From: Olsenella sp. An188
Lineage (GTDB): Bacteria; Actinomycetota; Coriobacteriia; Coriobacteriales; Atopobiaceae
Assembly (NCBI RefSeq): GCF_002160255.1
Contig: NZ_NFKF01000005.1
Coordinates: 1 to 64,000 of the forward strand
Direction of reading: 5' to 3'
Length of the DNA stretch: 64,000 bases
Shown: positions 1-64,000 of the stretch, in pieces
Layout of the letters: every line of letters starts with the position of its first letter
How positions within the stretch are numbered: position 1 is the stretch's first letter
Notes under the pieces: model-generated
What the model saw: only the letters and a program-made list of their open reading frames with translations
Database searches by the model: none
What the model was told of the DNA's origin: nothing
Translations under genes and position numbers: made by a program

Positions 1-52
1 CGGACGCTTTTCTCGGCCGAACCGTCCGCAACCTGCACGCACCTCGCCGTCT
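1..52. repeat. partial copy of the 61-bp hairpin repeat (family A)
   Basis: The core GTCCGCAACCTGCAC lies at about 24-38 in the gap downstream of the ABC exporter operon. The same core recurs at 5314, 5375 and five times between 22266 and 22527. Only part of one unit is visible because the window begins here. Confidence 0.7.
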
Positions 53-76
53 GGCGAGAAGAACGCTCTTCTCGCC
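53..76. terminator. inverted pair of the GGCGAGAAG word, possible terminator
   Basis: GGCGAGAAG (53-61) and CTTCTCGCC (68-76) form a perfect 9-bp stem with a 6-nt loop. It sits immediately 3' of the stop codon of the minus-strand exporter gene ending at 79. No T run follows, so a role in termination is inferred from position only. Confidence 0.45.
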
Positions 77-78
77 GC

Positions 79-1269
79 CTAGGACCGCGCCCGGGTGCGA
101 GCCAGCGCGGTCCCGGCCGCCGCGATCGCCACGGCGAAGAGGGCCACGATCGCGGACTGCGCGAGCACGCTCTCCACGAGCTCGCCGGTGAGGCCGTCGG
201 CCGCGTACACCGCGCTCATGGCGTGGATGACCCACCAGATGGGGGTGAGCCGCGCCACGGCCGTCACCGCCGCTGCCATGTTGGCCTGCTGGACCCAGGT
301 GCCGCCCAGGAACGTGAGCACCATCGAGCCCATGTTGCCCGCCGCGTGCGCGAGGTCGCCGGTGGCCCCGAGGCCCCAGAGCAGGTAGCCGTACGCGGCG
401 CCCACGCAGGCCAGGGCCAGGAGCGGCACCTGCGCGAGCAGCACGAGCCGCACGTCCGTGCCCGCCAGCGAACCTGCGCACCAGAGCGTTCCGAGCACGC
501 CCATCGCCGCCCAGACCGCGAGGCCCACGACGAGGCAGGCGAGCGCGAGCTGGGTCCCGCGCGCCGCGTCGGATACCGGGGCCGCGAGCAGGCGCGCCGT
601 GACCGGCTGGTCGCGCCCGAGCGAGCGCAGCCCGCACGCGATGAGGATGGCCGTCCCGCCAAAGAGGGCGTACGTCGAGAACTGCATGAAGACGAGGTAG
701 TTCGTCGGCAGCGCCCCGGAGTCGCCGGACGCGATGACGCCCACCTCCAGCCGTGCCCCCTCCGACGCCCGCGCCTCCTCGGCGCAGGCCACGGCCTGCT
801 CGACGGAGAGCCCCGTTTCGGCGAGAAGCGCGTAGAGCTGCTGGGCGTAGGCGCGCACGCGCTGGCCGGCGAGCGAGCCGCGCGCGTCGCTGTAGCTCAC
901 CACGCACTCGAGCGCGGGCATCTCGGCGCCCCCGCGGGCCGCCGCCTCGAGGGCCTCCCCATAGCCTTCCGGAATGACGAGCACGTAGTTGGCCAGGTCC
1001 TTGGCGGCCGCGTCCTGCAGCGCGTATGCGGTGTCGGGCAGCTCCACGAGCTCGCCCGCCTCGGCGGCGTAGTCGGAGAGCGCCTCCGACACCGCGGAGC
1101 CGTCCCGGTCGATCACGGCGATGGTGGGCCGAGCGGCCTCGTATGAGCTCGATCCCGTGCCCACGTAGGACGCCATGAGCCAGCCAAAGGCCCCGAGCAT
1201 GACCACGTACAGGGCGAGAAGGGCGCGGTGACGCAGGACCACGCGCCCGGCGAGTCTAAAGAGCTGCAT
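79..1269 (-). CDS. ABC-2 type exporter permease (second subunit)
   Basis: This 396-residue membrane protein has the ABC-2 layout: one transmembrane helix near residues 14-34, a soluble extracytoplasmic domain to about residue 190, then a run of about five hydrophobic helices to the C terminus. It should form a heterodimeric channel with the product of the next gene upstream, powered by the ATPase at 2451-3389. Its start overlaps the end of that permease gene by 14 bases, so translation is probably coupled. The exported substrate cannot be told from the sequence. The soluble loop resembles those of YhgE/Pip and antibiotic or lipid exporters. Confidence 0.85.
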   Translation of the reverse strand: MQLFRLAGRVVLRHRALLALYVVMLGAFGWLMASYVGTGSSSYEAARPTIAVIDRDGSAVSEALSDYAAEAGELVELPDTAYALQDAAAKDLANYVLVIPEGYGEALEAAARGGAEMPALECVVSYSDARGSLAGQRVRAYAQQLYALLAETGLSVEQAVACAEEARASEGARLEVGVIASGDSGALPTNYLVFMQFSTYALFGGTAILIACGLRSLGRDQPVTARLLAAPVSDAARGTQLALACLVVGLAVWAAMGVLGTLWCAGSLAGTDVRLVLLAQVPLLALACVGAAYGYLLWGLGATGDLAHAAGNMGSMVLTFLGGTWVQQANMAAAVTAVARLTPIWWVIHAMSAVYAADGLTGELVESVLAQSAIVALFAVAIAAAGTALARTRARS

Positions 1270-2440
1270 AGCGCTGCCTCCTCATGAAGAGCGCCGCCAC
1301 GGCGAAGAGCGCGGCGGAGATGGCCAGGAGCGTGCCCACGGACTGGGCGAACGGTGCGAGCGAGTCGTAGAACGCCAGGCGGTAGAAGGCCTCGCCGACC
1401 TGCACCGCCGGGTTTATCGCCTGCGCCCAGGGCAGGTGGAGGGAGAGCCAGTCGGCAAGCTCCAGCGACGGCGTGCCGAAGAGGCCCGCCGGAAGCGAGA
1501 GGCCCATCGTGGCGATGGTGCAGATGACGTCCTTGGCAGATGTGGACAGGCGCGGGATCGAGCCGATGAGGGTGCCGATGGCGCAGCTCACGAGCGCGCA
1601 CGCGGCGCAGGCCGCCACGGCAAGCCCTTCTCGCCCGCCGAAGGAGACGTCCGCGACGAGCCGGATGTAGACGAACGCCACCACAAGGCACGCAAAGACC
1701 ACGATCCACGCGGCGAGAAGCGCGGCTGCGAGCTGGCGGACCGGGCTCAGCGCGCCGAGCTGGCGCCGGGCGCCCTCCGGGGAGCCGTCCGCGCGCTTGG
1801 TGACCACGAGCAGCAGCGCCACCTGCGCGCCCATGAGGCTCGAGAAGCCGAGCATCGCGTAGTAGTAGCGCGCGAACTCGCTCGACTCGGTGCGCAGGAC
1901 GGAGAGGCGCTCGGTGAGCACATCGTCTCCGGCGAGGGCCTCGGCGAGGCGGGTCGCGGCGTCCGCGGAGGAGAGGGCTGCCGGGTCGGCCTCGGCCACC
2001 GCGGCCATCGTCGCGGAGACCTGCAGGTAGCGCTCGAGCGCGAGCTGCACCACCGCCTGGTCCACGGTCCCGGTGGAGCGGGCGGGCACCTCCATGCGCG
2101 GCGCGGCGTCCGCCGAGGCCACCACGTAGGCGCAGACCTCCTCGGCCTCCGCCCCCGCCGCGGCGCTGGCCTCGTCGGGGTAGGTCACGACCTCGAGGAC
2201 CGCGTCCTCGCCGGAGGCGAGCTCGTCCAGCACGGCGGTGAGCTCGTCGGCGGCCGCCGAGCCGTCCGAGACCACGCCCACGCGCGCCGCGTGGTCCACG
2301 TTCCCGGAGGCGTAGCCGTCGAACATGAACACGAAGACCGTGGCCAGAAGCAGCGGGAACAGCAGCACCCAGATGACCACGCCGCGGTTGCGCAGCGCCT
2401 GGGCGAGGTCGAAGCGCAGGAGCGAGAGCACGTCTTTCAC
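1256..2440 (-). CDS. ABC-2 type exporter permease (first subunit)
   Basis: This 394-residue protein has the same architecture as its neighbour: an N-terminal helix around residues 20-42, an acidic extracytoplasmic domain of about 170 residues, then about five helices. It lies 10 bases downstream of the ATPase gene and overlaps the second permease gene, so the three form one transcription unit. Two similar permeases with one ATPase is a common arrangement for drug, lantibiotic or lipid exporters controlled by an adjacent two-component system. The substrate is unknown. Confidence 0.85.
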   Translation of the reverse strand: MKDVLSLLRFDLAQALRNRGVVIWVLLFPLLLATVFVFMFDGYASGNVDHAARVGVVSDGSAAADELTAVLDELASGEDAVLEVVTYPDEASAAAGAEAEEVCAYVVASADAAPRMEVPARSTGTVDQAVVQLALERYLQVSATMAAVAEADPAALSSADAATRLAEALAGDDVLTERLSVLRTESSEFARYYYAMLGFSSLMGAQVALLLVVTKRADGSPEGARRQLGALSPVRQLAAALLAAWIVVFACLVVAFVYIRLVADVSFGGREGLAVAACAACALVSCAIGTLIGSIPRLSTSAKDVICTIATMGLSLPAGLFGTPSLELADWLSLHLPWAQAINPAVQVGEAFYRLAFYDSLAPFAQSVGTLLAISAALFAVAALFMRRQRYAAL

Positions 2441-2450
2441 GGCACACCCC

Positions 2451-3389
2451 CTAGTCGCGCAGCTCGCGGCCGCAGAGCTCGAGGAAGACGTCGTTTAGGG
2501 TGGGCGGCTCGCTCCAGACGCGCCCGCAGCTCACCCCGGCCGCGCGCAGCTCCTCGAGCACGTCCACGAGCGCGTGGGCGGCCGGCGCGCAGTCCACGCG
2601 CAGCTCGCCGTCGGCGTAGGAGGCGCGGTTCACGCACGGCAGCGCCTCCAGGCGCGCGAGCGTCTCGGGGGCGAGGGGCCCCGTCTGCGCCACGATCTTC
2701 TCGCCGGCGTCTATGAGGCGCTTGAGCTCGTCGCAGGTACCCTGCGCGATGGCGCGCCCGGCGTCCATGATCATGACTCGCCCGCAGATCTGCTCGACCT
2801 CCTCCATGTAGTGGCTCGTGTAGACCACGGTGGCGCCCTCGTCGCGCAGGCGGCAGATGCCGTCGAGGATGGCGCTTCTGCTCTGCGGGTCAACGGCCAC
2901 GGTGGGCTCGTCGAGGAAGAGCAGCTCGGGCCGGTGCGCGATGCCGCAGGCTATGTTGAGCCGGCGCGCCAGGCCGCCCGAGAGCCTGCGCGGGCGCTTG
3001 TCCGCGTGCTCGGTCAGGCCCACGAAGTCGAGCGCCTCGTCCACCAGACGGCGGCGCTCGGCGCGCGCAGGCACGTAGAGCGCGCAGAAGGCGTCCACGT
3101 TCTCGCGCACGGTGAGCTCGTCGAGCACGGCCACCTGCTGCGGGACCACGCCGATGCGCCGCTTGAGGTCGTGGCGGGAGGGCGCCATCGGCTCGCCGAA
3201 GAGCTCGATGGTGCCGCGGTCGTAGGTGAGCAGCTGCAGTATGCAGTTGATGGCCGTGGTCTTGCCGCAGCCGTTGGGGCCCAGCAGGCCGAAGATCTCC
3301 CCCCGGGCCACGGCGAGGTCGAGGTGGTCGAGCGCCAGCGTCTGGCCGTAGCGCTTCACGAGCCCCTCCACGCGCACGATGTCGGTCAT
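2451..3389 (-). CDS. ABC exporter ATP-binding protein
   Basis: This 312-residue ATPase shows Walker A (GPNGCGKTT, near residue 39), the ABC signature LSGGLARRL, Walker B LLFLDEPTVAVD and the switch histidine in VYTSHYMEEVE. The last ~90 residues form the extra C-terminal domain seen in DrrA/CcmA-type exporters. A strong Shine-Dalgarno (AAGGAGGAG) precedes the ATG. It is the first gene of the exporter operon and is transcribed away from the histidine kinase gene. The 140-bp space between them carries two palindromes, so the two units are probably co-regulated. Confidence 0.93.
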   Translation of the reverse strand: MTDIVRVEGLVKRYGQTLALDHLDLAVARGEIFGLLGPNGCGKTTAINCILQLLTYDRGTIELFGEPMAPSRHDLKRRIGVVPQQVAVLDELTVRENVDAFCALYVPARAERRRLVDEALDFVGLTEHADKRPRRLSGGLARRLNIACGIAHRPELLFLDEPTVAVDPQSRSAILDGICRLRDEGATVVYTSHYMEEVEQICGRVMIMDAGRAIAQGTCDELKRLIDAGEKIVAQTGPLAPETLARLEALPCVNRASYADGELRVDCAPAAHALVDVLEELRAAGVSCGRVWSEPPTLNDVFLELCGRELRD

Positions 3390-3446
3390 GTCTCCTCCTT
3401 ATGCGGTCGGTGGCCCAAGTGTGCGCCGACGGCCGCGCGCCCGGAA

Positions 3447-3460
3447 GTGACGTATGTCAC
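3447..3460. promoter_or_regulatory. operator palindrome GTGAC-N4-GTCAC, distal copy
   Basis: This is a perfect 5+5 bp palindrome around GTAT, placed between the divergent exporter and two-component operons. A second copy with the same arms is centred 32 bp away, three helical turns, so both lie on the same face of the DNA. It is the likely binding site of the neighbouring NarL-type response regulator; this is inference. Confidence 0.6.
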
Positions 3461-3478
3461 GAGAAGGGCGGGCGGGGC

Positions 3479-3492
3479 GTGACAGATGTCAC
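3479..3492. promoter_or_regulatory. operator palindrome GTGAC-N4-GTCAC, proximal copy
   Basis: The same arms as the distal copy surround AGAT. Its centre lies about 44 bp upstream of the start predicted from the TAGAAT box at 3517-3522. That is where an activator touching RNA polymerase would sit. The -35 region of that promoter is poor, as expected for an activated promoter. Confidence 0.6.
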
Positions 3493-3516
3493 GGGTGCCG
3501 CCCGCGCCGCGCCTGC

Positions 3517-3530
3517 TAGAATCGCCCGCA
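3517..3530 (+). promoter_or_regulatory. -10 box TAGAAT of the two-component operon, probably leaderless
   Basis: TAGAAT ends 7 bases before the kinase ATG at 3530, so transcription would begin at or next to the start codon. There is no Shine-Dalgarno sequence in front of the ATG. Leaderless mRNAs are common in actinobacteria. Confidence 0.5.
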
Positions 3531-4639
3531 TGGAGAGAATCGTCGACAAGTTCGTGGTGGTGGCGTGCTGCGCGGGGGCGCTGGCGCTCACGGGGACGGG
3601 CGCCGACGTCGTGGCCGCCTTGCTCGTGGCGCTGGCCTGCGCGTTTGTCGCCGAGCTGGTGCCGGGGCGCTGGAGGGTGGCGCCAGCCGTGGCCTACGCG
3701 GCGCTTTCGCTCGCGGTGCCGGTTGCCAGCGCCTTCGTGGCGCCGGTCGCCTACGACCTCGCCGCCGACCTCCGCACCCGCCGGCTCGCCGCCGCGTGCG
3801 CGCTCCTGCCGCTCGTCGCGACCTGGCGTGGCGGGCTCGTGGCGCCCGCGGCCCTCGTCGCGCTTCTCGCCGTGCTCGTTGCCGCGCTCCTGTCCGAGCG
3901 CACGCGTCGCGCGCTCGAGAGCCGTGCGGAGAACCTGCGCGCGGCCGACGCCCTGCGCGAGCGCGAGCTTGCCCTCGAGGCGCGCAACCGCGACCTCATA
4001 GACGCGCAGGACTACGAGGTGCGCCTCGCCACGCTCTCCGAGCGGGCGCGCATCGCCCGGGAGATCCACGACAGCGTGGGGCACCTGCTCACGCGCGCGG
4101 TCGTGCAGGCGGAGGCGCAGCGCGTGGTCCACGCGGGGGAGCCGTGCGAGGGGGGCTTCGCGGCGGTGGCGGCCACGCTGCGCGAGGCGCTCGACGAGGT
4201 GCGCGCGAGCGTGCACGACCTGCGCGACGACAGCTGCGACCTCTCCGTCCAGGTGCGCGCGGCGGCGGAGGCCGCCTGCGCGGGGTCGGGGGTCGAGGTG
4301 AGCTGCCGGGCGGAGGCGGCCGACGCGCCGCCGGCGGTGACGAGCTGCCTGCTGGCGGTGGTGCGCGAGGCCCTCTCGAACACCCTGCGCCACTCCGACG
4401 CCCGTCACGTGAGCGTGGAGCTCGCGGAGCACCCGGGGCTCTGGCGGCTGCGGGTGGCCGACGACGGGACCGCGTCGGTCGCGGGAGCGTCGGCGGGCGC
4501 GGGGATGGGGCTCGCCTCGATGGAGGAGCGCGTCCGTGCGCTCGGCGGCGCCTTCCGGGCCGGCCCGGGGGAGCGCGGCGGCTGGGTGGTCTTCGCAAGC
4601 GTCCCGCGGCGAGAGGAGCCAGGATGCGGGTTGTCATAG
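3530..4639 (+). CDS. sensor histidine kinase, NarX/DesK-like (HisKA_3)
   Basis: This 369-residue kinase has about four to five hydrophobic helices in residues 5-125 with almost no extracytoplasmic loop, a short coiled coil, then the HisKA_3 dimerisation motif around AREIHDSVGH with phospho-acceptor His180. A HATPase domain follows with an N box (EALSNTLRHS) and a G box (GMGLASMEERV). The absent sensor loop suggests it senses membrane state or a transported compound, as in kinases paired with ABC exporters. The ATG at 3530 begins where the homologous region begins; the longer upstream frame runs through the operator palindromes. It overlaps the response regulator gene by 16 bases. Confidence 0.9.
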   Translation: MERIVDKFVVVACCAGALALTGTGADVVAALLVALACAFVAELVPGRWRVAPAVAYAALSLAVPVASAFVAPVAYDLAADLRTRRLAAACALLPLVATWRGGLVAPAALVALLAVLVAALLSERTRRALESRAENLRAADALRERELALEARNRDLIDAQDYEVRLATLSERARIAREIHDSVGHLLTRAVVQAEAQRVVHAGEPCEGGFAAVAATLREALDEVRASVHDLRDDSCDLSVQVRAAAEAACAGSGVEVSCRAEAADAPPAVTSCLLAVVREALSNTLRHSDARHVSVELAEHPGLWRLRVADDGTASVAGASAGAGMGLASMEERVRALGGAFRAGPGERGGWVVFASVPRREEPGCGLS

Positions 4640-5268
4640 CCGACGACGACGCGGTCATCACGTCGTCGCTTGAGATCGTGCTCGGCGCCCAGCAGGACAT
4701 CGAGGTCGTGGGCCTTGCCGCCGACGGCGCTGAGGCCGCGCGCCTGGCGTCCGAGCTCGCGCCCGACGTGGTCCTTCTCGACATCCAGATGCCGGGCACG
4801 GACGGCCTCGCCGCGGCCGAGAAGATCCTGGCGGCCCCGCACCCCCCGCGCGTGGTCTTCCTCACCACGTTCTCCGATGACGAGTACATCGTGCGCGCGC
4901 TGGCGCTCGGCGCCTCGGGTTACCTCATCAAGCAGGACGTGGGCGGGGTGGCGCCGGCCCTACGCGCGGTCATGGCCGGCCGCAGCGTGCTGGAGGGCGA
5001 GGTCCTGGAGCGCGCGGTGGCCCTCGGCGCGTCGTCCGGCGAGAAGGGCGCGGAGGAGCCTGACCTCGCCGCGATGTTCCCGCAGCTCACGGCGCGCGAG
5101 CGCGAGGTCGTGCGCCTCGTGGCGGAGGGCCTCGACAACCGGGAGGTTGCCGCGGCGGCCTACATGGGCGAGGGGACGGTGCGCAACCACATCAGCCAGA
5201 TCCTCGCCAAGCTGGGGCTTCGCAACCGCACGCAGATCGCGGTTGCCTACTGGCGCGCCCTGCGGTAG
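4624..5268 (+). CDS. response regulator, NarL/LuxR family
   Basis: This 214-residue protein has a receiver domain with the acidic cluster ADDD near residue 6, phospho-acceptor Asp53 in LLDIQMPG and the conserved Thr and Lys (LTTFS, LIKQD). A LuxR-type helix-turn-helix follows at about 150-210 (LTAREREVVRLVAEG, VRNHISQILAKL). It starts inside the end of the kinase gene with the SD GAGAGGAG upstream. It probably binds the two GTGAC palindromes ahead of its own operon and drives both it and the divergent exporter. Confidence 0.93.
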   Translation: MRVVIADDDAVITSSLEIVLGAQQDIEVVGLAADGAEAARLASELAPDVVLLDIQMPGTDGLAAAEKILAAPHPPRVVFLTTFSDDEYIVRALALGASGYLIKQDVGGVAPALRAVMAGRSVLEGEVLERAVALGASSGEKGAEEPDLAAMFPQLTAREREVVRLVAEGLDNREVAAAAYMGEGTVRNHISQILAKLGLRNRTQIAVAYWRALR

Positions 5269-5280
5269 CGCGCCGCGGGA

Positions 5281-5400
5281 CGTGCGGCTTCCGGTCGTTC
5301 TTCTCGGCTGAACCGTCCGCAACCTGCACGTGCGAGAAGAACGTGCGGCTTCCGGTCGCTTCGGCCCGCGAAACCGTCCGCAACCTGCACGTGTTTCTCG
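5281..5400. repeat. two copies of the 61-bp hairpin repeat (family A)
   Basis: Two units with core ACCGTCCGCAACCTGCACGTG begin at 5312 and 5373, exactly 61 bp apart, each paired with the arm ACGTGCGGCTTCCGGTCG. The arms of one unit can fold on each other as an imperfect hairpin. They fill most of the gap between the response regulator gene and pyrG. The last copy runs into TTTCTCGCC. Confidence 0.8.
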
Positions 5401-5407
5401 CCCGTAA

Positions 5408-7168
<1,761 letters not shown>

Positions 7169-7208
7169 CGTGGGGGAGGGGCGGACCCCCGGGCACGGGG
7201 GCGCGCGC

Positions 7209-8108
7209 ATGGACCTCGCCCGCGCGCGCGAGGAGTACCTGGGATATCTCGCCGTGGAGCGTGGGAGCTCGGACAACACCGTGGCGGCCTACGGGCGCGA
7301 CCTCGAGCGCTACGTGGCCTGGCTTGCCGAGCGCGGCGTGGGCGACCCCGAGGACGTGACCCGCCCCCTCGTGGAGGGGCACGTGGCGGCCCTTGTCGAG
7401 GCGGGCCTCGCGCCGGCGTCGGTCGAGCGCGCGGTCTCGGCCGTGAAGGGGTTCCACCGCTTCATGGTGGCCGACGAGATCTGCTCCGCCTTCCCGACCT
7501 CCGACCTGCCGCTTCCCGCCAAGCCGGAGCGCCTCCCGGAGGTGCTCTCCGTGGAGCAGGCGGCGCGCCTTCTCGACCAGCCGTTCCCCTCCACGCCGAC
7601 GGGCCTTCGCGACCACGCGATCCTCGAGGTCCTCTACGGCTGCGGGCTGCGCGTGAGCGAGCTCACGGGGCTCGACCTGCGCGCGACCCTGCTCGACGAG
7701 GGGCTGCTCCGCGTGGTCGGCAAGGGGGAGAAGGAGCGCGTGGTCCCCGTCCTCGGCGCGGCGGCCTCGGCGCTCTCCTCCTACCTCGACCGCGGCCGCG
7801 GCGCGCTCGCCGGCCGCCGTCCCTGCGAGGCGGTCTTCCTCAACGTCCGCGGGGGGCGGCTCTCTCGCCAGAGCGTGCACTCGATCGTCGAGAAGTACGG
7901 TCGCGTCGCGGGCCTCCCCGGCCTGCACCCACACACGCTGCGCCACAGCTTCGCGACCCACCTGCTCGAGGGCGGGGCCGACCTGCGGGCCGTGCAGGAG
8001 CTCCTCGGGCACGCCAACATAGCGACGACCCAGCTCTACACCCACGTGGACCGCAGCCACATACGGCGCGTGTACCTCGAGGCCCACCCGCGCGCTCGGC
8101 GGGCCTGA
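7209..8108 (+). CDS. xerD: tyrosine site-specific recombinase, XerD-like
   Basis: It probably resolves chromosome dimers at dif together with a XerC partner or on its own. The 299 residues comprise a core-binding domain (SSDNTVAAYGRDLERY) and a catalytic domain with the full RKHRHY set: Arg in GCGLRVSELTGL, Lys in KGEKERVVP, HTLRHSFATHLL, LLGHANIATTQLY with the nucleophile Tyr. The gene lies right behind pyrG. The ATG at 7209 is preferred because homology begins there; a GTG at 7170 is in frame but adds a Gly-rich stretch. An integrase of a mobile element is less likely, as no att sites or phage genes surround it. Confidence 0.85.
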   Translation: MDLARAREEYLGYLAVERGSSDNTVAAYGRDLERYVAWLAERGVGDPEDVTRPLVEGHVAALVEAGLAPASVERAVSAVKGFHRFMVADEICSAFPTSDLPLPAKPERLPEVLSVEQAARLLDQPFPSTPTGLRDHAILEVLYGCGLRVSELTGLDLRATLLDEGLLRVVGKGEKERVVPVLGAAASALSSYLDRGRGALAGRRPCEAVFLNVRGGRLSRQSVHSIVEKYGRVAGLPGLHPHTLRHSFATHLLEGGADLRAVQELLGHANIATTQLYTHVDRSHIRRVYLEAHPRARRA

Positions 8109-8206
8109 GCATGCCGCCCGCCCGAAGGGGGCACGGGCGTCGGGCCCGGGGCGTGGGGGTGGTGTAGACTCTGGGCACGTGCACGCCTCGAGGTGGAGGA
8201 GACCAG

Positions 8207-10624
8207 ATGGGGAAAAGGGAGGGGCGCGCCCCCGCGTGGCTCGGGCCGGCCGCCGTCGCGCTCGGAGCGCTCGTACTGGGAGCCTCGGCGCTCCTCTTCG
8301 CCTCGCTCACGGGAAGCTATGACACGCTGGACCTGTCCGACCGCAGGGACATGCGCACGGTCGCCTCGGGAATCATCGTCGGGGCCGCGCTCGTGGCGTA
8401 CGGCGTGTTCGAGATTGCCGGACGGCGCCGCGGCGCGTCCGGGGTCGAGGCTCGCCCGGGCGCCCCCGCCGGTCCGGCGCGCGTCCGTCCCGAGGCGCGC
8501 CCGCAGCCCGAGTCCCGCCCGCAGCCCGAGCCCAGCCCGCGGCCCGAGACCCGCCCCGCCCCGTCTGCGACGCCCTCTCCGCGCCCGGGCGGCGTCTCCG
8601 CCCTCGACCAGGTGCTCCCACGAGCCGAGAACGTCCTCTCGACCCTTGCCTACCTCGTGCGCGAGACCCCGGAGGCGTTCGGCGACGACCAGCTTGAGCT
8701 CGTCCGCCGCACCTGCTCGGGGGAGTCCGGGCCTCGCCTCTCGGCGCGCAAGCTCGCGCGCAACGGGCGCTGGTGGCTCGCCTCCGAGGACCCATGGCCC
8801 TCTCGCGAGGACCTCGACCGCACGCTCGCCGTAGAGGCGGCGCTCAACCTCGGGGCCGACGCGGCGCGCGCCGCGTGGCCTGAGGGCGTCTCGTCGACCG
8901 ACGAGCGCGTGGGGGCGCTGCTCGCGGCGGTGGCGGACGCGTCTCCCGTCGAGCACCTCGGCAGCCGCTTCGTGACGGACCTCTCCGCGGGCGCTGACCC
9001 GGACGGGGAGTGGGTCTCCCGCCTCGCCTTCGCGGACGCCCTCGAGAACCTCCCCACTCCGTTTCGGACCGAGGTGTCCTTCAGGCTCTGCGTCGACGAG
9101 GCCGTCCTCGTCGCGGAGGCGCACGTCCCGCGCCCGGGGGCCTTCTCGTTCCTTCCCGCCGAGGGGCGCGTGGACGCGGGGCGCGCCTACGCCTACGACC
9201 TGGCCCTGCTGATCGGCCGCACGGCGCTCGAGGCCGTGCCGCGCGTCCGGCGCGTGGTCGTGAACTGCGGCGAGTTCGGCGGGGACGAGGTCGTGCTCTC
9301 CCTGGAGCTCTCTCGCTCGACGCTCGGGCGCATGGCGGCGGCGGAGCGCGACCGCGGGATCCCGAGCCCGGGGGCCTCGCTCAGGGTGGCCCCCCGCGAG
9401 GACGGCTGGCTCGGCGAGGTCGAGCCCGTCGTGTCCCTCGACGACGAGTCCCTCTGCCCCTCCGGGCGCTATCGCGCCGTCGAGCTCGACGGCGCGCCCG
9501 CTCCCGAGCCCCTCGTGCGCGCTTGCGGAGTCTCGCGCGTCTGCGACCTCGGCGTCGAGGAGGACGCGCCGCGCCTCGAGGCGTGGGGCCGCGTCGCCGG
9601 CCACCTTGGCGGCACGACCGAGGACCTCGTCTCGGAGCTTGTCTCGCTACGCGGGCAGACCCAGGACGAGACGGTGGCCGACGCGTGCGACCGTACGGCG
9701 CGCTCGCTCGTCTCCGGGGCCCTCGACGCCTCGGACGCCGAGGGGGTCATGGAGGTCTTCGTGGCCGGAACGCCGCTCGAGGCTGCCGTGAGCCGCTCGC
9801 GCTCGGCGCTCTCCGCACGAGACGGGGAGGGGGCAGACCCCGACGACCTCGAACTCGCCCTCGCCGCGCTCGAGCGCGAGCTCGAGGCCGTCGACGCCCG
9901 CTGCCGCGACGACGAGGGCACCGTCTGGCGCTCCTTCGGGTCCCGTGCCGAGCGCGTCGCCTACAACCTCGGCCTCGCGGACGGTCGGGTCGTCCGGCTC
10001 GCCCCGGAGGCCTGCTACCAGGCGCACATGGCCTCGGCCCGGATCCTGCTCGAGCTCGCGCGTCCCGCCGAGGCGCTCGCCCACGCCGAGCGCGCCTGCG
10101 AGCTCGGCCCGCTGCGCCCTCCCGCCCAGATCGTGCGGGCGGACTGCCTCGTTGCCCTCTCGCGGCTCGACGAGGCCGCCCGCCTGCTGTCCGACGCCTG
10201 CGCGCGCTGCGCGTGCGCCTCGGACGCCGGTCTGTACCTGTACCGGCTCGCCTCGGTCGAGCGCCGCCTCGGCCTGGAGGTCGCCGCGCTCGCCTGCTAC
10301 CGACGCTCCATCGAGCTCGGCGGGCCCATGGTGGCGGCGGCGAGGAGCGAGTACGGGAGGCTGGCCGGGGCGGCCCACGAGACGCTCGCGGCGCGCCGAA
10401 TCAACCCGTCGGCCTTCTCGGGGGAGGCGGTCGTGCGCGAGCTTCGTGCCGCCGGCCTTCCGGAGGTCTCGGCCGACGCGATGCTCTCGCGCCTTGCCGC
10501 GGCCACGGGCGCGTGCGTCGACGCGGGGCTCTTCCGCCCGGCTCGCGAGCTCGTGGCGTGCGTGGCGGAGCTCAGGCGCGACGACGCCCTCATGGACGTG
10601 GCTGACTCCCTCGAGAGGTGCTAG
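8207..10624 (+). CDS. membrane-anchored TPR-repeat protein of unknown function
   Basis: I do not recognise this 805-residue protein. Two hydrophobic helices (about residues 8-38 and 49-68) form an N-terminal hairpin in the membrane. A linker of repeated Pro-Glu/Gln-Arg motifs (about 80-125) follows, then an acidic, largely helical cytoplasmic region. Around residues 600-720 there are degenerate tetratricopeptide repeats (ARPAEALAHAERACELGP, SRLDEAARLLSDAC, GLEVAALACYRRSIELG). A good SD (GGTGGAGGAG) precedes the ATG. TPRs suggest a scaffold for other proteins. It is convergent with, and overlaps by 4 bases, the lipoprotein gene. Confidence 0.8.
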   Translation: MGKREGRAPAWLGPAAVALGALVLGASALLFASLTGSYDTLDLSDRRDMRTVASGIIVGAALVAYGVFEIAGRRRGASGVEARPGAPAGPARVRPEARPQPESRPQPEPSPRPETRPAPSATPSPRPGGVSALDQVLPRAENVLSTLAYLVRETPEAFGDDQLELVRRTCSGESGPRLSARKLARNGRWWLASEDPWPSREDLDRTLAVEAALNLGADAARAAWPEGVSSTDERVGALLAAVADASPVEHLGSRFVTDLSAGADPDGEWVSRLAFADALENLPTPFRTEVSFRLCVDEAVLVAEAHVPRPGAFSFLPAEGRVDAGRAYAYDLALLIGRTALEAVPRVRRVVVNCGEFGGDEVVLSLELSRSTLGRMAAAERDRGIPSPGASLRVAPREDGWLGEVEPVVSLDDESLCPSGRYRAVELDGAPAPEPLVRACGVSRVCDLGVEEDAPRLEAWGRVAGHLGGTTEDLVSELVSLRGQTQDETVADACDRTARSLVSGALDASDAEGVMEVFVAGTPLEAAVSRSRSALSARDGEGADPDDLELALAALERELEAVDARCRDDEGTVWRSFGSRAERVAYNLGLADGRVVRLAPEACYQAHMASARILLELARPAEALAHAERACELGPLRPPAQIVRADCLVALSRLDEAARLLSDACARCACASDAGLYLYRLASVERRLGLEVAALACYRRSIELGGPMVAAARSEYGRLAGAAHETLAARRINPSAFSGEAVVRELRAAGLPEVSADAMLSRLAAATGACVDAGLFRPARELVACVAELRRDDALMDVADSLERC

Positions 10625-11232
10625 GCGCCTCCCGTGGCCTGCTCCCAGATCTCCGCGCTGATGGTAACCCCCTCCTCGGGGAGCGTCCCGCACGCGACCT
10701 CGGCCCCCGTGTCGGAGTCCACGATGGCAAGCTCCACGCTCCAGTCCTGCCGGCCGTCAAAGATCTGCAGATAGCCACAGCCCCCGATGATCATGTAGAT
10801 GTCGACGCCGGCCTGGGTGTCGTCAACGAGGGAGGGAAGCGCCGTGACGCGCACGCTCCGCAGGTCGTCGCCCACCTCTGCCGAGATGACGCTCTGGCTG
10901 GAGCGCAGCGAGTCGAGGCGCTCCTCGATCTCGTCCTCCCAGGTCGCGACCTGCTCTAGAAGCTGATCGTCGGTGAGGGTGAGCAGGACGGCGCCGTCCT
11001 GCTCGACGGCGTCCACGGCCGCCGGGATGTCGCCCCCGCGGAAGTCCTCGACGACCTCATCCGCCTCGAGTCCGCAAAACGCAAGGAACGTCTCCGGGAA
11101 GAGCACGTGCACGGTCGCCTCCTCCGGGGGGTCGAGGTCTGCTGCGGGCTCGGCTGCGGGTGGGGTGGAGCACGAGCAGAGCCCCGCGCACAGCGCGGCG
11201 GACAGAAGGACGAAGGCGCGTCGGGATGTCAT
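10621..11232 (-). CDS. small secreted lipoprotein, unknown function
   Basis: This 203-residue protein carries a signal peptide with two N-terminal arginines, a hydrophobic stretch and a lipobox ending at Cys21 (GLCSC), followed by an acidic Pro/Ala linker. The rest is an acidic extracellular domain with no motif I recognise; two or three cysteines remain. The stop codon overlaps that of the convergent TPR protein gene. It probably sits on the outer face of the membrane. Confidence 0.75.
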   Translation of the reverse strand: MTSRRAFVLLSAALCAGLCSCSTPPAAEPAADLDPPEEATVHVLFPETFLAFCGLEADEVVEDFRGGDIPAAVDAVEQDGAVLLTLTDDQLLEQVATWEDEIEERLDSLRSSQSVISAEVGDDLRSVRVTALPSLVDDTQAGVDIYMIIGGCGYLQIFDGRQDWSVELAIVDSDTGAEVACGTLPEEGVTISAEIWEQATGGA

Positions 11233-11580
11233 GGTGGCTCCTTTCAGTATGCTGGAAGCCTACCACCTCCGGAGGCGCGCCCCTCCTGGCGTCGGTGGCC
11301 GGAGGGGCGATCGCCGCGGGGGGCGGGGACGGCGCCCCACCGCGCTTGGGACGACGCCCCACCGCGGTGCCTGGGACGGCGCATGGGAGCCTCCTGAGCT
11401 GCGCTTCTCTCGCCAGCAGCTGACCCATTTGGCCTGTGAGCTGGGGATTCACGTCACTCACACAATACGTTTCCCAGAAAGTCGAACGTCGCCCCCGCAC
11501 TTGTGCCTCAGGAGGCGTCAAGCCGCAACATCTGGGGTCTCACCGAGTCAGAAAACCGCTCAGACCCGTATTTCAACCAC
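11233..11580. other. gap without genes between the lipoprotein gene and mraZ
   Basis: About 350 bp. It holds three near-direct copies of GGGACGRCGCC at 11326, 11348 and 11373 in very GC-rich DNA, then a less GC-rich stretch from about 11400 leading to the mraZ promoter. I see no RNA gene or convincing ORF. Confidence 0.5.
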
Positions 11581-11620
11581 AAAGTGCAGCAAAGTGTTTT
11601 TTAGTGTCCCGAAGTGTGTC
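11581..11620 (+). promoter_or_regulatory. four MraZ-binding boxes in decameric spacing
   Basis: Four consecutive 10-bp units begin AAAGTG, AAAGTG, TTAGTG and GAAGTG at 11581, 11591, 11601 and 11611. Repeats of RNAGTG with 10-bp spacing are the known MraZ operator in Firmicutes and Mollicutes. They end just ahead of the -10 box, so bound MraZ would block or control its own promoter. Confidence 0.75.
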
Positions 11621-11628
11621 GCCTGCGC

Positions 11629-11634
11629 TATAGT
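11629..11634 (+). promoter_or_regulatory. -10 box TATAGT of the mraZ promoter
   Basis: TATAGT lies 50 bases upstream of the mraZ ATG. The -35 position falls inside the third and fourth MraZ boxes and has no consensus. An identical -10 box is used in front of the tRNA genes at 40923. Confidence 0.6.
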
Positions 11635-11684
11635 ATTCCCACGCTCCGGTCGGGGCTGGTTCTTCGTCTCGAAGGGAGGGTGGC

Positions 11685-12146
11685 ATGCTTGCCGGGTCGT
11701 ATCCGATGACCGTGGATGCCAAGGCTCGCGTCACCCTGCCCGCCGTCTTTCGCAAGCAGCTCGTTGAGGGCGACAAGAAGACGATATACCTTCTCCCGAT
11801 GAAGGAGTGCGTGAACGGCTTCACCCCAGCGGGTCTCGAGAAGTTCATCGACGGCCTCTTCATCGAGAACGGCGTGGACCGCTTCGACTCCCGCAGCCGC
11901 AAGGACGTTCAGCTGAAGTCCCGCCTGTGGGCGAGCGCCGTGGAGGTCGACATCGACTCCGCCGGCCGCGTCGCCCTCGGCAAGCTCGATGTCGCCAAGG
12001 CTGGCACGCGCGAGCGGCTCGGGCTCACGGCCGACGTCACGGTCGCGGGCGCCGGGGACCACTTCGAGGTGTGGAACACCGAGAGGTGGAACGCGACGCA
12101 GGAGAGCTTCGAGGACGAGCTCGACGCTCTGCTCTACCACGACTAG
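11685..12146 (+). CDS. mraZ: transcriptional regulator MraZ
   Basis: This is the first gene of the division and cell-wall cluster. The 153-residue protein has two SpoVT/AbrB-like swapped-hairpin domains, each with the DxKGR-type core (YPMTVDAKARVTLPAVFR near residue 5; DIDSAGRVALGKL near residue 88). MraZ forms a ring that binds tandem boxes upstream of its own operon, and such boxes are visible at 11581-11620. The SD GGGAGGGTGGC precedes the ATG. It is followed after 3 bases by rsmH. Confidence 0.95.
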   Translation: MLAGSYPMTVDAKARVTLPAVFRKQLVEGDKKTIYLLPMKECVNGFTPAGLEKFIDGLFIENGVDRFDSRSRKDVQLKSRLWASAVEVDIDSAGRVALGKLDVAKAGTRERLGLTADVTVAGAGDHFEVWNTERWNATQESFEDELDALLYHD

Positions 12147-12149
12147 GGG

Positions 12150-13145
12150 GTGAGGGTCTTGACAGCAGAATATCGGCACGTACCCGTGATGCTCGCCGAG
12201 GTCCTCGCCGAGCTCGACCCCCAGCCGGGGGAGGTGACCTGCGACTGCACGCTTGGAGGCGCGGGACACACCGTCGAGCTCGCGCGCCGCGTGGCCCCGG
12301 ACGGCCTGTCGCTTGGCATCGACCAGGACGACATGGCCCTCGCGGCGGCCACCGAGCGCATCGCGCGCGAGGTGCCCGAGGCGAGCGTCCGCACCCTCAG
12401 GGGCAACTTCGGGGACCTCGACGATCTTCTCGTCGAGGCGGAGGTGCCCGGGGTCGACTGCTTCCTGTTCGACCTCGGCGTATCGTCCCCCCAGCTCGAC
12501 ATCCCGGAGCGCGGCTTCTCGTACCACGAGGACGCGCCCTTGGACATGCGAATGAGTTCGGGTAACAACACCCTAACCGCAGCAGAGGTCGTGAACACCT
12601 ACAACGAAGCAGACCTCGCCCGAATCCTTCGCGTATACGGCGACGAGCGCTTTGCGTCCCGCATCGCGCGTCGCATCGTCGAGACCCGCGCCAAGGCGCC
12701 GATCGAGACCACGCTCCAGCTGGTAGAGGTCGTGAAGGCCGCGATTCCCGCGGCGGCGAGAAGGACCGGCGGGCACCCCGCCCGACGCACCTTCCAGGCG
12801 CTGCGCATCGAGGTCAACCACGAGCTCGACGTCCTCGACCGTGGCCTTCGCGCTGCGGTCCGATGGGCCAACCCGGGCGGGAGGATCTGCGTCATCTCCT
12901 ACCACTCCCTCGAGGACCGCATCGTGAAGCACGTCTTCTCGGAGCTCTCGCAGGGGTGCACCTGCCCGCCGGACCTTCCGGTCTGCGTGTGCGGCCACGT
13001 GCCGATAGTCAGGGTCAGGACCAAGAGGCCCCTCGTCGCCTCCGACGAGGAGGTCGCGGCCAACCCGAGGTCGCGCAGCGCCCTCATGCGCGTGGCGGTC
13101 AGGCTCGACGACCCCGGCGCGCCCCAGGGGGCAAGGAGGAGGTAG
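12150..13145 (+). CDS. rsmH: 16S rRNA (cytosine-1402-N4)-methyltransferase
   Basis: RsmH (MraW) methylates C1402 in the decoding centre of 16S rRNA. The 331 residues include the SAM-binding loop DCTLGGAGHT near residue 31, the FDLGVSSPQLD motif and the C-terminal ISYHSLEDRIVKH. Two starts are possible. GTG at 12150 sits directly on the purine-rich GGGGTGAGG. A TTG at 12159 would have that same sequence as a well-spaced SD and may be the true start. The gene belongs to the mraZ transcription unit. Confidence 0.95.
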   Translation: MRVLTAEYRHVPVMLAEVLAELDPQPGEVTCDCTLGGAGHTVELARRVAPDGLSLGIDQDDMALAAATERIAREVPEASVRTLRGNFGDLDDLLVEAEVPGVDCFLFDLGVSSPQLDIPERGFSYHEDAPLDMRMSSGNNTLTAAEVVNTYNEADLARILRVYGDERFASRIARRIVETRAKAPIETTLQLVEVVKAAIPAAARRTGGHPARRTFQALRIEVNHELDVLDRGLRAAVRWANPGGRICVISYHSLEDRIVKHVFSELSQGCTCPPDLPVCVCGHVPIVRVRTKRPLVASDEEVAANPRSRSALMRVAVRLDDPGAPQGARRR

Positions 13146-13368
13146 CCGGCGAGAGCCGTCTACATAGCAAACGAGGCACCACCGCACCACCAACGCACCC
13201 TAAACGCACCACCAACACGCAACGAACGTAGGAAACCACAGTCTGAACCAACCCTTAAGGTCGCTTAAGAACAACTTGAGACTAAGCATCAAGTAACCCT
13301 CAAGTTCCCAGCGTACCTGCCGTATCGTCAGCACGCGCGGCCAAGCCGCCCAAGAGCGAGGAATCGCA
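13146..13368. promoter_or_regulatory. ftsL leader with CTTAAG/CTCAAG array
   Basis: This is an unusually long gap inside the cluster. It begins with a run of CGCACCACCAAC-like repeats (13180-13225). Then come CTTAAG at 13254, CTTAAG at 13264, CTTGAG at 13275, ATCAAG at 13288 and CTCAAG at 13299, spaced 10, 11, 13 and 11 bp. The spacing suggests a multimeric regulator on one face of the helix. An internal promoter for ftsL is likely. Confidence 0.45.
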
Positions 13369-13860
13369 ATGAGGTACCAGGGATCCGAGGCATACAACAT
13401 GAGCGCGACCGAGGTCAGGCGCGAGCGCACCCAGGTGGAGCAGCGCCCGTCCTTCGAGGTCGTCACCGGCGGCGGGCTTGACGCCCGCGCCCGCGCCGGC
13501 GTCTCCCCGCGCTTCGTGGCCCGCGTCCGCGCCGTGGTGGCCCTCGCGGCGGTCCTCGTCGTCCTGGGCATGGCGCGCGTCGCCATCACCTCCGCCACGG
13601 TGGCGCTGCTCACCTCAAACGCCTCCCTCAGCGAGCAGATCAGCGAGGCGCAGACCCTGAACGAGCAGCTCAGGATCGAGCGCTCCGTCCTCTCGAGCAA
13701 CGCGCGCATCAGCCGCATCGCCACCCAGAACTACGGGATGGTGCTGCCCACCGAGTCCGTGCGCGTCACGCTCCAGGACGATTCGGCCGACGCGGCGGCC
13801 CCTGATGGGGAAGCTGCGCAGACGGGCGAAGATGCGGGCGCGCCCTCTGACGTGTCGTAG
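13369..13860 (+). CDS. ftsL: cell division protein FtsL
   Basis: This 163-residue bitopic protein is identified by position between rsmH and ftsI and by topology. A basic cytoplasmic N terminus of about 55 residues is followed by one transmembrane helix (VVALAAVLVVLGMARVAI). An extracytoplasmic coiled coil comes next (LLTSNASLSEQISEAQTLNEQL), ending in an acidic tail. FtsL pairs with FtsB/DivIC and activates the FtsW-FtsI synthase. The sequence itself is poorly conserved across species, as usual for FtsL. Confidence 0.85.
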   Translation: MRYQGSEAYNMSATEVRRERTQVEQRPSFEVVTGGGLDARARAGVSPRFVARVRAVVALAAVLVVLGMARVAITSATVALLTSNASLSEQISEAQTLNEQLRIERSVLSSNARISRIATQNYGMVLPTESVRVTLQDDSADAAAPDGEAAQTGEDAGAPSDVS

Positions 13861-13871
13861 ACTGGTTCCTC

Positions 13872-15659
13872 GTGAGCACAAGGGACAGACAGAGCCGCCC
13901 CAGGCGGAGCAACCATCCGGAGGCCTCGTACGACGAGGCCTCTCGTGCGCGATATCGCGTGAGGGCCTCGAGGCCCGGCGGCTCCGGCAGCGGGGGCGCC
14001 GACCACGGCCTCGCCGTGACCCGGCGCGCCTTCACCGCGCTTCTCGGCATCGTGGCGGCGCGCCTCGTGTGGCTCCAGCTCATCGACGGGCCCCGCCTCG
14101 CCGCCGCTGCGGCGGAGCAGACCACCAACGTCGCGACCCTGCGCGCCCGCCGCGGCACCATCTACGACCGCAACGGCAACGTCATCGCCATGAGCGAGGA
14201 CTGCAAGACCGTCTACGCCAACCCCAGCGTCGTGACGGACCCCTCGGGCGTCGCAGACGTGCTCGTGGACGAGCTCGGCGGCGAGAAGAGCGCCTTCATG
14301 GAGCTCCTCACCAAGGAGACCACCTTCGTCTACCTCAAGCGCCAGGTCGACACCGACGTGGCGTCCAGGATCTCCGAGCGGCTCTCCGAGCTCGAGCTCG
14401 AGGGGGTCTACTACCTCGACGACACGAAGCGCGTCTACCCCTACGGCAACGTGGGGGCGCAGGTGCTCGGCTACGTGGGCACCGAGGGGAAGGGCCTCTC
14501 GGGCCTCGAGCTCTACTACGACGACGTCCTCACCGGCACCGACGGCGAGATGATCATGGAGACCGGCGCCGACGGCACCCCCATCGCGGGAGGGGCCTCG
14601 AGCGTCACCGAGGCCAAGGACGGCACCGACCTCGTCATCTCGATCGACATCGACCTCCAGCAGGCCTGCGAGGAGATCATCCGCGAGGCGCCCGAGACCT
14701 ACGACGCGGCGTCGGGGTCGGTCATGGTCACCGACCCGCGGACCGGCGAGATCCTCGCCGCGTGCTCGACCCCGCTGCCCGACTTCTCCAACATCTCCGA
14801 CACCATGGAGGAGCTCAGCCTCAAGCTCGTCTCGAGCGCCTACGAGCCCGGCTCGGTCTTCAAGGTGCTCACGACCTCCATCGGCTTTGACCTGGGGCTG
14901 TTCAACCCCGACTCCGTCTACACCGTCCCCGCCGCGGTCCTGGTGGGCGACGACTACGTCACCGACGACGACAACCGCGACTACACCGAGGACATGGACG
15001 TCCGCGAGATGATGCGGCGCTCCTCCAACACGGCCATGTCGCTCCTGGTCCAGGACGTGATCGGCGCGCAGCGCTTCTCCGAGGGCGTGGCGCGCTACGG
15101 GATCGGGAGCGCGACCGGGATCGACTTCCCCGGCGAGACCGCCGGCATCGTCAAGTCCCTCGACGAGTACGACGGCGCGACGGCGGGCTCGATGGCCTTC
15201 GGCCAGGCGGTCTCCATCCCGATGGTCCAGCTCGTGCGCGCCTACAGCGCGGTGGCCAACGACGGCGTCCCGTCGACGCCCCACTTCCTCGTCTCCAAGG
15301 GCGGGGAGGAGGCCTCCTGGCCCCTCGGCGACCCGGTCATCTCCGCCGAGGCGGCCGACATGGAGACGAGCGTCATGCGCACCGTCATGGAGGAGGGAAC
15401 CGGCCGCAACGGCCAGGTGGAGGGCTACGACGTTGCGGGCAAGACGGGCACGGGCGAGCAGGCGTCCGAGGAGGGCGGCTACGGCGCGTACGACTTCACT
15501 GCGTCGCTGTGCGGCTTCGTCAACGCCGACTCCCCCGAGGCGCTCGTCTACGTGGGTCTGAACCACCTTCCGCACCTCGCCTCGGCCTCGGCGGCGAAGG
15601 TGTTCCACGACGTCATGGCCCAGACCGTCAGCATCATGGGCGTCAAGCCCGTTTCGTGA
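13872..15659 (+). CDS. ftsI: penicillin-binding protein 3, septal transpeptidase
   Basis: FtsI cross-links septal peptidoglycan. The 595 residues comprise a short basic N terminus, a membrane anchor (about 50-70), a pedestal domain containing RRGTIYDRNGNVIA and the transpeptidase domain. The catalytic motifs are SVFK with Ser328, SSN near 383 and KTG near 524. The start is a GTG 11 bases after ftsL, with only a weak SD. The N terminus (about 40 residues rich in Arg/Ser/Gly) is longer than in many homologues. Confidence 0.95.
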   Translation: MSTRDRQSRPRRSNHPEASYDEASRARYRVRASRPGGSGSGGADHGLAVTRRAFTALLGIVAARLVWLQLIDGPRLAAAAAEQTTNVATLRARRGTIYDRNGNVIAMSEDCKTVYANPSVVTDPSGVADVLVDELGGEKSAFMELLTKETTFVYLKRQVDTDVASRISERLSELELEGVYYLDDTKRVYPYGNVGAQVLGYVGTEGKGLSGLELYYDDVLTGTDGEMIMETGADGTPIAGGASSVTEAKDGTDLVISIDIDLQQACEEIIREAPETYDAASGSVMVTDPRTGEILAACSTPLPDFSNISDTMEELSLKLVSSAYEPGSVFKVLTTSIGFDLGLFNPDSVYTVPAAVLVGDDYVTDDDNRDYTEDMDVREMMRRSSNTAMSLLVQDVIGAQRFSEGVARYGIGSATGIDFPGETAGIVKSLDEYDGATAGSMAFGQAVSIPMVQLVRAYSAVANDGVPSTPHFLVSKGGEEASWPLGDPVISAEAADMETSVMRTVMEEGTGRNGQVEGYDVAGKTGTGEQASEEGGYGAYDFTASLCGFVNADSPEALVYVGLNHLPHLASASAAKVFHDVMAQTVSIMGVKPVS

Positions 15660-15676
15660 GAGCAGGGAGTAGCCAC

Positions 15677-17116
15677 ATGCTGAGCATGTCCGTACCAGAC
15701 ATCGCGCGCGTCACGGGCGCGGAGCTTCTCGTCGAGGGGACGCGCGACGTCTCGGGCGAGGTCGTCATCGACTCGCGCGCCGTGGGCGAGGGGGGCGTGT
15801 TCGTCGCCTTCGCCGGGGAGCGCGTCGACGGAAACGCCTACCTTGCCGGCGCCGCGCGCTCCGGGGCCGCGGCCGTCGTGGCCTCCGCTGAGCCCGCCCC
15901 CGAGGCCGTCAGCGCCGCGCGCGAGGCCGGGTGCGCCCTGCTGCGCGCGGAGGGAGGCGACTGCGAGGAGTTCCTCCTTCGCCTGGCGCGCGCCTGGCGC
16001 GAGCGCCACGGCGAGTGGGTCGTCGTGGGCGTGACGGGGTCGGTCGGCAAGACCACCACCAAGGACATGCTCGCCGCGGCCATCGGCTCGCAGCGCCGCT
16101 GCCACGCCACGGCCGGCAACCTCAACAACCTCATCGGCCTGCCCCTCACGGTGCTCTCCGCGCCCGAGGACAGCGAGGTGCTCGTCTGCGAGCTCGGCAT
16201 GAACCACTTCCACGAGATCGAGCGCATGGCGGCTTGCTGCACGCCCACGCTCGCCTGCGTCACCAACGTCGGCACGAGCCACATCGGGCTTCTCGGCAGC
16301 CGCGAGAACATCGCCCGGGCAAAGGCCGAGATCGTCTCCGGGATGCGCGCCCACGGCGAGCTCGCGCCCACGCTCGCGCTCATGAGCTCGGGGGACCTCA
16401 GCCCCTTCATCGCCGAGGGCTTCGCCGGGCCCGCCGGCGTCGACGTGCTGTGGGCGGGGTCGGCCGAGGGCGACGACGTGCGCGCCGTCGAGGCGGAGGC
16501 CGTGGGCGACGGCCGCTTCCGCGCGCTCGTGAGCTGCTCGGACGGCTGGAGTCGCCACGTCACCCCGTCCGTGCCCGGCAGGAAGGCCGTCGACGACATG
16601 CTGCTCGCCCTCGCGCTCGTCTGGCGCCTCGGCCTCGACCGCGACGTCGCCATGGACGCCGTCGAGCGCATGGCGGCCACCCACATGCGCCTCGAGGTCG
16701 TGGAGGCGCCCTGCGGTGCGCGCTTGATCGACGACTCCTACAACGCCGCCCCGGCCTCGATGGCCTCCTCGCTCGACGTGCTGTGCGACCTGCCCGGCGC
16801 CACCCGGCGCGTGGCGGTCCTCGGCGAGATGGGCGAGCTCGGCGACGAGGCGGCGCGCCTGCACGGCTACGTGGGCGCCTACGCCGCCGCCAAGGGCGTC
16901 GACCTGCTCGTGCTGGTCGGCGGCGAGCTCGCGGGCGAGATGGCCGAGGCCGCGCGCACGATGGGGCTCTCGGAGGACGCCATAGAGTGCTTCCCCAGCG
17001 TGGAGAGGGCGACGGAGGTCATGGCGCCCGTGCTCGGAGATGGTGATGTCGTGCTCGTCAAGGCCTCGCGCGCGGCGGGCCTCGACGCGTTTGTGAGGGG
17101 AGTGCTCGCCCGATGA
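15677..17116 (+). CDS. murF: UDP-MurNAc-tripeptide--D-Ala-D-Ala ligase
   Basis: MurF adds D-Ala-D-Ala to the UDP-MurNAc-tripeptide in the cytoplasm. The 479 residues show the Mur ligase ATP loop GVTGSVGKTTTKD at about 117-128, the NLNNLIGLP motif and the C-terminal DSYNAAPASM. The ATG at 15677 is chosen because it follows GGGAG and begins the conserved N-terminal domain (IDSRAVGEGGVFVAF). The stop overlaps the mraY start as ATGA. MurE is not present in this cluster and must be elsewhere. Confidence 0.95.
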   Translation: MLSMSVPDIARVTGAELLVEGTRDVSGEVVIDSRAVGEGGVFVAFAGERVDGNAYLAGAARSGAAAVVASAEPAPEAVSAAREAGCALLRAEGGDCEEFLLRLARAWRERHGEWVVVGVTGSVGKTTTKDMLAAAIGSQRRCHATAGNLNNLIGLPLTVLSAPEDSEVLVCELGMNHFHEIERMAACCTPTLACVTNVGTSHIGLLGSRENIARAKAEIVSGMRAHGELAPTLALMSSGDLSPFIAEGFAGPAGVDVLWAGSAEGDDVRAVEAEAVGDGRFRALVSCSDGWSRHVTPSVPGRKAVDDMLLALALVWRLGLDRDVAMDAVERMAATHMRLEVVEAPCGARLIDDSYNAAPASMASSLDVLCDLPGATRRVAVLGEMGELGDEAARLHGYVGAYAAAKGVDLLVLVGGELAGEMAEAARTMGLSEDAIECFPSVERATEVMAPVLGDGDVVLVKASRAAGLDAFVRGVLAR

Positions 17117-18144
17117 TCGGAATACCCGCCTATCCCACCTACCAGGTGTTTCTCGCCATCGCGATAGCCGCGGCCGTGACGGGGCTCGTGATGCCGCTGT
17201 TCATCCGCCTCATGCGCCACGAGGGCGTGGGCCAGCAGGTCCGCGCCGACGGCCCGCAGCGCCACCTCGTCAAGCAGGGCACCCCCACCATGGGCGGCAT
17301 CGTCATCCTCGTGGGCGTCCTCGTGGCCACCGCGCTCGTCGCGAGCTGGACGCCCGCGCTCATCCTCGCGGTGGCGGTCACGCTGCTCACCGGCTCGCTT
17401 GGCCTGCTCGACGACGTCGAGTCGGTCGCGCACGGCCGCTCGCTCGGCCTCACCCCCTCGCAGAAGATGGCCGGGCTCATCCTCGTCTCGGTGGGATTTT
17501 GCCTCGTGGCGGTCAACGCCTGCGGCATCTCGCCGGTCGTGAGCTTCCCCGGCGGGCTCGCCGTCGACCTCGGCGTGCTCACGAGCACCTTCGAGCTCGG
17601 CGACGCCACGGTGTCCGTCCCCTGGCTCTACCTCGTCTTCGTCTTCCTGCTCATGGCGGGCCTCTCCAACGCCGTTAACCTCACCGACGGCCTCGACGGC
17701 CTCGCCGGAGGCTGCACGATGGTCGTCATGCTGTTCATGGCCATGGTCGCCTACCGCTACGACGAGCTCGACCTCGCCATCTTCGCCGGCGCGATCGCGG
17801 GCGCCTGCGTGGGCTTTCTCTGGCACAACTGCTACCCCGCCTCGATCTTTATGGGCGACACGGGCTCGCTGGCCCTCGGCGCCGCCTTCGCCGCGCTTGC
17901 CGTGCTCACCAAGACCGAGGTCACCTCGCTCGTCATGGGCGGCCTTTTCATCTGCGAGGCCCTCTCCGTCATCATCCAGGTCGTGAGCTTCAAGCTCACG
18001 GGCAGGCGCGTCTTCCCCATGACCCCCATCCACCACAGCTTCGAGAAGATCGGCTGGGCCGAGAACAAGGTCGTGGTGCGCTTCTGGATCGTGTCGGCCG
18101 CCTTCGCGGCGCTCGGCTTCGCCCTGTACTTCCAGCTCGGCTAG
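17113..18144 (+). CDS. mraY: phospho-MurNAc-pentapeptide translocase
   Basis: MraY transfers phospho-MurNAc-pentapeptide to undecaprenyl phosphate, making lipid I. The 343-residue integral membrane protein has about ten helices. Family motifs are visible: GTPTMGG near residue 57, LLDDVES, NAVNLTDGLDGLAGG with the catalytic aspartates, and the C-terminal MTPIHHSFE. Its ATG overlaps the murF stop, and murD follows after 13 bases. Confidence 0.97.
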   Translation: MIGIPAYPTYQVFLAIAIAAAVTGLVMPLFIRLMRHEGVGQQVRADGPQRHLVKQGTPTMGGIVILVGVLVATALVASWTPALILAVAVTLLTGSLGLLDDVESVAHGRSLGLTPSQKMAGLILVSVGFCLVAVNACGISPVVSFPGGLAVDLGVLTSTFELGDATVSVPWLYLVFVFLLMAGLSNAVNLTDGLDGLAGGCTMVVMLFMAMVAYRYDELDLAIFAGAIAGACVGFLWHNCYPASIFMGDTGSLALGAAFAALAVLTKTEVTSLVMGGLFICEALSVIIQVVSFKLTGRRVFPMTPIHHSFEKIGWAENKVVVRFWIVSAAFAALGFALYFQLG

Positions 18145-18157
18145 GGGAGTGACGAGA

Positions 18158-19570
18158 ATGACCTCGACCTCGCACAGTCAGCTCGGCGACGTGCTCGTGC
18201 TCGGGCTCGGCCGCACCGGCGAGTCGGCGGCGCGCCACCTCGCGTCGCTCGTGCCCTCCCGGGTGAGCTCGGTGACCCTCTACGGGGGTGCCGACTCACG
18301 CCCCGGCGAGCGCTCGCGCGCGCTCGAGCTCGCGGGCGTCTCGGTCGTCACCGGGACCGAGGCGGTGGAGGGGAGCTACGACCTCGCGGTCGCCTCGCCG
18401 GGGATCCCGCTCGACTCGGCCTTCCTGCGCTCGGCGGCCGCCTGCTCGCGCGAGCTGGTCGGCGAGGTGGAGCTCGCCTTCCGCGAGAGCCCCGGGCGCT
18501 GGGTCGCGATCACGGGCACCAACGGCAAGACGACCACGACCTCGCTCACGACGCACCTCATGCGCGAGGCCGGCATGGCGGCGCGCTCCGTCGGCAACAT
18601 CGGCACCCCGCCGACCGAGGCCCTCGCCGACCGCGGGGAGGGCGAGTGGTTCGTCGCGGAGCTCTCGAGCTTCCAGCTCGCCACGACCGAGCGCCTGCGC
18701 CCGCGTGCGGCGGTGCTGCTCAACGTCACCCCCGACCACCTCGAGTGGCACCACACGATGGAGGCGTACGCCGCCGCCAAGGAGCGGGCCTTCGCCAACA
18801 TGGGCGCGGGCGACCTCGCCGTCGTCTCCGTCGACGACGCGTGGTGCCGCTCGGTCGCCGCGCGCTGCGAGGGGCGGGGCCTGCGCACCTGCGAGCTCTC
18901 CGTGGAGCGCGAGCCCGACTCCGCCTGCGCCGCCTTCCTGCGGCGGGACACGCTCGTGGTGCGCCTCGACGGCGTCGAGCACGCCCTCCTCGACAGGTCC
19001 GACCTCAAGATCTTCGGCCTGCACAACGCCCAGAACGCGCTCGCCGCCGCGTCGGTTGCCCTTGAGCTCGGCGCCTCGCCCGAGCGCGTCCGCGACGGCC
19101 TCGCGTCCTTCTCGCCGATCGAGCACAGGATCGAGCCGGCCGGCGAGGTGGGCGGGGTGCGCTACGTGAACGACTCCAAGGCCACCAACACCGACTCGGT
19201 CGAGAAGGCGCTCACGGCCTTCGACGCCGGAACCGTCGTGGTCCTGCTCGGCGGGCACGACAAGATGACCGACCTGTCCTCGCTCGCCGACGCCGCCTGC
19301 GCGCGCTGCCGCGTGGCGGTGTGCTTCGGCGAGGCGGGGCCGCGCATCGCCTGCGCCCTCGAGCGGGCGCGCGACGCCTCCGGGGCGCGCCTCGAGGTCC
19401 TGCGGGCGCCCCACCTGCGCGAGGCCTTCGACGCCGCCGTGCGCGCGGCGCGCCCGGGCGAGACGGTCCTGCTCTCCCCGGCGTGCTCGTCGTTCGACGA
19501 GTTTGCCAACATGGCCGAGCGCGGGCGGCTCTTCAAGGAGCTCGTCAGGCGCCTGGGCGAGGGGGCCTAG
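18158..19570 (+). CDS. murD: UDP-MurNAc-L-alanine--D-glutamate ligase
   Basis: MurD adds D-glutamate to UDP-MurNAc-L-Ala. The 470 residues carry a Rossmann-like N-terminal domain (VLGLGRTGESAA), the ATP loop ITGTNGKTTTTS at about 117-128, NVTPDHLEWH and VNDSKATNTDS. The ATG at 18158 is preferred to the in-frame GTG at 18149 because GGGGAGTG is spaced correctly for it. The ftsW gene follows after 3 bases. Confidence 0.95.
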   Translation: MTSTSHSQLGDVLVLGLGRTGESAARHLASLVPSRVSSVTLYGGADSRPGERSRALELAGVSVVTGTEAVEGSYDLAVASPGIPLDSAFLRSAAACSRELVGEVELAFRESPGRWVAITGTNGKTTTTSLTTHLMREAGMAARSVGNIGTPPTEALADRGEGEWFVAELSSFQLATTERLRPRAAVLLNVTPDHLEWHHTMEAYAAAKERAFANMGAGDLAVVSVDDAWCRSVAARCEGRGLRTCELSVEREPDSACAAFLRRDTLVVRLDGVEHALLDRSDLKIFGLHNAQNALAAASVALELGASPERVRDGLASFSPIEHRIEPAGEVGGVRYVNDSKATNTDSVEKALTAFDAGTVVVLLGGHDKMTDLSSLADAACARCRVAVCFGEAGPRIACALERARDASGARLEVLRAPHLREAFDAAVRAARPGETVLLSPACSSFDEFANMAERGRLFKELVRRLGEGA

Positions 19571-19573
19571 CGG

Positions 19574-21109
19574 ATGGGGGGCCTCGGCGCACAGGGCGCG
19601 GTCGCGCGCCGCGCGGGCCGTCCCGGCCGCGCCGGACGCGGGGAGCGGACGATCTTCGGCGTGCCGGAGCGCTTCATGCGCCCGCGGCTCGTCCTTCTCG
19701 CCGCCGTCGCCGTGCTGGTGGGGTTCGGCCTGCTCATGGTCTACTCCGCCTCGTCCGTCTCGGCGCTCTCCGACACCGGCGACGCCGCCTACTACCTCAA
19801 GCGCCAGCTCATCTTCGTCGCGGGCTGCACGGCCATCGCGGCCTTCCTGGCCTTCGTCGACTACCACGTGTGGGTGCGCCGCCTGCTCATGCCCGTCTGG
19901 CTCGTCACCGTGGGCATGCTCGTGGCGGTCATCTTCCTCGGCACCGACAACGACATGGGCGCCACGCGCTGGATCGACCTCGGCTTCTTTGACCTGCAGC
20001 CGTCCGAGCTCGCCAAGGCGGCCATCATCCTGACGGCGGCCAACCTCGCGGAGCGCTACTTCGACGAGGGCTCGCTCGACTGGGGCTCGTTCGTCAAGCT
20101 GCTCGTCGCCGGAGTCGGTGTGCCGCTCGCGCTCATCCTCATCCAGCCCGACAAGGGCTCCACGATGGTCGTCGCGCTCACCCTCGTGGTGATGGGCTAC
20201 CTCGCGGGCATGCCCAAGCGCCTGCTGCTCGTCCTCCTCGTCGTCGGCGTCGTCGGGTTCTTGGCCTTATCCCTCAGGGACGACTACTCCCGCCAGCGCC
20301 TGATAGTCATGTTCAACCCCGAGTCCAGCGAGTTTCGCTACGGCGCGGGCTGGCAGCTCGTCCAGGGCTTCTACGCCTTCGGCACGGGCGGGCTCCTCGG
20401 CGTGGGCGTCGGCTTCTCGCGCCAGAAGTACTCCTACCTGCCGATGGCCCACAACGACTTCATCTTCGCCGTCATAGGCGAGGAGTGCGGCCTGCTCGGC
20501 ACCATCGGGTTGCTCGTGGGGTTCTCCGTCTTCCTGTGGGCGGGCTTCCAGGTGGCCCGCTACGCCCCCGACCTCGCCGGGCGCCTCGTGGCCGCGGGCT
20601 GCACCTCGATCGTGATCATCCAGCTGCTGCTCAACGTCTGCGGCGTGCTCGGCCTGTTCCCGATGTCGGGCAAGCCGATCCCGTTCATCTCCTACGGCGG
20701 CTCGTCCACGCTCGGCAGCTTCGTGCTGCTGGGGCTCGTCCTGTCGGTCTCGCGCCACTCGCGCCTGCCCGAGACCGCCCACGACGGCATGCGCCGCTCC
20801 TGGCAGCTCCAGGAGGGAGATGACGAGGGCGCGGGGCCGGCCCTCTCGTTCGTGGGCGAGCCCACGGCGCGCTCGCAGCGCGCGACCGGGCCCGCGGACG
20901 GCGGACGCCGGGCGTCGCGCGGCTTCACCGTGGTCGAGGGCGGTGCCCGCCTGGGCGGCGGGGAGCGTCGCGGCGCCCGGGCGCCGCGCGGGGCGTCCGA
21001 GGGCCGGCGCGGCGCGGGGACGTCCGGGAGGAAGAGGATAGACCTCGGGCCGAGCGCGGCCGAGCGCCTGCGCACGTCGCGCGGCTCGGGCCCGAGGACC
21101 AGGCGATAG
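19574..21109 (+). CDS. ftsW: septal peptidoglycan polymerase FtsW
   Basis: This SEDS-family glycosyltransferase polymerises lipid II at the septum with FtsI. The 511 residues include about ten membrane helices (roughly 37-390) and the family signature KPIPFISYGGSS near residue 375. The first ~35 residues are basic and Gly-rich, and an ATG at 19676 just before the first helix is an alternative start. The last ~110 residues are a long Arg/Gly/Ser-rich cytoplasmic tail, longer than in most FtsW proteins. The murG gene follows after 10 bases. Confidence 0.93.
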   Translation: MGGLGAQGAVARRAGRPGRAGRGERTIFGVPERFMRPRLVLLAAVAVLVGFGLLMVYSASSVSALSDTGDAAYYLKRQLIFVAGCTAIAAFLAFVDYHVWVRRLLMPVWLVTVGMLVAVIFLGTDNDMGATRWIDLGFFDLQPSELAKAAIILTAANLAERYFDEGSLDWGSFVKLLVAGVGVPLALILIQPDKGSTMVVALTLVVMGYLAGMPKRLLLVLLVVGVVGFLALSLRDDYSRQRLIVMFNPESSEFRYGAGWQLVQGFYAFGTGGLLGVGVGFSRQKYSYLPMAHNDFIFAVIGEECGLLGTIGLLVGFSVFLWAGFQVARYAPDLAGRLVAAGCTSIVIIQLLLNVCGVLGLFPMSGKPIPFISYGGSSTLGSFVLLGLVLSVSRHSRLPETAHDGMRRSWQLQEGDDEGAGPALSFVGEPTARSQRATGPADGGRRASRGFTVVEGGARLGGGERRGARAPRGASEGRRGAGTSGRKRIDLGPSAAERLRTSRGSGPRTRR

Positions 21110-21119
21110 GAGGCAGGAC

Positions 21120-22247
21120 ATGGCCGAGAGGAACCTCGAGGTCGCCATCGCTGCCGGCGGAACCGCCGGCCACATCAACCCCGCGCTCGCCCTCGCGGAG
21201 GAGCTGCGCGAGCGCGGTCACCACGTGCGCTTCTTCGGGCAGACGGCCAAGCTCGAGGGGCGCCTCGTCCCCGAGGCCGGCTTCGAGCTGGTCCCGGTCG
21301 TCGTGAGCGGCTTCGACCGCTCGCGTCCCTGGACGCTCGCGAGCTCGCTCGTGCGCATGCGGCGCGCGCAGGGCGAGATCCGCGCGCTCTTCTCGCGCGA
21401 GGGCGCCCCCGACGTTGCCGTGGGCTTCGGCGCCTACGTGGAGATGGCTCTGCTCAACTGCTGCCACCGCCTCGGCGTGCCCTACGTGCTCCACGAGCAG
21501 AACTCGGTGCCGGGCCTGGCCAACAAGGCGCTCGCGCCCCACGCCGCCGCCGTGTGCATCTCGGTGCCGGCCGCCCGCGCCGTCTTCGAGCGCGAGGGGC
21601 GGCCCGCGCCCCGGGTGGAGCTCACCGGCAACCCCGTGCGCAGGAGCGTCGTCACGGCGAGCCGCGAGGCGGGCCGCGCCGCGCTCGGCGTGGGCGAGGG
21701 GCAGACGGTGCTGCTCGTCTTCGGCGGCTCGCTCGGGGCGGCCCACATCAACGAGGGAGTCGCGCGCCTGAAGGGGGAGCTGCTCTCGCGCGAGGGGCTC
21801 GTCGTGGTCCAGTCCACGGGCGCCGAGGGGTTCGACGAGGCCGTGGCGGCCCTCGCGCTCACGCCAGAGCAGGAGCGCCGCTGGAAGGTGCTGCCCTACA
21901 TCTCGGGGATGGGGGAGGCGCTCGCGGCCGCCGACCTCGTGGTGAGCCGCGCCGGGGCCTCCTCGATCGCAGAGATCGCCGCCCTCGCGGTGCCGAGCCT
22001 GCTCGTCCCGTACCCCCACGCCACGGCGGACCACCAGACCACCAACGCGCGCTTCCTCACCGACGCCGGCGCCGCCGTGCTCGTGCCCGACGACAGGATC
22101 GATTCCCCCGAGTTCGAGGACGCCCTGCTCGGCCTGCTCGACGACCCCGCCCGCCGCGACGAGATGCGCGCCGCCGCCCGCGGGCTCGGCGGCAGCGACG
22201 CCGCCGCCGCGCTCGCCGACGAGGTGGAGGCCGCCGCCCGCCGGTAG
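21120..22247 (+). CDS. murG: lipid II synthase (UDP-GlcNAc transferase) MurG
   Basis: MurG adds GlcNAc to lipid I at the inner face of the membrane. The 375-residue GT-B enzyme starts with the glycine-rich loop AAGGTAGHINPALALAEEL. It also has GFGAYVEMAL, HEQNSVPG and the C-terminal UDP-binding motifs (VVSRAGASSIAEI, PYPHATADHQTTNA). The SD GGAGGCAGG precedes the ATG. Downstream comes the 61-bp repeat array, which splits the cluster before murC. Confidence 0.96.
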   Translation: MAERNLEVAIAAGGTAGHINPALALAEELRERGHHVRFFGQTAKLEGRLVPEAGFELVPVVVSGFDRSRPWTLASSLVRMRRAQGEIRALFSREGAPDVAVGFGAYVEMALLNCCHRLGVPYVLHEQNSVPGLANKALAPHAAAVCISVPAARAVFEREGRPAPRVELTGNPVRRSVVTASREAGRAALGVGEGQTVLLVFGGSLGAAHINEGVARLKGELLSREGLVVVQSTGAEGFDEAVAALALTPEQERRWKVLPYISGMGEALAAADLVVSRAGASSIAEIAALAVPSLLVPYPHATADHQTTNARFLTDAGAAVLVPDDRIDSPEFEDALLGLLDDPARRDEMRAAARGLGGSDAAAALADEVEAAARR

Positions 22248-22261
22248 GGGCGCTCCGGCCG

Positions 22262-22545
22262 CCAGAACGTCCGCAACCTGCACACTTCGGATTCACGTGC
22301 AGTTTCTGGACGGTTTGGCCGAGAAGAACGTCCGCAACCTGCATGTTCGAGAAGAACGCGCAGGTTCCGGTCGGATTGACCCGCCAGAACGTCCGTAACC
22401 TGCACGTGCCCGGAATGCGTGCAGCTTCTGGTCGGTCCGCGTCCCGAAACCGTCCGCAACCTGCACGTGCCGGGCTCACGTGCAGCTTCCGGTTGCTTTG
22501 GTCGAGAAGAACGTCCGCAACCTGCACGTTCTTCTCGCCCATGTG
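22262..22545. repeat. tandem array of 61-bp hairpin repeats (family A)
   Basis: Five cores of AACGTCCGCAACCTGCAC begin at 22266, 22327, 22388, 22449 and 22510, exactly 61 bp apart each time. In each full unit the core is followed by its imperfect reverse complement (CACGTGCAGCTTCCGG), giving a hairpin of about 16 bp with a short loop. A variable 12-base spacer then often ends in GAGAAG. The last unit is truncated by CTTCTCGCC. The array fills most of the 420-bp gap between murG and murC. Confidence 0.9.
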
Positions 22546-22668
22546 GCCTCCGGACGCCCTCGGCCCCGGACCGCCCACGGCTCGCGGGGGTTTTGGGGAG
22601 TCCGTGCCCACCGCGCCCAATTGGGATAGAGTAGGGTGTCACGGAAAACCCCGTCGAAAGCGGCTCCC

Positions 22669-24099
22669 ATGCCTGACAAGAGCACCGAGATAGCGAACGT
22701 CACAAGCGCCCACTTCATTGGCATCGGCGGCGCCGGCATGAGCGGCATCGCCCTGGTCCTGCACGAGCGCGGCTGCCACGTCACCGGAAGCGACCTCAAG
22801 AGCTCCCACTACGTGCGCGAGCTCGAGGCGGCGGGCATCGACGTCACCGTGGGCCACGACGCGGCGACGATAGACGCCGCCTCTCCGCAGGTCGTGGTGA
22901 CCTCCACCGCCATCCCCGAGACCAACCCCGAGGTCGTGCGGGCCCGCGAGCTCGGCATCCCCATCTGGCCGCGCGCCAAGATGCTCAGCTACCTCTCGGG
23001 CTCGCAGCGCACCGTGGCGGTGGCCGGCACGCACGGCAAGACCACCACGTCCTCGATGGTGGCCACGATGCTCGACAAGATGGGCCTCGACCCCTCCTTC
23101 CTCATCGGCGGCGTGGTGGAGGGCTACGACACCAACGGCCGCAACGGGTCGGGCGAGCACTTCGTCTGCGAGGCGGACGAGTCCGACGGCTCCTTCCTCT
23201 ACCTCAACCCGAGCGTGGTGGTCGTCACCAACATCGAGGCCGACCACCTCGACCACTACGGCACGCTCGAGAACATCGAGAGGACCTTCTGCACCTTCAT
23301 GGGCCTCGTCGGCGAGAAGGGCACGGTCGTCGTGAACGGCGACGTGCCGCACGTGGTCGAGCTCGCGCGCTCCACGGGGCGCCGCGTCGTCACCTACGGC
23401 TTTGACCCCTCGTGCGACTACGTGTGCCTGCCCGAGGACGCCCACCACGCCCTCGCCAGCAACTTCTCGGTCACCTGCCGCCCGGGCGCCGGCGAGAGGA
23501 GCGTGCACGTGACCATCGCCGCCAACCCCGGCCGCCACAACATGGCCAACGCGACCGCCGCCGTCGCCGTGGCCGACGTGCTCGGCCTCGACCTCGACGC
23601 CGCCGCGGCCGCGCTCTCGCAGTTCAAGGGCGCCCGCCGCCGCTTCACCCACGTGGGCGACGTCGCGGGCGTCACCGTGGTGGACGACTACGGCCACCAC
23701 CCCACCGAGATCTCCGTCACGCTCGCCGCGGCGGCCGACCTGCCCTTCGAGCGCATCGTCTGCGTCTTCCAGCCGCACCGCTACAGCCGCACCCAGGCGC
23801 TCGCCGAGGAGTTCGGCACCGCCTTCGACAGCGCCGACGTCCTGCGCGTCATGGACGTGTTCTCCGCCGGCGAGATGCCGATCCCGGGGGTCTCGGGCAA
23901 GACGGTCGTGAGCTCGGTGCGCGAGCGCGGGAGCGTGGCCGACGTGGCCTTCGTCCCCAACCGCCGCGCCCTCATCGACGAGCTTTGCGACATCTGCCGT
24001 CCCGGCGACCTGCTCATCACGCAGGGGGCCGGCGACGTGACGAGCGTCGGCCCCGCCTTCGTCGAGGCGATGCGCGAGCGCGAGGGGCGCGACTCGTGA
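22669..24099 (+). CDS. murC: UDP-MurNAc--L-alanine ligase
   Basis: MurC adds L-alanine to UDP-MurNAc. The 476 residues include the N-terminal IGIGGAGMSGIA, the ATP loop VAGTHGKTTTSSM near residue 117, EADESDGSF and DDYGHHPTEI. I chose the ATG at 22669; a GTG at 22636 is in frame but lies on the probable transcription start below a TAGAGT box (22627-22632). A separate promoter here fits the break in the cluster caused by the repeat array. The stop overlaps the murB start as GTGA. Confidence 0.95.
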   Translation: MPDKSTEIANVTSAHFIGIGGAGMSGIALVLHERGCHVTGSDLKSSHYVRELEAAGIDVTVGHDAATIDAASPQVVVTSTAIPETNPEVVRARELGIPIWPRAKMLSYLSGSQRTVAVAGTHGKTTTSSMVATMLDKMGLDPSFLIGGVVEGYDTNGRNGSGEHFVCEADESDGSFLYLNPSVVVVTNIEADHLDHYGTLENIERTFCTFMGLVGEKGTVVVNGDVPHVVELARSTGRRVVTYGFDPSCDYVCLPEDAHHALASNFSVTCRPGAGERSVHVTIAANPGRHNMANATAAVAVADVLGLDLDAAAAALSQFKGARRRFTHVGDVAGVTVVDDYGHHPTEISVTLAAAADLPFERIVCVFQPHRYSRTQALAEEFGTAFDSADVLRVMDVFSAGEMPIPGVSGKTVVSSVRERGSVADVAFVPNRRALIDELCDICRPGDLLITQGAGDVTSVGPAFVEAMREREGRDS

Positions 24100-25007
24100 G
24101 CCTGTTCAACGCCTACATGAGCCTGTCGGGCGCGGTCGACGCGGAGGTGCTGCGCGACGAGCGCCTCTCGCGGCACACGAGCTACCGCATCGGGGGCCCC
24201 GCCGCCCTGCTCGCGCGCGTCCACAGCTACGAGGCGCTCGTGCGCGTCCTGGCGACGCTCACGGAGGAGCGCGTCGAGTGGGTCATCCTCGGCAAGGGCT
24301 CCAACGTGCTCGCCTCCGACGCCGGCTACGACGGCTGCGTGGTCGTGCTCGACGACGAGTTCGCCCGCATGTCCGTGGACCGCGAGGGGGCCACGATCAC
24401 CGTGGGCGCGGGCTGCCCGCTCGCGCGGGTGGTGAACGAGGCGCTCAAGTCCGAGCTCTCCGGGCTCGAGTGCTGCGTCGGCATCCCCGGGACGGTGGGC
24501 GGCGCGCTCTCGATGAACGCGGGCACCCGCCGCGAGTGGATCGGGCGCCGCGTCCGCGACCTCGTGGTCCTGCGCCCGGGCTGTGGGCTGGCGCGCTACT
24601 CCGGAGACGAGGTCGAGTGGGGCTACCGCTCGACCTCCGTCCCCACCAACGAGATCATCCTCGAGGCGACGCTCGCGCTCGAGGGCGCCCCGCGCGCCGA
24701 CATCGCGCAGGACATGGACGCACGCCTGCGCCGTCGCCGCGGCTCCCAGCCGCTCTCGGCCCCGAGCTGCGGCTCGGTCTTCCGCAACCCGCCCGACCGC
24801 TCCGCCGGCGCCCTCATCGAGCTCTGCGGGCTGGCCGGCGAGCGCCGCGGGGGAGCCGAGATCTCCCGCGAGCACTGCAACTTCATCGTCAACCGCGGCG
24901 GCGCGACGGCCGCCGACGTCCTCTTCCTGATCAGGCGCGCCCACGACGCGGTCCTCGGGCGCTTTGGCGTCGACCTCGCCTGCGAGGTCAAGCTCCTCGG
25001 GTTCTAG
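24096..25007 (+). CDS. murB: UDP-N-acetylenolpyruvoylglucosamine reductase
   Basis: MurB reduces enolpyruvyl-UDP-GlcNAc to UDP-MurNAc with FAD and NADPH. The 303 residues are of the short (type II) form. The FAD-binding motifs HTSYRIGGPA, LGKGSNVLASD and GIPGTVGGALSMNAG are clear, as is the catalytic SCGSVFRNP and the C-terminal Glu region. Its GTG start overlaps the murC TGA. Confidence 0.96.
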   Translation: MSLFNAYMSLSGAVDAEVLRDERLSRHTSYRIGGPAALLARVHSYEALVRVLATLTEERVEWVILGKGSNVLASDAGYDGCVVVLDDEFARMSVDREGATITVGAGCPLARVVNEALKSELSGLECCVGIPGTVGGALSMNAGTRREWIGRRVRDLVVLRPGCGLARYSGDEVEWGYRSTSVPTNEIILEATLALEGAPRADIAQDMDARLRRRRGSQPLSAPSCGSVFRNPPDRSAGALIELCGLAGERRGGAEISREHCNFIVNRGGATAADVLFLIRRAHDAVLGRFGVDLACEVKLLGF

Positions 25008-25020
25008 GGCGGGCACCCCC

Positions 25021-26196
25021 ATGGCAAGAGACGCGAGCAGGCGGCCCACGCCGCGAGCAAAGCAGCAGCGCGAGCGGCGCCCGTCCCAGGCCCCGCGCGC
25101 CGCCTCGGGCCCTGCGCGCCGCCCGAGGAAGGCACCCGCGCCCACCCCCCGCGCCGCGCGCCCGGCCCGCTCCGCCACACCCGACTTCCTGGGGCCCTCC
25201 CGCAGGGGCGCCGCCGTCGCGCCCGGCGGCGTCGCGGCAGGGACGCGCCAGGCGCGCGAGCGCCACCAGCGCGGCCAGGCCGCCCGCCTCGTCGCGCTCG
25301 TCGCCGGGGCGGCCCTCGCCCTCGCGCTCGTGGGCGTCGTGGCGTTTCTCGCCCTGAGGAGCTCCCCCGTCTTCGAGATCACCTCGGTCGAGGTCGAGCC
25401 CACCGAGCACCTCTCCGCCGAGGACATCTCGAGCCTCGTCCAGGTGCCGTCGGGCTCCACGCTGCTCGACGTGGACACCTCCGCCATCGAGGTCTCCCTC
25501 AGGAAGAACCCTTGGGTGGGCTCGGTGAGCTTCGAGCGCTCCTTTCCCAACACGCTGAGGATCGTCATCACCGAGCAGAGCGCCGACATGCTCGTGGTCA
25601 TGAGCTCCGGCTCGGTCGCGTGGTACCTCGGCGACGCCGGGGTGTGGATCGAGCCGACCAAGATCGAGGCGGCCGAGGGCCAGTCGACCGACGATGCCGC
25701 CCTCGCGCTCGCGCGCTCCGAGGGCTGCCTGCTCGTCACCGGGGTCCCCTCGACCGTCGACCCCGTGGCCGGGTCCGAGGCGACCGACGAGGTGCTCGAC
25801 GCGGTGCGGAGCTTCCGCGAGGGCTTCTCGGAGGACTTCGCCTCGAAGGTCGTGTGCTACGTGGCCCCCTCGGACGACGACGTCTCCTGCATCCTCGAGA
25901 GCGGCGTCGAGGTGTCGCTCGGGTCCGCGACGGACATCTCCACGAAGGAGGCCGTCGTCGAGAGCGTCCTGGCCGAGCACCCCTCCACGTGGTACCTCAA
26001 CGTGCGCGTGCCGTCCAACTACACGCTTCGCGACGTGAAGTCAGACAACGTCCAGTCCGGCTCCGGCGTCTTCTCGACGACCGAGGGCGAGGGCTCGACG
26101 GACCAGGGCACGGAGGGCGCGGACTCCTCGTCAGCCCCCGGAGGGTCCGAGGGCGAGGCCTCGACGGACGGGGAGCAGGCCTCGGGTGAGGGTTAG
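25021..26196 (+). CDS. ftsQ: cell division protein FtsQ/DivIB
   Basis: FtsQ bridges the cytoplasmic and periplasmic parts of the divisome. The 391 residues comprise a very basic, Pro/Ala/Arg-rich cytoplasmic N terminus of about 95 residues and a single helix (LVALVAGAALALALVGVVAF). The POTRA domain follows (EITSVEVEPTEHLSAEDI, VSLRKNPWVGSVSFERSFPNTLRI), then an FtsQ beta domain. The C terminus is a Ser/Gly/Glu-rich disordered tail of about 45 residues. The ATG at 25021 lies 13 bases after murB with a weak SD. Confidence 0.9.
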   Translation: MARDASRRPTPRAKQQRERRPSQAPRAASGPARRPRKAPAPTPRAARPARSATPDFLGPSRRGAAVAPGGVAAGTRQARERHQRGQAARLVALVAGAALALALVGVVAFLALRSSPVFEITSVEVEPTEHLSAEDISSLVQVPSGSTLLDVDTSAIEVSLRKNPWVGSVSFERSFPNTLRIVITEQSADMLVVMSSGSVAWYLGDAGVWIEPTKIEAAEGQSTDDAALALARSEGCLLVTGVPSTVDPVAGSEATDEVLDAVRSFREGFSEDFASKVVCYVAPSDDDVSCILESGVEVSLGSATDISTKEAVVESVLAEHPSTWYLNVRVPSNYTLRDVKSDNVQSGSGVFSTTEGEGSTDQGTEGADSSSAPGGSEGEASTDGEQASGEG

Positions 26197-26232
26197 TCGA
26201 CCCCGTCTGCCTGCGGACTCCACAGTTTGCAC

Positions 26233-26272
26233 AAAGTGTTTGACTCCTGACCCTCAAGTGTGCCAATATACA
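26233..26272 (+). promoter_or_regulatory. ftsZ promoter region with MraZ-like boxes
   Basis: AAAGTG at 26233 and CAAGTG at 26255 flank the start of a TTGACT hexamer (26240). A TATACA box follows at 26267. The spacing between these -35 and -10 candidates is 21 bp, longer than ideal. The AAAGTGTTT word matches the MraZ boxes upstream of mraZ. The leader to the ATG is about 120 bases. Confidence 0.4.
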
Positions 26273-26396
26273 TCGCTTTATCCCAAGCATCGGGCTTAAC
26301 TTGACCTTTAGGGTTTTGCCTACGACGGGATGGGCGGAAAAAACGCAAGAGAGTTGTACGCTCCGAACGACGCACGTAGGTACCAAGGAGGACACG

Positions 26397-27551
26397 ATGA
26401 TCAAGGACACCGACACCCTCAGCAACTATCTCGCCGTGATCAAGGTCGTTGGCGTGGGCGGCGGCGGCACCAACGCCGTGAACCGCATGATCGAGGAGGG
26501 CATCCGCGGTGTCGAGTTCGTCGCCGTCAACACCGACGCGCAGGCCCTCGCCATCTCCGACGCCGACATCAAGGTCCACATCGGCACCGACATCACCAAG
26601 GGCCTCGGCGCGGGCGCCAACCCCGAGGTCGGCAAGGAGGCCGCCGAGGACTCCCGCGACGAGATCAAGCAGGCCCTCGCCGGCTCCGACATGGTCTTCA
26701 TCACCGCGGGCGAGGGCGGCGGCACCGGCACCGGCGCCGCGCCGGTCGTGGCCGACATCGCCAAGAACGACGTGGGCGCGCTCACGGTGGGCGTCGTCAC
26801 CAAGCCCTTCACCTTCGAGGGCCGCAAGCGCTACAACTCCGCCGCCGAGGGCATCCGCAACCTCTCCGAGAACGTCGACACGCTCATCGTGATCCCCAAC
26901 GACCGCCTGCTCGACCTCTCCGAGAAGAAGACCACCATGCTCGAGGCCTTCCGCATGGCCGACGACGTGCTGTGCCAGGGCACCCAGGGCATCACGGACC
27001 TCATCACCGTCCCCGGCCTCATCAACCTCGACTTCGCCGACGTCTGCACCATCATGAAGGGCGCCGGCACGGCCATGATGGGCATCGGCATCGCCTCTGG
27101 CGACAACCGCGCCACTGACGCCGCGGAGGAGGCCATCTCGAGCCGCCTGCTCGAGAGCTCCATCGACGGCGCCACCCGCGTGCTGCTCTCCATCGCAGGC
27201 AACAAGGACCTCGGCATCCAGGAGATCAACGACGCGGCCGACCTCGTGGCCAAGAACGTCGACCCCGAGGCCAACATCATCTTCGGCACCGTGGTCGACG
27301 AGTCCCTCGGCGACCAGGTCCGCGTGACCGTCATCGCCACGGGCTTCTCAGACTCCAACGTTCAGCAGACGCTGCCGTCCATGACGATGCCCGTCTCCCG
27401 CCCGGCCGAGCGCGAGCGTCGCTCCGCCGCGCCGAGCCCTGCGCAGCAGCCGGCGTCCATGCCGATCAACGTGAGCCGCCCGCAGTCCTCCTCGTCCTCC
27501 AACGACAAGGAGTTCGACATCCCCGACTTCCTCAAGCGCAGCCGCCTCTAG
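26397..27551 (+). CDS. ftsZ: cell division GTPase FtsZ
   Basis: FtsZ polymerises into the division ring. The 384 residues start with [13 protein letters not shown] and show the tubulin signature [12 protein letters not shown] near residue 103. A disordered linker and the conserved C-terminal peptide [11 protein letters not shown], which binds SepF and FtsA-like partners, follow. The SD AAGGAGGACACG is the best in the window, fitting high expression. It is followed after one base by pgeF. Confidence 0.98.
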
Positions 27552-27552
27552 G

Positions 27553-28395
27553 ATGCCCTCCCTCGAGAGACATCACGTGGGAGGCGTGACCCTGCTCACC
27601 GACGAGCACGTCGGGGGCGGGGTCACGTTCGCGTTCACCGAGCGCTCCGGCGGCGTGTCCGAGGGGCCCTACGCGAGCCTCAACCTCGGGACGCGCTGCG
27701 GCGACGACCCGGCGGCCGTGGCCGAGAACCGCAGGCGCGCCCTCGCCGCCGTCGGCGCGGGGGAGCTCTCCGCGCGCCTCGTCTGCCCGCACCAGGTCCA
27801 CGGCGACCACGTCGTGACCGTGCGCTCCGCCGAGGCATCGGCGCTCGCCGCCGCCCGAGTGGAGGCGGAGGCAGGCTGCGACGCCGTCGTGTGCGTGGCG
27901 CCGGGGGTCCCCGTCCTCATGTGCTTCGCCGACTGCGTGCCGGTGGTGCTCGCCTGCGAGGGCGGCTTCGCCGTCGTCCACTCCGGGTGGCGCGGCACGA
28001 TCGCGCGCATCGCCGGCAAGGCGGCCCGGGAGCTGGCGCGTGCCGCCGGCGCGGACGCCTCGGAGCTTCGCGCCTACGTCGGCCCGCACATCCGCGCGCG
28101 GGACTACGAGGTGTCCGAGGAGCTCGCGGGGCGCTTCACGGACGAGTTCGGCCCGTCGGTCGTGAGCGGTCGCCAGCTCGACCTCTCCCGCGCCGTGCTC
28201 GCGGCGCTCGCCGAGGCGGGCGTCCCCGAGCGGAGCGTGGCGGTGAGCGAGACGTCGACGGCGAGCTCGGGCGGGAGGTTCTTCTCGTACCGTGCCCAGC
28301 GCGGCACGTGCGGGCGCCACGGGGCGCTCGCGTTTCTTGGGGAGCGGACGCGCGAGGTGTCCGCCGACGACGAGGGGGAGGCGACTCTTCGATGA
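27553..28395 (+). CDS. pgeF: peptidoglycan editing factor / YfiH-type purine nucleoside phosphorylase
   Basis: This 280-residue protein of the YfiH (DUF152, Cu-oxidase_4) family carries the metal-binding set VCPHQVHGDH, MCFADCVPVV and VVHSGWRGT. The family is described both as purine nucleoside phosphorylase/adenosine deaminase and as an editing factor preventing wrong residues in the wall peptide. Its place directly after ftsZ is conserved in Gram-positive bacteria. The stop overlaps the yggS start. Confidence 0.88.
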   Translation: MPSLERHHVGGVTLLTDEHVGGGVTFAFTERSGGVSEGPYASLNLGTRCGDDPAAVAENRRRALAAVGAGELSARLVCPHQVHGDHVVTVRSAEASALAAARVEAEAGCDAVVCVAPGVPVLMCFADCVPVVLACEGGFAVVHSGWRGTIARIAGKAARELARAAGADASELRAYVGPHIRARDYEVSEELAGRFTDEFGPSVVSGRQLDLSRAVLAALAEAGVPERSVAVSETSTASSGGRFFSYRAQRGTCGRHGALAFLGERTREVSADDEGEATLR

Positions 28396-29117
28396 TCGAC
28401 GAGGCTGACTACGCCCGCTTCCTCGTGCGGCGGCGCGAGGAGATCCTCGAGCGGATCGGGGCGGCCGCGGCGCGCGCCGGGCGCGACGCGGGGGAGGTCG
28501 GCGCGATCGCGGTCTCAAAGACGGTCTCCGAGCGGGAGGTCCTTCTCGCCAGGAGGGCGGGATGGGACGCCTTTGGCGAGAACCGCCCGCAGGAGCTGGT
28601 GCGCAAGACGGAGGCGCTCTCGGGCGAGCCGGAGATGGCGGGCGTGCGCTTTGACATGATCGGCAACCTCCAGAAGAACAAGATCAACCAGGTGCTCGGC
28701 CGGGCGGACCTCATCCACTCGATCTCGTCCTCGCACCTCGCCGAGGCGGTGTCCACCCGAAGCGCCGCGCGCTCGCTCGTGAGCGACGTGCTGCTCGAGG
28801 TCAACGTCTCCGGCGAGGCGTCGAAGTCCGGCTTTGCCCCCGACGACCTGCGCGCCGAGGTCGAGCGCGTGGTCGGGCTCCCGGGGATACGCGTGCGCGG
28901 CCTGATGACGATGGCGCCGGCGGGGGACGCCGACGCCGCACGCAGGACGTTCTGCGGCCTGCGCGAGCTCGCCGAGGAGCTGCGCGCGCGGACGGGGCTT
29001 TCGCTCGAGGTGCTCTCCTGCGGGATGAGCGACGACTTCGAGCTCGCGGTCGAGGAGGGCTCGACCCTCGTCAGGCTGGGCAGGTGCGTGTTCGACCAGG
29101 GCTACGCCCTGAGGTAA
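28392..29117 (+). CDS. YggS-family pyridoxal phosphate homeostasis protein
   Basis: This 241-residue PLP-binding barrel of the YggS/YlmE/PROSC family has the PLP lysine in AIAVSKTVSERE near residue 38. Other family motifs are FGENRPQEL, DMIGNLQKNKI, GLMTMAP and SCGMSDDFE. Such proteins buffer PLP and have no known enzyme activity. It starts on an ATG overlapping the pgeF stop and sits in the usual ylm order before sepF. Confidence 0.92.
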   Translation: MIDEADYARFLVRRREEILERIGAAAARAGRDAGEVGAIAVSKTVSEREVLLARRAGWDAFGENRPQELVRKTEALSGEPEMAGVRFDMIGNLQKNKINQVLGRADLIHSISSSHLAEAVSTRSAARSLVSDVLLEVNVSGEASKSGFAPDDLRAEVERVVGLPGIRVRGLMTMAPAGDADAARRTFCGLRELAEELRARTGLSLEVLSCGMSDDFELAVEEGSTLVRLGRCVFDQGYALR

Positions 29118-29166
29118 GCGTGGGTTCTCGCGCGCGGAGGGCGCGCGGCGAAAAGAAGGAGGAGAT

Positions 29167-29826
29167 ATGGGCTTCCTCGACACGATCAAGGAGAAGGTCC
29201 TCGGCCAGCAGGGCGACGACTACTACGACGAGGACGACTACTACGACGAGGGCTACGATGACGACGGCGGCTACGAGCGCGATCAGCGCGCCACGCACCG
29301 CCGCGACACCGGCTCCAGCCCGCGCCTGCTCGGCACCACGCCGCGCCCCGAGGCCGAGAGCGTCTCGGTCTACACGCGCTCCGGCCGCCCGCTCGCGGCG
29401 GACCGCACGCAGCAGACGCGCCCGGTGACGCCCTCGACCTACGCCGCGCCGGCACCGGTCGAGGCTCGCCCGAACCCCTACGACGCCCCCGCCCCCGCGC
29501 CGACGCCCGGCGACCTCGGGCCGCGCACCATCTCTCGCGTGGCCTCCGGCCAGCTTCCGCCCTACGTGCTCAAGCCCGTCTCCTACGACGACGTGCAGAC
29601 CGTCGTGCGCCGCGTGCGCACCAACCAGCCCGTGGTCATCGTGTTCCGCAACACCAACATCGAGACGGCCAAGCGCATCCTCGACTTCTGCTTCGGCTTC
29701 TCCTACGGCGTGAACGGAGAGATCGAGGAGCTGGGCGACCGCGTCTTCGCGGTGCTGCCCGCCGGCATCTCCCTCACCGCGACCGACATCGACAAGCTCG
29801 TCGCCGACGGCGACCTGGTCCGGTAG
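29167..29826 (+). CDS. sepF: cell division protein SepF
   Basis: SepF anchors FtsZ to the membrane, which matters because no ftsA is present here. The 219 residues comprise an N-terminal amphipathic membrane-binding helix (MGFLDTIKEKVLG) and a very acidic Asp/Tyr-rich stretch at about 18-40. A Pro/Ala linker and the C-terminal DUF552 dimer domain (KPVSYDDVQTVVRRVRTNQP, RILDFCFGFSYGVNGEIEEL) complete it. A strong SD (AAGGAGGAG) precedes the ATG. The acid stretch is longer than in Bacillus SepF. Confidence 0.95.
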   Translation: MGFLDTIKEKVLGQQGDDYYDEDDYYDEGYDDDGGYERDQRATHRRDTGSSPRLLGTTPRPEAESVSVYTRSGRPLAADRTQQTRPVTPSTYAAPAPVEARPNPYDAPAPAPTPGDLGPRTISRVASGQLPPYVLKPVSYDDVQTVVRRVRTNQPVVIVFRNTNIETAKRILDFCFGFSYGVNGEIEELGDRVFAVLPAGISLTATDIDKLVADGDLVR

Positions 29827-29837
29827 GGGTGGTCGGG

Positions 29838-30653
29838 ATGACGGGCGCGCTCGACCTCACGGTCGGCATCGTCGGGGCGGGCTCCATGGGCGGCGCGATC
29901 GCGCGCGGCCTGGTGGCGTCTGGGACGCTCGAGGCGGCGCGCGTGCTCGTGGCCGACTTCGACGCCGAGAAGCGCGCGGCGCTCTCGGCGCTCGGCATGC
30001 GGGCCTTCGACGGCGCCGAGGCGCTCCTGGCGGAGGGTCCCGACGTGGTGGTGCTCGCGGTCAAGCCGCAGGTGCTCCCCGGCGTCATGGAGCAGGCGGC
30101 CCCGCACGTGAGGGGTCGGCTCGCGATCTCGATCGCCGCGGGCGTGCCGCTCTCCGCGCTCGAGGACGCGATGCCGGGCGCGCGCGTGGTGCGCGTCATG
30201 CCCAACCTGCCCGTCCAGGTGCGCTCCGGCGCGACGGCGCTCACGGCGGGCTCGCTCGCCACGCCCGAGGACGTCGAGCTCGCCCGCGGGCTCTTCTCGG
30301 CCCTGGGGTCGGTCGCGGTCATGCGCGAGGACCAGCTCGACGTCGCCGGTGCCGTCGTGGGCACCGCCCCTGCGTTCTTCTCGCTGTTCGTGGACGAGCT
30401 GACGCGCGCGGCGGTGCTGCGCGGCCTGCCGGCCGCGGACGCGCGCCCGATGGTCGAGGCCACGATGCGCGGCTGTGCCGAGCAGCTCCTGAATGAGGGG
30501 GTGCATCCGAGGGAATATATGGAGCGCGTGACCTCCCCGGGCGGCACCACCGCCGCGGCCCTGCGCGAGCTCGAGCCCGCGCTCGCCGAGGGGACGTTCG
30601 CGGCCGTCGACGCGGCCCTCGCCCGCACGCGCGAGCTCGCGGGCGACCGGTAA
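29838..30653 (+). CDS. proC: pyrroline-5-carboxylate reductase
   Basis: ProC makes proline from pyrroline-5-carboxylate with NAD(P)H. The 271-residue protein has an N-terminal Rossmann fold (VGIVGAGSMGGAIARGL), VLAVKPQV, MPNLPVQV and the C-terminal dimer domain with the signature VTSPGGTTAAALREL. The ATG at 29838 is preferred; a GTG at 29829 is in frame. Its presence between sepF and yggT is common in Gram-positive bacteria. Confidence 0.93.
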   Translation: MTGALDLTVGIVGAGSMGGAIARGLVASGTLEAARVLVADFDAEKRAALSALGMRAFDGAEALLAEGPDVVVLAVKPQVLPGVMEQAAPHVRGRLAISIAAGVPLSALEDAMPGARVVRVMPNLPVQVRSGATALTAGSLATPEDVELARGLFSALGSVAVMREDQLDVAGAVVGTAPAFFSLFVDELTRAAVLRGLPAADARPMVEATMRGCAEQLLNEGVHPREYMERVTSPGGTTAAALRELEPALAEGTFAAVDAALARTRELAGDR

Positions 30654-30675
30654 AGGACAAGCGAAAGGCCCTCGA

Positions 30676-30939
30676 TTGCTCAACCTCGTCTATCTCATCC
30701 AGCGGCTCTTCAACGTCTACGAGGCGCTCATCCTCGTGTGGTGCGTCATGTCGTGGTTCCCGATGCGCCCCGGCGGCCTCGCCGACGACATCCGCGGCGC
30801 GCTCGGCATGCTCGTGGAGCCCTACCTCGCGATCTTCCGCCGCTTCATCCCGCCGCTGGGAGGCATCGACTTCTCGCCAGTTGTGGCGATATTGGCCCTA
30901 GGCATCATCGAGCGGGTGCTCTTCTCGCTCATTCTGTAG
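30676..30939 (+). CDS. YggT-family membrane protein
   Basis: This 87-residue protein has two membrane helices (about 1-27 and 65-87) flanking the conserved PYLAIFRRFIPPLGGIDFSP. YggT/YlmG proteins lie beside division genes in many bacteria; their role is unclear. The start is a TTG preceded by GCGAAAGG. Confidence 0.9.
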   Translation: MLNLVYLIQRLFNVYEALILVWCVMSWFPMRPGGLADDIRGALGMLVEPYLAIFRRFIPPLGGIDFSPVVAILALGIIERVLFSLIL

Positions 30940-30996
30940 AATCGATAGGGTAGGAGCGCGGCAGCGCCGCGTCACCGCGAACGAAAGGGAACAGGA

Positions 30997-31668
30997 ATGG
31001 CAATCACACCCGCAGACATCGAACAGCAGACCTTCTCTCCCTCCAAGCACGGCTACGACACCGAGGAGGTCGACGCCTTCCTCGAGCAGCTCTCCAGCGA
31101 GGTCGACGCGATGCTCCAGAAGATCGCCGACCTCAAGGGCCGCCTGACCTCCACCGAGCAGCAGCTTGCTGCCGCCCAGGCGCAGATCGCCAACCTCGAG
31201 GAGCGCGGCAGCGCCCCGGCTCCCGCCGTCCCCGCGCCCGCGCCCGCGTCCGACACCATCAGCGCCTCCGAGCGCCAGATCTCCCAGGTGCTCATCGTGG
31301 CGCAGCAGTCCGCCGACAAGCTCGTCGCCGACGCGCGCGACAACGCCGAGCGCATCCGCAACGAGGCCGACGCCAAGGCGCGCGAGGTCATCCGCCAGGC
31401 ACTCGCCGAGAAGCAGAACGAGCTCGACGAGATCGACCGCCTCAAGACCTCCCGCGAGGAGTTCCGCGCCGAGTACAAGCGTCTCCTGCAGCACTTCATG
31501 GACGACGCCGAGGCGATGTTCCCCGCGCAGGTGAGCCTTGCCTCCGCGCCCAACGGCTCCGCCGGTGCCACCAGGCCCGAGGTGCCCGTCGCCGCCCCCG
31601 CGCCCGTGGCGCCCATCCCCACGCCCGCGCCTGCGGTGAACGCCGCCGACTTCGGGGACCTGGACTAG
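30997..31668 (+). CDS. divIVA: DivIVA/Wag31 polar and septal scaffold
   Basis: The 223 residues begin with the DivIVA lipid-binding domain (ITPADIEQQTFSPSKHGYD, EVDAFLEQL). A coiled coil, a Pro/Ala linker near 70-85, a second coiled coil (about 105-170) and a Pro/Ala-rich tail follow. It binds negatively curved membrane at poles and septa and recruits wall synthesis. It closes the division cluster and has its own SD (AGGGAACAGG). A TAGAAT word at 30937 may give it a separate promoter. Confidence 0.93.
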   Translation: MAITPADIEQQTFSPSKHGYDTEEVDAFLEQLSSEVDAMLQKIADLKGRLTSTEQQLAAAQAQIANLEERGSAPAPAVPAPAPASDTISASERQISQVLIVAQQSADKLVADARDNAERIRNEADAKAREVIRQALAEKQNELDEIDRLKTSREEFRAEYKRLLQHFMDDAEAMFPAQVSLASAPNGSAGATRPEVPVAAPAPVAPIPTPAPAVNAADFGDLD

Positions 31669-31680
31669 GCTCCCCGACCC

Positions 31681-31700
31681 CGCCGCGCCTAGGCGCGGCG
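31681..31700 (+). terminator. perfect 20-bp palindrome downstream of divIVA, likely terminator
   Basis: CGCCGCGCCT and its exact complement lie 12 bases after the divIVA stop and are followed by TTTGGG. A second stem (GGCCCGG/CCGGGCC) follows at once. The T run is short, as is common at this GC content. Confidence 0.6.
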
Positions 31701-31760
31701 TTTGGGCCCGGCCTCGCCCGGGCCTCCCGCACAGTCACCTCTCGTGCCTCGCGTACGACT

Positions 31761-31790
31761 GCTGGCCCCGGGTCTTGGCCCGGGGCCAGC
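31761..31790 (-). terminator. hairpin downstream of the DUF4130 gene, likely terminator
   Basis: GCTGGCCCCGGG (31761-31772) and CCCGGGGCCAGC (31779-31790) form a perfect 12-bp stem with a 6-nt loop. It lies 25 bases beyond the stop codon of the minus-strand gene ending at 31815. It may serve both converging units. Confidence 0.6.
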
Positions 31791-31814
31791 TTGCGTGAGG
31801 CCCCTGCCTCGGCC

Positions 31815-32795
31815 TCACGAGGGCGCCCCGAGCCCGGCGCCCGAAGGGGTGGCGGGGCCGTAGCGCCTCGGCGCGGGGCCCGGGGCCTCGCGCGTGCGCG
31901 GGTCGAGCTCGGGCAGGCGCGCGCGGTGGCGGGCCGGCACGTGGACGCTGCGCAGGTCGTAGCCGCGCTCGTGGGCCCCGCGGCCCGGTAGGCTCACGCG
32001 GTCGTAGAAGCGCCCCCAGAGCGCGCGGACGTAGCGCTCGTCCGCCGCGAGGTCCTCCGCCTCGCGCTCGACGAGCCGCCGCGCGAGCCCCTCGTCGAGC
32101 CTGACGACGGCGCAGTCGCCCGCGTGCGCCTCGTGGAAGGCGGCGCTGCGGTGGCGGGGGTCCACGAGGCAGAACCGCTCGGGGCCCATGCGCCGCGCGA
32201 AGTGGCGCGCCACGAGCGGGACGGTGTCGGCCGCCGGCCCCACGACGGCGAGCCACGACCCGTCCGCGAGGTGCGAGAAGCGGGCGAACTGCCTGGTGCG
32301 CTCGACCTCGCCCAGCACCCTCCGGGCAAGCTCGTCCACGGCGAGCACCCGCGCGTCGGTGGCGCGCGCGTGAAGCTCCCGCGGCAGCGAGAAGCCCAGG
32401 CGCAGGTAGCGGTGGACCGCCTCGGGCGCCTCCGGGTCGTCCGAGGCGCAGGCGAGCAGCGCCCGCCGTGCGCACTCCCTCCCCGTGGTGCGCGCGAAGG
32501 CGCCCAGCACGCGCCGCGAGAGCGCGACCACCTCGTCGCTCGCGTCGTCGAGCGCCCCGACCACGACCTGGCCGATCCTCGGCTGGCACCGGTCCAGGCG
32601 GCAGAGCTCGAGGTCGCCCTCCCGCACGTGCGCGAGGTAGCCCGCTCCCACGGAGGCCACGACGCCCTCCGCGCTCGGGCGGCAGGGGAGCAGGACGCCC
32701 GCCCCGCCCGCCGCCCCGCGGATGAGCGTGACGGCGCGCCCGACCTCGCCGGGCGTCCCCGCGACCTCAGAACAGCCTGAGCTGGCCTCCCTCAA
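31815..32795 (-). CDS. DUF4130 / TIGR03915-type protein of predicted DNA metabolism
   Basis: This 326-residue protein contains the DUF4130 fold: VVGALDDASDEVVAL, YLRLGF, RATDARVLAVDELARRVLGEVERTRQFARF, DPRHRSAAFHEAHAGDCAVVRLDE and a C-terminal RYVRALWGRFYDRV. The family occurs next to a radical SAM partner or fused to UdgX-type uracil-DNA binding domains, hence the predicted DNA role. I chose the TTG at 32795 because the ideal SD AGGAGGTC lies five bases before it and no ATG or GTG suits. It then overlaps the radical SAM gene by 29 bases. An ATG at 32834 is in frame but has no SD. Confidence 0.8.
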   Translation of the reverse strand: MREASSGCSEVAGTPGEVGRAVTLIRGAAGGAGVLLPCRPSAEGVVASVGAGYLAHVREGDLELCRLDRCQPRIGQVVVGALDDASDEVVALSRRVLGAFARTTGRECARRALLACASDDPEAPEAVHRYLRLGFSLPRELHARATDARVLAVDELARRVLGEVERTRQFARFSHLADGSWLAVVGPAADTVPLVARHFARRMGPERFCLVDPRHRSAAFHEAHAGDCAVVRLDEGLARRLVEREAEDLAADERYVRALWGRFYDRVSLPGRGAHERGYDLRSVHVPARHRARLPELDPRTREAPGPAPRRYGPATPSGAGLGAPS

Positions 32796-34197
32796 GCTCC
32801 GACCTCCTGCGGTTGTACGCGCTTGACCTGGCATCGCTCACCACCCTCTGCCGTATGAGCCCCGCGTCGAGCGGGCTCTTGTCGTCCCTCTTCCCCCCGC
32901 ACGTGAGGAAGTGCCGGGCACGCCTGAGCGTGACGCGCAGCGCGCGCAGGTCGTCGAAGGTGACGGGCCCGCGCTCGCGGGCGGCCACGATGCGCCGTGC
33001 CCCCACCGGCCCCACGCCCGGGACGCGAAGCAGCAGCTCCAGGGGCGCGTCCATGACCTCCACCGGGAAGCGGTCGAGGTTGCGCAGCGCCCATGCCAGC
33101 TTGGGGTCCACCTCGAGGTCCAGCCACGGCTCCTCGGGCGTGACGAGCTCGCCGGGCTCGAAGGCGTAGTAGCGCATGAGCCAGTCCGCCTGGTAGAGGC
33201 GGTGCTCCCGTCGCAGCGGCACGGGCGTCCCCACCTCGGGCAGGCGCTCGTCGTCCAGCATCGGCATGTAGGCCGAGAAGAACACGCGCTTGAGGTGGAA
33301 GCGGTCGTAGAGCGCCTTGGAGAGCGTGAGGATGCGGTTGTCGTCCTCGGGGGTGGCGCCGACGATGAGCTGCGTGGACTGGCCGGCCGGGGCGAAGGCG
33401 CGGCCACGCGGGCCCACGCGCGAGCGGCCGCGCAGGGTGAGGCCGAGCGCCGAGCCCCTCCCGGCCGCGAAGAGCGGCATCGGGGCGGCGGGACCGCCTG
33501 CGGCTCCGGTGCGGGGCGCCGCCGCGCCGCCCGCGCCCCTCCCGGCCGGGGCGAGCCTCCCGCCTCGCCTCCCGCGCTCCTCGAGCAGGCGGCCCTCCTC
33601 GCGGGAGCGCCCCGAGCTGATCTGCGCCATCGGGGCGAGCACCTGCTCGCGGGTCTTCTCGGGGCACAGGCGCTCGAGGGAGGGCGCGCTCGGCAGCTCG
33701 ATGTTCACGGAGAGGCGGTCCGCCAGAAGCCCGAGCTCGTACACGAGCTCGGGCGAGGTGCCCGGGATGACCTTGGCGTGCACGTAGCCGTTGAAGCGGA
33801 GGTCCTCCCGCAGGATGCGCAGGCACGAGATCATGCGCTCGGTGGTGGCGTCGGCCGTGCCGAGGACCCCGGAGGAGAGGAAGAGCCCCTCGACGTAGTT
33901 GCGCCGGTAGAAGTCCACCGTGAGCTCGGCGAGCTCGCGCGGCGCGAAGGTGGCGCGCTCGCAGGAGGCCGAGCTGCGGTTGACGCAGTAGGCGCAGTCG
34001 TGCGTGCAGGCGTTTGACATGAGCACCTTGAGCAGCGTGACGCAGCGGCCGTCCGGGGTGAAGGCGTGGCAGCACCCCGCCGGCGTGGCGGCGCCGAGGC
34101 CGCCGGCGCGCGGCCCCCGGGCGGAGCCGGACGAGGTGCACGCGGCGTCGTAGCGCGCCGCCTCCGCGAGGATCCCCAGCCTGTCGAGCGTGTCCAT
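32767..34197 (-). CDS. radical SAM protein of predicted DNA modification/repair (TIGR03916-like)
   Basis: This 476-residue protein has a radical SAM cluster motif CTHDCAYC (Cys64, Cys68, Cys71). A barrel with VHAKVIPGTS and SVNIELPS follows, then a C-terminal helix-hairpin-helix (LLLRVPGVGPVGARRIVAA near 410-430) that suggests DNA binding. Between about residues 195 and 265 there is a Gly/Arg/Ala-rich insertion that interrupts the barrel. The start at 34197 follows GGGAGG, which lies in the 3' arm of a hairpin (34203-34232). Partner gene: DUF4130, overlapping. The exact reaction is unknown. Confidence 0.85.
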   Translation of the reverse strand: MDTLDRLGILAEAARYDAACTSSGSARGPRAGGLGAATPAGCCHAFTPDGRCVTLLKVLMSNACTHDCAYCVNRSSASCERATFAPRELAELTVDFYRRNYVEGLFLSSGVLGTADATTERMISCLRILREDLRFNGYVHAKVIPGTSPELVYELGLLADRLSVNIELPSAPSLERLCPEKTREQVLAPMAQISSGRSREEGRLLEERGRRGGRLAPAGRGAGGAAAPRTGAAGGPAAPMPLFAAGRGSALGLTLRGRSRVGPRGRAFAPAGQSTQLIVGATPEDDNRILTLSKALYDRFHLKRVFFSAYMPMLDDERLPEVGTPVPLRREHRLYQADWLMRYYAFEPGELVTPEEPWLDLEVDPKLAWALRNLDRFPVEVMDAPLELLLRVPGVGPVGARRIVAARERGPVTFDDLRALRVTLRRARHFLTCGGKRDDKSPLDAGLIRQRVVSDARSSAYNRRRSELEGGQLRLF

Positions 34198-34202
34198 GAG
34201 CG

Positions 34203-34232
34203 CCTCCCATCGAACGGGTGTTTGATGGGAGG
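34203..34232 (-). promoter_or_regulatory. hairpin masking the ribosome binding site of the radical SAM gene
   Basis: On the minus strand CCTCCCATC (34232-34224) pairs perfectly with GATGGGAGG (34211-34203), with a 12-nt loop. The GGGAGG in the second arm is the SD of the gene starting at 34197. Folding would hide it, so translation may be conditional. Confidence 0.5.
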
Positions 34233-34310
34233 GTAGCACAGTGAACGGACACATGTTCTTCTCGACGTGGCGAGAAGGGCTGGAGGGGGGTGCGATGTGC
34301 GGGAAGGCGC

Positions 34311-34670
34311 GAGGTGGGCCTGTAAGCCGGGTTCTGTCGTGGGCGGCCATTTATCTAGGACGACCGTCTCCGGTCGCCTCGAGCGCGCAACCCGAGCGCG
34401 GTGCGGGCCACACCATGGCGCTCCTATTTGCGTTTGCTCCGGAAGGGGCTTGCCAAGCCGCCGTGTTGCCACGACGCTGGTGGTCTCTTACACCACCGTT
34501 TCAGCTTTTCCCTCAACGGGACGTGCCCGCCAGCGGGAGTCTTCTTTTCTGCGGCGCTTTCCGTCGGGTTACCCCGCCCGGCCGTTAGCCGGCTTCCTGC
34601 CCTGTGGAGCCCGGACTTTCCTCATGGCGCAGAAGCGCCCCGCGGTCGCCTGGCCCACCTCGCGCAGACG
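34311..34670 (-). ncRNA. rnpB: RNase P RNA, class A
   Basis: This is the catalytic RNA of RNase P, which matures tRNA 5' ends. Read on the minus strand, the region contains the universal GAGGAAAGTCCGGGCTCC (P4 5' part, near 34628-34611) and, close to the 3' end, ACAGAACCCGGCTTAC (near 34337-34322), which pairs with it. The ends GAGGUGGGCC/GGCCCACCUC are complementary. Length near 360 nt fits the class. A TAGAAT box on the minus strand (34676-34671) sets the 5' end at about 34664. End points are accurate to a few bases only. Confidence 0.93.
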
Positions 34671-34676
34671 ATTCTA
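34671..34676 (-). promoter_or_regulatory. -10 box of rnpB
   Basis: TAGAAT on the minus strand lies just upstream of the RNase P RNA. No clear -35 hexamer is visible. Confidence 0.45.
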
Positions 34677-34778
34677 CCATGAAGCGCGGCGCGCCCCCGC
34701 GCGCCTCCTTGGACTACAATACGAACAGAGGAAACGAGAGGCCGCCCCCGACGGCCCGTTCGCTGGAAAGGTTGGTAC

Positions 34779-35315
34779 GTGGGTCTGTTCGACAAGCTGG
34801 TCCTCCCGCTCCCGGGACGGGCCAAGCCGACGCTCAAGCCTGTGCCCACCCCCGAGGACCCCCAGGCAGTGCTCGCCCCCGTCACGGGCAGGCTCGTCGC
34901 GCTCGACGAGGTGGCCGACCCCGCCTTCGCGCAGGGGATGCTCGGGCGTGGCGTGGGCATCCGCGCGGAGGGGGACGTCGCCTACGCGCCTGTCTCGGGC
35001 GTCGTCGCGGCGGACGTCAAGACGAAGCACGCGCTGCTCTTCCGCGCCGACAACGGCGCCGAGGTCCTGCTTCACGTGGGGCTGGACTCGGTGGCCCTGC
35101 ACGGCGCTGGGTTCAGGACGTTCGTGAGGAAGGGCGAGCGCGTGAGCGCGGGAGCCCCGGTGATGAGCTTCGACCGCGCCCTCATGGCCGAGCGCGGGCT
35201 TGACGACACCGTGATGCTCACGGTGACCAACGCAGACGACTTCTCCGCCGTCGAGAGCGTGCGCGCCGAGGGCGAGGTCGACGCCGGCTCGGTCGTGATG
35301 CGGTGCGCGCGGTGA
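34779..35315 (+). CDS. crr: PTS glucose-type EIIA protein
   Basis: This 178-residue single-domain EIIA of the glucose superfamily accepts phosphate from HPr and passes it to an EIIBC. The active histidines are both present: His99 in VLLHVGLDSVALHG (phospho-acceptor) and His84 in KTKHALLF. The PVSGVVAADV and GAPVMSFD strands fit the fold. The GTG start at 34779 follows GGAAAGG. No EIIBC gene is near, so it may serve several transporters or regulation, as Crr does. A TACAAT box at 34715 is a possible promoter. Confidence 0.88.
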   Translation: MGLFDKLVLPLPGRAKPTLKPVPTPEDPQAVLAPVTGRLVALDEVADPAFAQGMLGRGVGIRAEGDVAYAPVSGVVAADVKTKHALLFRADNGAEVLLHVGLDSVALHGAGFRTFVRKGERVSAGAPVMSFDRALMAERGLDDTVMLTVTNADDFSAVESVRAEGEVDAGSVVMRCAR

Positions 35316-35953
35316 GCGCGGGGGGCTACCGCACGCTGAGGGCGGGCCACGAGGCGACCGGAGAGTTCGAGGACCGGCGCAGCCGCTTCATAGCGCAGCT
35401 CACGCACGTGGGGACCGAGGCGGAGGCGGACGCGTTTCTCGCCGCAGTGCGGGCGCGCCACCACGACGCGCGCCACAACGTACCCGCGTGGATCCTCGCG
35501 GACGGCCGCGAGCGCTGCTCCGACGACGGCGAGCCGAGCAGAACGAGCGGGATGCCCGTGCTCGAGGTGCTGCGCGGGGCGGGTCTGGCGGACGTCTGCT
35601 GCGTGGTCACGCGCTACTTCGGTGGCACGCTGCTCGGGCCTGGGGGCCTTGTGCGTGCCTACACGGCGGCGGCCCAGGAGGCGGTGGCTGCGGCCGAGGG
35701 GGACGGCGACGTCGTGGAGATGACGCTCGTGGTCCCGGTGACGGTCCAGCTGCCCTATGCGCTCTACGACCGCGTGACGCGCCTGTGCGCGGACGCGGGC
35801 GGCAAGGTGTGCGACTCGCTCTTTGCCGAGGACGTGCAGCTCTCGTGCGCGTTTCGCGCGGGCGACGAGGGGCGCTTCGTGGCGGCCGTGCGCGAGCTCG
35901 CGGGCGGCGAGGAGCTCGCCCGCGCCGGCGAGGCGCGCTTCTCGGAGTTCTAG
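35303..35953 (+). CDS. YigZ/IMPACT family protein
   Basis: This 216-residue protein of the UPF0029/IMPACT family has the N-terminal motif FEDRRSRFIAQL, then ARHHDARHNVPAWIL, DDGEPSRTSGMPVLEVLRG and VTRYFGGTLLGPGGLVRAYTAA. A C-terminal DUF1949-like domain follows. Bacterial members have unclear roles linked to translation. The GTG at 35303 and a GTG at 35312 (sharing GTGA with the crr stop) are both possible; no SD decides. It is translationally coupled to crr. Confidence 0.9.
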   Translation: MRAVSAGGYRTLRAGHEATGEFEDRRSRFIAQLTHVGTEAEADAFLAAVRARHHDARHNVPAWILADGRERCSDDGEPSRTSGMPVLEVLRGAGLADVCCVVTRYFGGTLLGPGGLVRAYTAAAQEAVAAAEGDGDVVEMTLVVPVTVQLPYALYDRVTRLCADAGGKVCDSLFAEDVQLSCAFRAGDEGRFVAAVRELAGGEELARAGEARFSEF

Positions 35954-36242
35954 GCGCCACGAATCGGGGGTGATTGTGCGTGCGGGCCGCGCCGCGTCGG
36001 CCGTCGGTCCCTCCCGTGCCGAAATGCCGTGTGATTGGGTGGCATGTTTGATGCCCGCTTGAGGCCGCGCCCGTGTGACGAGCCCGTGAGCAGGTATTTC
36101 TCGCCAGGCCTTTTGCCCGCCGCGCCGCTTTTGGCAAGAGGGGGGGCGATTGGGCGGCCTGATATCAAGGATGCCACCCAATCGCCCCGGTTTTCCGCGC
36201 GGGGGTGCGATGCGCGAGCGCGGCCGGCTCAGACGACGAGAA
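35954..36242. repeat. gap with two GATTGGGTGGCAT repeats (family B)
   Basis: This 349-bp gap to the next gene stop holds a single-arm copy, GATTGGGTGGCAT followed by TTGATG, at 36033-36053, and an inverted pair at 36146-36185 (GCGATTGGGCGG ... CCACCCAATCGC). The same element recurs at 41371-41391 and 41453-41513. I see no gene in this gap. Confidence 0.8.
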
Positions 36243-36272
36243 GGGCCCGGGACCGCAGCCGGTCCCGGGCCC
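36243..36272 (-). terminator. perfect 13-bp hairpin, terminator of the C1 peptidase gene
   Basis: GGGCCCGGGACCG (36243-36255) and CGGTCCCGGGCCC (36260-36272) enclose the loop CAGC. It lies 31 bases beyond the stop of the minus-strand gene ending at 36303. Downstream on that strand is TTCTCGTCGTCT. Confidence 0.65.
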
Positions 36273-36302
36273 GAATGGTCCGGAGGGGGTTGTCCCTTTG
36301 TA

Positions 36303-37748
36303 TCACGAGCGCGGGGCCAGGGCGCAGCCCACGTTGGTCCAGGGCTCGACCTCCACGACGGGGGCGCTGTCCCACAGCTCGAGGTACTCGGCCGGCACGA
36401 ACTCGCGCCTCACCACGACCTCGCCGCCGTAGGTGCGGTACCACTCCGCGCTCGCCACGAGGTAGCCGTCCTTGCAGGAGTCCTCGCCCCAGCTATTCTC
36501 GATGCGCCAGGCCACCGGGCGGCCGTCATCGCCGAGCTGTACGCCCTGGAAGGTCATCGCGTGGGTGTTGCGCGTCTCGTGGGCGTCGAGCATGTCCTCG
36601 CGGCTCATGGAGAGGTCCACGCCGAAGAGGCCCTCGAAGTCCATGGTGTCGCAGGCCAGCACGCCGGGGAAGTCCTCGATGCGGCGCGGGAACTGCTGGC
36701 TCACGTCGCAGGCCATCTCGCACGGCACGCCGGCCCTGAGCGACGCCACCGCCGCGTCCTCCAGCACCTCGAAGGGCACGTTGAGGAACTTCACCGGCAC
36801 GCCGCCGGCCATCGTGTCCGAGAAGCGCCGGTGGTAGACGGTGCCAAACGGGCGGCTCGCGCCGGGGAGGTGCTCGAGCTGCACGTAGTCGCTCGGGTCA
36901 AACGGCACGTAGCGCGCGGCGAACTCCTGCGGCGTGATGCCGCGGTCCACGAGCAGGCGGCGCGGGCCGTCCTTCTCGTCCACCTCGGCGCCCTCCTGCA
37001 CGACGAGGCGCTCCGGGTCCACCTTGCACGCCTTGCCCACGGGGATCTCGACGTCGATCGTCAGCGGCGGCTCGCCCAGGCACACGGCGAGCACCTGGTG
37101 GCACTGCGCCACCATCGAGTCCTTGGCCGCGCGCACCGCGCCCATGTCCGCGCCGCTCGCCACCAGGCGGCGCAGCTCCATCGCGCTCTTGCGGAACAGG
37201 CGCTCGAGCTGGGCGTTCATCTGGTCGGCGTCCTTGGTGCAGGCGCTCTCGGGCATGGCGTCCTTGGGCACGAGGCCCCACTTCCTGATGATGTTCATCG
37301 CGGCGGGGTAGTAGTTGCCGTCGCCCATCGAGTGCTCCAGCAGGGCGGCCACCTCGCGCGAGTCGCAGGGCAGGTCGGCCGTCTCGATGACGTACTCGAG
37401 GCCCACGTTGAACTTCTCGAGCTTGTCGTAGAAGAAGCCGTAGGCCTGCGAGAACTCGAAGTCGTCGACGTCGAGCAGCTCCATCGTGGTCGCGCGCGCC
37501 ACGTTGAAGGCCGAGAACATCCAGCAGCGGCCGGAGTGGCGCTGGTTGGTGACCTTGCCCGTGCGCTTGCGCGAGACGCCGAAGGTGTCGTGGTAGGTGC
37601 GCAGGCGCGCCACGTCGCGGGCGGCGGCGTGGACGTTCATCGAGGTCACGGCGTTTCTCGCCACGCGGTTGGCGCGGTCGGCCGAGAAGGACGCGGTGAG
37701 CTCGTTTGCGGTCTTCGGCGCGATGGCGCCGGCGGAGTAGTCGGTCAT
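36303..37748 (-). CDS. pepC: aminopeptidase C / bleomycin hydrolase family (C1B), second gene
   Basis: This 481-residue papain-like cytoplasmic aminopeptidase has the catalytic Cys in RHSGRCWMFSAFN near residue 65, His in HAMTFQGVQ near 400 and Asn in RIENSWGED near 420. Members form hexamers whose C terminus enters the active site and trims peptides from the N end. It follows a paralogue (37759-39117) after 10 bases, with SD GGGAGGACC. The two share the same order of motifs but differ in length and many positions. Together they supply amino acids from peptides. Confidence 0.92.
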   Translation of the reverse strand: MTDYSAGAIAPKTANELTASFSADRANRVARNAVTSMNVHAAARDVARLRTYHDTFGVSRKRTGKVTNQRHSGRCWMFSAFNVARATTMELLDVDDFEFSQAYGFFYDKLEKFNVGLEYVIETADLPCDSREVAALLEHSMGDGNYYPAAMNIIRKWGLVPKDAMPESACTKDADQMNAQLERLFRKSAMELRRLVASGADMGAVRAAKDSMVAQCHQVLAVCLGEPPLTIDVEIPVGKACKVDPERLVVQEGAEVDEKDGPRRLLVDRGITPQEFAARYVPFDPSDYVQLEHLPGASRPFGTVYHRRFSDTMAGGVPVKFLNVPFEVLEDAAVASLRAGVPCEMACDVSQQFPRRIEDFPGVLACDTMDFEGLFGVDLSMSREDMLDAHETRNTHAMTFQGVQLGDDGRPVAWRIENSWGEDSCKDGYLVASAEWYRTYGGEVVVRREFVPAEYLELWDSAPVVEVEPWTNVGCALAPRS

Positions 37749-37758
37749 GCGGTCCTCC

Positions 37759-39117
37759 CTAGCGCGTGCGGGCGAGCGAGCCCATCGGGTCCCACGGAGC
37801 GAGCACGGTGGGCTCCTCGGCCTCGTAGGTTGCGCGCTCCTCGTCGGTCAGGTACTTCTTGTCAACCACGACCTGGTAGACGTACTCGTCGAACCAGGCG
37901 TCGGAGAGGGTGTCGAAGCCGTTGCGGCCGTGGTCGGCGCCCCAGCTGTTCTCGACCTTCCAGAGCGTGGGGTGGCCGGCCTCGTCGAGGTTCACGCCCT
38001 CGAGCACCATCGCGTGGGTCATGAGGGACTCGCCGTAGTCCAGGCGCTCGGCACGGTCCATGCAGGCCTCGACCTCAAAGCCGAAGAGCGCGTCCACGTC
38101 CAGCGCGGCCGTGTCCATGATGCCCTCCTCGCGCAGGTAGCTCTGGCCCACGTCGCAGCCAAACCAGACGGGCAGGTCATCGCGCAGCTGCGCCACCGCG
38201 CACTCCTTGAGGCGCTCGATCGGGAGGTTGAGGTAGCGCACGCCGCCGTCCTCCACCACGTTGCCCAGGCGGCTCACGGTGTAGGTGCGTCCGAAGGGCT
38301 TGTCGGCGGTGGGGGCGGAGATGAGGCTCACGTAGTCGTCCACGTTCATGCCCACGGCCTGCGCGAAGAACTCGGCAGGCGTGAAGGTTCCGGAGAGGGC
38401 GAGCTTGTCGTCCTTGTCGCGCAGGCGCACCTCGAAGGACGCGGGCGGCTCGCCGAGGCAGGTCACCAGCAGGTGGTAGACGTCGCCCATCATCTCCTTC
38501 TTCATCTCGGCGAGGTCCTCGCGGCCCACGCCGGCCTCGGCGCTCTGGCGAAGCCTCTTGGCGGCCCCGCGCAGGTAGCGCGTGAGGTAGCTGTCCATCT
38601 CGTGGGTGTTGCGCGAGCAGGCGGTCTCCGGCATGGCCTCCTTGGGCACCACGCCGTACTTCCTGACGAGGCTGCGGAACATGTCCCACTGGCCGCCGTC
38701 GCCGATGGGGTCGGCGAGCAGGTAGCTCACGAGGCGGCCGTCGAGCGGCTCGCCCAGCGTGTCCAGGACGTTCTCGAAGAACCAGTTGCTCTTCTCGAGC
38801 TTGTCCCAGAACAGCGGGTAGGCCTGGGAGAGCTCGAAGGTCTTGAGGTTGTACCTCTTGATGACGCGGTAGCGCATGGTGTTGAGGCTCGCGAACATCC
38901 AGCAGCGGCCGGAGCGCTCCTGGTTGCAGCGCTCGCCCTGGCTGACCTCGACGTCAAAGGTCATGGCGTTTCTCGCCACGCCCTCGGGAACGCGCGCGGC
39001 GGCGCGGATGCCGCTTGCGCTCACGGCGTTCTTGGCGACGACGTTGGCGCGCTCGGCGAAGAAGTCGGCACGGGCGGCCGCCAGGTCGTCGGCGGTGACG
39101 GACGTCATCTCGTCCAT
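37759..39117 (-). CDS. pepC: aminopeptidase C / bleomycin hydrolase family (C1B), first gene
   Basis: This 452-residue paralogue of the next gene has catalytic Cys in ERSGRCWMFASLN near residue 72, His in THAMVLEGVNLDE and Asn in KVENSWGADHG. The ATG at 39117 is preceded by CAGGAGGGACC; the frame is open much further upstream but without homology. A TATGCT -10 box (minus strand, 39162-39157) and a palindrome GAACGCGTTC about 10 bases inside it lie in the leader. Both genes are probably one transcript. Confidence 0.92.
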   Translation of the reverse strand: MDEMTSVTADDLAAARADFFAERANVVAKNAVSASGIRAAARVPEGVARNAMTFDVEVSQGERCNQERSGRCWMFASLNTMRYRVIKRYNLKTFELSQAYPLFWDKLEKSNWFFENVLDTLGEPLDGRLVSYLLADPIGDGGQWDMFRSLVRKYGVVPKEAMPETACSRNTHEMDSYLTRYLRGAAKRLRQSAEAGVGREDLAEMKKEMMGDVYHLLVTCLGEPPASFEVRLRDKDDKLALSGTFTPAEFFAQAVGMNVDDYVSLISAPTADKPFGRTYTVSRLGNVVEDGGVRYLNLPIERLKECAVAQLRDDLPVWFGCDVGQSYLREEGIMDTAALDVDALFGFEVEACMDRAERLDYGESLMTHAMVLEGVNLDEAGHPTLWKVENSWGADHGRNGFDTLSDAWFDEYVYQVVVDKKYLTDEERATYEAEEPTVLAPWDPMGSLARTR

Positions 39118-39271
39118 GGGTCCCTCCTGTTCCGTGGTTGGCTTTGAACGCGTTCGAGCATAGCACTCGGGCCGGACGTTTTTCTCGCCGCGCTCCCCGG
39201 GGGCTCCCGTCCCGGCCGACCTGCTAGAATCTGGCGAGAAGAACGAGGTCGCGGCAGGGGAGAGGTCTGGC

Positions 39272-40666
39272 ATGGCTACGTCGCTCGAGGCGCGCCTGGC
39301 GCGCGAGCTGCCCGGATACGCCCGTCGCGTGGTGGGCGCGCTCGAGGCGGCCGGGTACGAGGCCTGGGTCGTGGGCGGCTGGGTGCGCGACGCGCTGCTC
39401 GGCCGGCCCGGCCACGACGTGGACGTGACCACCTCGGCGCCGTGGCCCGAGACCGCCCGCGTGCTGCGCGCGGCCGGGATCGCCGTGCACGAGACGGGCA
39501 CGGCCCACGGTACCGTCACGGCCGTGGCGGACGGACGTCCTGTTGAGACGACCACCTACCGCGTCGAGGGGGGCTACTCCGACCACCGCCACCCCGACGA
39601 GGTGCGCTTCGTCACGGACGTGCGCGAGGACCTCGCGCGGCGCGACTTCACCGTCAACGCCATGGCCTTCCACCCCGAGCGAGGCCTTCTCGACCCCTTT
39701 GGCGGCGAGAAGGACCTGGCGGCGCGCGTGATCCGTGCGGTGGGGGAGCCCGAGCGGCGCTTTGGCGAGGACGCGCTGCGGGTGCTGCGCGCGGTGCGCT
39801 TTGCGTGCCGGCTGGGCGCGACCATCGAGCCGGCCACGCAGGCCGCGCTCGAGACGTGCGCGGGTGGTCTGGCGGACATCGCGAGCGAGCGGATCGGCCA
39901 GGAGCTGGACGGGATCCTCTCCACGGGGCGCGCGGCCTGGGCGCTGCGCAGCGAGTTCGTCGTGATGGCGGCCGCGGTGCCGGAGCTCGCGCCGATGGCC
40001 GGCTTCGACCAGAGGAGCCCCTACCACGCCTACGACGTGCTCGAGCACACGGCGCGCGTGTGCGCGGGCGTGGAGGAGTTCGCCGGCGGGATGGCTCCCG
40101 CGGCCCTGAGGTGGGCGGCCTTGCTGCACGACGTCGCCAAGCCGGCCTGCTGGAGCGAGGACGTCTCCGGGCGGGGGCACTTCTTCGGGCACCCGGAGGC
40201 CGGCGCGCGCGTGGCGCGCGAGGTGATGGGGAGGCTCGCCGTTCCGGGCGAGGTGACGCGGGCGGCCTCCGCGCTCGTCCTCCTGCACGACCTGGAGGTC
40301 AGGCCGACGCGTGCGTCCATGCGACGGATGCTCGCCGAGCTGGAGGCCGCGGCGCCGGGGCAGGCCCGGCCGCTCGCGTTTGCGCTTCTCGACCTCAAGC
40401 GCGCCGACGCGCTGTCCAAGGCGCCCGCGTGCAGGGGCTACGCCGTGGAGCTCGACCGCATGGGCGCGGCGCTTCGCGAGGAGCTCGCGGCCGGCGGCGT
40501 GTGGCGGGTGCGCGACCTGGCGGTGGGCGGCGCCGACGTGATCGCCGAGCGCGGCGTTGAGCCGGGACCGGGCGTGGGCATGGTGCTCGCCCAGCTGCTC
40601 GCGGCCGTCATGGAGGGCGAGGTCCCCAACGAGCGCGCGGCGCTTCTCGCCTGGCTGCGCTGGTAG
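39272..40666 (+). CDS. cca: CCA-adding tRNA nucleotidyltransferase
   Basis: It repairs or adds the 3' CCA of tRNAs. The 464 residues have the class II nucleotidyltransferase head VVGGWVRDALLGRPGHDVD with the metal-binding Asp pair, the RRDFTVNAMAF motif and the neck motifs EDALRVLRAVRFA. An HD domain (LLHDVAKPACW near residue 285) gives phosphatase/phosphodiesterase activity in related enzymes. A GAGAGG SD precedes the ATG. A TAGAAT box lies at 39225. tRNA genes follow 300 bases later, and those encode CCA, so the enzyme probably mainly repairs ends. Confidence 0.93.
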   Translation: MATSLEARLARELPGYARRVVGALEAAGYEAWVVGGWVRDALLGRPGHDVDVTTSAPWPETARVLRAAGIAVHETGTAHGTVTAVADGRPVETTTYRVEGGYSDHRHPDEVRFVTDVREDLARRDFTVNAMAFHPERGLLDPFGGEKDLAARVIRAVGEPERRFGEDALRVLRAVRFACRLGATIEPATQAALETCAGGLADIASERIGQELDGILSTGRAAWALRSEFVVMAAAVPELAPMAGFDQRSPYHAYDVLEHTARVCAGVEEFAGGMAPAALRWAALLHDVAKPACWSEDVSGRGHFFGHPEAGARVAREVMGRLAVPGEVTRAASALVLLHDLEVRPTRASMRRMLAELEAAAPGQARPLAFALLDLKRADALSKAPACRGYAVELDRMGAALREELAAGGVWRVRDLAVGGADVIAERGVEPGPGVGMVLAQLLAAVMEGEVPNERAALLAWLRW

Positions 40667-40700
40667 GGGGCCGTCGCGCCCGTCTTGGCTTGGCGGCGCT

Positions 40701-40834
40701 CCGAGCTCTGACTTATGCACGAGCAAAAGTCGCTTCTCGCCTGGCGAGAAGAACCATGCAACTCGTTTACCTGCACTTATACGATATTGAATCACCAAAG
40801 TCCGAGTTTTGCTCGAGCATAAGTCGGAGTTCGG
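40701..40834. repeat. 134-bp inverted-repeat element (family E) upstream of the tRNA genes
   Basis: An arm at 40701-40732 and its near-complement at 40803-40834 match at about 28 of 32 positions (CGAGCAAAAGTCG against CGAGTTTTGCTCG, and CATAAGTC shared). The centre carries CTTCTCGCC-T-GGCGAGAAG (40733-40751). The structure could fold as a long cruciform. It resembles a MITE but I see no target duplication. The rest of this 298-bp gap holds only the tRNA promoter. Confidence 0.7.
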
Positions 40835-40899
40835 GCGTGCGGGGAGGCGGCCGTGGCGTCCGCGGCGCCCCGCGGGCACAATCTCTCCAAAATTCTCGG

Positions 40900-40928
40900 T
40901 TGCATGCCGCGACGGAATGCCGTATAGT
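40900..40928 (+). promoter_or_regulatory. promoter of the tRNA-Gln/tRNA-Glu unit
   Basis: TTGCAT (40900-40905), 17 bp, TATAGT (40923-40928): the best-formed sigma-70-type promoter in the window, 36 bases ahead of tRNA-Gln. Confidence 0.75.
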
Positions 40929-40964
40929 ACTTCCTCGCGCTGAGAGGCGCACGAAATGGCAAAT

Positions 40965-41038
40965 TGGGACTTCGTCTAGTGGTAGGACAGCGGATTCTGG
41001 TTCCGTCAACGGGAGTTCGACTCTCTCAGTCCCAGCCA
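40965..41038 (+). tRNA. tRNA-Gln (anticodon CTG)
   Basis: Acceptor arms TGGGACT and AGTCCCA pair fully. The anticodon stem GCGGA/TCCGT encloses the loop TTCTGGT with anticodon CTG, and the T arm is GGGAG-TTCGACT-CTCTC. The 3' CCA is encoded. U1-A72 is the usual glutamine identity pair. Confidence 0.95.
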
Positions 41039-41062
41039 TTTTGCCTTCTCAATTGCATATGT

Positions 41063-41139
41063 GGCCCGTTCGTCTAGCGGTTCAGGACGCCGCCCTCTCA
41101 AGGCGGAGATCACCAGTTCGAATCTGGTACGGGCTACCA
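41063..41139 (+). tRNA. tRNA-Glu (anticodon CTC), copy 1
   Basis: Acceptor GGCCCGT pairs with ACGGGCT, the anticodon stem CCGCC/GGCGG encloses CTCTCAA with anticodon CTC, and the T arm is CCAGTTCGAATCTGG. CCA is encoded. It is identical to the copy 80 bp downstream. Confidence 0.95.
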
Positions 41140-41142
41140 TTT

Positions 41143-41219
41143 GGCCCGTTCGTCTAGCGGTTCAGGACGCCGCCCTCTCAAGGCGGAGATCACCAGTTCG
41201 AATCTGGTACGGGCTACCA
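41143..41219 (+). tRNA. tRNA-Glu (anticodon CTC), copy 2
   Basis: Identical to copy 1 over the whole 77 bases including CCA, at an offset of exactly 80 bp, so it arose by recent tandem duplication or is kept identical by gene conversion. The GAG codon it reads is very common in this GC-rich window. Confidence 0.95.
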
Positions 41220-41228
41220 AAACAGACT

Positions 41229-41269
41229 TCGGCGAACACCGTTTTACCTGCGGTTTCGCCGATTTTTTT
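41229..41269 (+). terminator. Rho-independent terminator of the tRNA unit
   Basis: TCGGCGAACACCG and CGGTTTCGCCGA form a 12-bp stem with one bulge and are followed by seven T residues. This is the clearest intrinsic terminator in the window besides that of metK. Confidence 0.9.
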
Positions 41270-41370
41270 GTCCAAATTTGGCCCAAAGCCGAGCCTGTCC
41301 GAACCAGCTCTCCACGGAATCTGCACCCGGGCGCGTCTGTTCGTCGGCCCATCTGGCGGCAACCCCGCGC

Positions 41371-41573
41371 GATTGGGTGGCATCCTTGATGTCCAGAGCC
41401 GCGCTCCTGCCCCGAGTGCCCTCCCGGCGGGGCGAGATACCACCTTTTCGACGCGATTGGGCGTCATGCTTGATGCAGCTCGGGGGAGGGCATCAAGCAT
41501 GCCACCCAATCGCACGCTGGTTCTGCCAGCTTGTGCGTCTCCGGAAGCGCGGGGGAGGCCAAACACCCAATCG
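41371..41573. repeat. GATTGGGTGGCAT repeat cluster (family B)
   Basis: One arm lies at 41371-41391, a full inverted pair at 41453-41513 (arms of about 23 bp, GCGATTGGGCGTCATGC against GCATGCCACCCAATCGC), and a fragment CACCCAATCG at 41566. The same sequences occur at 36033 and 36146. They occupy the gap between the tRNA terminator and the serine dehydratase gene. Confidence 0.8.
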
Positions 41574-41594
41574 GGCCCTGTTTATGGCAGCGCG

Positions 41595-41698
41595 GTCACC
41601 CCGTGTGGCGTCACGGTCACCCCGTGTAGCAGCGCAGTCGCCTCGCGGCTCGGCGCGGTCGCCCCGTGTGGCGTCACGGTCGCCCCGCGCGGCCGGCC
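41595..41698. repeat. 21-bp tandem repeat, about five units
   Basis: Units begin with GTCRCC at 41595, 41616, 41637, 41658 and 41679 with an exact 21-bp period. On the minus strand an open frame (41720-41493, 75 codons) reads through them as the heptapeptide TRGDRDA with variants. The frame starts inside the serine dehydratase gene, has no SD and probably is not a gene. Confidence 0.75.
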
Positions 41699-41703
41699 GC
41701 GTC

Positions 41704-43308
41704 CTACCCGCACGCCCCACAGCGCGCGCAGGCGGCCTGGGCGCTCGGCGTCACGGCGAGCCCGCCGCGCGCGGTCTCGCGCAGCCTCGACGGCAGCGAG
41801 TGGCCCACCTCGGCCATGGCGTGGACGACCTCGTCGAAGGGCACGAGGGAGCGCACGCCCGAGAGCGCGAGCTGCGCGCTCGAGAACGCCGCCGCCACGC
41901 CGATGGCGTTTCTCGCCTGGCAGGGGACCTCGACGAGGCCGCCCACCGGGTCGCACACCAGGCCCAGCAGGTTGGAGATCGCAAGCGAGCTCGCCGTGAG
42001 CGCCTGCTCCGGCGTGCCGCCGAGCAGCTCCACGAGCGCCGCTGCCGCCATGGCCGCCGCCGAGCCCACCTCGGCCTGGCAGCCCCCCTCGGCGCCGGCC
42101 ACGCAGGCGTGCGTCTGGATGTTGAGGCCCACCGCCGCGGCGCACCACAGCGCCGAGGCCACGTCCTTCTCGCCGGCGCCCACGGCGTCGGCCACGGCGA
42201 GCACGCAGCCCGGCACCACGCCGGCCGAGCCCGCCGTCGGGGCCGCAACGATCACGCCCATGGCGGCCGAGCGCTCCAGCACCGCCATCGCGCGCGCCAC
42301 GGCGTCGGTCTGCGTGTCGCCGAGAAGCGCGTGGCCCCAGCGCCCCTTGCCCGCGTCTACGAGCCGCGCCTCGCCGCCGATGAAGCCGCCCAGCGACCGC
42401 GCGGGGCGCTCGATCGGCGCGGTGGTCTCCTCGCGCATGACCTCGATCACGCGCCGCATCGACGCCTCGGCGCGCCCGGCGCCGGACAGGCCCTCCTCGC
42501 GCAGCTCCATCACGCCGCCGATGGACAGGCCGCGCTCCCCGCAGGCCGCGAGCAGCTGCGCGCCGTCGTCGAAGAGCTCGGCCGCCGTCACGCCCGGCGC
42601 CGTCGCCGAGGCCGAGCCCGGGACGGAGATGAAGGTCGCGAAGTCAACGTCGCGCAGGTTGCGGACCATGGGCAGCACGCCGTCGGCCGGGGCGCCGTCG
42701 GTCTCGAAGACCGAGTAGGCGCGCCCGCCCTGCTCGGTGCGGTAGGTGCGGCAGAAGGCGATGTTGACCTCGGCCATGGCGAGCAGGTGCGTGAGGGACG
42801 CCAGGATGCCCGGCGCGTCGCGGTGCGCCACGAACAGCGTCGCGTAGGCGCCGGTGATGTCCACGCCCACGCCGTCTATCCTGCTGATGCGCATCTTGCC
42901 GCCGCCGAGGCTCTCGCCGCGGACCTGGCAGCGCGCGCCGGACTCGTCCGCCATGTCGATGTCCACGGTGTTGGGGTGGACCGACGAGTCGTCGGGCGCC
43001 TCCTCGAAGGAGAAGTCCAGCCCGGCCTCGCGCGCCAGGTCGAAGGCGTCGCGGATGCGCTCGTCGTCGGTGTCGAGGCCGAGGATCCCGGCCACCAGGG
43101 CGCGGTCGGTGCCGTGCCCGCGGTAGGTGTGGGCGAAGCTGTTCCACAGCGTGAAGCGAACGCGCACGATCCGCCCCTCCAGAAGCGAGGCGGCCACGCG
43201 CGCGCAGCGCAGGGCGCCCGCGGTGTGCGAGGAGGAGGGGCCGACCATCACGGGGCCGAGGACCTCGAAGGCCGAGGTGGTGGCGAGGGTCTGCGGGCGG
43301 GAGGGCAT
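41704..43308 (-). CDS. sdaA: L-serine dehydratase, single-chain iron-sulphur type
   Basis: It deaminates L-serine to pyruvate and ammonia, an important catabolic entry for amino-acid-fermenting anaerobes. The 534 residues combine an N-terminal beta domain (GPSSSHTAGALRCA), an ACT-like domain near 165-235 and the alpha catalytic domain with GSAGVVPGC, NIQTHACVAG and CDPVGGLVEVPC cysteines that hold the [4Fe-4S] cluster. The C terminus ends CARCGACG. In a related enzyme the terminal Cys plugs the active site as a tail-in-mouth ligand, so this tail is likely functional. SD AAAGGAGC precedes the ATG. Confidence 0.94.
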   Translation of the reverse strand: MPSRPQTLATTSAFEVLGPVMVGPSSSHTAGALRCARVAASLLEGRIVRVRFTLWNSFAHTYRGHGTDRALVAGILGLDTDDERIRDAFDLAREAGLDFSFEEAPDDSSVHPNTVDIDMADESGARCQVRGESLGGGKMRISRIDGVGVDITGAYATLFVAHRDAPGILASLTHLLAMAEVNIAFCRTYRTEQGGRAYSVFETDGAPADGVLPMVRNLRDVDFATFISVPGSASATAPGVTAAELFDDGAQLLAACGERGLSIGGVMELREEGLSGAGRAEASMRRVIEVMREETTAPIERPARSLGGFIGGEARLVDAGKGRWGHALLGDTQTDAVARAMAVLERSAAMGVIVAAPTAGSAGVVPGCVLAVADAVGAGEKDVASALWCAAAVGLNIQTHACVAGAEGGCQAEVGSAAAMAAAALVELLGGTPEQALTASSLAISNLLGLVCDPVGGLVEVPCQARNAIGVAAAFSSAQLALSGVRSLVPFDEVVHAMAEVGHSLPSRLRETARGGLAVTPSAQAACARCGACG

Positions 43309-43556
43309 GGCTGCTCCTTTGCGGTCGCGCGGGCGGCGCCCCGGGGCGCGTCGGCGTGGCCGCGCCGCGGGTTCTTCTCGCCCTAGCTTACGTCAAGTGC
43401 GCCGTGCCGTGTGTAAGGGTCGCGCGTGCCGGCGAGAAGGACCGCGGGCGCGCATGCGATGTTTCCGTTTGCGCACGTTCTTCTCGCCGTGCCGGACGCC
43501 CGCGACCGGGGTGGATAAGATACCCAAGTCGCATCATCTGGCAAGAAGGAGGACCG
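43309..43556. other. gap with three GGCGAGAAG words and the DUF969 promoter
   Basis: CTTCTCGCC occurs at 43374 and 43480 and GGCGAGAAG at 43431, each followed or preceded by AA or GA plus C. A TAAGAT box near 43517 is a possible -10 for the DUF969 operon. I see no gene. Confidence 0.5.
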
Positions 43557-44348
43557 ATGGATCCCACAGAGCTCGTCAAGCTCCTCGGAATCGTCATCGT
43601 GGTGGTCGGGTTTGCCCTCAAGCTCGACTCCATCCTCATCATCATGGTGGCTGCCGTCGCAACTGCCGTGGTGGGCGGGATGGACCCGGTGGGATTCCTC
43701 GACACGCTCGGCGAGAGCTTTGTCTCCAACCGAAGCATGTGCATCTTCATCATGACGTTTGTGCTCACGGGCACGCTGGAGCGAAACGGCCTGCGCCAGG
43801 CCGCCGCGGCGCTCATCCGCAAGCTCAGGAACGCCACGTCGGGCATCATCGTCTCCGCCTACGGCCTGGTGCGCGTGGCCTTCGCCGCGTTCAACATCAA
43901 CTTCGGCGGCGTGGCCGGCTTCATCCGCCCGGTCATCATGCCCATGGCGCAGGCGGCGGTGGAGCGCGACGGGAACAAGATCTCCGACAAGCACCTCGAG
44001 GAGCTTAAGGGCATCTCGGCCGGCATGGACAACGTGGCGTGGTTCTTCGGCCAGGTGCTCTTCGTGGGCGGCTCGGGCGGCCTGCTCGTGCAGGGGACCC
44101 TCGCGGGCCTCGGCTACGACGTGAGCCTCGTGGACCTCGCCGCCGTGCAGGTGCCGGTGGCCGTCGTCGCCATGCTCGTCGCCATCGTCTACTACAACCT
44201 GATCGACCGCAGGCTCATGCGTCGCCGCGAGCGCGTCCTGGCGGCCGCCGCGGGCGAGAAGGACGCCGCGGGCGAGAAGGGCGCCGAGCCCGTCGCAGCG
44301 TCCGAGCCCGACGCGCCCACGGACGCCGAGAAGGGCGGTGAGCGCTGA
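43557..44348 (+). CDS. DUF969 membrane protein
   Basis: This 263-residue membrane protein has about six to seven helices and begins MDPTELVKLLGIVIVVVGFALKLDSI, typical of DUF969. It ends in a charged tail with the duplicated AAGEK motif. DUF969 and DUF979 proteins occur together with pyroglutamyl peptidase and are thought to form a two-part transporter, perhaps for pyroglutamate or its peptides; that role is inferred from the operon only. The ATG at 43557 follows AAGGAGGACC. Its TGA overlaps the next ATG (TGATG). Confidence 0.88.
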   Translation: MDPTELVKLLGIVIVVVGFALKLDSILIIMVAAVATAVVGGMDPVGFLDTLGESFVSNRSMCIFIMTFVLTGTLERNGLRQAAAALIRKLRNATSGIIVSAYGLVRVAFAAFNINFGGVAGFIRPVIMPMAQAAVERDGNKISDKHLEELKGISAGMDNVAWFFGQVLFVGGSGGLLVQGTLAGLGYDVSLVDLAAVQVPVAVVAMLVAIVYYNLIDRRLMRRRERVLAAAAGEKDAAGEKGAEPVAASEPDAPTDAEKGGER

Positions 44349-45307
44349 TGGCCGAGTTCGTCCAGTTCTTCCAGAGCGCCGACGTCACGCTCTCCGACAA
44401 GCTCCTCGAGGTCGCCTACATCGTGATGGGCCTCATCGCGGTCTACGCGGGCATCCGCAACGCCACCGACCGCACCAACCCCAAGCGCCTGGGCACCGCC
44501 ATCTTCTGGGTGGTGTGCGGCATGCTCTTCGTGGTGGGCCGCTGGGTGCCGACCACCGTGGCGGGCGCCCTCGTGGTCATCATGGTGATCCCGGCCATCT
44601 GCAAGCAGGTGGGCCGCGGCACCGGCGACGAGCCCACCGCCGAGGAGATGCAGGGCAACTTCGAGAAGATCGGCATGAAGCTCTTCATCCCGGCTCTCTC
44701 GCTCGGCGTCATGGCGCTCGTGTTTGCCCTGTTCACCAACATCAGCTCGCTCGTGGGCCTCACCTTCGGCGTGGTGGTGGGCGGCCTGCTGCTCTTCGCC
44801 TACTCGCACAAGAACACCCCGCGCGTCTTTCTCAACGACACGCGCCGCATGCTCGACGCGGTGGGCCCGCTCTCCATGCTGCCGATCCTGCTGGCGGCGC
44901 TCGGCTCGATCTTCACCGCCGCGGGCGTGGGCGACGTGATCTCCCACATCGTCTCGGGCGTCATCCCGCAGGACAACGTCGTGGTGGGCCTCGTCGTCTA
45001 CGCCGTGGGCATGGCCGTCTTCACGATGGTCATGGGCAACGCCTACGGCGCCATCACGGTGCTCACGGTGGGCATCGGCGCGCCCTTCGTGCTCTCGCTC
45101 GGCGCCGACCCGGCGCTCGTGGGCTCGGTTGCGCTGACCTGCGGCTTCTGCGGCACGCTCATGACTCCGATGGCGGCGAACTTCAACATCCTGCCCGTCG
45201 CCATCCTCGAGATGAAGGACGACTACGGCGTCATCAAGAAGCAGGTCCCCATCGCGCTCATCATGCTGGTGGGACAGATCGCCTACATGATCGCGTTCGG
45301 CCTGTAG
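44348..45307 (+). CDS. DUF979 membrane protein
   Basis: This 319-residue membrane protein has about nine helices. DUF979 features include the RNATDRTNPKRLGTAIFWV stretch near residue 38, TVGIGAPFVLSLGADPALVG and CGFCGTLMTPMAANFNILPV near the C terminus. It resembles permeases of the ion-transporter type in layout. It is coupled to DUF969 by a one-base overlap and is followed by pcp after 50 bases, in which a second SD (GGGAGG) appears. Confidence 0.88.
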   Translation: MAEFVQFFQSADVTLSDKLLEVAYIVMGLIAVYAGIRNATDRTNPKRLGTAIFWVVCGMLFVVGRWVPTTVAGALVVIMVIPAICKQVGRGTGDEPTAEEMQGNFEKIGMKLFIPALSLGVMALVFALFTNISSLVGLTFGVVVGGLLLFAYSHKNTPRVFLNDTRRMLDAVGPLSMLPILLAALGSIFTAAGVGDVISHIVSGVIPQDNVVVGLVVYAVGMAVFTMVMGNAYGAITVLTVGIGAPFVLSLGADPALVGSVALTCGFCGTLMTPMAANFNILPVAILEMKDDYGVIKKQVPIALIMLVGQIAYMIAFGL

Positions 45308-45357
45308 GACACGAGGGGACAGCGGGCACGGCGCCCGTCGCACGAGGGAGGTTTCGC

Positions 45358-46002
45358 ATGAAGGTACTGGTCACGGGCTTCGAGCCCTTTGACGGCGCGA
45401 CGGTCAACCCCGCCTGGGAGGCCGTGAGCCGCCTGCCGCGCCAGATCGCCGGCGCCGAGGTCGCCGTCACGCAGATCCCGGTGGTCTTTGGCAAGGACGC
45501 GGCGGCCGTCGAGGCGGCCATCGAGGCCGAGCGGCCCGACGTGGTCCTGTGCGTGGGCCAGGCCGGCGGGCGCAGCCACATCACGCCCGAGTTCGTGGGC
45601 ATCAACTTCGCCAACGCGCGCATCCCGGACAACGAGGGCAACCAGCCGGTGGGCCGCCTCGAGGAAGACGGCCCGGACGCCTACTTCGCCACACTGCCCG
45701 TCTTCGCCATGGTGGACGCCGCCCGCGCGGCCGGCGTCCCGGCGGCCGTCTCCTACACGGCCGGCACGTTCTGCTGCAACGAGGTGCTCTACGAGCTGCT
45801 CCACTGCCTCGCGACGCGCCATCCCGGCGTGCGGGGCGGCTTCGTCCACGTGCCGTTTGCCACCGAGCAGGTCACGGGCATGGGCGAGGGCACGGCGTCG
45901 ATGAGCGTCGAGATGATGGTCGCCGGCCTCACCGCCATGATCGAGGCCGCGGTCTCGGGCTCCGACGACGGCCTGCGCGCCGGCGAGGGCACCGAGCAGT
46001 AG
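45358..46002 (+). CDS. pcp: pyroglutamyl peptidase I
   Basis: It removes N-terminal pyroglutamate from peptides in the cytoplasm. The 214-residue C15 family protein has the catalytic triad regions: Glu in FVGINFANARIPDNEG, Cys in AGTFCCNEVLYELLH near residue 142 and His in GFVHVPF near 163. The N terminus VLVTGFEPFDGATVNPAWE is characteristic. With DUF969 and DUF979 it forms a conserved trio, consistent with uptake and use of pyroglutamyl peptides. Confidence 0.95.
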   Translation: MKVLVTGFEPFDGATVNPAWEAVSRLPRQIAGAEVAVTQIPVVFGKDAAAVEAAIEAERPDVVLCVGQAGGRSHITPEFVGINFANARIPDNEGNQPVGRLEEDGPDAYFATLPVFAMVDAARAAGVPAAVSYTAGTFCCNEVLYELLHCLATRHPGVRGGFVHVPFATEQVTGMGEGTASMSVEMMVAGLTAMIEAAVSGSDDGLRAGEGTEQ

Positions 46003-46058
46003 TCCTTCTCGCCGCGCGGGCCTGCGTGGGCCGAGGCGACGGCGCCCGCGGAGAGACC

Positions 46059-46170
46059 GTAGGCGCGTGCCGACAGTTTTGCCTCCGGAAGTGTCGTTTG
46101 GCTCCTACAGGTTGCGGCTTGTAGGAGCCAAACGACGTTTTGGGCTCGCAAACTGTCGGCAGGCGCCTAC
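46059..46170. repeat. nested inverted repeat, 112 bp (family C)
   Basis: An inner perfect 17-bp stem (46093-46109 with 46120-46136, GTCGTTTGGCTCCTACA, 10-nt loop) lies inside an outer pair of about 22 bp (46059-46081 with 46149-46170, sharing TGCCGACAGTTT and GTAGGCGC). A further CTCCTACAG follows near 46241. It lies between the convergent pcp and gltX genes and may end transcription from both sides. Confidence 0.75.
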
Positions 46171-46244
46171 AAAAGGCGGCCGGCTCCCAGGGGCGGGGGC
46201 CGGCCGGCTGCGTTTGGGCGAGAAGAACCTGCCGCTTGCGCCTC

Positions 46245-47729
46245 CTACAGTGCCATGGCGCGAGCGCGCTCGAGGCGCGGCAGGCAGTCGGCGCGGCCCA
46301 CGAGCGCCATCGTCTCACCGAGGGGCGGGCTCACCAGGTTGCCGCAGACGGCCACGCGCACGGCCTGGAACACCAGGCGCTTCTTCACGTCGAGCTGCTC
46401 GGGCAGGGCCTCCAGCGCGGCGTCGATCGCCGTGGGGGTCCAATCCTCTGCGGGCAGCGCCTCAAGTGCCTCGCGGGCGGCGTCCAACACAGCGCCCATG
46501 CCCTCCTTGGCAAGCCCCTTGGCCACGGACTTCTCGTCATACTCCAGCGTGTCGGCCGTGGCAAAGACGGGCGCGCACACGCCCACCACGTCGGCGGGCA
46601 TCTTGGTGCGCGGCTTCACGATGGCGGCCAGCGCGTCCACCCAGGCCTCGTCGAACTCGGCGCCCTCGCCGACGAGCCCGGCCTCCACGAGCTCCGGCAG
46701 CATGATCTTGTCGGCAAAGTCCGCGTCGGACATGGAGCGGATGTACTCGGCCTGGATCCAGTCGAGCTTCTTGGGGTCGAAGGTGGCCGGGTTCTTGGAC
46801 ACGTGGTCGAGGCTGAACTCGCGTGCCAGCACGTCGCGCGGCACGATGGTGGTCTCGCCGTCGAGCGACCAGCCGAGAAGCGCCAGGTAGTTGACGAAGG
46901 CGTCCGAGAGGTAGCCCGCGTCGCGGTACTCCTCCACGTTGGTGGCGCCGTGGCGCTTGGAGAGCTTCTTGCCGTCGGCGCCCAGGATCATGGAGATGTG
47001 CGCGAAGGTGGGCACCGGCGCGCCGAGCGCCTCGTAGACGATGACCTGGCGCGGGGTGTTGGAGAGGTGGTCGTCGCCGCGGATGACGTGGGAGATCTGC
47101 ATGGCGGCGTCGTCGACCACGGTCGCGAAGTTGTAGGTGGGCGTGCCGTCCGAGCGGAAGATCACGAAGTCGTCGAGCTCGCGCGCGTTGAAGGTCACCT
47201 CGCCGTGGACCGCGTCGCGCACCACCACGTCGCCGCGGTCCTCGGGCACCTTGATGCGCAGGACGTAGGGCTCGCCGGCGGCAATACGGGCGCGCGCCTC
47301 CTCGGGGTCGAGGTCGCGGCAGCGGCGCTGGTAGCCCTGGAAGGGGTCCTTGCGCGCCTGCGCGGCCTCGCGGTCGGCGGCCAGCTGCTCGGGCGTGCAG
47401 AAGCACGGGTAGGCCTTGCCCTCATCCCAGAGGCGCTGCGCGGCGTCGCGATACATCTGGGCGCGCTCGGTCTGCTTGTAGGGGCCAAAGTCGCCGCCCA
47501 CCTCCGGGCCCTCGTCCCAGTCGAGACCCAGCCAGCGCATGGCGCGCAGGATGATCTGGGTGTTCTCCTCGGTGGAGCGCTCGGGGTCGGTATCGTCGAT
47601 GCGCAGGATGAAGGTGCCGTGGTTGGCGCGGGCAAACGCCCAGTTGTAGATTGCGGTGCGCGCGCCGCCAACGTGGAGCTTGCCGGTGGGCGAGGGCGCA
47701 AAGCGCACGCGAACGGGGGTCTCGGACAT
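46245..47729 (-). CDS. gltX: glutamyl-tRNA synthetase
   Basis: It charges tRNA-Glu, and in bacteria without GlnRS also tRNA-Gln. The 494-residue class I enzyme has the HIGH-type motif in FAPSPTGKLHVGG, the KMSKS-type motif as KLSKRHG near residue 253 and the GluRS stretch LRIDDTDPERS. Both cognate tRNAs are encoded 5 kb away. The ATG at 47729 starts the conserved domain and has SD GAGAGG. A TATACT box on the minus strand (47775-47770) is a likely -10. Confidence 0.96.
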   Translation of the reverse strand: MSETPVRVRFAPSPTGKLHVGGARTAIYNWAFARANHGTFILRIDDTDPERSTEENTQIILRAMRWLGLDWDEGPEVGGDFGPYKQTERAQMYRDAAQRLWDEGKAYPCFCTPEQLAADREAAQARKDPFQGYQRRCRDLDPEEARARIAAGEPYVLRIKVPEDRGDVVVRDAVHGEVTFNARELDDFVIFRSDGTPTYNFATVVDDAAMQISHVIRGDDHLSNTPRQVIVYEALGAPVPTFAHISMILGADGKKLSKRHGATNVEEYRDAGYLSDAFVNYLALLGWSLDGETTIVPRDVLAREFSLDHVSKNPATFDPKKLDWIQAEYIRSMSDADFADKIMLPELVEAGLVGEGAEFDEAWVDALAAIVKPRTKMPADVVGVCAPVFATADTLEYDEKSVAKGLAKEGMGAVLDAAREALEALPAEDWTPTAIDAALEALPEQLDVKKRLVFQAVRVAVCGNLVSPPLGETMALVGRADCLPRLERARAMAL

Positions 47730-47813
47730 GAGGTTCCTCTCCGTGGTTCTTATCGTCACATACGCACCTAGTATACAGCGCCGGCGAGAAGGACGGCGAC
47801 GTCCCGACGATGT

Positions 47814-48025
47814 CCGCACGGCAACCGCGAGCCCGGAATCGGCGGCGACTGCGACGGTGATGCCCAGTCGTGGCCCGTGATGAGCCTGGAATCCGCCGTG
47901 GCTGCGACGCGATCGCCCTGATTTCGTCGCAACCATGGCCGATTTTGGGCTCGCGCCCGGCGAGTCCGTCGCAACCATGGCCGATTTTGGGCTCGCGCCC
48001 GGCGAGTCCGTCGCAACCGAGCGGG
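47814..48025. repeat. 42-bp direct repeats with inverted relatives (family D)
   Basis: Two exact 42-bp units begin GTCGCAACCATGGCCGATTT at 47926 and 47968, with a third start (GTCGCAACC) at 48010. Upstream, near 47829-47860 and 47885-47909, are degenerate copies in the opposite orientation (GGAATCGGCGGCGACTGCGAC). The set could form several alternative hairpins. It fills the 336-bp gap between gltX and the YhgE-type gene; no gene is seen there. Confidence 0.8.
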
Positions 48026-48065
48026 TTTCTCGGCTCCACCGGCACCGCGCGTCGCCCGCGCGGCC

Positions 48066-50294
48066 TCACATGAGGCGCGTGCGCTCCAGGCGGTGCTCAA
48101 ACCACTCGTTCAGGCGGATCACGGGACGGCGCAGCACCAGGCCCAGGAGCAGCGCCGGCACCAGGTAGGCGAGAAGAACGCCCAGCTCGCGCCAGAAGTC
48201 TCCGTCCCAGACCCCAAACATCGCCGCCCGCAGCGCCGCCTCGCTGTGCACAAACGGCAGCCACGAGTAGACCGCCTGGAACGGAGCGGGCAGCATCTCG
48301 GGCGGGAACGTGCCGCCCGAGCCGGCCACCTGGACCACCATGAGCACCACGGCAACGGCCTTGCCCACGTCGCCAAAGGACGCCGTGAGCGAGAAGATCA
48401 AGTTGACGTAGACGAGCGACGACGCCAGGCACGCAAGCAGCATGAGCCACGGGTGCTCGCACTGAACTCCCAGGTAGAAGAGGTCTCCGCCGCAGATGAG
48501 CGCCGCCTGGGCCAGCCCCACGACAACAAAGAGCGCAAGGCGTCCCACGTAGGCCTGCGCGTGCGAGCAGCCCGTCTCCTCGAGCGCGGCCTCGGAGGGC
48601 TTCGCGCGCACCAGCGCCGCGAGCACCACCCCGCCGATCCAGATGGCAAGCGTCGTGTAGAAGGGCGCCATGGCCGAGCCGTTGTTCTCAACGGGAAACA
48701 CCGCCGTGCGCTCGACCGAGACCGGCGCCGCCACAAACTCGGCGAGCCCCTCCGGGCCAGACGCCAGAACCTCCCTCACTTGCCGCGCGTCGCCCGAGTC
48801 AAGCGCGGAGCGCAGCCGCTCGTGCAGGCCATCGAGCTTCTCGGCCGCCGCGTCCAGGCTGTCCGCGGTCTCGTCGAGGTCGTCGCGCGCCCCGGCGAGC
48901 CCGTCGCTCGCGTCCTTTGCCGCGGAGCCCACGGCCGCAAGGGTCCCGGCGAGGTTTCCCTCGATCGCGTCCGCCTGCTCGGCGGCCTCGGCCACCTGCC
49001 CAGCAAGGTTCCCGAGGCTGCCGCGCACCTCGTCGTCGTAGAGCTGCCCCGCGCCGCCCACCGCCGTGCGCGCCTCGTCCACGAGGCCCTTAAGCCGCTC
49101 GCGCGCCTCCTCGGCGTCCGCTGCCCCGGCGTCGAGGTCGCCCATCGTCTGGCCCAGCCCGTCAGAGAGGTCGCGCAGCTCAACGAGCGCCCGGTCAACG
49201 CGGTCGCGCAGACCGCCCACGCCCGCAATCGCGCTGCCGAGCCCCTCGCGCACGGGGCTGCCCTCGGGAAGCGTCCCCTCGAGCTCGCGCATGAGGTCGA
49301 GCTGCTCCCCAAGCGCGCCGTCCAGCCGCTCGAGCGCATCGATCTGCTCGCCTACGGCGTCCCGCGCGGCGGAGAGGCCCTTCTGGATCCTTGCCTCCTG
49401 CGCGCCCGCGACGTCGAGTGCATCGTCTATCGCTGCGTCCACTCCGTCGAGCCCCGCGCCCGCGGACTCGAGCGCGCCGGCCACGGACGTCTCTGCGTCG
49501 TCTATCGCCGACCCGGCCCCCGCAAGGCCCGACGCCGTCTCGCCGAGCACCTCGCCGGCGTCCGCCGTGGGGGAGAGCGCCGCGTCGGCCACCCCCGCGC
49601 CGCTGCCCAGAAGCCCGCGCGTCGACTCGAGCAGGTCCGCGAAGTCCCTCACGGAGCCCGCCGTTCCGGAGAGCGCGTCGGCGGAGTCCGTCACCGCGGC
49701 GTCGAGGCGCGCCGCGAGGCCCGTCACCGCGTCGTCGTCGAGCGCGGAGCCCAGCTCCTTGAGGGCGCCCGCGCCAACGGCGCTCACCGCCTCGGCAAAT
49801 CCGGAGTCGATCTGCGCCATCACGGCCGAGGACGCCTTGTCGGTGACTATGGTGGCGATGGCGTTTGCCTTCTCGTTCTGGTAGAAGCGCACCTCGGCAC
49901 GGACGGGATCGGCGGAGAAGGTGGTCATCATGTCGCGCGAGAAGTCCGGCGGAATCACCACGGCCGCGTAGTACTCGCCCGAGCGCACGCCCTCGACGGC
50001 GTCGGCCTCCGAGGTGACCACGTACCCAATGGAGTCGGAACCCTGCAGCTCGGCCACCACGCGCTCGCCCATGTTGACGGTCAGGGGCACCAGCTCCCCG
50101 GAGTAGCCCTCGTCCTCGTTGGCAACGGCCACGCGGATGTTGCCCGTGTTGCCGTACGGGTCCCAGCTGCCCGCGATGTTGAACCACGCGTAGAAGGACG
50201 GCACGGCGACGATTCCCACAAAGACCACTAGTGCGATGGCGTTGGCCCGCACGTGACGCGCGTCGCGGCGCACAAGCTCCCAGACCCCTCTCAT
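48066..50294 (-). CDS. YhgE/Pip-type large membrane protein, second gene
   Basis: This 742-residue protein has a first helix near residues 17-37 followed by AWFNIAGSWDPYGNTGNI, a motif of the YhgE/Pip N domain. A very long Ala/Asp-rich extracytoplasmic region with heptad character (about 180-520) follows, then about five C-terminal helices of the ABC-2 permease type (590-735). YhgE/Pip proteins are phage receptors in lactococci and related to MmpL- and ABC-2-like exporters; the substrate is unknown. Its ATG overlaps the stop of the first gene as ATGA. The frame extends upstream but without homology. Confidence 0.88.
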   Translation of the reverse strand: MRGVWELVRRDARHVRANAIALVVFVGIVAVPSFYAWFNIAGSWDPYGNTGNIRVAVANEDEGYSGELVPLTVNMGERVVAELQGSDSIGYVVTSEADAVEGVRSGEYYAAVVIPPDFSRDMMTTFSADPVRAEVRFYQNEKANAIATIVTDKASSAVMAQIDSGFAEAVSAVGAGALKELGSALDDDAVTGLAARLDAAVTDSADALSGTAGSVRDFADLLESTRGLLGSGAGVADAALSPTADAGEVLGETASGLAGAGSAIDDAETSVAGALESAGAGLDGVDAAIDDALDVAGAQEARIQKGLSAARDAVGEQIDALERLDGALGEQLDLMRELEGTLPEGSPVREGLGSAIAGVGGLRDRVDRALVELRDLSDGLGQTMGDLDAGAADAEEARERLKGLVDEARTAVGGAGQLYDDEVRGSLGNLAGQVAEAAEQADAIEGNLAGTLAAVGSAAKDASDGLAGARDDLDETADSLDAAAEKLDGLHERLRSALDSGDARQVREVLASGPEGLAEFVAAPVSVERTAVFPVENNGSAMAPFYTTLAIWIGGVVLAALVRAKPSEAALEETGCSHAQAYVGRLALFVVVGLAQAALICGGDLFYLGVQCEHPWLMLLACLASSLVYVNLIFSLTASFGDVGKAVAVVLMVVQVAGSGGTFPPEMLPAPFQAVYSWLPFVHSEAALRAAMFGVWDGDFWRELGVLLAYLVPALLLGLVLRRPVIRLNEWFEHRLERTRLM

Positions 50295-52885
50295 CGCGCC
50301 TCGCCTCCCTTCTCGGCCCGCGCGGCGTCCTCGGCCAGCGCGACCAGCTCGTCTCTGTCCATCCGTGCCAGCCCGGCGCGCTCCGCCAGCCGCTCGTGCA
50401 CGTACTCCAGCCAGATGAGGTACGCGCTCGCGGCAACCAGGGAGACCACCCACAGGCTCAGCAGCAACAGCTTTGCCGGATGGGCAAAGAGCAGGGCGAG
50501 AAGGGCCAGCGGCACGGCCAGCAGCGCCACGACGCCGCGCCGCACGCGGCGCGGGTACGCCAGCTCAAAGCGCGCGGCCCGTGCCAGGAACGCCTCGCGG
50601 TGGGCGGGGGAGGAGGCGAGCGCGTCCACCAGGAGCGCCAGGCGCCCGGCGTCCTTCTCGCCGTCACGCTCGGTCACAAGGAGGTCCGTCTGGGCCATCT
50701 TGCGGTCAAAGAGCGCGTTTGCCCCGAGGAGCCTCCTTCTGGCAGCCACGCCCAGAAGCAGCGCGGGAACGGCAAAGAGCGCAAGGACGGCGAGGTCGCG
50801 CGCGTAGTTTGTGCCATAGAAGCCCGCCACCGCCTCGCGCATGGCGCCGATCCCGTAGGTGAAGGGGAGCCACGGCCCCAACGCTCGGAAGAAGGCGGGC
50901 TGCATCTGGATGGGGTAGAGGCCGGACGCCCCGGGGATCTGCAGCACCACCAGCAGCACCGCGAGCGCCTTGCCAACGTGCTTGAGCGCCACGGCGAGCG
51001 AGTAGACCACGAGCACGTAGACCAGCGACGCCTCCATGCCCGCGAGCACAAACGCAACGGGGGAGACGCACTGGACGCCAAGCGCCAGGTCGCCCACGCA
51101 GCACGTCAGGGCCTGCACCTGGCCGAGGAGGGCGAGCAGGAGCCAGCGCCCAAAGAAGGCCTGCGTGGGCGTGACCTCGACGTCGCCCAGCCCCTCGCGG
51201 TCCACCTCCAGCTTGTAGATGGCCACGAGCACGAAGCCGCCCACCCACAGCGCGAGGTTGGTGTAGAACGGCGCCACCCCGGAGCCGTAGTTGGCAACGG
51301 GGAACACCGGCTCGTCGACCATCTGGACCGGCGAGCCCAGCGCCGCGCCCGTGGAGGCGGGGTCGAGGGAGAGGACGTCGCCCACGGCGGGCAGGGCCCG
51401 TGCGCTCTGCACGGCGGCGAGGTCGTCTGCCAGCGCGCCCATGCGATCGGCGGAGCCCCTCAGGGAGTCGGCGGTGTCCGCCAGGGTTGACTGGCTCTGG
51501 GCGAGAAGCGCGTCGAGCTGGGCCAGCCCGGCGTCCGCCTGCTCGATCATCGGCACGAGCGAGCCGGTTCCGCCGGCAAGGCGACCGCCCGCGTCCGCGA
51601 GGGCGTCGAGCGCGGAGGAGAGCTCGGGCGCCGCGCCCGTGGCGAGGTCCGTCCGCAGGGCGTCGATCGAGCCCGTGCCCGCCTGGACGGCGTCGTTCAC
51701 CGAGGTGGCGAGCCCGTCCACGCTCTTGGCCCCGTCGCTCACCTCGTTGCTTATCCCCTGGAGCTCGTCGAGGGCGGAGGCCTGTCCGCTGGCAAGCCCC
51801 TCGAGAAGCGACACCTGCTCGTCGAGCGCGGAGACCACCTGCTGCTGGAGGGCGCGCTGCGCGTCGTCGGCAGGCTCTAGGGAGGCGACCTCGTCGCGCG
51901 CCGCCCCGAGCGACTCCGCCATGCCCGTCACGTCGTCGTTTGCCGCCCGCAGGCGCGAGAGCGCCGCGTCGAGGCGCCCCTGCGCCCAGCCCACGTCCCC
52001 GGCGATGCGGCCGATGTCCTGGCTCGCCGTCGAGGACAGTCCGGAGATCGCGGAGGCGCCCTCGCCCAGCCTGTCGTCGAGGCCGCGGGCAAAGGAGCGC
52101 AGCCCCTCGCGCGCGCCGGCGAGCGACCCGAGCGCGGAGTCCATCGACGAGGCGAGCCCTCCCGCCGCGTCCGCCGTGGCGGAGAGCGTCTCACGCGCGC
52201 GGCCCACGGCCTCGCGGGCCGCACCCACGGTCCCGCCCGCGTCCTCGAGGGAGTCCGCCAGGTCGTCGAGGCGCCCCTGCGTGGCGCGGAGGCTCCTCAG
52301 CGCGGACGACCTCGCCCCGTCGACGTCCCCCGCGGCGGACCCCACCGCGCCCTGGAGCCTCTGCGTGACGGTCTCCCCGGCGAGCGACACAAACTGCCCG
52401 GCGATCTGGTCCTCGAGCGTGGTCGCCCCCGTGTCCGTCACCTTGGGCGCCACCGCGTTGGCCTTCTCGTTGACGTAGTAGCCAATGCGGGCCTGCGTGG
52501 GGTGGCCGTCCAGCACGCCCGCGAGGGTCGAGGTGAAGTCGGGCGGTATGACAAAGGCGGCGTAGTAGCGGCCGGCGCGGACGCCTTCGAGCGCCTCGTC
52601 CTGGTCCACGAAGGTCCAGCCGAGCTGGTGGTTCTCCTCGAGCCTCTCCCTTACCATGTCGCCGGCGTTGACCTCTCCCATGCCGGGGACCTCGGCGCCT
52701 TTGTCCTCCACGACCACGGCCACGGGCACGGTGGAGGTGCTCTGGTACGGGTCCCAGTTGGCAAGGATGTTCACCCACGCGTAGAGCGCGGGGACGAGGC
52801 AGACCCCAACCGCCACCACCAGGGCGACGGGGCTTGCCGCCAGGCGCTTGAGGTCGCGGCCGAGGATGCGCGCGATGGTTCCCAT
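50291..52885 (-). CDS. YhgE/Pip-type large membrane protein, first gene
   Basis: The 864 residues have the same order as the partner: an N-terminal helix, then YAWVNILANWDPYQST and the VAVVVEDKGAEVPG stretch. An extended coiled-coil-like extracytoplasmic region (about 190-500) and the ABC-2 helices (about 530-740) follow. It carries an additional C-terminal module of about 120 residues with two more helices (near 790-835) and charged ends, absent from the second protein. The two probably work as a heteromer. The TetR gene is divergent. Confidence 0.88.
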   Translation of the reverse strand: MGTIARILGRDLKRLAASPVALVVAVGVCLVPALYAWVNILANWDPYQSTSTVPVAVVVEDKGAEVPGMGEVNAGDMVRERLEENHQLGWTFVDQDEALEGVRAGRYYAAFVIPPDFTSTLAGVLDGHPTQARIGYYVNEKANAVAPKVTDTGATTLEDQIAGQFVSLAGETVTQRLQGAVGSAAGDVDGARSSALRSLRATQGRLDDLADSLEDAGGTVGAAREAVGRARETLSATADAAGGLASSMDSALGSLAGAREGLRSFARGLDDRLGEGASAISGLSSTASQDIGRIAGDVGWAQGRLDAALSRLRAANDDVTGMAESLGAARDEVASLEPADDAQRALQQQVVSALDEQVSLLEGLASGQASALDELQGISNEVSDGAKSVDGLATSVNDAVQAGTGSIDALRTDLATGAAPELSSALDALADAGGRLAGGTGSLVPMIEQADAGLAQLDALLAQSQSTLADTADSLRGSADRMGALADDLAAVQSARALPAVGDVLSLDPASTGAALGSPVQMVDEPVFPVANYGSGVAPFYTNLALWVGGFVLVAIYKLEVDREGLGDVEVTPTQAFFGRWLLLALLGQVQALTCCVGDLALGVQCVSPVAFVLAGMEASLVYVLVVYSLAVALKHVGKALAVLLVVLQIPGASGLYPIQMQPAFFRALGPWLPFTYGIGAMREAVAGFYGTNYARDLAVLALFAVPALLLGVAARRRLLGANALFDRKMAQTDLLVTERDGEKDAGRLALLVDALASSPAHREAFLARAARFELAYPRRVRRGVVALLAVPLALLALLFAHPAKLLLLSLWVVSLVAASAYLIWLEYVHERLAERAGLARMDRDELVALAEDAARAEKGGEAR

Positions 52886-52895
52886 GAGAGGCTCC

Positions 52896-53004
52896 CTTGA
52901 GCGAGACGTGTTACGCGTTCAATGGCTCAAGAGGTACCCCGCGGGGCGAGTTTTATTCAGGAGTCCAATAATTTTGAGCCAAGTTCAAAACATCTGAACA
53001 GATG
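52896..53004. promoter_or_regulatory. divergent control region with three palindromes
   Basis: CTTGAGC (52896) with GCTCAAG (52925), TTTTGA-N7-TCAAAA at 52972-52990 and CATCTG-AA-CAGATG at 52991-53004 lie between the YhgE-type operon and tetR. The last two are adjacent and are good candidates for the TetR operator. The DNA here is distinctly AT-richer than its surroundings. Confidence 0.55.
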
Positions 53005-53066
53005 CTAAGATTGAAGCGTTGGCACGACGGCGCCTGGCGGCGCGGCACGAGGGAACGGAGAAGGAC

Positions 53067-53696
53067 ATGGCGGCAAGGCCCGGCACGGCAACGCCCAAGA
53101 GCGCGGCCACGCGCGAGAAGATCATGGCGGCCGCGACCTCCCTCATGGCGGAGCGCGGCTCGGCGGACTTTCAGATGGCGGAGGTCTCCGCCCGCTGCGG
53201 CATGTCCAAGGGCTCGCTCTACTACTACTTCTCCGACCGCGCTGAGCTCGTTCGCGCGGTGCTCGACCGCGCGGTGGACGACCTGGTGGCAAGCGTCGAG
53301 AGGATCGTCTCCACGGCCCCCTCGGCGGCGGACTCCATCGCCGGCCTGCTCGACGCCCTCGCCGAGGCCACCCGCCCGGGAGGCCCGCTCATGCTGGCCG
53401 TTGCCGGGGCGGGTGCCGGCTCCGCTCCGGTCGAGGGGCCGCGCCTCGCGCGCATAGTGGACGTGCTGGAGGCCCAGATCGAGCGCGCAAAGGCGGAGGG
53501 GCTCGTGCGCCCCGAGGTCAACGCGCGCCTCGCCGCGGCGGCGGTCGCGGGTGCCTTCCTGGTCTTTGAGCGGGTGGACGTGCGGGCAACCGCCGAGGAC
53601 GTCCTGGGCCTCGCGCTCTGCGGGATCGGGACCAATGCAGGGCGGGAGAGGTTTGCGGGCGCGGGCTCGACCGCGGCGGCAGGCCCTGACGCCTAG
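53067..53696 (+). CDS. TetR-family regulator
   Basis: This 209-residue protein has an N-terminal TetR helix-turn-helix (TREKIMAAATSLMAERG, FQMAEVSARCGMSKGSLYYYF) and a helical ligand domain. It probably represses the divergent YhgE-type operon. I chose the ATG at 53067 with GGAGAAGG in front; a TTG at 53019 is in frame but lies by the operator region. Its stop codon overlaps that of the convergent LacI gene (CTAG shared). Confidence 0.9.
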   Translation: MAARPGTATPKSAATREKIMAAATSLMAERGSADFQMAEVSARCGMSKGSLYYYFSDRAELVRAVLDRAVDDLVASVERIVSTAPSAADSIAGLLDALAEATRPGGPLMLAVAGAGAGSAPVEGPRLARIVDVLEAQIERAKAEGLVRPEVNARLAAAAVAGAFLVFERVDVRATAEDVLGLALCGIGTNAGRERFAGAGSTAAAGPDA

Positions 53697-54715
53697 GCGA
53701 CCGCCTCGCCCGCGGTGGACTCGCGAACGATCAGCTCCGTCTCGAGGACCATCGAGCGCGACCCCAGCTCGTATCCGGCGAGAAGGTCGATGAGAATCCT
53801 GCAGGCGGAGTAGCCCATGCGGTAGCGCGGCTGGTTGACCGTGGTGAGCGTGGGCGTGAGCATCGTGGAGAGCTCGGCGTTGTCAAAGCCCACGACCTTG
53901 AGGTCGCGCGGGATCTCTATGCCGGTGGTGTGGGCCGCGCGAACAACCGCCGCGCCAAAGGTGTCCGAGACGGCAAAGATGCCGTCGGGGACCTCGCCGG
54001 AGTCAAAGAGGTGCGTGAGCGCGGAGTAGGCGAGCGCGTAGCTGTTGTCCGGGATCTGCAGGATCCAGCCGGGAAGCACGCGCACGTCGCTTCTTGCCGT
54101 GGTGTCGAGAAACCCCTCGAGGCGCTCGCGCGAGAACTTGAACTCGTTGGAGCCCGCCACGATGGCGAGCCGCTTGCACCCGCAGGAGATGAGGTGCTCC
54201 GTCGCCCTGCTCGCCGCCAGGTGGTCGTCGATGGTGACGTAGGGCGCGTCAACGTCCGGGCGGCTCTCCGCGCACTGCACGAGCGGCACCACGGCCTCGA
54301 CCGCCTGGATGGCCCTCGCCGAGAGGGGAGAGGTGGTGATGACGCCGCTCGCGCCGCAGCGGCGCAGCATCGAGCAAAACGAGCGGGCGGTCTCGTTGGT
54401 GATGTTGTCCCAGGAGATGAGCGTGTCGTAGCCGGCGTTGTTCGCGGCCACGCGCACGCCGTGGACGATCTCGCTGTAGAAGGGGTTGTCGAGCCAGGGG
54501 AGGTTGACCACCACGAGCCCGCGGCAGTCCGGGGACCCCTCGCGATACTGATCGACCGGGCCGCCGTAGCCAAGGTTGCGGATGCTTGAGTTGATGCGTC
54601 CGAGCGTGCGGTCGTTGACGAGCTCGGGATGGTTGAGCGCGCGCGACACCGTGGCGGGGGAGACCCCGGCGCTCTCGGCGATCTGCGCGATGGTGACCCT
54701 TCTGTTGACGGCCAT
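53693..54715 (-). CDS. LacI-family transcriptional regulator
   Basis: This 340-residue protein has an N-terminal LacI helix-turn-helix (VTIAQIAESAGVSPATVSRALN), a hinge helix and a periplasmic-binding-protein-like effector domain. It is divergent from the sugar module at 55030-60961, so it most likely senses that module's substrate. The operator is probably the palindrome at 54811-54827 and perhaps the one at 54971-54985. SD GGAAGGGG precedes the ATG. Confidence 0.93.
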   Translation of the reverse strand: MAVNRRVTIAQIAESAGVSPATVSRALNHPELVNDRTLGRINSSIRNLGYGGPVDQYREGSPDCRGLVVVNLPWLDNPFYSEIVHGVRVAANNAGYDTLISWDNITNETARSFCSMLRRCGASGVITTSPLSARAIQAVEAVVPLVQCAESRPDVDAPYVTIDDHLAASRATEHLISCGCKRLAIVAGSNEFKFSRERLEGFLDTTARSDVRVLPGWILQIPDNSYALAYSALTHLFDSGEVPDGIFAVSDTFGAAVVRAAHTTGIEIPRDLKVVGFDNAELSTMLTPTLTTVNQPRYRMGYSACRILIDLLAGYELGSRSMVLETELIVRESTAGEAVA

Positions 54716-54810
54716 GGGGCCCCTTCCACGTGCTCGCGGGCGCTCCCGCCGGTCCTTCTCATCAGTATATTATGAACGGGCCGTGCTGAAGCGTTCCTAA
54801 AACAGCCTCA

Positions 54811-54827
54811 ATGAAAGAATCTTTCAT
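54811..54827. promoter_or_regulatory. LacI-type operator ATGAAAGA-A-TCTTTCAT
   Basis: A perfect 17-bp palindrome with a single central base lies between the divergent lacI and oxidoreductase genes. It has the size and position of a LacI-family operator. The whole gap (54716-55029) is AT-rich relative to the window, and it contains no gene. Confidence 0.65.
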
Positions 54828-54970
54828 AACAGCGGGTGAGCGCGAGCATACGTCGGCAAGCGGTAGCAAATGCAATTTCACCGGTAAAAACCTAACGTTC
54901 GGGGAATATCCGCGACGCGAAGAATGAAAACCTCATAGCATCGGTGCTGAAAGATATGCGGCATTACGAA

Positions 54971-54985
54971 TGAAAACTCGTTTCA
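54971..54985. promoter_or_regulatory. second operator-like palindrome TGAAA-N5-TTTCA
   Basis: TGAAAACTCGTTTCA shares the TGAAA/TTTCA arms with the operator at 54811 and lies 45 bases before the oxidoreductase start. Repression by looping between the two sites, about 160 bp apart, is possible. Confidence 0.5.
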
Positions 54986-55029
54986 GCCAGCGGGACGGGG
55001 CGCCCGGCGCCCCAGACGAGGAGGTCGCA

Positions 55030-56070
55030 ATGGTCAGGATCGGCGTCATCGGCTGCGGAAAGATCTCTCAGGTCCGCCACATCCCCGAGTACGAGGCAAA
55101 CCCCAACGCCCAGCTCGTCGGCCTCTTTGACGTGAACGTCGAGCGCGCCCGCGCCCTTGCGGCCGAGCACGGCTGCCGTGCCTACGACACCCTCGAGGAT
55201 CTTCTCGCCGACCCCAAGATCGACGCCGTGAGTGTCTGCACCTCCAACGCCACGCACGCCGAGAGCACGATCGCCGCGCTCAAGGCCGGCAAGCACGTGC
55301 TGTGCGAGAAGCCCATGGCCATCACGATCGAGGAGTGCGAGGCCATGGTCGCCGCCGCGCGCGAGGCCGGCCTCAAGCTCATGATCGACCAGAACCAGCG
55401 CTTCGCCCGCGCGCACGTCCGCGCCAAGGAGCTTCTTGACGCCGGCAAGATCGGCGACGTGCTCACCTTCCGCACCACCTTTGGCCACGGCGGCCCCGAG
55501 ACCTGGAGCGTCGACCCCGGCACCGGCTCGTGGTTCTTTGACCCCAAGCGCGCCGCGATGGGCGCGATGGCCGACCTCGGTGTTCACAAGACCGACCTCG
55601 TGCAGTGGCTCATCGGCCAGAGGGTCGTCTCCGCCACGGCCAGGGTTGCCACGCTTGACAAGCGCGACGCCGAGGGCAACCTCGTGGGCGTCGACGACAA
55701 CGCCCTGGTCATCTACACGATGGACGGCGGCGCCATGGGCACCATGACCGCGAGCTGGACCTACTACGGCCCCGAGGACAACTCCACGGTCCTCTACGGC
55801 ACCAAGGGCATCATGCGCATCTACGCCGACCCGGCCCACTCGATCGAGGTCGACCTCAAGTGCGGCGAGACCGAGTACTACGACGTCGAGGCCATCCAGA
55901 CCAACGACAACCAGACCGCCTCGGGCGTGATCGACGCGTTCGTCGACTGCCTCGAGCGCGATGTCGAGCCTGCGGTCTCCGGCGAGAGCGTGCTCGCCGC
56001 CATGCGCGCGGTCTTTGCCAGCGTGGAGTCCAGCAAGACGGGAACGACGATTCAGATCGCGCAGGACTAG
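55030..56070 (+). CDS. Gfo/Idh/MocA-family oxidoreductase
   Basis: This 346-residue NAD(P)-dependent sugar or inositol dehydrogenase has the Rossmann motif GVIGCGKISQVRHIPEY at the N terminus, CEKPMAI with the catalytic Lys near residue 96, and the C-terminal alpha/beta domain with GAMADLGVHKTDLVQWL. I start it at 55030, where the SD GAGGAGG is well placed; the frame is open from 54970 but that stretch overlaps the operator-like palindrome. It is the first gene of the LacI-controlled module. Confidence 0.9.
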   Translation: MVRIGVIGCGKISQVRHIPEYEANPNAQLVGLFDVNVERARALAAEHGCRAYDTLEDLLADPKIDAVSVCTSNATHAESTIAALKAGKHVLCEKPMAITIEECEAMVAAAREAGLKLMIDQNQRFARAHVRAKELLDAGKIGDVLTFRTTFGHGGPETWSVDPGTGSWFFDPKRAAMGAMADLGVHKTDLVQWLIGQRVVSATARVATLDKRDAEGNLVGVDDNALVIYTMDGGAMGTMTASWTYYGPEDNSTVLYGTKGIMRIYADPAHSIEVDLKCGETEYYDVEAIQTNDNQTASGVIDAFVDCLERDVEPAVSGESVLAAMRAVFASVESSKTGTTIQIAQD

Positions 56071-56103
56071 GCCCTGCCGCCGCAAGAGACAAGGAGCAAG
56101 ACC

Positions 56104-57024
56104 ATGAAGATGGGATTCATCACGTCGCTGTTCGACGGCTGGACCTACGAGGAGATGATCGACGAGGTCGCCCGCATGGGCATCGAGTGCGTCGAGGTCG
56201 CGTCCTGGCCCAAGGGCAAGGCCGAGCGCAAGTACGCCGGCGTGACCCACATCGAGGCCGAGCGCGTGCTCGAGGACGACGCCTACGCCCGTCACCTGCT
56301 CGACTACGCTGCCGAGAAGAACGTGCGCATCTGCGCCATCGCCTACTACCCCAACAACCTCGACCCTGACCTCGAGCGCCGTCGCGCCTTCAACGACCAT
56401 CTCGTCGCCTGCATCCACGCAGCTGCCAAGCTCGGCGTCCCCAAGGTGACGACCTTCATCGGCCGCGTGACAAACAAGACCTTCGAGGAGAACCTCGAGA
56501 TCGCCCGCGAGGTCTGGACGCCCATCCTCAAGGTCGCCGAGGACGAGGGCATCCTCGTCTGCATCGAGAACTGCCCGATGCTCTTTGACGCCTCCAACTG
56601 GCCCGGCGGACAGAACATCATGACCACGCCCGCCAACTGGGAGCGCGTCTTCGAGGTGCTGCCGAGCAAGAACCTCGGCCTCGCCCTCGACCCGAGCCAC
56701 TTTGTCTGGCAGATGATCGACTGCTCGGCTGCCATCCGCGAGTTTGCCGACAAGATTTTCCACGTGCACTTCAAGGACATCAAGCTCAAGCGCGAGGAGC
56801 TGGCCCGCCGCGGCATCATGGCCTACCCGCTCGACATCATGGACCCCAAGATCCCGGGATACGGTGACGTCGACTGGTCCGAGTTTGTCTCGCAGCTCTC
56901 GATGGTGGGCTACGACGGCGACTGCTGCCTCGAGATCGAGGACCGCTTCTTCGAGGGCAGCCGCGAGCGCCTGGTCCAGAGCGTCGAGCTCGCCAAGCGC
57001 TACATGGACCAGTTTGTGATCTAG
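56104..57024 (+). CDS. sugar phosphate isomerase/epimerase (AP-endonuclease 2 fold)
   Basis: This 306-residue TIM-barrel protein has metal-binding motifs VCIENCPM, LALDPSHFVWQM, HVHFKDIK and CLEIEDRF. Such enzymes (IolE, IolI, tagatose epimerase types) usually act with a Gfo/Idh dehydrogenase on inositols or rare sugars. Directly upstream is such a dehydrogenase, downstream the importer, so the three likely handle one substrate. The substrate cannot be told from the sequence. Confidence 0.88.
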   Translation: MKMGFITSLFDGWTYEEMIDEVARMGIECVEVASWPKGKAERKYAGVTHIEAERVLEDDAYARHLLDYAAEKNVRICAIAYYPNNLDPDLERRRAFNDHLVACIHAAAKLGVPKVTTFIGRVTNKTFEENLEIAREVWTPILKVAEDEGILVCIENCPMLFDASNWPGGQNIMTTPANWERVFEVLPSKNLGLALDPSHFVWQMIDCSAAIREFADKIFHVHFKDIKLKREELARRGIMAYPLDIMDPKIPGYGDVDWSEFVSQLSMVGYDGDCCLEIEDRFFEGSRERLVQSVELAKRYMDQFVI

Positions 57025-57129
57025 CAAGAGCGGGCGCCTGCGCGCCAGGAGAGAGGGAACGTCCCGCCCTAACAGGGGATGGGCGGGTACCGATAGGGAA
57101 GCTATTGGGAACAAGAGGAAGGAACAGCT

Positions 57130-58236
57130 ATGTCCAACATTTCGCGTCGCACGTTCCTGGCAGGCTCGAGTGCCTCGCTGCTCGCGGTCTTTCTGGGCGG
57201 CTGCACCGGCTCCAACGAGCCCGCGGCCGAGGGTGAGGGCACCGAGGCCGCTGCCGGCGGCCACATCTACGTGCTGACCGCTTCGCCCGACCACGGCTGG
57301 ACCGGCCAGGTCGGCGTGTTTGCCCAGGAGAAGGTCGACGAGGTCAACGAGGCTGGCGTCTACACCGCCGAGCTTCAGACCGCCGGTGCTGCCGCCGACC
57401 AGATTGCCCAGGTCGAGGACATCCTCGCCGGCGACCTCTCCGGCGTCGCGGGCATCGTCATCCAGCCGCTCGACGACACCGTCCAGTCCGCCATCCAGCA
57501 GATCGTCGACGCCGGCGTTGCCTACGTCGCGTTCGACCGCATCATCGAGGCCGTCCAGGACTCCGCCGTCGCCAACGTCAAGGGCGACAACTCCGGCATC
57601 GGCGCCGGCTCCGCCGCCTACTTCGTCGAGAACGGCATGAAGCCGGGCGACGCCGTCTACATCTACCAGGGCGACACCTCCTCCGTCACCACCCTGCGCG
57701 ACAACGGCTTCACCGACTACCTGCTCGGCAACCTCGAGTTTGACGGCGCCACCGTCCCCGAGGACGCCAAGTGGACCCAGGAGCAGATCGACTCCGCCAT
57801 CACAAAGTCCGGTGCCATGAACTGGAGCCGCTCCGACACCAAGGCCGCCTTCGAGGCCCTTCTCGGTGACGAGGCCAACGCCTCCATCAAGTGGTGGTAC
57901 GCCGAGGACGACGAGCTTGCCATGGGCATCCTCGAGGCCCTCAACGGCGGTGGCATCTCCGACTCCGCCAAGGAGGCCTTCTACGCCACCAAGCCCTTCA
58001 TCACCGGCTGCGGCGGCCTGCAGGAGTACTACGACGTCATCTCCGGCGAGTCCTACACCGACATCACCGCCAACCTCGGTGGCGTCATGTCCACCACCTA
58101 CTCGCCGTCCATGATCCAGACCGCCATTCAGGACATGGTCGATCACCTCGACGGCAAGGAGGTCCCGCAGGACCACGTCATCGCCTGCGAGAACGTCACT
58201 GCCGAGAACGTCGCCGACTACGTCGGCTTCGAGTAG
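57130..58236 (+). CDS. sugar ABC transporter substrate-binding lipoprotein (CUT2 type)
   Basis: This 368-residue extracellular binding protein has an N terminus combining a twin-arginine motif (SRRTFL, residues 5-10) with a lipobox ending at Cys25 (FLGGC), so it is a Tat-exported lipoprotein. The mature part has the Peripla_BP_4 fold (IVIQPLDDTVQSAIQQIVDA, YVAFDRI). Codon use is extremely biased, fitting high expression. SD AGAGGAAGG precedes the ATG. Two stable hairpins follow its stop before the ATPase gene. Confidence 0.92.
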   Translation: MSNISRRTFLAGSSASLLAVFLGGCTGSNEPAAEGEGTEAAAGGHIYVLTASPDHGWTGQVGVFAQEKVDEVNEAGVYTAELQTAGAAADQIAQVEDILAGDLSGVAGIVIQPLDDTVQSAIQQIVDAGVAYVAFDRIIEAVQDSAVANVKGDNSGIGAGSAAYFVENGMKPGDAVYIYQGDTSSVTTLRDNGFTDYLLGNLEFDGATVPEDAKWTQEQIDSAITKSGAMNWSRSDTKAAFEALLGDEANASIKWWYAEDDELAMGILEALNGGGISDSAKEAFYATKPFITGCGGLQEYYDVISGESYTDITANLGGVMSTTYSPSMIQTAIQDMVDHLDGKEVPQDHVIACENVTAENVADYVGFE

Positions 58237-58245
58237 GCCTTTCCC

Positions 58246-58280
58246 GGCGTCCGCCCGCGGTCCCCGTGCGGGCGGACGCC
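58246..58280 (+). terminator. first hairpin between binding-protein and ATPase genes
   Basis: GGCGTCCGCCCGC (58246-58258) and GCGGGCGGACGCC (58268-58280) form a perfect 13-bp stem. It probably protects the binding-protein mRNA from 3' decay or partly ends transcription, giving more binding protein than ATPase. Confidence 0.6.
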
Positions 58281-58285
58281 CCTTG

Positions 58286-58324
58286 TGTGCGCTCGCCAGG
58301 TCTGCCGCACCTGGCGAGCGCACA
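58286..58324 (+). terminator. second hairpin between binding-protein and ATPase genes
   Basis: TGTGCGCTCGCCAGGT (58286-58301) and its exact complement (58309-58324) form a 16-bp stem with a 7-nt loop, directly behind the first hairpin and 63 bases before the ATPase start. No T run follows, so readthrough is expected. Confidence 0.65.
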
Positions 58325-58387
58325 TGCCTTTGGCGGGCGACGTCCCGCCCCTTGAAAGTCACACCGCCGCGTCAAGAAAGGATCGCC

Positions 58388-59899
58388 ATGGATCTTCTCA
58401 CCATGAGCGGCATCAGCAAGGCGTTCAGCGGCGTTCCCGTTTTGAGAGGCGTCGACCTGCGCGTAGGGCGCGGCGAGGTCCACGCCCTTCTCGGCGAGAA
58501 CGGCGCCGGCAAGTCCACGCTCATGAACATCCTCACCGGGTCGTACACCGCTGACGCCGGCACCGTCACCTTTGACGGCGTCGACATCACGGGCGCGTCG
58601 ATCAAGGCGGTCGAGAAGGCCGGCATCGCCTTTGTTCACCAGGAGCTCAACCTCTTCAACGACCTTCTCGCCTACGAGAACATCTTCTTGGGCCAGGAGG
58701 AGACGGGTCCCGTCTTCTCGCTCAAGAAGAAGAGCATGATCGCCAAGGCGCGCGAGCTCTTTGAGCGCCTGGGCGTGGACATCGACCCCACCGCGCTCGT
58801 TGCGGACCTCAAGCAGAGCCAAAAGCAGCTCCTTGAGATCAGCCGCGCGCTCTTCTTCAACGCCAAGCTGCTCATCCTCGACGAGCCCACCACGGCGCTC
58901 AACACCGCCGAGGTGGAGCACCTCTTTGAGATCGTGCGCAACCTGCGCGACCAGGGGACGTCGTTCATCTTCATCTCGCACAAGATGCCCGAGATCTTTG
59001 AGCTCTGCGACACCTACACGGTGCTGCGCAACGGCTCCTTCGTGGGTCAGGGCCGCATCGCCGAAACCACGCCGCGCGAGGTCACGGGCCTGATGGTGGG
59101 CGCCACGATCTCCGAGCGCGGAGCCTGGGAGCCGCGTGAGACGGGCGAGGTCGTGCTCTCGCTCGACCACTACAGCGGGCCCGGCTTTGACGACGTCTCC
59201 CTCGAGGTGCGCCGCGGCCAGGTCATTGGCCTCACGGGCCTCATGGGCTGCGGCAGCACCGAGCTCATGCAGTGCCTCTTTGGCATCACGCACGCCACGG
59301 GAGGCACGGCCGAGGTGCTCGGCAAGAGGCTTCATGGCGGCTCGATCCACGAGGCCATGAAGGCGGGCGTTGCCATGCTGCCCTCCGACCGCAAGGAGAA
59401 CTCCGTCGTGCCGGACATGTCCCTTCTCGAGAACATGTACCTCTCCGAGCACGTGCTCTCCGCGAGGAGCTTTGCGATCAGCAAGAGCAAGGAAGAGGAG
59501 CGCTTCGACCACTACAAGAAGCTGCTGAGCATCAAGGCAAACTCGAGCGCCGACAGCGTGCTGTCCCTTTCTGGCGGCAACCAGCAGAAGGTCTTCATGG
59601 CGCGCTGGCTCAACACCGATGCCGAGCTGCTGCTCTTTGACAACCCTACGCAGGGCATCGACGTGGGCGCCAAGGCGGAGATCTACCACCTGATCCTCGA
59701 GCTTGCGCGCGGGGGCAAGACCGTGATCATCAACACGCTCGAGATTCCGGAGCTGCGCGAGGTCGCCGACGTGTGCTACGTGCTCTACGAGGGCCGCGTC
59801 GTCAAGCGCCTGGACCACGACCAGATCGACGAGCAGACGGTCATGCTCTACTCCACGAACTCCGTGAGCGACGACGTTTCTCCTGAGACGAATGAGTGA
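58388..59899 (+). CDS. sugar ABC transporter ATP-binding protein (RbsA type, two domains)
   Basis: This 503-residue tandem ATPase powers the CUT2 importer. Domain 1 has Walker A GENGAGKSTL near residue 39, a degenerate signature (LKQSQKQLLEIS) and Walker B LLILDEPTTAL. Domain 2 has the usual weak Walker A (TGLMGCGSTELM), a good signature LSGGNQQKVFMARW and Walker B LLLFDNPTQGID, where the expected catalytic Glu is Asn. The ATG at 58388 has SD AAAGGA. The permease gene follows after 12 bases. Confidence 0.93.
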   Translation: MDLLTMSGISKAFSGVPVLRGVDLRVGRGEVHALLGENGAGKSTLMNILTGSYTADAGTVTFDGVDITGASIKAVEKAGIAFVHQELNLFNDLLAYENIFLGQEETGPVFSLKKKSMIAKARELFERLGVDIDPTALVADLKQSQKQLLEISRALFFNAKLLILDEPTTALNTAEVEHLFEIVRNLRDQGTSFIFISHKMPEIFELCDTYTVLRNGSFVGQGRIAETTPREVTGLMVGATISERGAWEPRETGEVVLSLDHYSGPGFDDVSLEVRRGQVIGLTGLMGCGSTELMQCLFGITHATGGTAEVLGKRLHGGSIHEAMKAGVAMLPSDRKENSVVPDMSLLENMYLSEHVLSARSFAISKSKEEERFDHYKKLLSIKANSSADSVLSLSGGNQQKVFMARWLNTDAELLLFDNPTQGIDVGAKAEIYHLILELARGGKTVIINTLEIPELREVADVCYVLYEGRVVKRLDHDQIDEQTVMLYSTNSVSDDVSPETNE

Positions 59900-59911
59900 G
59901 GTGCATCCATA

Positions 59912-60961
59912 GTGAACGAGAACTCGACAACTAAGCCGGCGGGCCTGGCGAGCGCGCTTGGCATCGTGAAGCGCTACAGCTTCGTGCTGGTGTTTCTCGC
60001 CATCCTGGTCGTGTACGCGATTGCCAACGGCGGCCTCACGCTGAACGCCGCCATGAACGTCCTGCGCCACAGCGCCGTCATCGGCACGATTGCCATTGGC
60101 ATGGGCATCGTGTGCCTCACCGGCGAGATCGACCTCTCCGTGGGCTCGATGCTCGCGCTCGTGGCGGGCTTCTCCGTCGTGGTGTTCAACATGACGGGCT
60201 CGATTCCGCTGACGCTGCTGTTCGCGCTCGTGTTCGGCGCGCTGTGCGGACTTGTCAACGGCTTTCTGGTGGGCGTCGTGCAGATGCCGGCCTTCATCGT
60301 GACGCTCGCGACGATGCTCATCTACCGCTCCGTTGCGCAGTACGCCTGCCAGCACCTGCCCGGCGAGCTCATCGGCAACGGCAGCTCGGTGTACCGCATG
60401 TCCAACGAGATCGCGTCCTATGACGCGCTCTACACCTTTGGCAACGCGCGCGTGGCGGGCGTGCCGATCGTGGGCATCGTGATGGTGCTCATGGTGGTGG
60501 TCTTTGTTTACCTGTGCTCGTCCACCAAGTTTGGCAAGAAGATCTACGCCGTGGGCTCCAACGCCAAGGCCGCCCACCTCGCGGGTATCTCCGTGCCGCT
60601 CATGAAGACCCTCGTCTTCACCATCGCCGGCGCGCTCGTTGGCCTCTCCGCCTTTGTGTGGGTGGCGATGAACGCCTCCGCCGACCCGGCGACCACGGGC
60701 ACGAGCTACGAGATGTACGCCATCGCCTCGGTGGTGCTCGGCGGCATCAGCATGAGCGGCGGACGCGGCCGCATGATCGGTGTGCTGTTTGGCGCGATGT
60801 CCTATGACGTCATCGACAAGATCATCATCGCGCTCAAGATGGACGCGCTCATCCAGGACACCATCAAGGGCATCATCCTCATCATCGTCATCATGATTCA
60901 GGTGGCAGGTCCCCAGCTCAAGGAGTTCTTTGGCCGCCACAAGGGGTCCGGGGCAAAGTAG
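59912..60961 (+). CDS. sugar ABC transporter permease (RbsC type)
   Basis: This 349-residue membrane protein has about nine to ten helices and CUT2 permease features: GMGIVCLTGEIDLSVGSMLA, GALCGLVNGFLVG, MPAFIVTLATM, YAVGSNAKAAHLAGI and SVVLGGISMSGGRG. It forms the channel as a homodimer with the upstream ATPase. The start is a GTG behind GAGGTG. The operon ends here, with a weak hairpin at 61037-61065. Confidence 0.93.
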   Translation: MNENSTTKPAGLASALGIVKRYSFVLVFLAILVVYAIANGGLTLNAAMNVLRHSAVIGTIAIGMGIVCLTGEIDLSVGSMLALVAGFSVVVFNMTGSIPLTLLFALVFGALCGLVNGFLVGVVQMPAFIVTLATMLIYRSVAQYACQHLPGELIGNGSSVYRMSNEIASYDALYTFGNARVAGVPIVGIVMVLMVVVFVYLCSSTKFGKKIYAVGSNAKAAHLAGISVPLMKTLVFTIAGALVGLSAFVWVAMNASADPATTGTSYEMYAIASVVLGGISMSGGRGRMIGVLFGAMSYDVIDKIIIALKMDALIQDTIKGIILIIVIMIQVAGPQLKEFFGRHKGSGAK

Positions 60962-61266
60962 CCTCGCGTGATTCCCATGTGCTCCGCGGGCTGCTTCAAG
61001 AGCTCGAAGCGCGGACCGATGTCTCCTTCCTCCCGCCCCTCCCTTGGCTTTGCCGGGGGAGGGGTGCCCTTTGACTGATCGTCTCGCCTCGCCTCCCCAC
61101 CGCCTGCAGCCCGCCGCGCGCCGTGCGCGGGCGAATGCGAGGGACTTTGTGGGGAATGGCCTTTGACCCGTTACGCTCGGCCGGTGCGGGTAGGATAAGA
61201 GGGCTTTGTCGCATGCCCGACGGAATGGTAACGGCCGTCGGGGAAACCGCCTAAGGAGTGACCCAC
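60962..61266. other. gap between the permease gene and metK
   Basis: This 305-bp gap holds a GC-rich hairpin at 61037-61065 (CCCCTCCC with GGGAGGGG) that may end the sugar operon, a possible promoter (TTGACC at 61164; TAGGAT at 61192, spacing too long for certainty) and the metK leader hairpin. No gene is visible. Confidence 0.5.
61216..61242 (+). promoter_or_regulatory. metK leader hairpin
   Basis: CCCGACGG (61216-61223) and CCGTCGGG (61235-61242) form a perfect 8-bp stem with an 11-nt loop, 10 bases ahead of the metK SD (AAGGAG at 61253). It may control translation. I cannot match it to a known SAM riboswitch class. Confidence 0.4.
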
Positions 61267-62553
61267 ATGCAAGACACCTCTCGTTCCACCAACGCTGCGC
61301 CTCGCAGCTACCTCTTCACCTCGGAGAGCGTGACCGAGGGGCACCCGGACAAGATCTGCGACCAGGTCTCCGACGCCATCCTGGACGCGCTCCTGACAAA
61401 GGAGGCGCAGCTCCAGGCCGAGGGCTACATCGCGCCCAACGGCACCCCCGCCAACGTCGACAACGTGCGCTGCGCCTGCGAGACCTTTGTGACCACGGGA
61501 ACCGTCGTCGTTGCCGGCGAGGTCCGCACCGAGGCCTACCTCGACGTCCAAAGCATCGCCCGCAACGTCATCCGCCGCATTGGCTACGACCGCGCCAAGT
61601 ACGGCTTTGACGCCGAGACCTGCGGCGTCATCAACATGATCCACGAACAGAGCCCCGACATCGCGCAGGGCGTCGACGAGTCCTTTGACGCCCAGGCCGG
61701 CCGCACGACCGACCCGCTCGACCTCATTGGTGCGGGCGACCAGGGCATGATGTTTGGCTACGCCACCGACGAGACCGACGTCTACATGCCCATGCCGCAC
61801 TACCTGGCCTCCCGCATGGCCGAGCGCCTGGCTGCCGTGCGCAAGGACGGCACGGTGCCCTACCTTCGCCCGGACGGCAAGACCCAGGTGACCGTCCGCT
61901 ACGAGGACGACCGTCCCGTCGAGGTCACGGCCATCGTGGTCTCCACCCAGCACGACGCTGCCATCGCCAGCATGGACACCGTGCGCGAGGACATGGTCGA
62001 GCACGTGATCGCCCCGGTCCTGGACGCCGTGGGCATCGCCTGGGACAACGCCGTCATCTACGTGAACCCCACCGGTCGCTTTGTTGTGGGCGGCCCCATG
62101 GGCGACACCGGCCTCACCGGCCGCAAGATCATCGTGGACACCTACGGCGGCATGGGTCGCCACGGGGGCGGCTGCTTCTCCGGCAAGGACTGCACCAAGG
62201 TTGACCGCTCGGCTGCCTACGCCGCGCGCTGGGTTGCCAAGAACGTGGTGGCCGCCGGCCTTGCGCACCGCTGCGAGATCGAGCTTGCCTACGCCATCGG
62301 CGTGTCCCACCCGCTCTCCATCATGGTGGACACCTTCGGCACAGGCGCGGTGGAGGACGAGAAGATCAAGAAGGCCGTCGAGCAGGTCTTTGACCTGCGC
62401 CCGGGTGCCATCATCCGTGACCTGGACCTGCGTCGCCCCATCTACGAGAAGACCGCCGCGTACGGCCACTTCGGCCGCGAGCTCCCCGAGTTCACCTGGG
62501 AGCGCACGGACCGCGTGGAGGAGCTCCGCGCGGCTGTGGAGGAGCTGGGCTAG
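61267..62553 (+). CDS. metK: S-adenosylmethionine synthetase
   Basis: It makes SAM from methionine and ATP. The 428 residues show all family motifs: [19 protein letters not shown] near residue 15, [12 protein letters not shown], the phosphate loop [18 protein letters not shown] and [18 protein letters not shown]. The ATG at 61267 is spaced correctly from AAGGAG; a GTG at 61258 lies within that SD. A strong terminator follows. The SAM supports, among others, the radical SAM protein at 32767. Confidence 0.97.
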
Positions 62554-62590
62554 GCCTTCACGCCCCGCAGAGCGCGGGACAATAAACAAG

Positions 62591-62638
62591 AGGGGCCGAG
62601 AAGAACCTGCGTGCGCGGGTTCTTCTCGGCCCCTTTTT
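62591..62638 (+). terminator. Rho-independent terminator of metK
   Basis: AGGGGCCGAGAAGAACC (62591-62607) and its exact complement (62618-62634) form a 17-bp stem followed by TTTTT. Each arm contains GCCGAGAAGAAC, one base off the GGCGAGAAG word that is so frequent in the window. Confidence 0.92.
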
Positions 62639-62690
62639 GTGTGGCGTCGCGCCGTGACCAGACAATCGAAGCAAACGAGGAGGAGCCCCG

Positions 62691-63320
62691 ATGGAGTATG
62701 GGTATGCTCGGGTGTCAAGCAAGGACCAGAACCTCGATCGACAGCTGGACGCCCTTCGAGCGTTTCCCGTCGCCGAGCAGTGCATCTACGCGGACCGCTG
62801 CTCTGGCGCGACGTTTGAGCGCCCGCGCTACCAGGAGCTCGTGGAGCGCTTCTCGACGGGGGACGTGCTTGTGGTGAAGAGCATCGACCGGCTTGGCAGG
62901 AGCTACGAGGAGATTCTGGAGCAGTGGCGCTACCTCGTCCGCCGGAAGGGCGTGGACATAGTCGTCCTGGACATGCCTCTGCTGGACACGCGTGCCGTGG
63001 GCGACGCCGCCCGCGGCGTGACGGGGGTGTTCATCGCGGACCTCGTGCTTCAGGTGCTCTCCTACGTGGCTCAGGTCGAGCGCGAGAACATCCGCCAGCG
63101 GCAGGCCGAGGGGATAGCGGCGGCGCGCCGTCGCGGGATCAAGTTTGGGCGACCGAGCAAGGAGCGCCCGCGGCACTACTCGACGGTGGTCGGGCTCTAC
63201 GCGGGCGGCGAGCTCTCCAAGTCCAAGGCCGCCGAGACCCTCGGCGTGAGCCGGGCGACCTTCGACAAGTGGCTTGCGCAGGACCGGGAGTGTCTGGCGG
63301 GGGGAGGGTCGGGCCGCTGA
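62691..63320 (+). CDS. serine site-specific recombinase (invertase/resolvase)
   Basis: This 209-residue protein has the N-terminal catalytic domain YGYARVSSKDQNLDRQLDAL with the active Ser at 9 and the VKSIDRLGRSYEEIL motif with its arginines. An E helix (YVAQVERENIRQRQAEGI) and a C-terminal helix-turn-helix (KSKAAETLGVSRATFDKWL) follow. The size and layout match Hin/Gin-type invertases and Tn3-type resolvases. SD GAGGAGGAG precedes the ATG. Its neighbour downstream is a surface-protein gene without a 5' end, so inversion of surface-gene cassettes is a likely role. Confidence 0.92.
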   Translation: MEYGYARVSSKDQNLDRQLDALRAFPVAEQCIYADRCSGATFERPRYQELVERFSTGDVLVVKSIDRLGRSYEEILEQWRYLVRRKGVDIVVLDMPLLDTRAVGDAARGVTGVFIADLVLQVLSYVAQVERENIRQRQAEGIAAARRRGIKFGRPSKERPRHYSTVVGLYAGGELSKSKAAETLGVSRATFDKWLAQDRECLAGGGSGR

Positions 63321-63592
63321 GAGGGTCCGGCTCGATGGCCTGAGCGACTTTTCGTGCATCCTGGCAAGTTATTAAAAAAAGATAATTCCCTGCTCCGAAG
63401 GCTAGAAAAAGTGAAGGAGCCGGAAAGAAAGCTGTCAGAAAAGTAGACCTTTCTGACTGGCTGCGCATGGCGGCCCCGGGTTGGTCCTGGGGTCGCCCCT
63501 CTTTGGGTCCCTGGCGAGAAACCCCTGTTGGGGGACGCTTCCACGGACTCACTTCAACACCTTTTCAGAGACCAACACTCCCTTTCGCAAAT
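63321..63592. other. AT-rich spacer between recombinase and surface-protein fragment
   Basis: Base composition drops sharply, with GTTATTAAAAAAAGATAATT near 63370 and AAAAAG runs. An inverted repeat lies at 63434-63457. From 63467 the frame of the downstream surface protein is open, but the codons up to about 63590 lack the usual C/G third positions and look non-coding. A change of character occurs near 63590. Confidence 0.55.
63434..63457. repeat. inverted repeat GTCAGAAA-N8-TTTCTGAC, candidate recombination site
   Basis: Perfect 8-bp arms flank AGTAGACC, 24 bp in all, which is close to the 26-bp imperfect palindromes used by Hin-type invertases. It lies 114 bases downstream of the recombinase gene and upstream of the 5'-less surface gene. 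There is no T run, so termination is less likely. Confidence 0.45.
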
Positions 63593-64000
63593 GTCTACGC
63601 CTCCTACGAGAAGGTCGTCGACCCCGTCGCCGAGACCCACAAGGTCACCTTCGACGACTGCCTCGAGAGCACCGAGAACCAGGTTGTCGTGGTTGAGGAC
63701 GGGCAGGCCGTCGCCAAGCCGGCAGATCCGACCTGCGAGGGCTACGCCTTCGTCGGCTGGTTCTCTGACACCGAGCTCACGCAGGAGTGGGACTTCTCCA
63801 CGCCCGTGACCGAGGACATGACGCTCTGGGCCAAGTGGGAGAAGAACGCCGACGCCGTCGACCCGGGCGAGGACGTCGAGACCCCGAGCACCCCGTCCGA
63901 GGACGACTCCACCGACGCCACTGACGAGACCGAGGACGTCGTCCCGAACACCGGTGACGCCTCCATCGCGGTCTCCGGCATCGCCCTTGTCGGCGCTGCC
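63593..64000 (+). pseudogene. 3' part of a wall-anchored surface protein, 5' end missing
   Basis: Reading from 63593 to the window edge gives 136 codons: a Listeria-Bacteroides (Flg_new, InlB B-type) repeat (HKVTFDDC ... GYAFVGWFSDTELTQEWDF, MTLWAKWEKN), an Asp/Glu/Thr/Ser-rich stalk, then the sorting signal VPNTGD and the start of a hydrophobic anchor (ASIAVSGIALVGAA). Sortase would cleave after Thr. No convincing start codon or SD precedes it; the ATG at 63467 is in frame but reads through atypical codons. It is either a silent cassette or a gene cut off by recombination. The window ends inside it. Confidence 0.75.

Follow-up and report, generated by a model that had tools for sequence, protein, structure and literature searches.

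A gapped, strand-balanced word of Thermophilibacter and its nearest relatives as a probable DNA uptake signal sequence

Introduction

Strong uptake words have been stated for two bacterial families, the Pasteurellaceae and the Neisseriaceae (PMC7811141, PMC3630211). The uptake signal sequence of Haemophilus influenzae (Pasteurellaceae) is AAGTGCGGT, which is restricted to that family (PMC3630211, PMC7811141). In the Neisseriaceae, the DNA uptake sequence GCCGTCTGAA and its dialects are read by the minor pilin ComP, occur in hundreds to thousands of copies, some of them as inverted pairs, and are common to a clade of genera (PMC3630211, PMC6370729). In addition, transformation of Micrococcus luteus, an actinobacterium with comEA and comEC, requires Tad/Flp pili (PMC6370729).

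We analysed a stretch of 64,000 nucleotides, here called the window, on contig 12 of the genome of a gut actinobacterium (2,136,169 bases, 99.94% complete). The relatives of its ComEC place the source genus with Thermophilibacter (Atopobiaceae, Coriobacteriia), with T. provencensis and T. mediterraneus grouping alongside, and the word counts of named genomes match those of members of this genus. The window is rich in a word with the consensus GGCGAGAARNRC. In Thermophilibacter and the genera closest to it, this word probably serves as a DNA uptake signal sequence and was probably built up by biased natural transformation. The signal of the Pasteurellaceae has about one copy per 1-2 kb, and our word resembles it in density, in lying on both strands and in both genes and gaps, in its sharp core and in being family-restricted, but differs in being an unrelated word, in having an actinobacterial host for which no outer membrane is known, in the probable use of a Tad pilus instead of a type IVa pilus, and in being known here from sequence alone. 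With the sequence of the Neisseriaceae it shares the copy number, the presence of some inverted pairs and the distribution over a clade of genera, whereas the word itself is unrelated, the inverted pairs are few and, in place of dialects, one word is found across Thermophilibacter, Tractidigestivibacter and Lancefieldella. To our knowledge, M. luteus has no described uptake word. Like M. luteus, the carriers of the word are actinobacteria with the same comEA/ComEC/Tad gene set (PMC6370729).

Results and discussion

Abundance and form of the word

An exact count gave 40 copies of the 9-mer GGCGAGAAG in the window, 21 on the plus and 19 on the minus strand, compared with a mean of 1.43 and a maximum of 5 in dinucleotide shuffles of the window. 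The initial annotation had counted about 38 copies (about 21 and 17) and expected about one by chance; the abundance, the near-even strands and the expectation hold, and the exact figure is corrected. It had also described an extension by NN-C in nearly all copies checked, and 38 of the 40 copies do continue to GGCGAGAAGNNC, the 9-mer extended to C at position 12 (0.48 expected). The coordinates that it listed were right save two, which were off by 1-2 bases and are correctly 46217 and 48168. The sites in the window are as follows.

53-76, no strand: inverted pair GGCGAGAAG-AACGCT-CTTCTCGCC, a hairpin directly past the stop of gene 79-1269 (minus)
820-831, plus: word, within gene 79-1269 (minus)
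1213-1224, plus: word
1624-1635, minus: word
1712-1723, plus: word
2694-2705, minus: word
3860-3871, minus: word
5038-5049, plus: word, intergenic
6263-6274, minus: word
12755-12766, plus: word
14280-14291, plus: word
19105-19116, minus: word
19691-19702, minus: word
22528-22539, minus: word, intergenic, at a repeat array's end
23311-23322, plus: word
28539-28550, minus: word, intergenic
30870-30878, minus: 9-mer without C at position 12
34269-34280, plus: word
39233-39244, plus: word
39704-39715, plus: word, within the CCA tRNA nucleotidyltransferase gene 39272-40666
40640-40651, minus: word, antisense, close to the 3' end of gene 39272-40666
40733-40754, no strand: inverted pair CTTCTCGCC-T-GGCGAGAAG (pair 40733-40751, the plus copy reaching C at 40754), a hairpin past gene 39272-40666
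42163-42174, minus: word, within the serine ammonia-lyase gene 41704-43308 (minus)
43371-43382, minus: word
43431-43442, plus: word, first member of an inverted pair
43477-43488, minus: word, second member of the inverted pair (with 43431)
44253-44264, plus: word
44271-44282, plus: word, direct repeat of 44253
46002-46013, minus: word, intergenic, convergent genes on either side
46217-46228, plus: word, intergenic, convergent genes on either side
47783-47794, plus: word, antisense within the gltX gene 46245-47978 (minus)
48168-48179, plus: word, antisense within a YhgE/Pip-family gene
50495-50506, plus: word, antisense within a YhgE/Pip-family gene
50651-50662, minus: word, sense, in the YhgE/Pip-family gene that also holds 50495
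51500-51511, plus: word
53777-53788, plus: word
55198-55209, minus: word
58661-58672, minus: word
62595-62630, no strand: inverted pair of a one-base variant, GCCGAGAAGAACC...GGTTCTTCTCGGC, then T5; intrinsic terminator of metK (61258-62553)

Related words also occur in an intergenic repeat of the window.

In the whole source genome GGCGAGAAG occurred 1,462 times (768 forward and 694 reverse), or once per 1.46 kb, about 30 times as often as the reversed word used as a control (46 copies, 28/18). Sequence-level tests were made on about 660 kb of genome stretches, as samples of 464, 560 and 664 kb. In the 464-kb sample, GGCGAGAAG was the most over-represented 9-mer under an order-3 Markov model (262 copies vs 38.8 expected), and the top 12-mers, GGCGAGAAGGAC and GGCGAGAAGAAC, reached 58-60 times their expectation. 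Position 12 of the motif is C in 95% of the copies, position 11 is purine-rich, position 9 tolerates A, and positions 1 and 2 are looser; the inner bases are strict, inner-core substitutions being mostly near chance and one-base variants far fewer than exact words. Beyond the 12-base motif the flanks showed weak preferences at positions 13-16 and otherwise nothing prominent.

Placement in genes, gaps and proteins

As the initial annotation had claimed, copies occur both in genes (65%, in both orientations) and in gaps (35%), the latter share exceeding the 21% found for words of the same composition (p 4e-9), an intergenic enrichment of about twofold. Density per kb was 1.77 in convergent gaps, 1.09 in divergent gaps, 0.79 in tandem gaps and 0.47 in genes; because the genes were called with a simple caller of our own (coding 80%), these intergenic and genic shares are approximate in absolute terms. 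The spacing of the word was near random (CV 1.10).

Most coding copies are in the frame GGC GAG AAG or CTT CTC GCC, as would be expected if the word merely reflected codon and amino-acid usage, that is, Gly-Glu-Lys and Leu-Leu-Ala encoded by preferred codons. When the called genes were shuffled among synonymous codons, a procedure preserving each protein and its codon usage, 12.7 antisense copies were expected and 140 were observed, an 11-fold excess that already contradicts such an explanation. In addition, CTT is a rare Leu codon in the source genome (1,081 of about 17,300), more than a third of the copies lie outside genes, and the gapped motif recurs in Lancefieldella at 51% GC, leaving codon usage with a negligible probability. 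Sense copies numbered 111 vs 59 expected, and even this expectation is too high, since the proteins themselves have been changed by the word. Specifically, GEKD peptides numbered 27 vs 1.7 expected from amino-acid frequencies and GEKN peptides 13 vs 0.6: the word has shaped protein sequences.

Strand balance, replication and turnover

In the 560-kb sample the two strands carried 167 and 153 copies, and net word orientation was not correlated with GC skew or gene direction. For a replichore test we used G007, a related single-contig chromosome, sampled as 800 kb of evenly spaced pieces, with dnaA at 1.993 Mb as the origin and the terminus assumed to lie opposite. The word fell 123 times on the leading and 150 times on the lagging strand (p 0.12). 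In the same test GGGGGAG was strongly skewed (213/54), indicating that the test has power, and the lack of replichore skew of the word makes both Chi and KOPS roles unlikely. For KOPS, the FtsK-orienting sequences, the strong terminus-pointing skew is absent in G007, and this candidate was rejected.

Chi sites are short, frequent and over-represented genome-wide, and the word shares these properties with a Chi-like site that would regulate a nuclease-helicase of the RecBCD, AddAB or AdnAB type at double-strand breaks. However, known Chi sites are 5-8 bp long and their over-representation is far below the 18-60 fold found here, whereas the word forms a longer motif of effectively at least 10 positions with a two-base gap, has no leading-strand bias by a test that detected GGGGGAG, and is enriched, not depleted, outside genes. 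A Chi-like function is thus decidedly unlikely.

In alignments with relatives (median identity about 81%), 38% of the copies were kept in place in G007, compared with 25% of words of the same composition; around comEC the figures were 37% for the word and 29% for control words. Word sites therefore come and go and are kept only mildly better than chance words, a positional turnover that is expected of molecular drive and not of site-by-site function. This bears on the possibility that the word is bound by some abundant protein outside the uptake machinery, one that organises the chromosome or acts in recombination, and that its sites are kept by genome-wide selection. The even spread over both strands would suit such a protein, since any dispersed site-specific binder would look alike, and the reader of the word is still a matter of candidates. 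But the turnover of positions and the forcing of GEKD and GEKN into proteins fit drive better than a selected architecture, and no obvious clustering near the origin or terminus was seen in the G007 samples. We consider a binding site of this kind unlikely.

Spread of the word among relatives

A comparison with related genomes, which the initial annotation had proposed, found the word in all 31 Thermophilibacter genomes (370-1,462 copies, strand-balanced), the source genome having the highest count, and in some other genera of the Atopobiaceae, with near-background levels beyond. Specifically, the word was abundant in Tractidigestivibacter (537-654 copies), in Lancefieldella (253-502) and in three further genera, g36, g43 and g44 (618-970), and weaker in g21, g40 and one of g41. 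The remaining Atopobiaceae genera, including Olsenella profusa F0195, were near twice the background, and other families of the Coriobacteriales were near background. A search of small samples of non-carrier relatives for other uptake words yielded only intergenic repeats or nothing.

The sampled Lancefieldella genome, of about 51% GC, has the same gapped motif, with C at position +12 in 87% of the copies and 29 copies of GGCGAGAAGNNC vs 0.4 expected, showing that base composition or high GC is not the cause of the word. Lancefieldella showed no intergenic enrichment (16 of 96 copies intergenic).

In a ComEC tree, the carriers from Thermophilibacter, Tractidigestivibacter and Lancefieldella formed a single group of 25 members, free of non-carriers (support 93), and three borderline or separate carriers lay outside it; carrier state changed four times on the tree, vs 19 times in shuffles. 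The tree favours rather than proves a single origin of the word among the carriers, because ComEC is a competence gene and no neutral marker and one row, L152, is poor.

The fourfold range of copy number within the genus might suggest a relic, a word that biased uptake built up in an ancestor and that some carriers are now losing. However, the excess of exact words over one-base variants, together with the highest count, makes maintenance look current in the source genome, and comEC is intact; a lost system is therefore highly improbable.

Uptake machinery and proposed mechanism

A search for com and type IV pilus genes, also proposed by the initial annotation, found comEC (PF03772) free of internal stops in every carrier tested. 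In the source genome comEC forms an operon with comEA (SLBB plus helix-hairpin-helix), and the Tad pilus ATPase TadA was present in 138 of 140 Atopobiaceae genomes. The Tad cluster holds CpaB-, TadZ-, TadA-, TadG- and TadE-like genes, several of them named by position and length and not by family match. Given the precedent of M. luteus, the carriers have a plausible complete uptake route. However, relatives without the word have comEC and Tad just as the carriers do, so that gene presence singles out no reader. No carrier-specific gene of the Tad cluster was found among the genes compared in 11 carriers and 9 non-carriers, a comparison in which the gene caller missed tadB/tadC and any small pilins at 11.4-14.3 kb of L216. 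A PilT-type pseudopilus operon of the source genome (a PilT-like ATPase plus pilins) was considered as the reader and rejected: it is patchy, occurring in only 6 of the 31 genomes of the genus, and non-carriers have it too.

In nearly every genomic test, then, the word behaves like an uptake signal. Of the outcomes that the initial annotation had named as speaking against its interpretation, the genome-wide count is far from expectation, no strong skew was seen, and competence genes are not lacking in the carriers, so that the interpretation is supported. Competence, preferential uptake with reading of the word, and molecular drive are inferences from these data, as is any assignment of the pilus or of the reader. 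Under the uptake-signal reading, some DNA-binding component of the uptake apparatus would prefer double-stranded fragments bearing the word. A type IV-type filament, for which the Tad pilus is the likeliest candidate, would then draw in fragments from the same lineage. The DNA would be passed to ComEA, then through ComEC as single strands, and then recombined. Word-bearing fragments would enter more often, and recombination would keep turning near-words into words, copies accumulating where they are least harmful, on either strand and in any gene, preferentially in the intergenic spaces that adjoin gene ends; there, inverted pairs may double as transcription terminators.

We lean, with some reserve, towards a wider view in which tags for the uptake of self-DNA have arisen independently a third time, the word being the first such tag from Actinomycetota and from bacteria for which no outer membrane is known; it would be read by a Tad component or by ComEA. 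Its carriers would span several genera of commensals from the gut and mouth of humans and animals, and Thermophilibacter, Tractidigestivibacter and Lancefieldella may accordingly share one transformation pool. If uptake is confirmed, this would probably be the first uptake signal in Actinomycetota or any Gram-positive lineage; we found no earlier description of the word in the open-access literature, and priority is not certain because our coverage was of that literature only. If the reading is true, such tags would have arisen for a third time, in a distant Gram-positive lineage, which would mean that the trait evolves repeatedly, and the system would test whether molecular drive alone builds words without an outer membrane. 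The word would also offer a sequence with which to find the DNA receptor used in Tad-pilus transformation. On this reading the Atopobiaceae, a group of gut and mouth bacteria for which we found no report of natural competence in the open-access literature, are predicted to be competent, and adding the word to DNA may be a simple route to genetic tractability of these commensals.

Inverted pairs and a word-poor island

Both inverted pairs reported by the initial annotation (53-76 and 40733-40751) were confirmed, and each folds into a perfect stem. Its claim that a one-base variant forms the metK terminator stem was likewise borne out: metK (TIGR01034, E 6e-168) is followed just downstream by a stem of the variant GCCGAGAAG at 62595-62630 and T5. 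Some inverted word pairs can act as terminators. As a hallmark, however, such pairs at gene ends exist but are a small minority, opposed words less than 60 bp apart numbering 9 among 320 sites in the 560-kb sample; in Neisseria inverted pairs are commoner.

These three stems, and the related words in the intergenic repeat of the window, are what might be seen if the word were only part of a dispersed repeat or terminator element. This is already contradicted by the flanks, which were unique in 344 of 379 copies (664-kb sample) and show that the word is not a dispersed element; only 4 of the 379 copies lay near the intergenic repeat of the window, and the majority of copies are genic, in both orientations. 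There is next to no chance that such an element explains the word.

A search for a portal gene as a prophage marker found none in the genus genomes. A low-GC wall-polymer island was poor in the word, with 10 copies vs 24 expected (p 0.001; a single island).

Word-poor sequences and the pseudopilus operon

The lowest count of the putative uptake word among the 31 Thermophilibacter genomes, 370 copies, was found in G125, a single-contig genome in which comEC is intact, and this low count may possibly reflect a recent change of uptake preference. Few copies were also present in a cell-wall polymer island of the Olsenella sp. An188 genome (contig 1, about 260-300 kb; L044 and L045), which is low in GC (51-62%). 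A search of the 31 genomes for the HK97-type phage portal gene (PF04860) found it in none.

L217:9631-13535 (An188 contig 13): compact pseudopilus operon

Only six of the 31 genomes have this operon. It codes for a single ATPase of the PilT family, a protein resembling GspF, and four small proteins that look like pilins, of which one contains DUF4860.

Intergenic repeats and a strand-skewed word

Window 24, 5315-5436 and 22269-22540: GTCCGCAACCTGCACGT-based repeat, in gaps between genes
L081-L100 (related chromosome G007); L143, L178, L188, L202-L205; L113-L116: repeats of intergenic type, GTCAAAAGGGGAC, TGAGACAAAGGGA and AATGAGACAAAT

The repeat in the window is based on GTCCGCAACCTGCACGT, with a period near 61 bases, and carries CGAGAAGAAC words within it; its 12-base core occurred 12 times in the 664 kb own-genome sample, counting both strands together, with seven of these copies lying in the window gaps listed. 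GTCAAAAGGGGAC, TGAGACAAAGGGA and AATGAGACAAAT look like variants of one element across different genomes. In G007 (L081-L100 and L236-L255), GGGGGAG was strongly skewed toward the leading strand (213 to 54), and is a candidate KOPS-like word for Coriobacteriia.

Follow-up and report, generated by a model that had tools for sequence, protein, structure and literature searches.

Introduction

RAYT transposases are the usual explanation for repeats of the REP/BIME kind. Binding of gyrase, IHF or Pol I is a trait of BIMEs, and a role for a topology enzyme was proposed for those of E. coli. In E. coli and Xanthomonas, BIMEs are regularly spaced, alternating, extragenic and clustered repeats. RAYT-associated REPs are extragenic and of high copy number, carry a GTAG or GT(A/G)G head and accompany a RAYT gene flanked by cognate repeats. 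The CGTC-tagged REPs, reported from Proteobacteria, Chlorobi, Bacteroidetes, Spirochaetes and Thermotogae, are composed of 8–9-bp stems, 4–5-nt loops and a CCA-like tail and occur mostly as HH dimers (Di Nocera 2013, PMC3733652). The heterodimer preference in other REP families was explained as a way to avoid SbcCD, which cleaves perfect palindromes (PMC3733652).

Here, an array between murG and murC of Olsenella sp. An188 and its relatives are compared with these systems. The arrays are a BIME/REP-like family without RAYT. Like BIMEs, they are regularly spaced, alternating, extragenic and clustered. In contrast to BIMEs, they have no GTAG head, no RAYT and an exact 61-bp register, their sequence changes in concert between species, and their 22-bp arms are not stable stem-loops singly. 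With the RAYT-associated REPs they share the extragenic location and the high copy number; neither a GTAG or GT(A/G)G head nor a RAYT gene flanked by cognate repeats was found. With the CGTC-tagged REPs (PMC3733652) they share the CGTC motif at one end, sites behind genes or between convergent ORFs with no dedicated transposase, and the preference for heterodimers, whose facing units are mismatched. They differ from them in having long arms in tandem arrays, and their units lack the 8–9-bp stem, the 4–5-nt loop and the unpaired tail. Therefore, layout and location fit the REP/BIME kind while the RAYT link and the stem structure do not, and the family is a variant of that kind. The neisserial mosaic elements (dRS3/RS) and inverted uptake-sequence pairs likewise place a short word beside intergenic mosaic repeats (PMC3733652 and general knowledge), but they differ in sequence from the arrays and the word described here. 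The literature searched held nothing relevant on repeats in Olsenella.

Results

Layout of the murG–murC array

The window is the whole stretch of 64,000 nucleotides analysed (contig NZ_NFKF01000005.1, positions 1 to 64,000). Its relevant features are as follows.

1..46, no strand: margin of a further array, cut by the end of the contig (C12:1) and in reverse overlap with C15:1-109
5280..5403 (also given as 5280-5392), no strand: four-arm array belonging to this family; its neighbours are a response-regulator-like gene and pyrG
21120..22247, + strand: murG
22264..22535, no strand: 61-bp alternating array with nine clear 22-bp arms, between murG and murC
22264..22285, + strand: arm 1 of this array; further + arms start at 22325, 22386, 22447 and 22508
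22295..22316, - strand: arm 2, inverted; further - arms start at 22356, 22417 and 22478
22527..22539, - strand: cap, the dispersed word GGCGAGAAGAACG (CGTTCTTCTCGCC when read on the + strand); ACG is common to the cap and the last arm
about 22539-22560, - strand: tenth, decayed arm
22620..22640, + strand: block ATTGGGATAGAGTAGGGTGTC conserved in congeners, seen by eye, upstream of murC and downstream of the array
22669..24099, + strand: murC

The initial annotation had described five cores with a strict 61-bp step, each followed by its own imperfect complement. The core starts (22266, 22327, 22388, 22449 and 22510) are indeed exactly 61 bp apart, and inverted arms were found between the + arms, so that the orientation chain is + - + - + - + - +. 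The 18-mer given as the core is exact in two of the five and has one mismatch in the other three. With up to three mismatches, the core occurs ten times in the window against 0.07 expected from shuffles, and TRF called the 61-bp array at 22259-22529. The repeat unit consists of a 22-bp arm, AAANCGTCCGNAACCTGCACGT, a 9-bp spacer, the inverted 22-bp arm and an 8-bp spacer. The arm consensus was drawn from 164 arms. The arms carry the motif CG[T/A]C (C 94%, G 99%, T 77% or A 22%, C 99%). The array begins 16 bp past the stop codon of murG and stops short of the conserved block at 22620..22640, which is probably a promoter. A CRISPR array, suggested by 29+32=61 as in type I-E, was rejected since the arms alternate and the spacers are only 8–9 bp.

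Distribution in the genome and relation to genes

BLAST gave 63 array matches in the genome (2.14 Mb, 16 contigs), and GTCCGNAACCTGCACGT with up to two mismatches matched 118 times against once in the reversed control. About 30 arrays were found, with nearly all arms intergenic. The two units noted before pyrG (5312 and 5373) are real and, together with their inverted arms, form a four-arm array. The fragment that opens the window is a contig edge: positions 1-109 are identical to the reverse complement of C15:1-109 (L030:1-109). This exact inverse overlap of the ends of C12 and C15 indicates that another array, or DNA next to it, interrupted the assembly at this point. The arrays at L022:4855-5040 and L022:8067-8252, 3.2 kb apart, are near copies with like spacers; their likeness ends near the array ends, which suggests array-to-array copying. 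The window holds two other repeats, a 42-bp tandem repeat at 47925-48036 (CGTCGCAACC...GGCGAGTC), with a closely similar 42-bp repeat in G006 (L133:19644-19738), and a perfect 80-bp tandem duplication at 41062-41219 that resembles a tRNA gene plus spacer and has counterparts in congeners.

Gaps of at least 60 bp in the genome stretches read, with genes taken from codon-model calls rather than curated annotation, were classified by gene orientation. Array-bearing gaps were tandem in 16 cases, convergent in nine and divergent in two, against 48, 12 and 24 for array-free gaps (convergent versus divergent, p=0.006). Of the 16 arrays in tandem gaps, 13 lay closer to the upstream gene's 3' end than to the next start (p=0.02); the median distances were 26 bp to that end and 107 bp to the next start. 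This bias could merely reflect purifying selection against insertion in promoters.

Spacing

Unconstrained clustering, in which no period was assumed, gave intervals of 26 and 35 bp between 17-bp cores, nearly without exception, at about 30 own and 20 congener loci; the congeners showing it were G008, G010, G014 and G021. Successive arms are set 30 and 31 bp apart, close to three turns of the helix. On the other hand, spacer identity is 0.34–0.35 against 0.26–0.31 expected from composition, which is near random. Spacers that are near random in sequence yet constant in length require a cause for the constancy.

Arrays in relatives

Arm counts above background were 118 in the own genome, 91 in G008 and 38 in G010, and were weaker in G014 and G028. 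The arrays of G008 and G010 share both family and spacing with the own ones. Olsenella sp. An293 was the only named record that matched the array end pattern. The murG–murC gap was read in 25 genomes, the own one and 24 congeners. In G008, this gap holds an array that belongs to the same family. G012 and G018 have 61-bp arrays of a different sequence, GTCGCGAANGCCCCGC, and G028, G013 and G014 have 61–62-bp repeats of a third sequence. The repeats are 31 bp long in G003, G005 and G023 and 41 bp long in G006, where a forward run is followed by an inverted run. No array was visible in the short gaps of G026, G002, G020, G017, G004, G025, G010, G021, G029 and G019. The proposal that the array controls murC–ftsZ expression is thus unsupported: about ten congeners are array-free at this site, others carry arrays of unrelated sequence, and the conserved block before murC is situated downstream of the array.

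Elsewhere in six congeners (samples of 20–200 kb), array families were found with periods mostly of 30–31, 40–41 or 61–62 bp or multiples, while an intergenic scan of the 140 kb sampled from G026 called no 30-, 41- or 61–62-bp array. Further intergenic families with periods of 30–31, 41 and 61–62 bp were seen at L110, L116 (G005), L130 (G012), L135, L136 and L138 (G006) and L139 (G029), often as forward copies followed by inverted copies. Several 61-bp families have the inner part AARSCGTC in common and, judged by this motif, are probably related. Since the period classes are also few, they do not prove helical phasing independently.

Orthology of array positions was assigned from the flanking DNA with the arrays masked. 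By position, six of 11 G008 arrays and four of five G010 arrays are orthologous to own arrays, and this share (10/16) implies that most arrays are old at their sites. Since some loci are array-free in congeners, none of the arrays is essential by itself. Arm identity was 0.751 between own loci, 0.792 within G008, 0.744 between both species and 0.734 at orthologous loci, and arm position 10 is mostly T in the own genome but C in 83% of arms in G008 and in 100% in G010. Orthologous arrays are thus no more alike than non-orthologous ones, which indicates concerted evolution within each genome while the sites are kept. An exact long-palindrome pattern, a narrow test of viral origin, had no match in viral contigs.

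The dispersed word at the array ends

Among 29 arrays, the word found at the end of the murG–murC array stands at 12 left and 16 right ends, mostly in one register, against 4% at random. The capping word, GSCGAGAAGNNC, is genus-wide and uptake-sequence-like. As an asymmetric word, G[G/C]CGAGAAGNNC, it is scattered across the genomes of the genus, with hundreds of copies in each, over both strands and in genes as well as intergenic DNA; copies in the window lie, for example, at 53, 22527, 39233, 43476 and 48168. The form GGCGAGAAGAAC has 358 copies in the own genome and 11–506 in each of 30 congeners, while other genera of the order have mostly 0–5 and a few family members 21–61. In coding DNA, GGCGAGAAGNNC occurs 73 times in antisense against 3.5 after synonymous shuffling and 56 times in sense against 28.7; five congeners show this pattern too, with no strand bias. 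Words that differ from the 9-mer by one letter mostly occur about as often as expected. By its distribution, the word may be likened to the uptake sequences of Neisseria and Haemophilus. ComEC is present throughout the order; however, an N_methyl pilin had no match in the genus, which leaves the uptake reading without a receptor candidate. Chi or KOPS is unlikely since strand bias is lacking. The papers searched held nothing relevant on the word and no such word from Actinomycetota. If it were proven to be an uptake or marking sequence, it would be of a sort described, in the literature found, only in Pasteurellaceae and Neisseriaceae.

Discussion

The reading that we favour, tentatively and with rather less than even confidence, is a phased binding platform, that is, helically phased sites for a putative factor at the ends of transcription units. 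The 22-bp sites alternate every 30 and 31 bp, so that successive sites would look towards almost the same side of the helix. A sequence-specific DNA-binding factor or a topology enzyme may assemble on them behind transcription units and, once assembled, might insulate, help to end transcription or absorb supercoils. The arrays would lengthen and shorten through tandem duplication of the 61-bp heterodimer. Their loci are kept between species while the sequence changes genome-wide, a change that may come from tracking of the factor or from gene conversion. This reading is favoured because of the exact spacing of about three turns, the independence from pairing and the concerted change of site sequence. 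The bias to 3' ends, the loci shared with G008 and G010 and the greater likeness of same-orientation neighbours also speak for it. Against it, the spacing could persist because units are copied whole, the 3'-end bias could stem from selection at promoters, the period classes give no independent proof, and no one array is essential.

An RNA-level element, with hairpins that would terminate transcription or shield the upstream mRNA at its 3' end, ranks second after the phased platform and is considered unlikely. The strand folds strongly at murG–murC (z -7.2), the arrays directly follow stop codons or lie between convergent genes, and a T-rich cap is found at arm ends. The strong fold is expected of any inverted-repeat array. 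Single arms fold weakly (-0.3 to -6 kcal/mol, short stems). The initial annotation had stated that the arms often vary with matching changes; in fact, facing arms match less than chance. Their agreement is 0.722 against 0.746–0.750 for dealt-out arms, and standard pairs including G-U make up 80.1%, below the 82.1% of shuffles (z -4.5). The arm positions at which mismatches are preferred are -2, 1, 5 and 8. Facing strand-coherent pyrimidine mismatches are suggested by some arrays but are inconsistent between arrays, and only one of eight symmetric spacer pairs is clearly above chance. With three tests negative, covariation was rejected as evidence for RNA hairpins. A scan of 21900-22900 for a G+C-rich stem-loop followed by a T run found no intrinsic terminator, and an Rfam scan of window positions 1-30000 gave zero matches above the gathering score. 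Besides, a hairpin needs neither exact spacer lengths nor similar arms at different loci.

A mobile REP family, moved in trans by a RAYT or another transposase that has since been lost here, is improbable. The many similar dispersed copies, the single 39-bp units with the flanking word GGCGAGAAGAACG and the RAYT-type genes in 28 of 31 genus members (one to six copies each) would agree with it. Such genes are missing from the own genome, in which no Y1_Tnp/RAYT gene (PF01797) was found, and from G005 and G026. Twenty congener RAYT loci (L154–L173) were read and encode mostly RAYT-like proteins of 230–320 aa; L155 resembles an IS200-type transposase and L163 gave an unrelated frame. Many of these genes are flanked by palindromes such as CGTGCAAAAGGGACAGGCACTTTTGCACG or ATTGGGGACAGTCCCCAAT, of the GGGACAG/CTGTCCC type at recurring sites, but array arms (up to two mismatches) lie beside none of the 20, those of G008 with the same array family included. 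RAYT was therefore rejected as the mover of the family. The conserved array positions and the lack of a GTAG head also speak against it. The suggestion of a mobile REP-type family is accordingly supported as to the dispersed, extragenic and alternating arrangement behind genes, but not as to mobility, since most arrays appear to be old at their sites.

A functionless minisatellite, kept by tandem duplication and interlocus gene conversion, is given an equally low probability. Neighbouring arms of the same orientation, one period apart, have an identity of 0.796, above that of facing arms, as is predicted by tandem duplication of a mismatched 61-bp heterodimer; the two near-copy arrays and the homogenisation within genomes also point this way. 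However, spacer lengths are fixed despite near-random spacer sequence, the 3'-end positions are conserved in other species, and arrays of other sequence with like periods occupy the same gap. An array without further copies and without covariation had been taken in advance as a local tandem duplication; the many copies bear the initial annotation out, while the absent covariation counts against it.

A wider proposal, to which we assign just as little probability, is a lineage-specific recognition system of the genus in which fast-changing DNA-binding factors would act on helically phased target arrays at fixed gene-end loci. The arrays would track the factor as eukaryotic PRDM9 or satellite targets do, and GSCGAGAAGNNC, which marks the borders, may belong to it.

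In this BIME-like family without RAYT, positions and spacing are kept while the sequence is replaced in concert. Where the repeats stand and how they are spaced can thus be separated from which letters they carry, and this separation makes the choice between a binding platform and a selfish hairpin testable.
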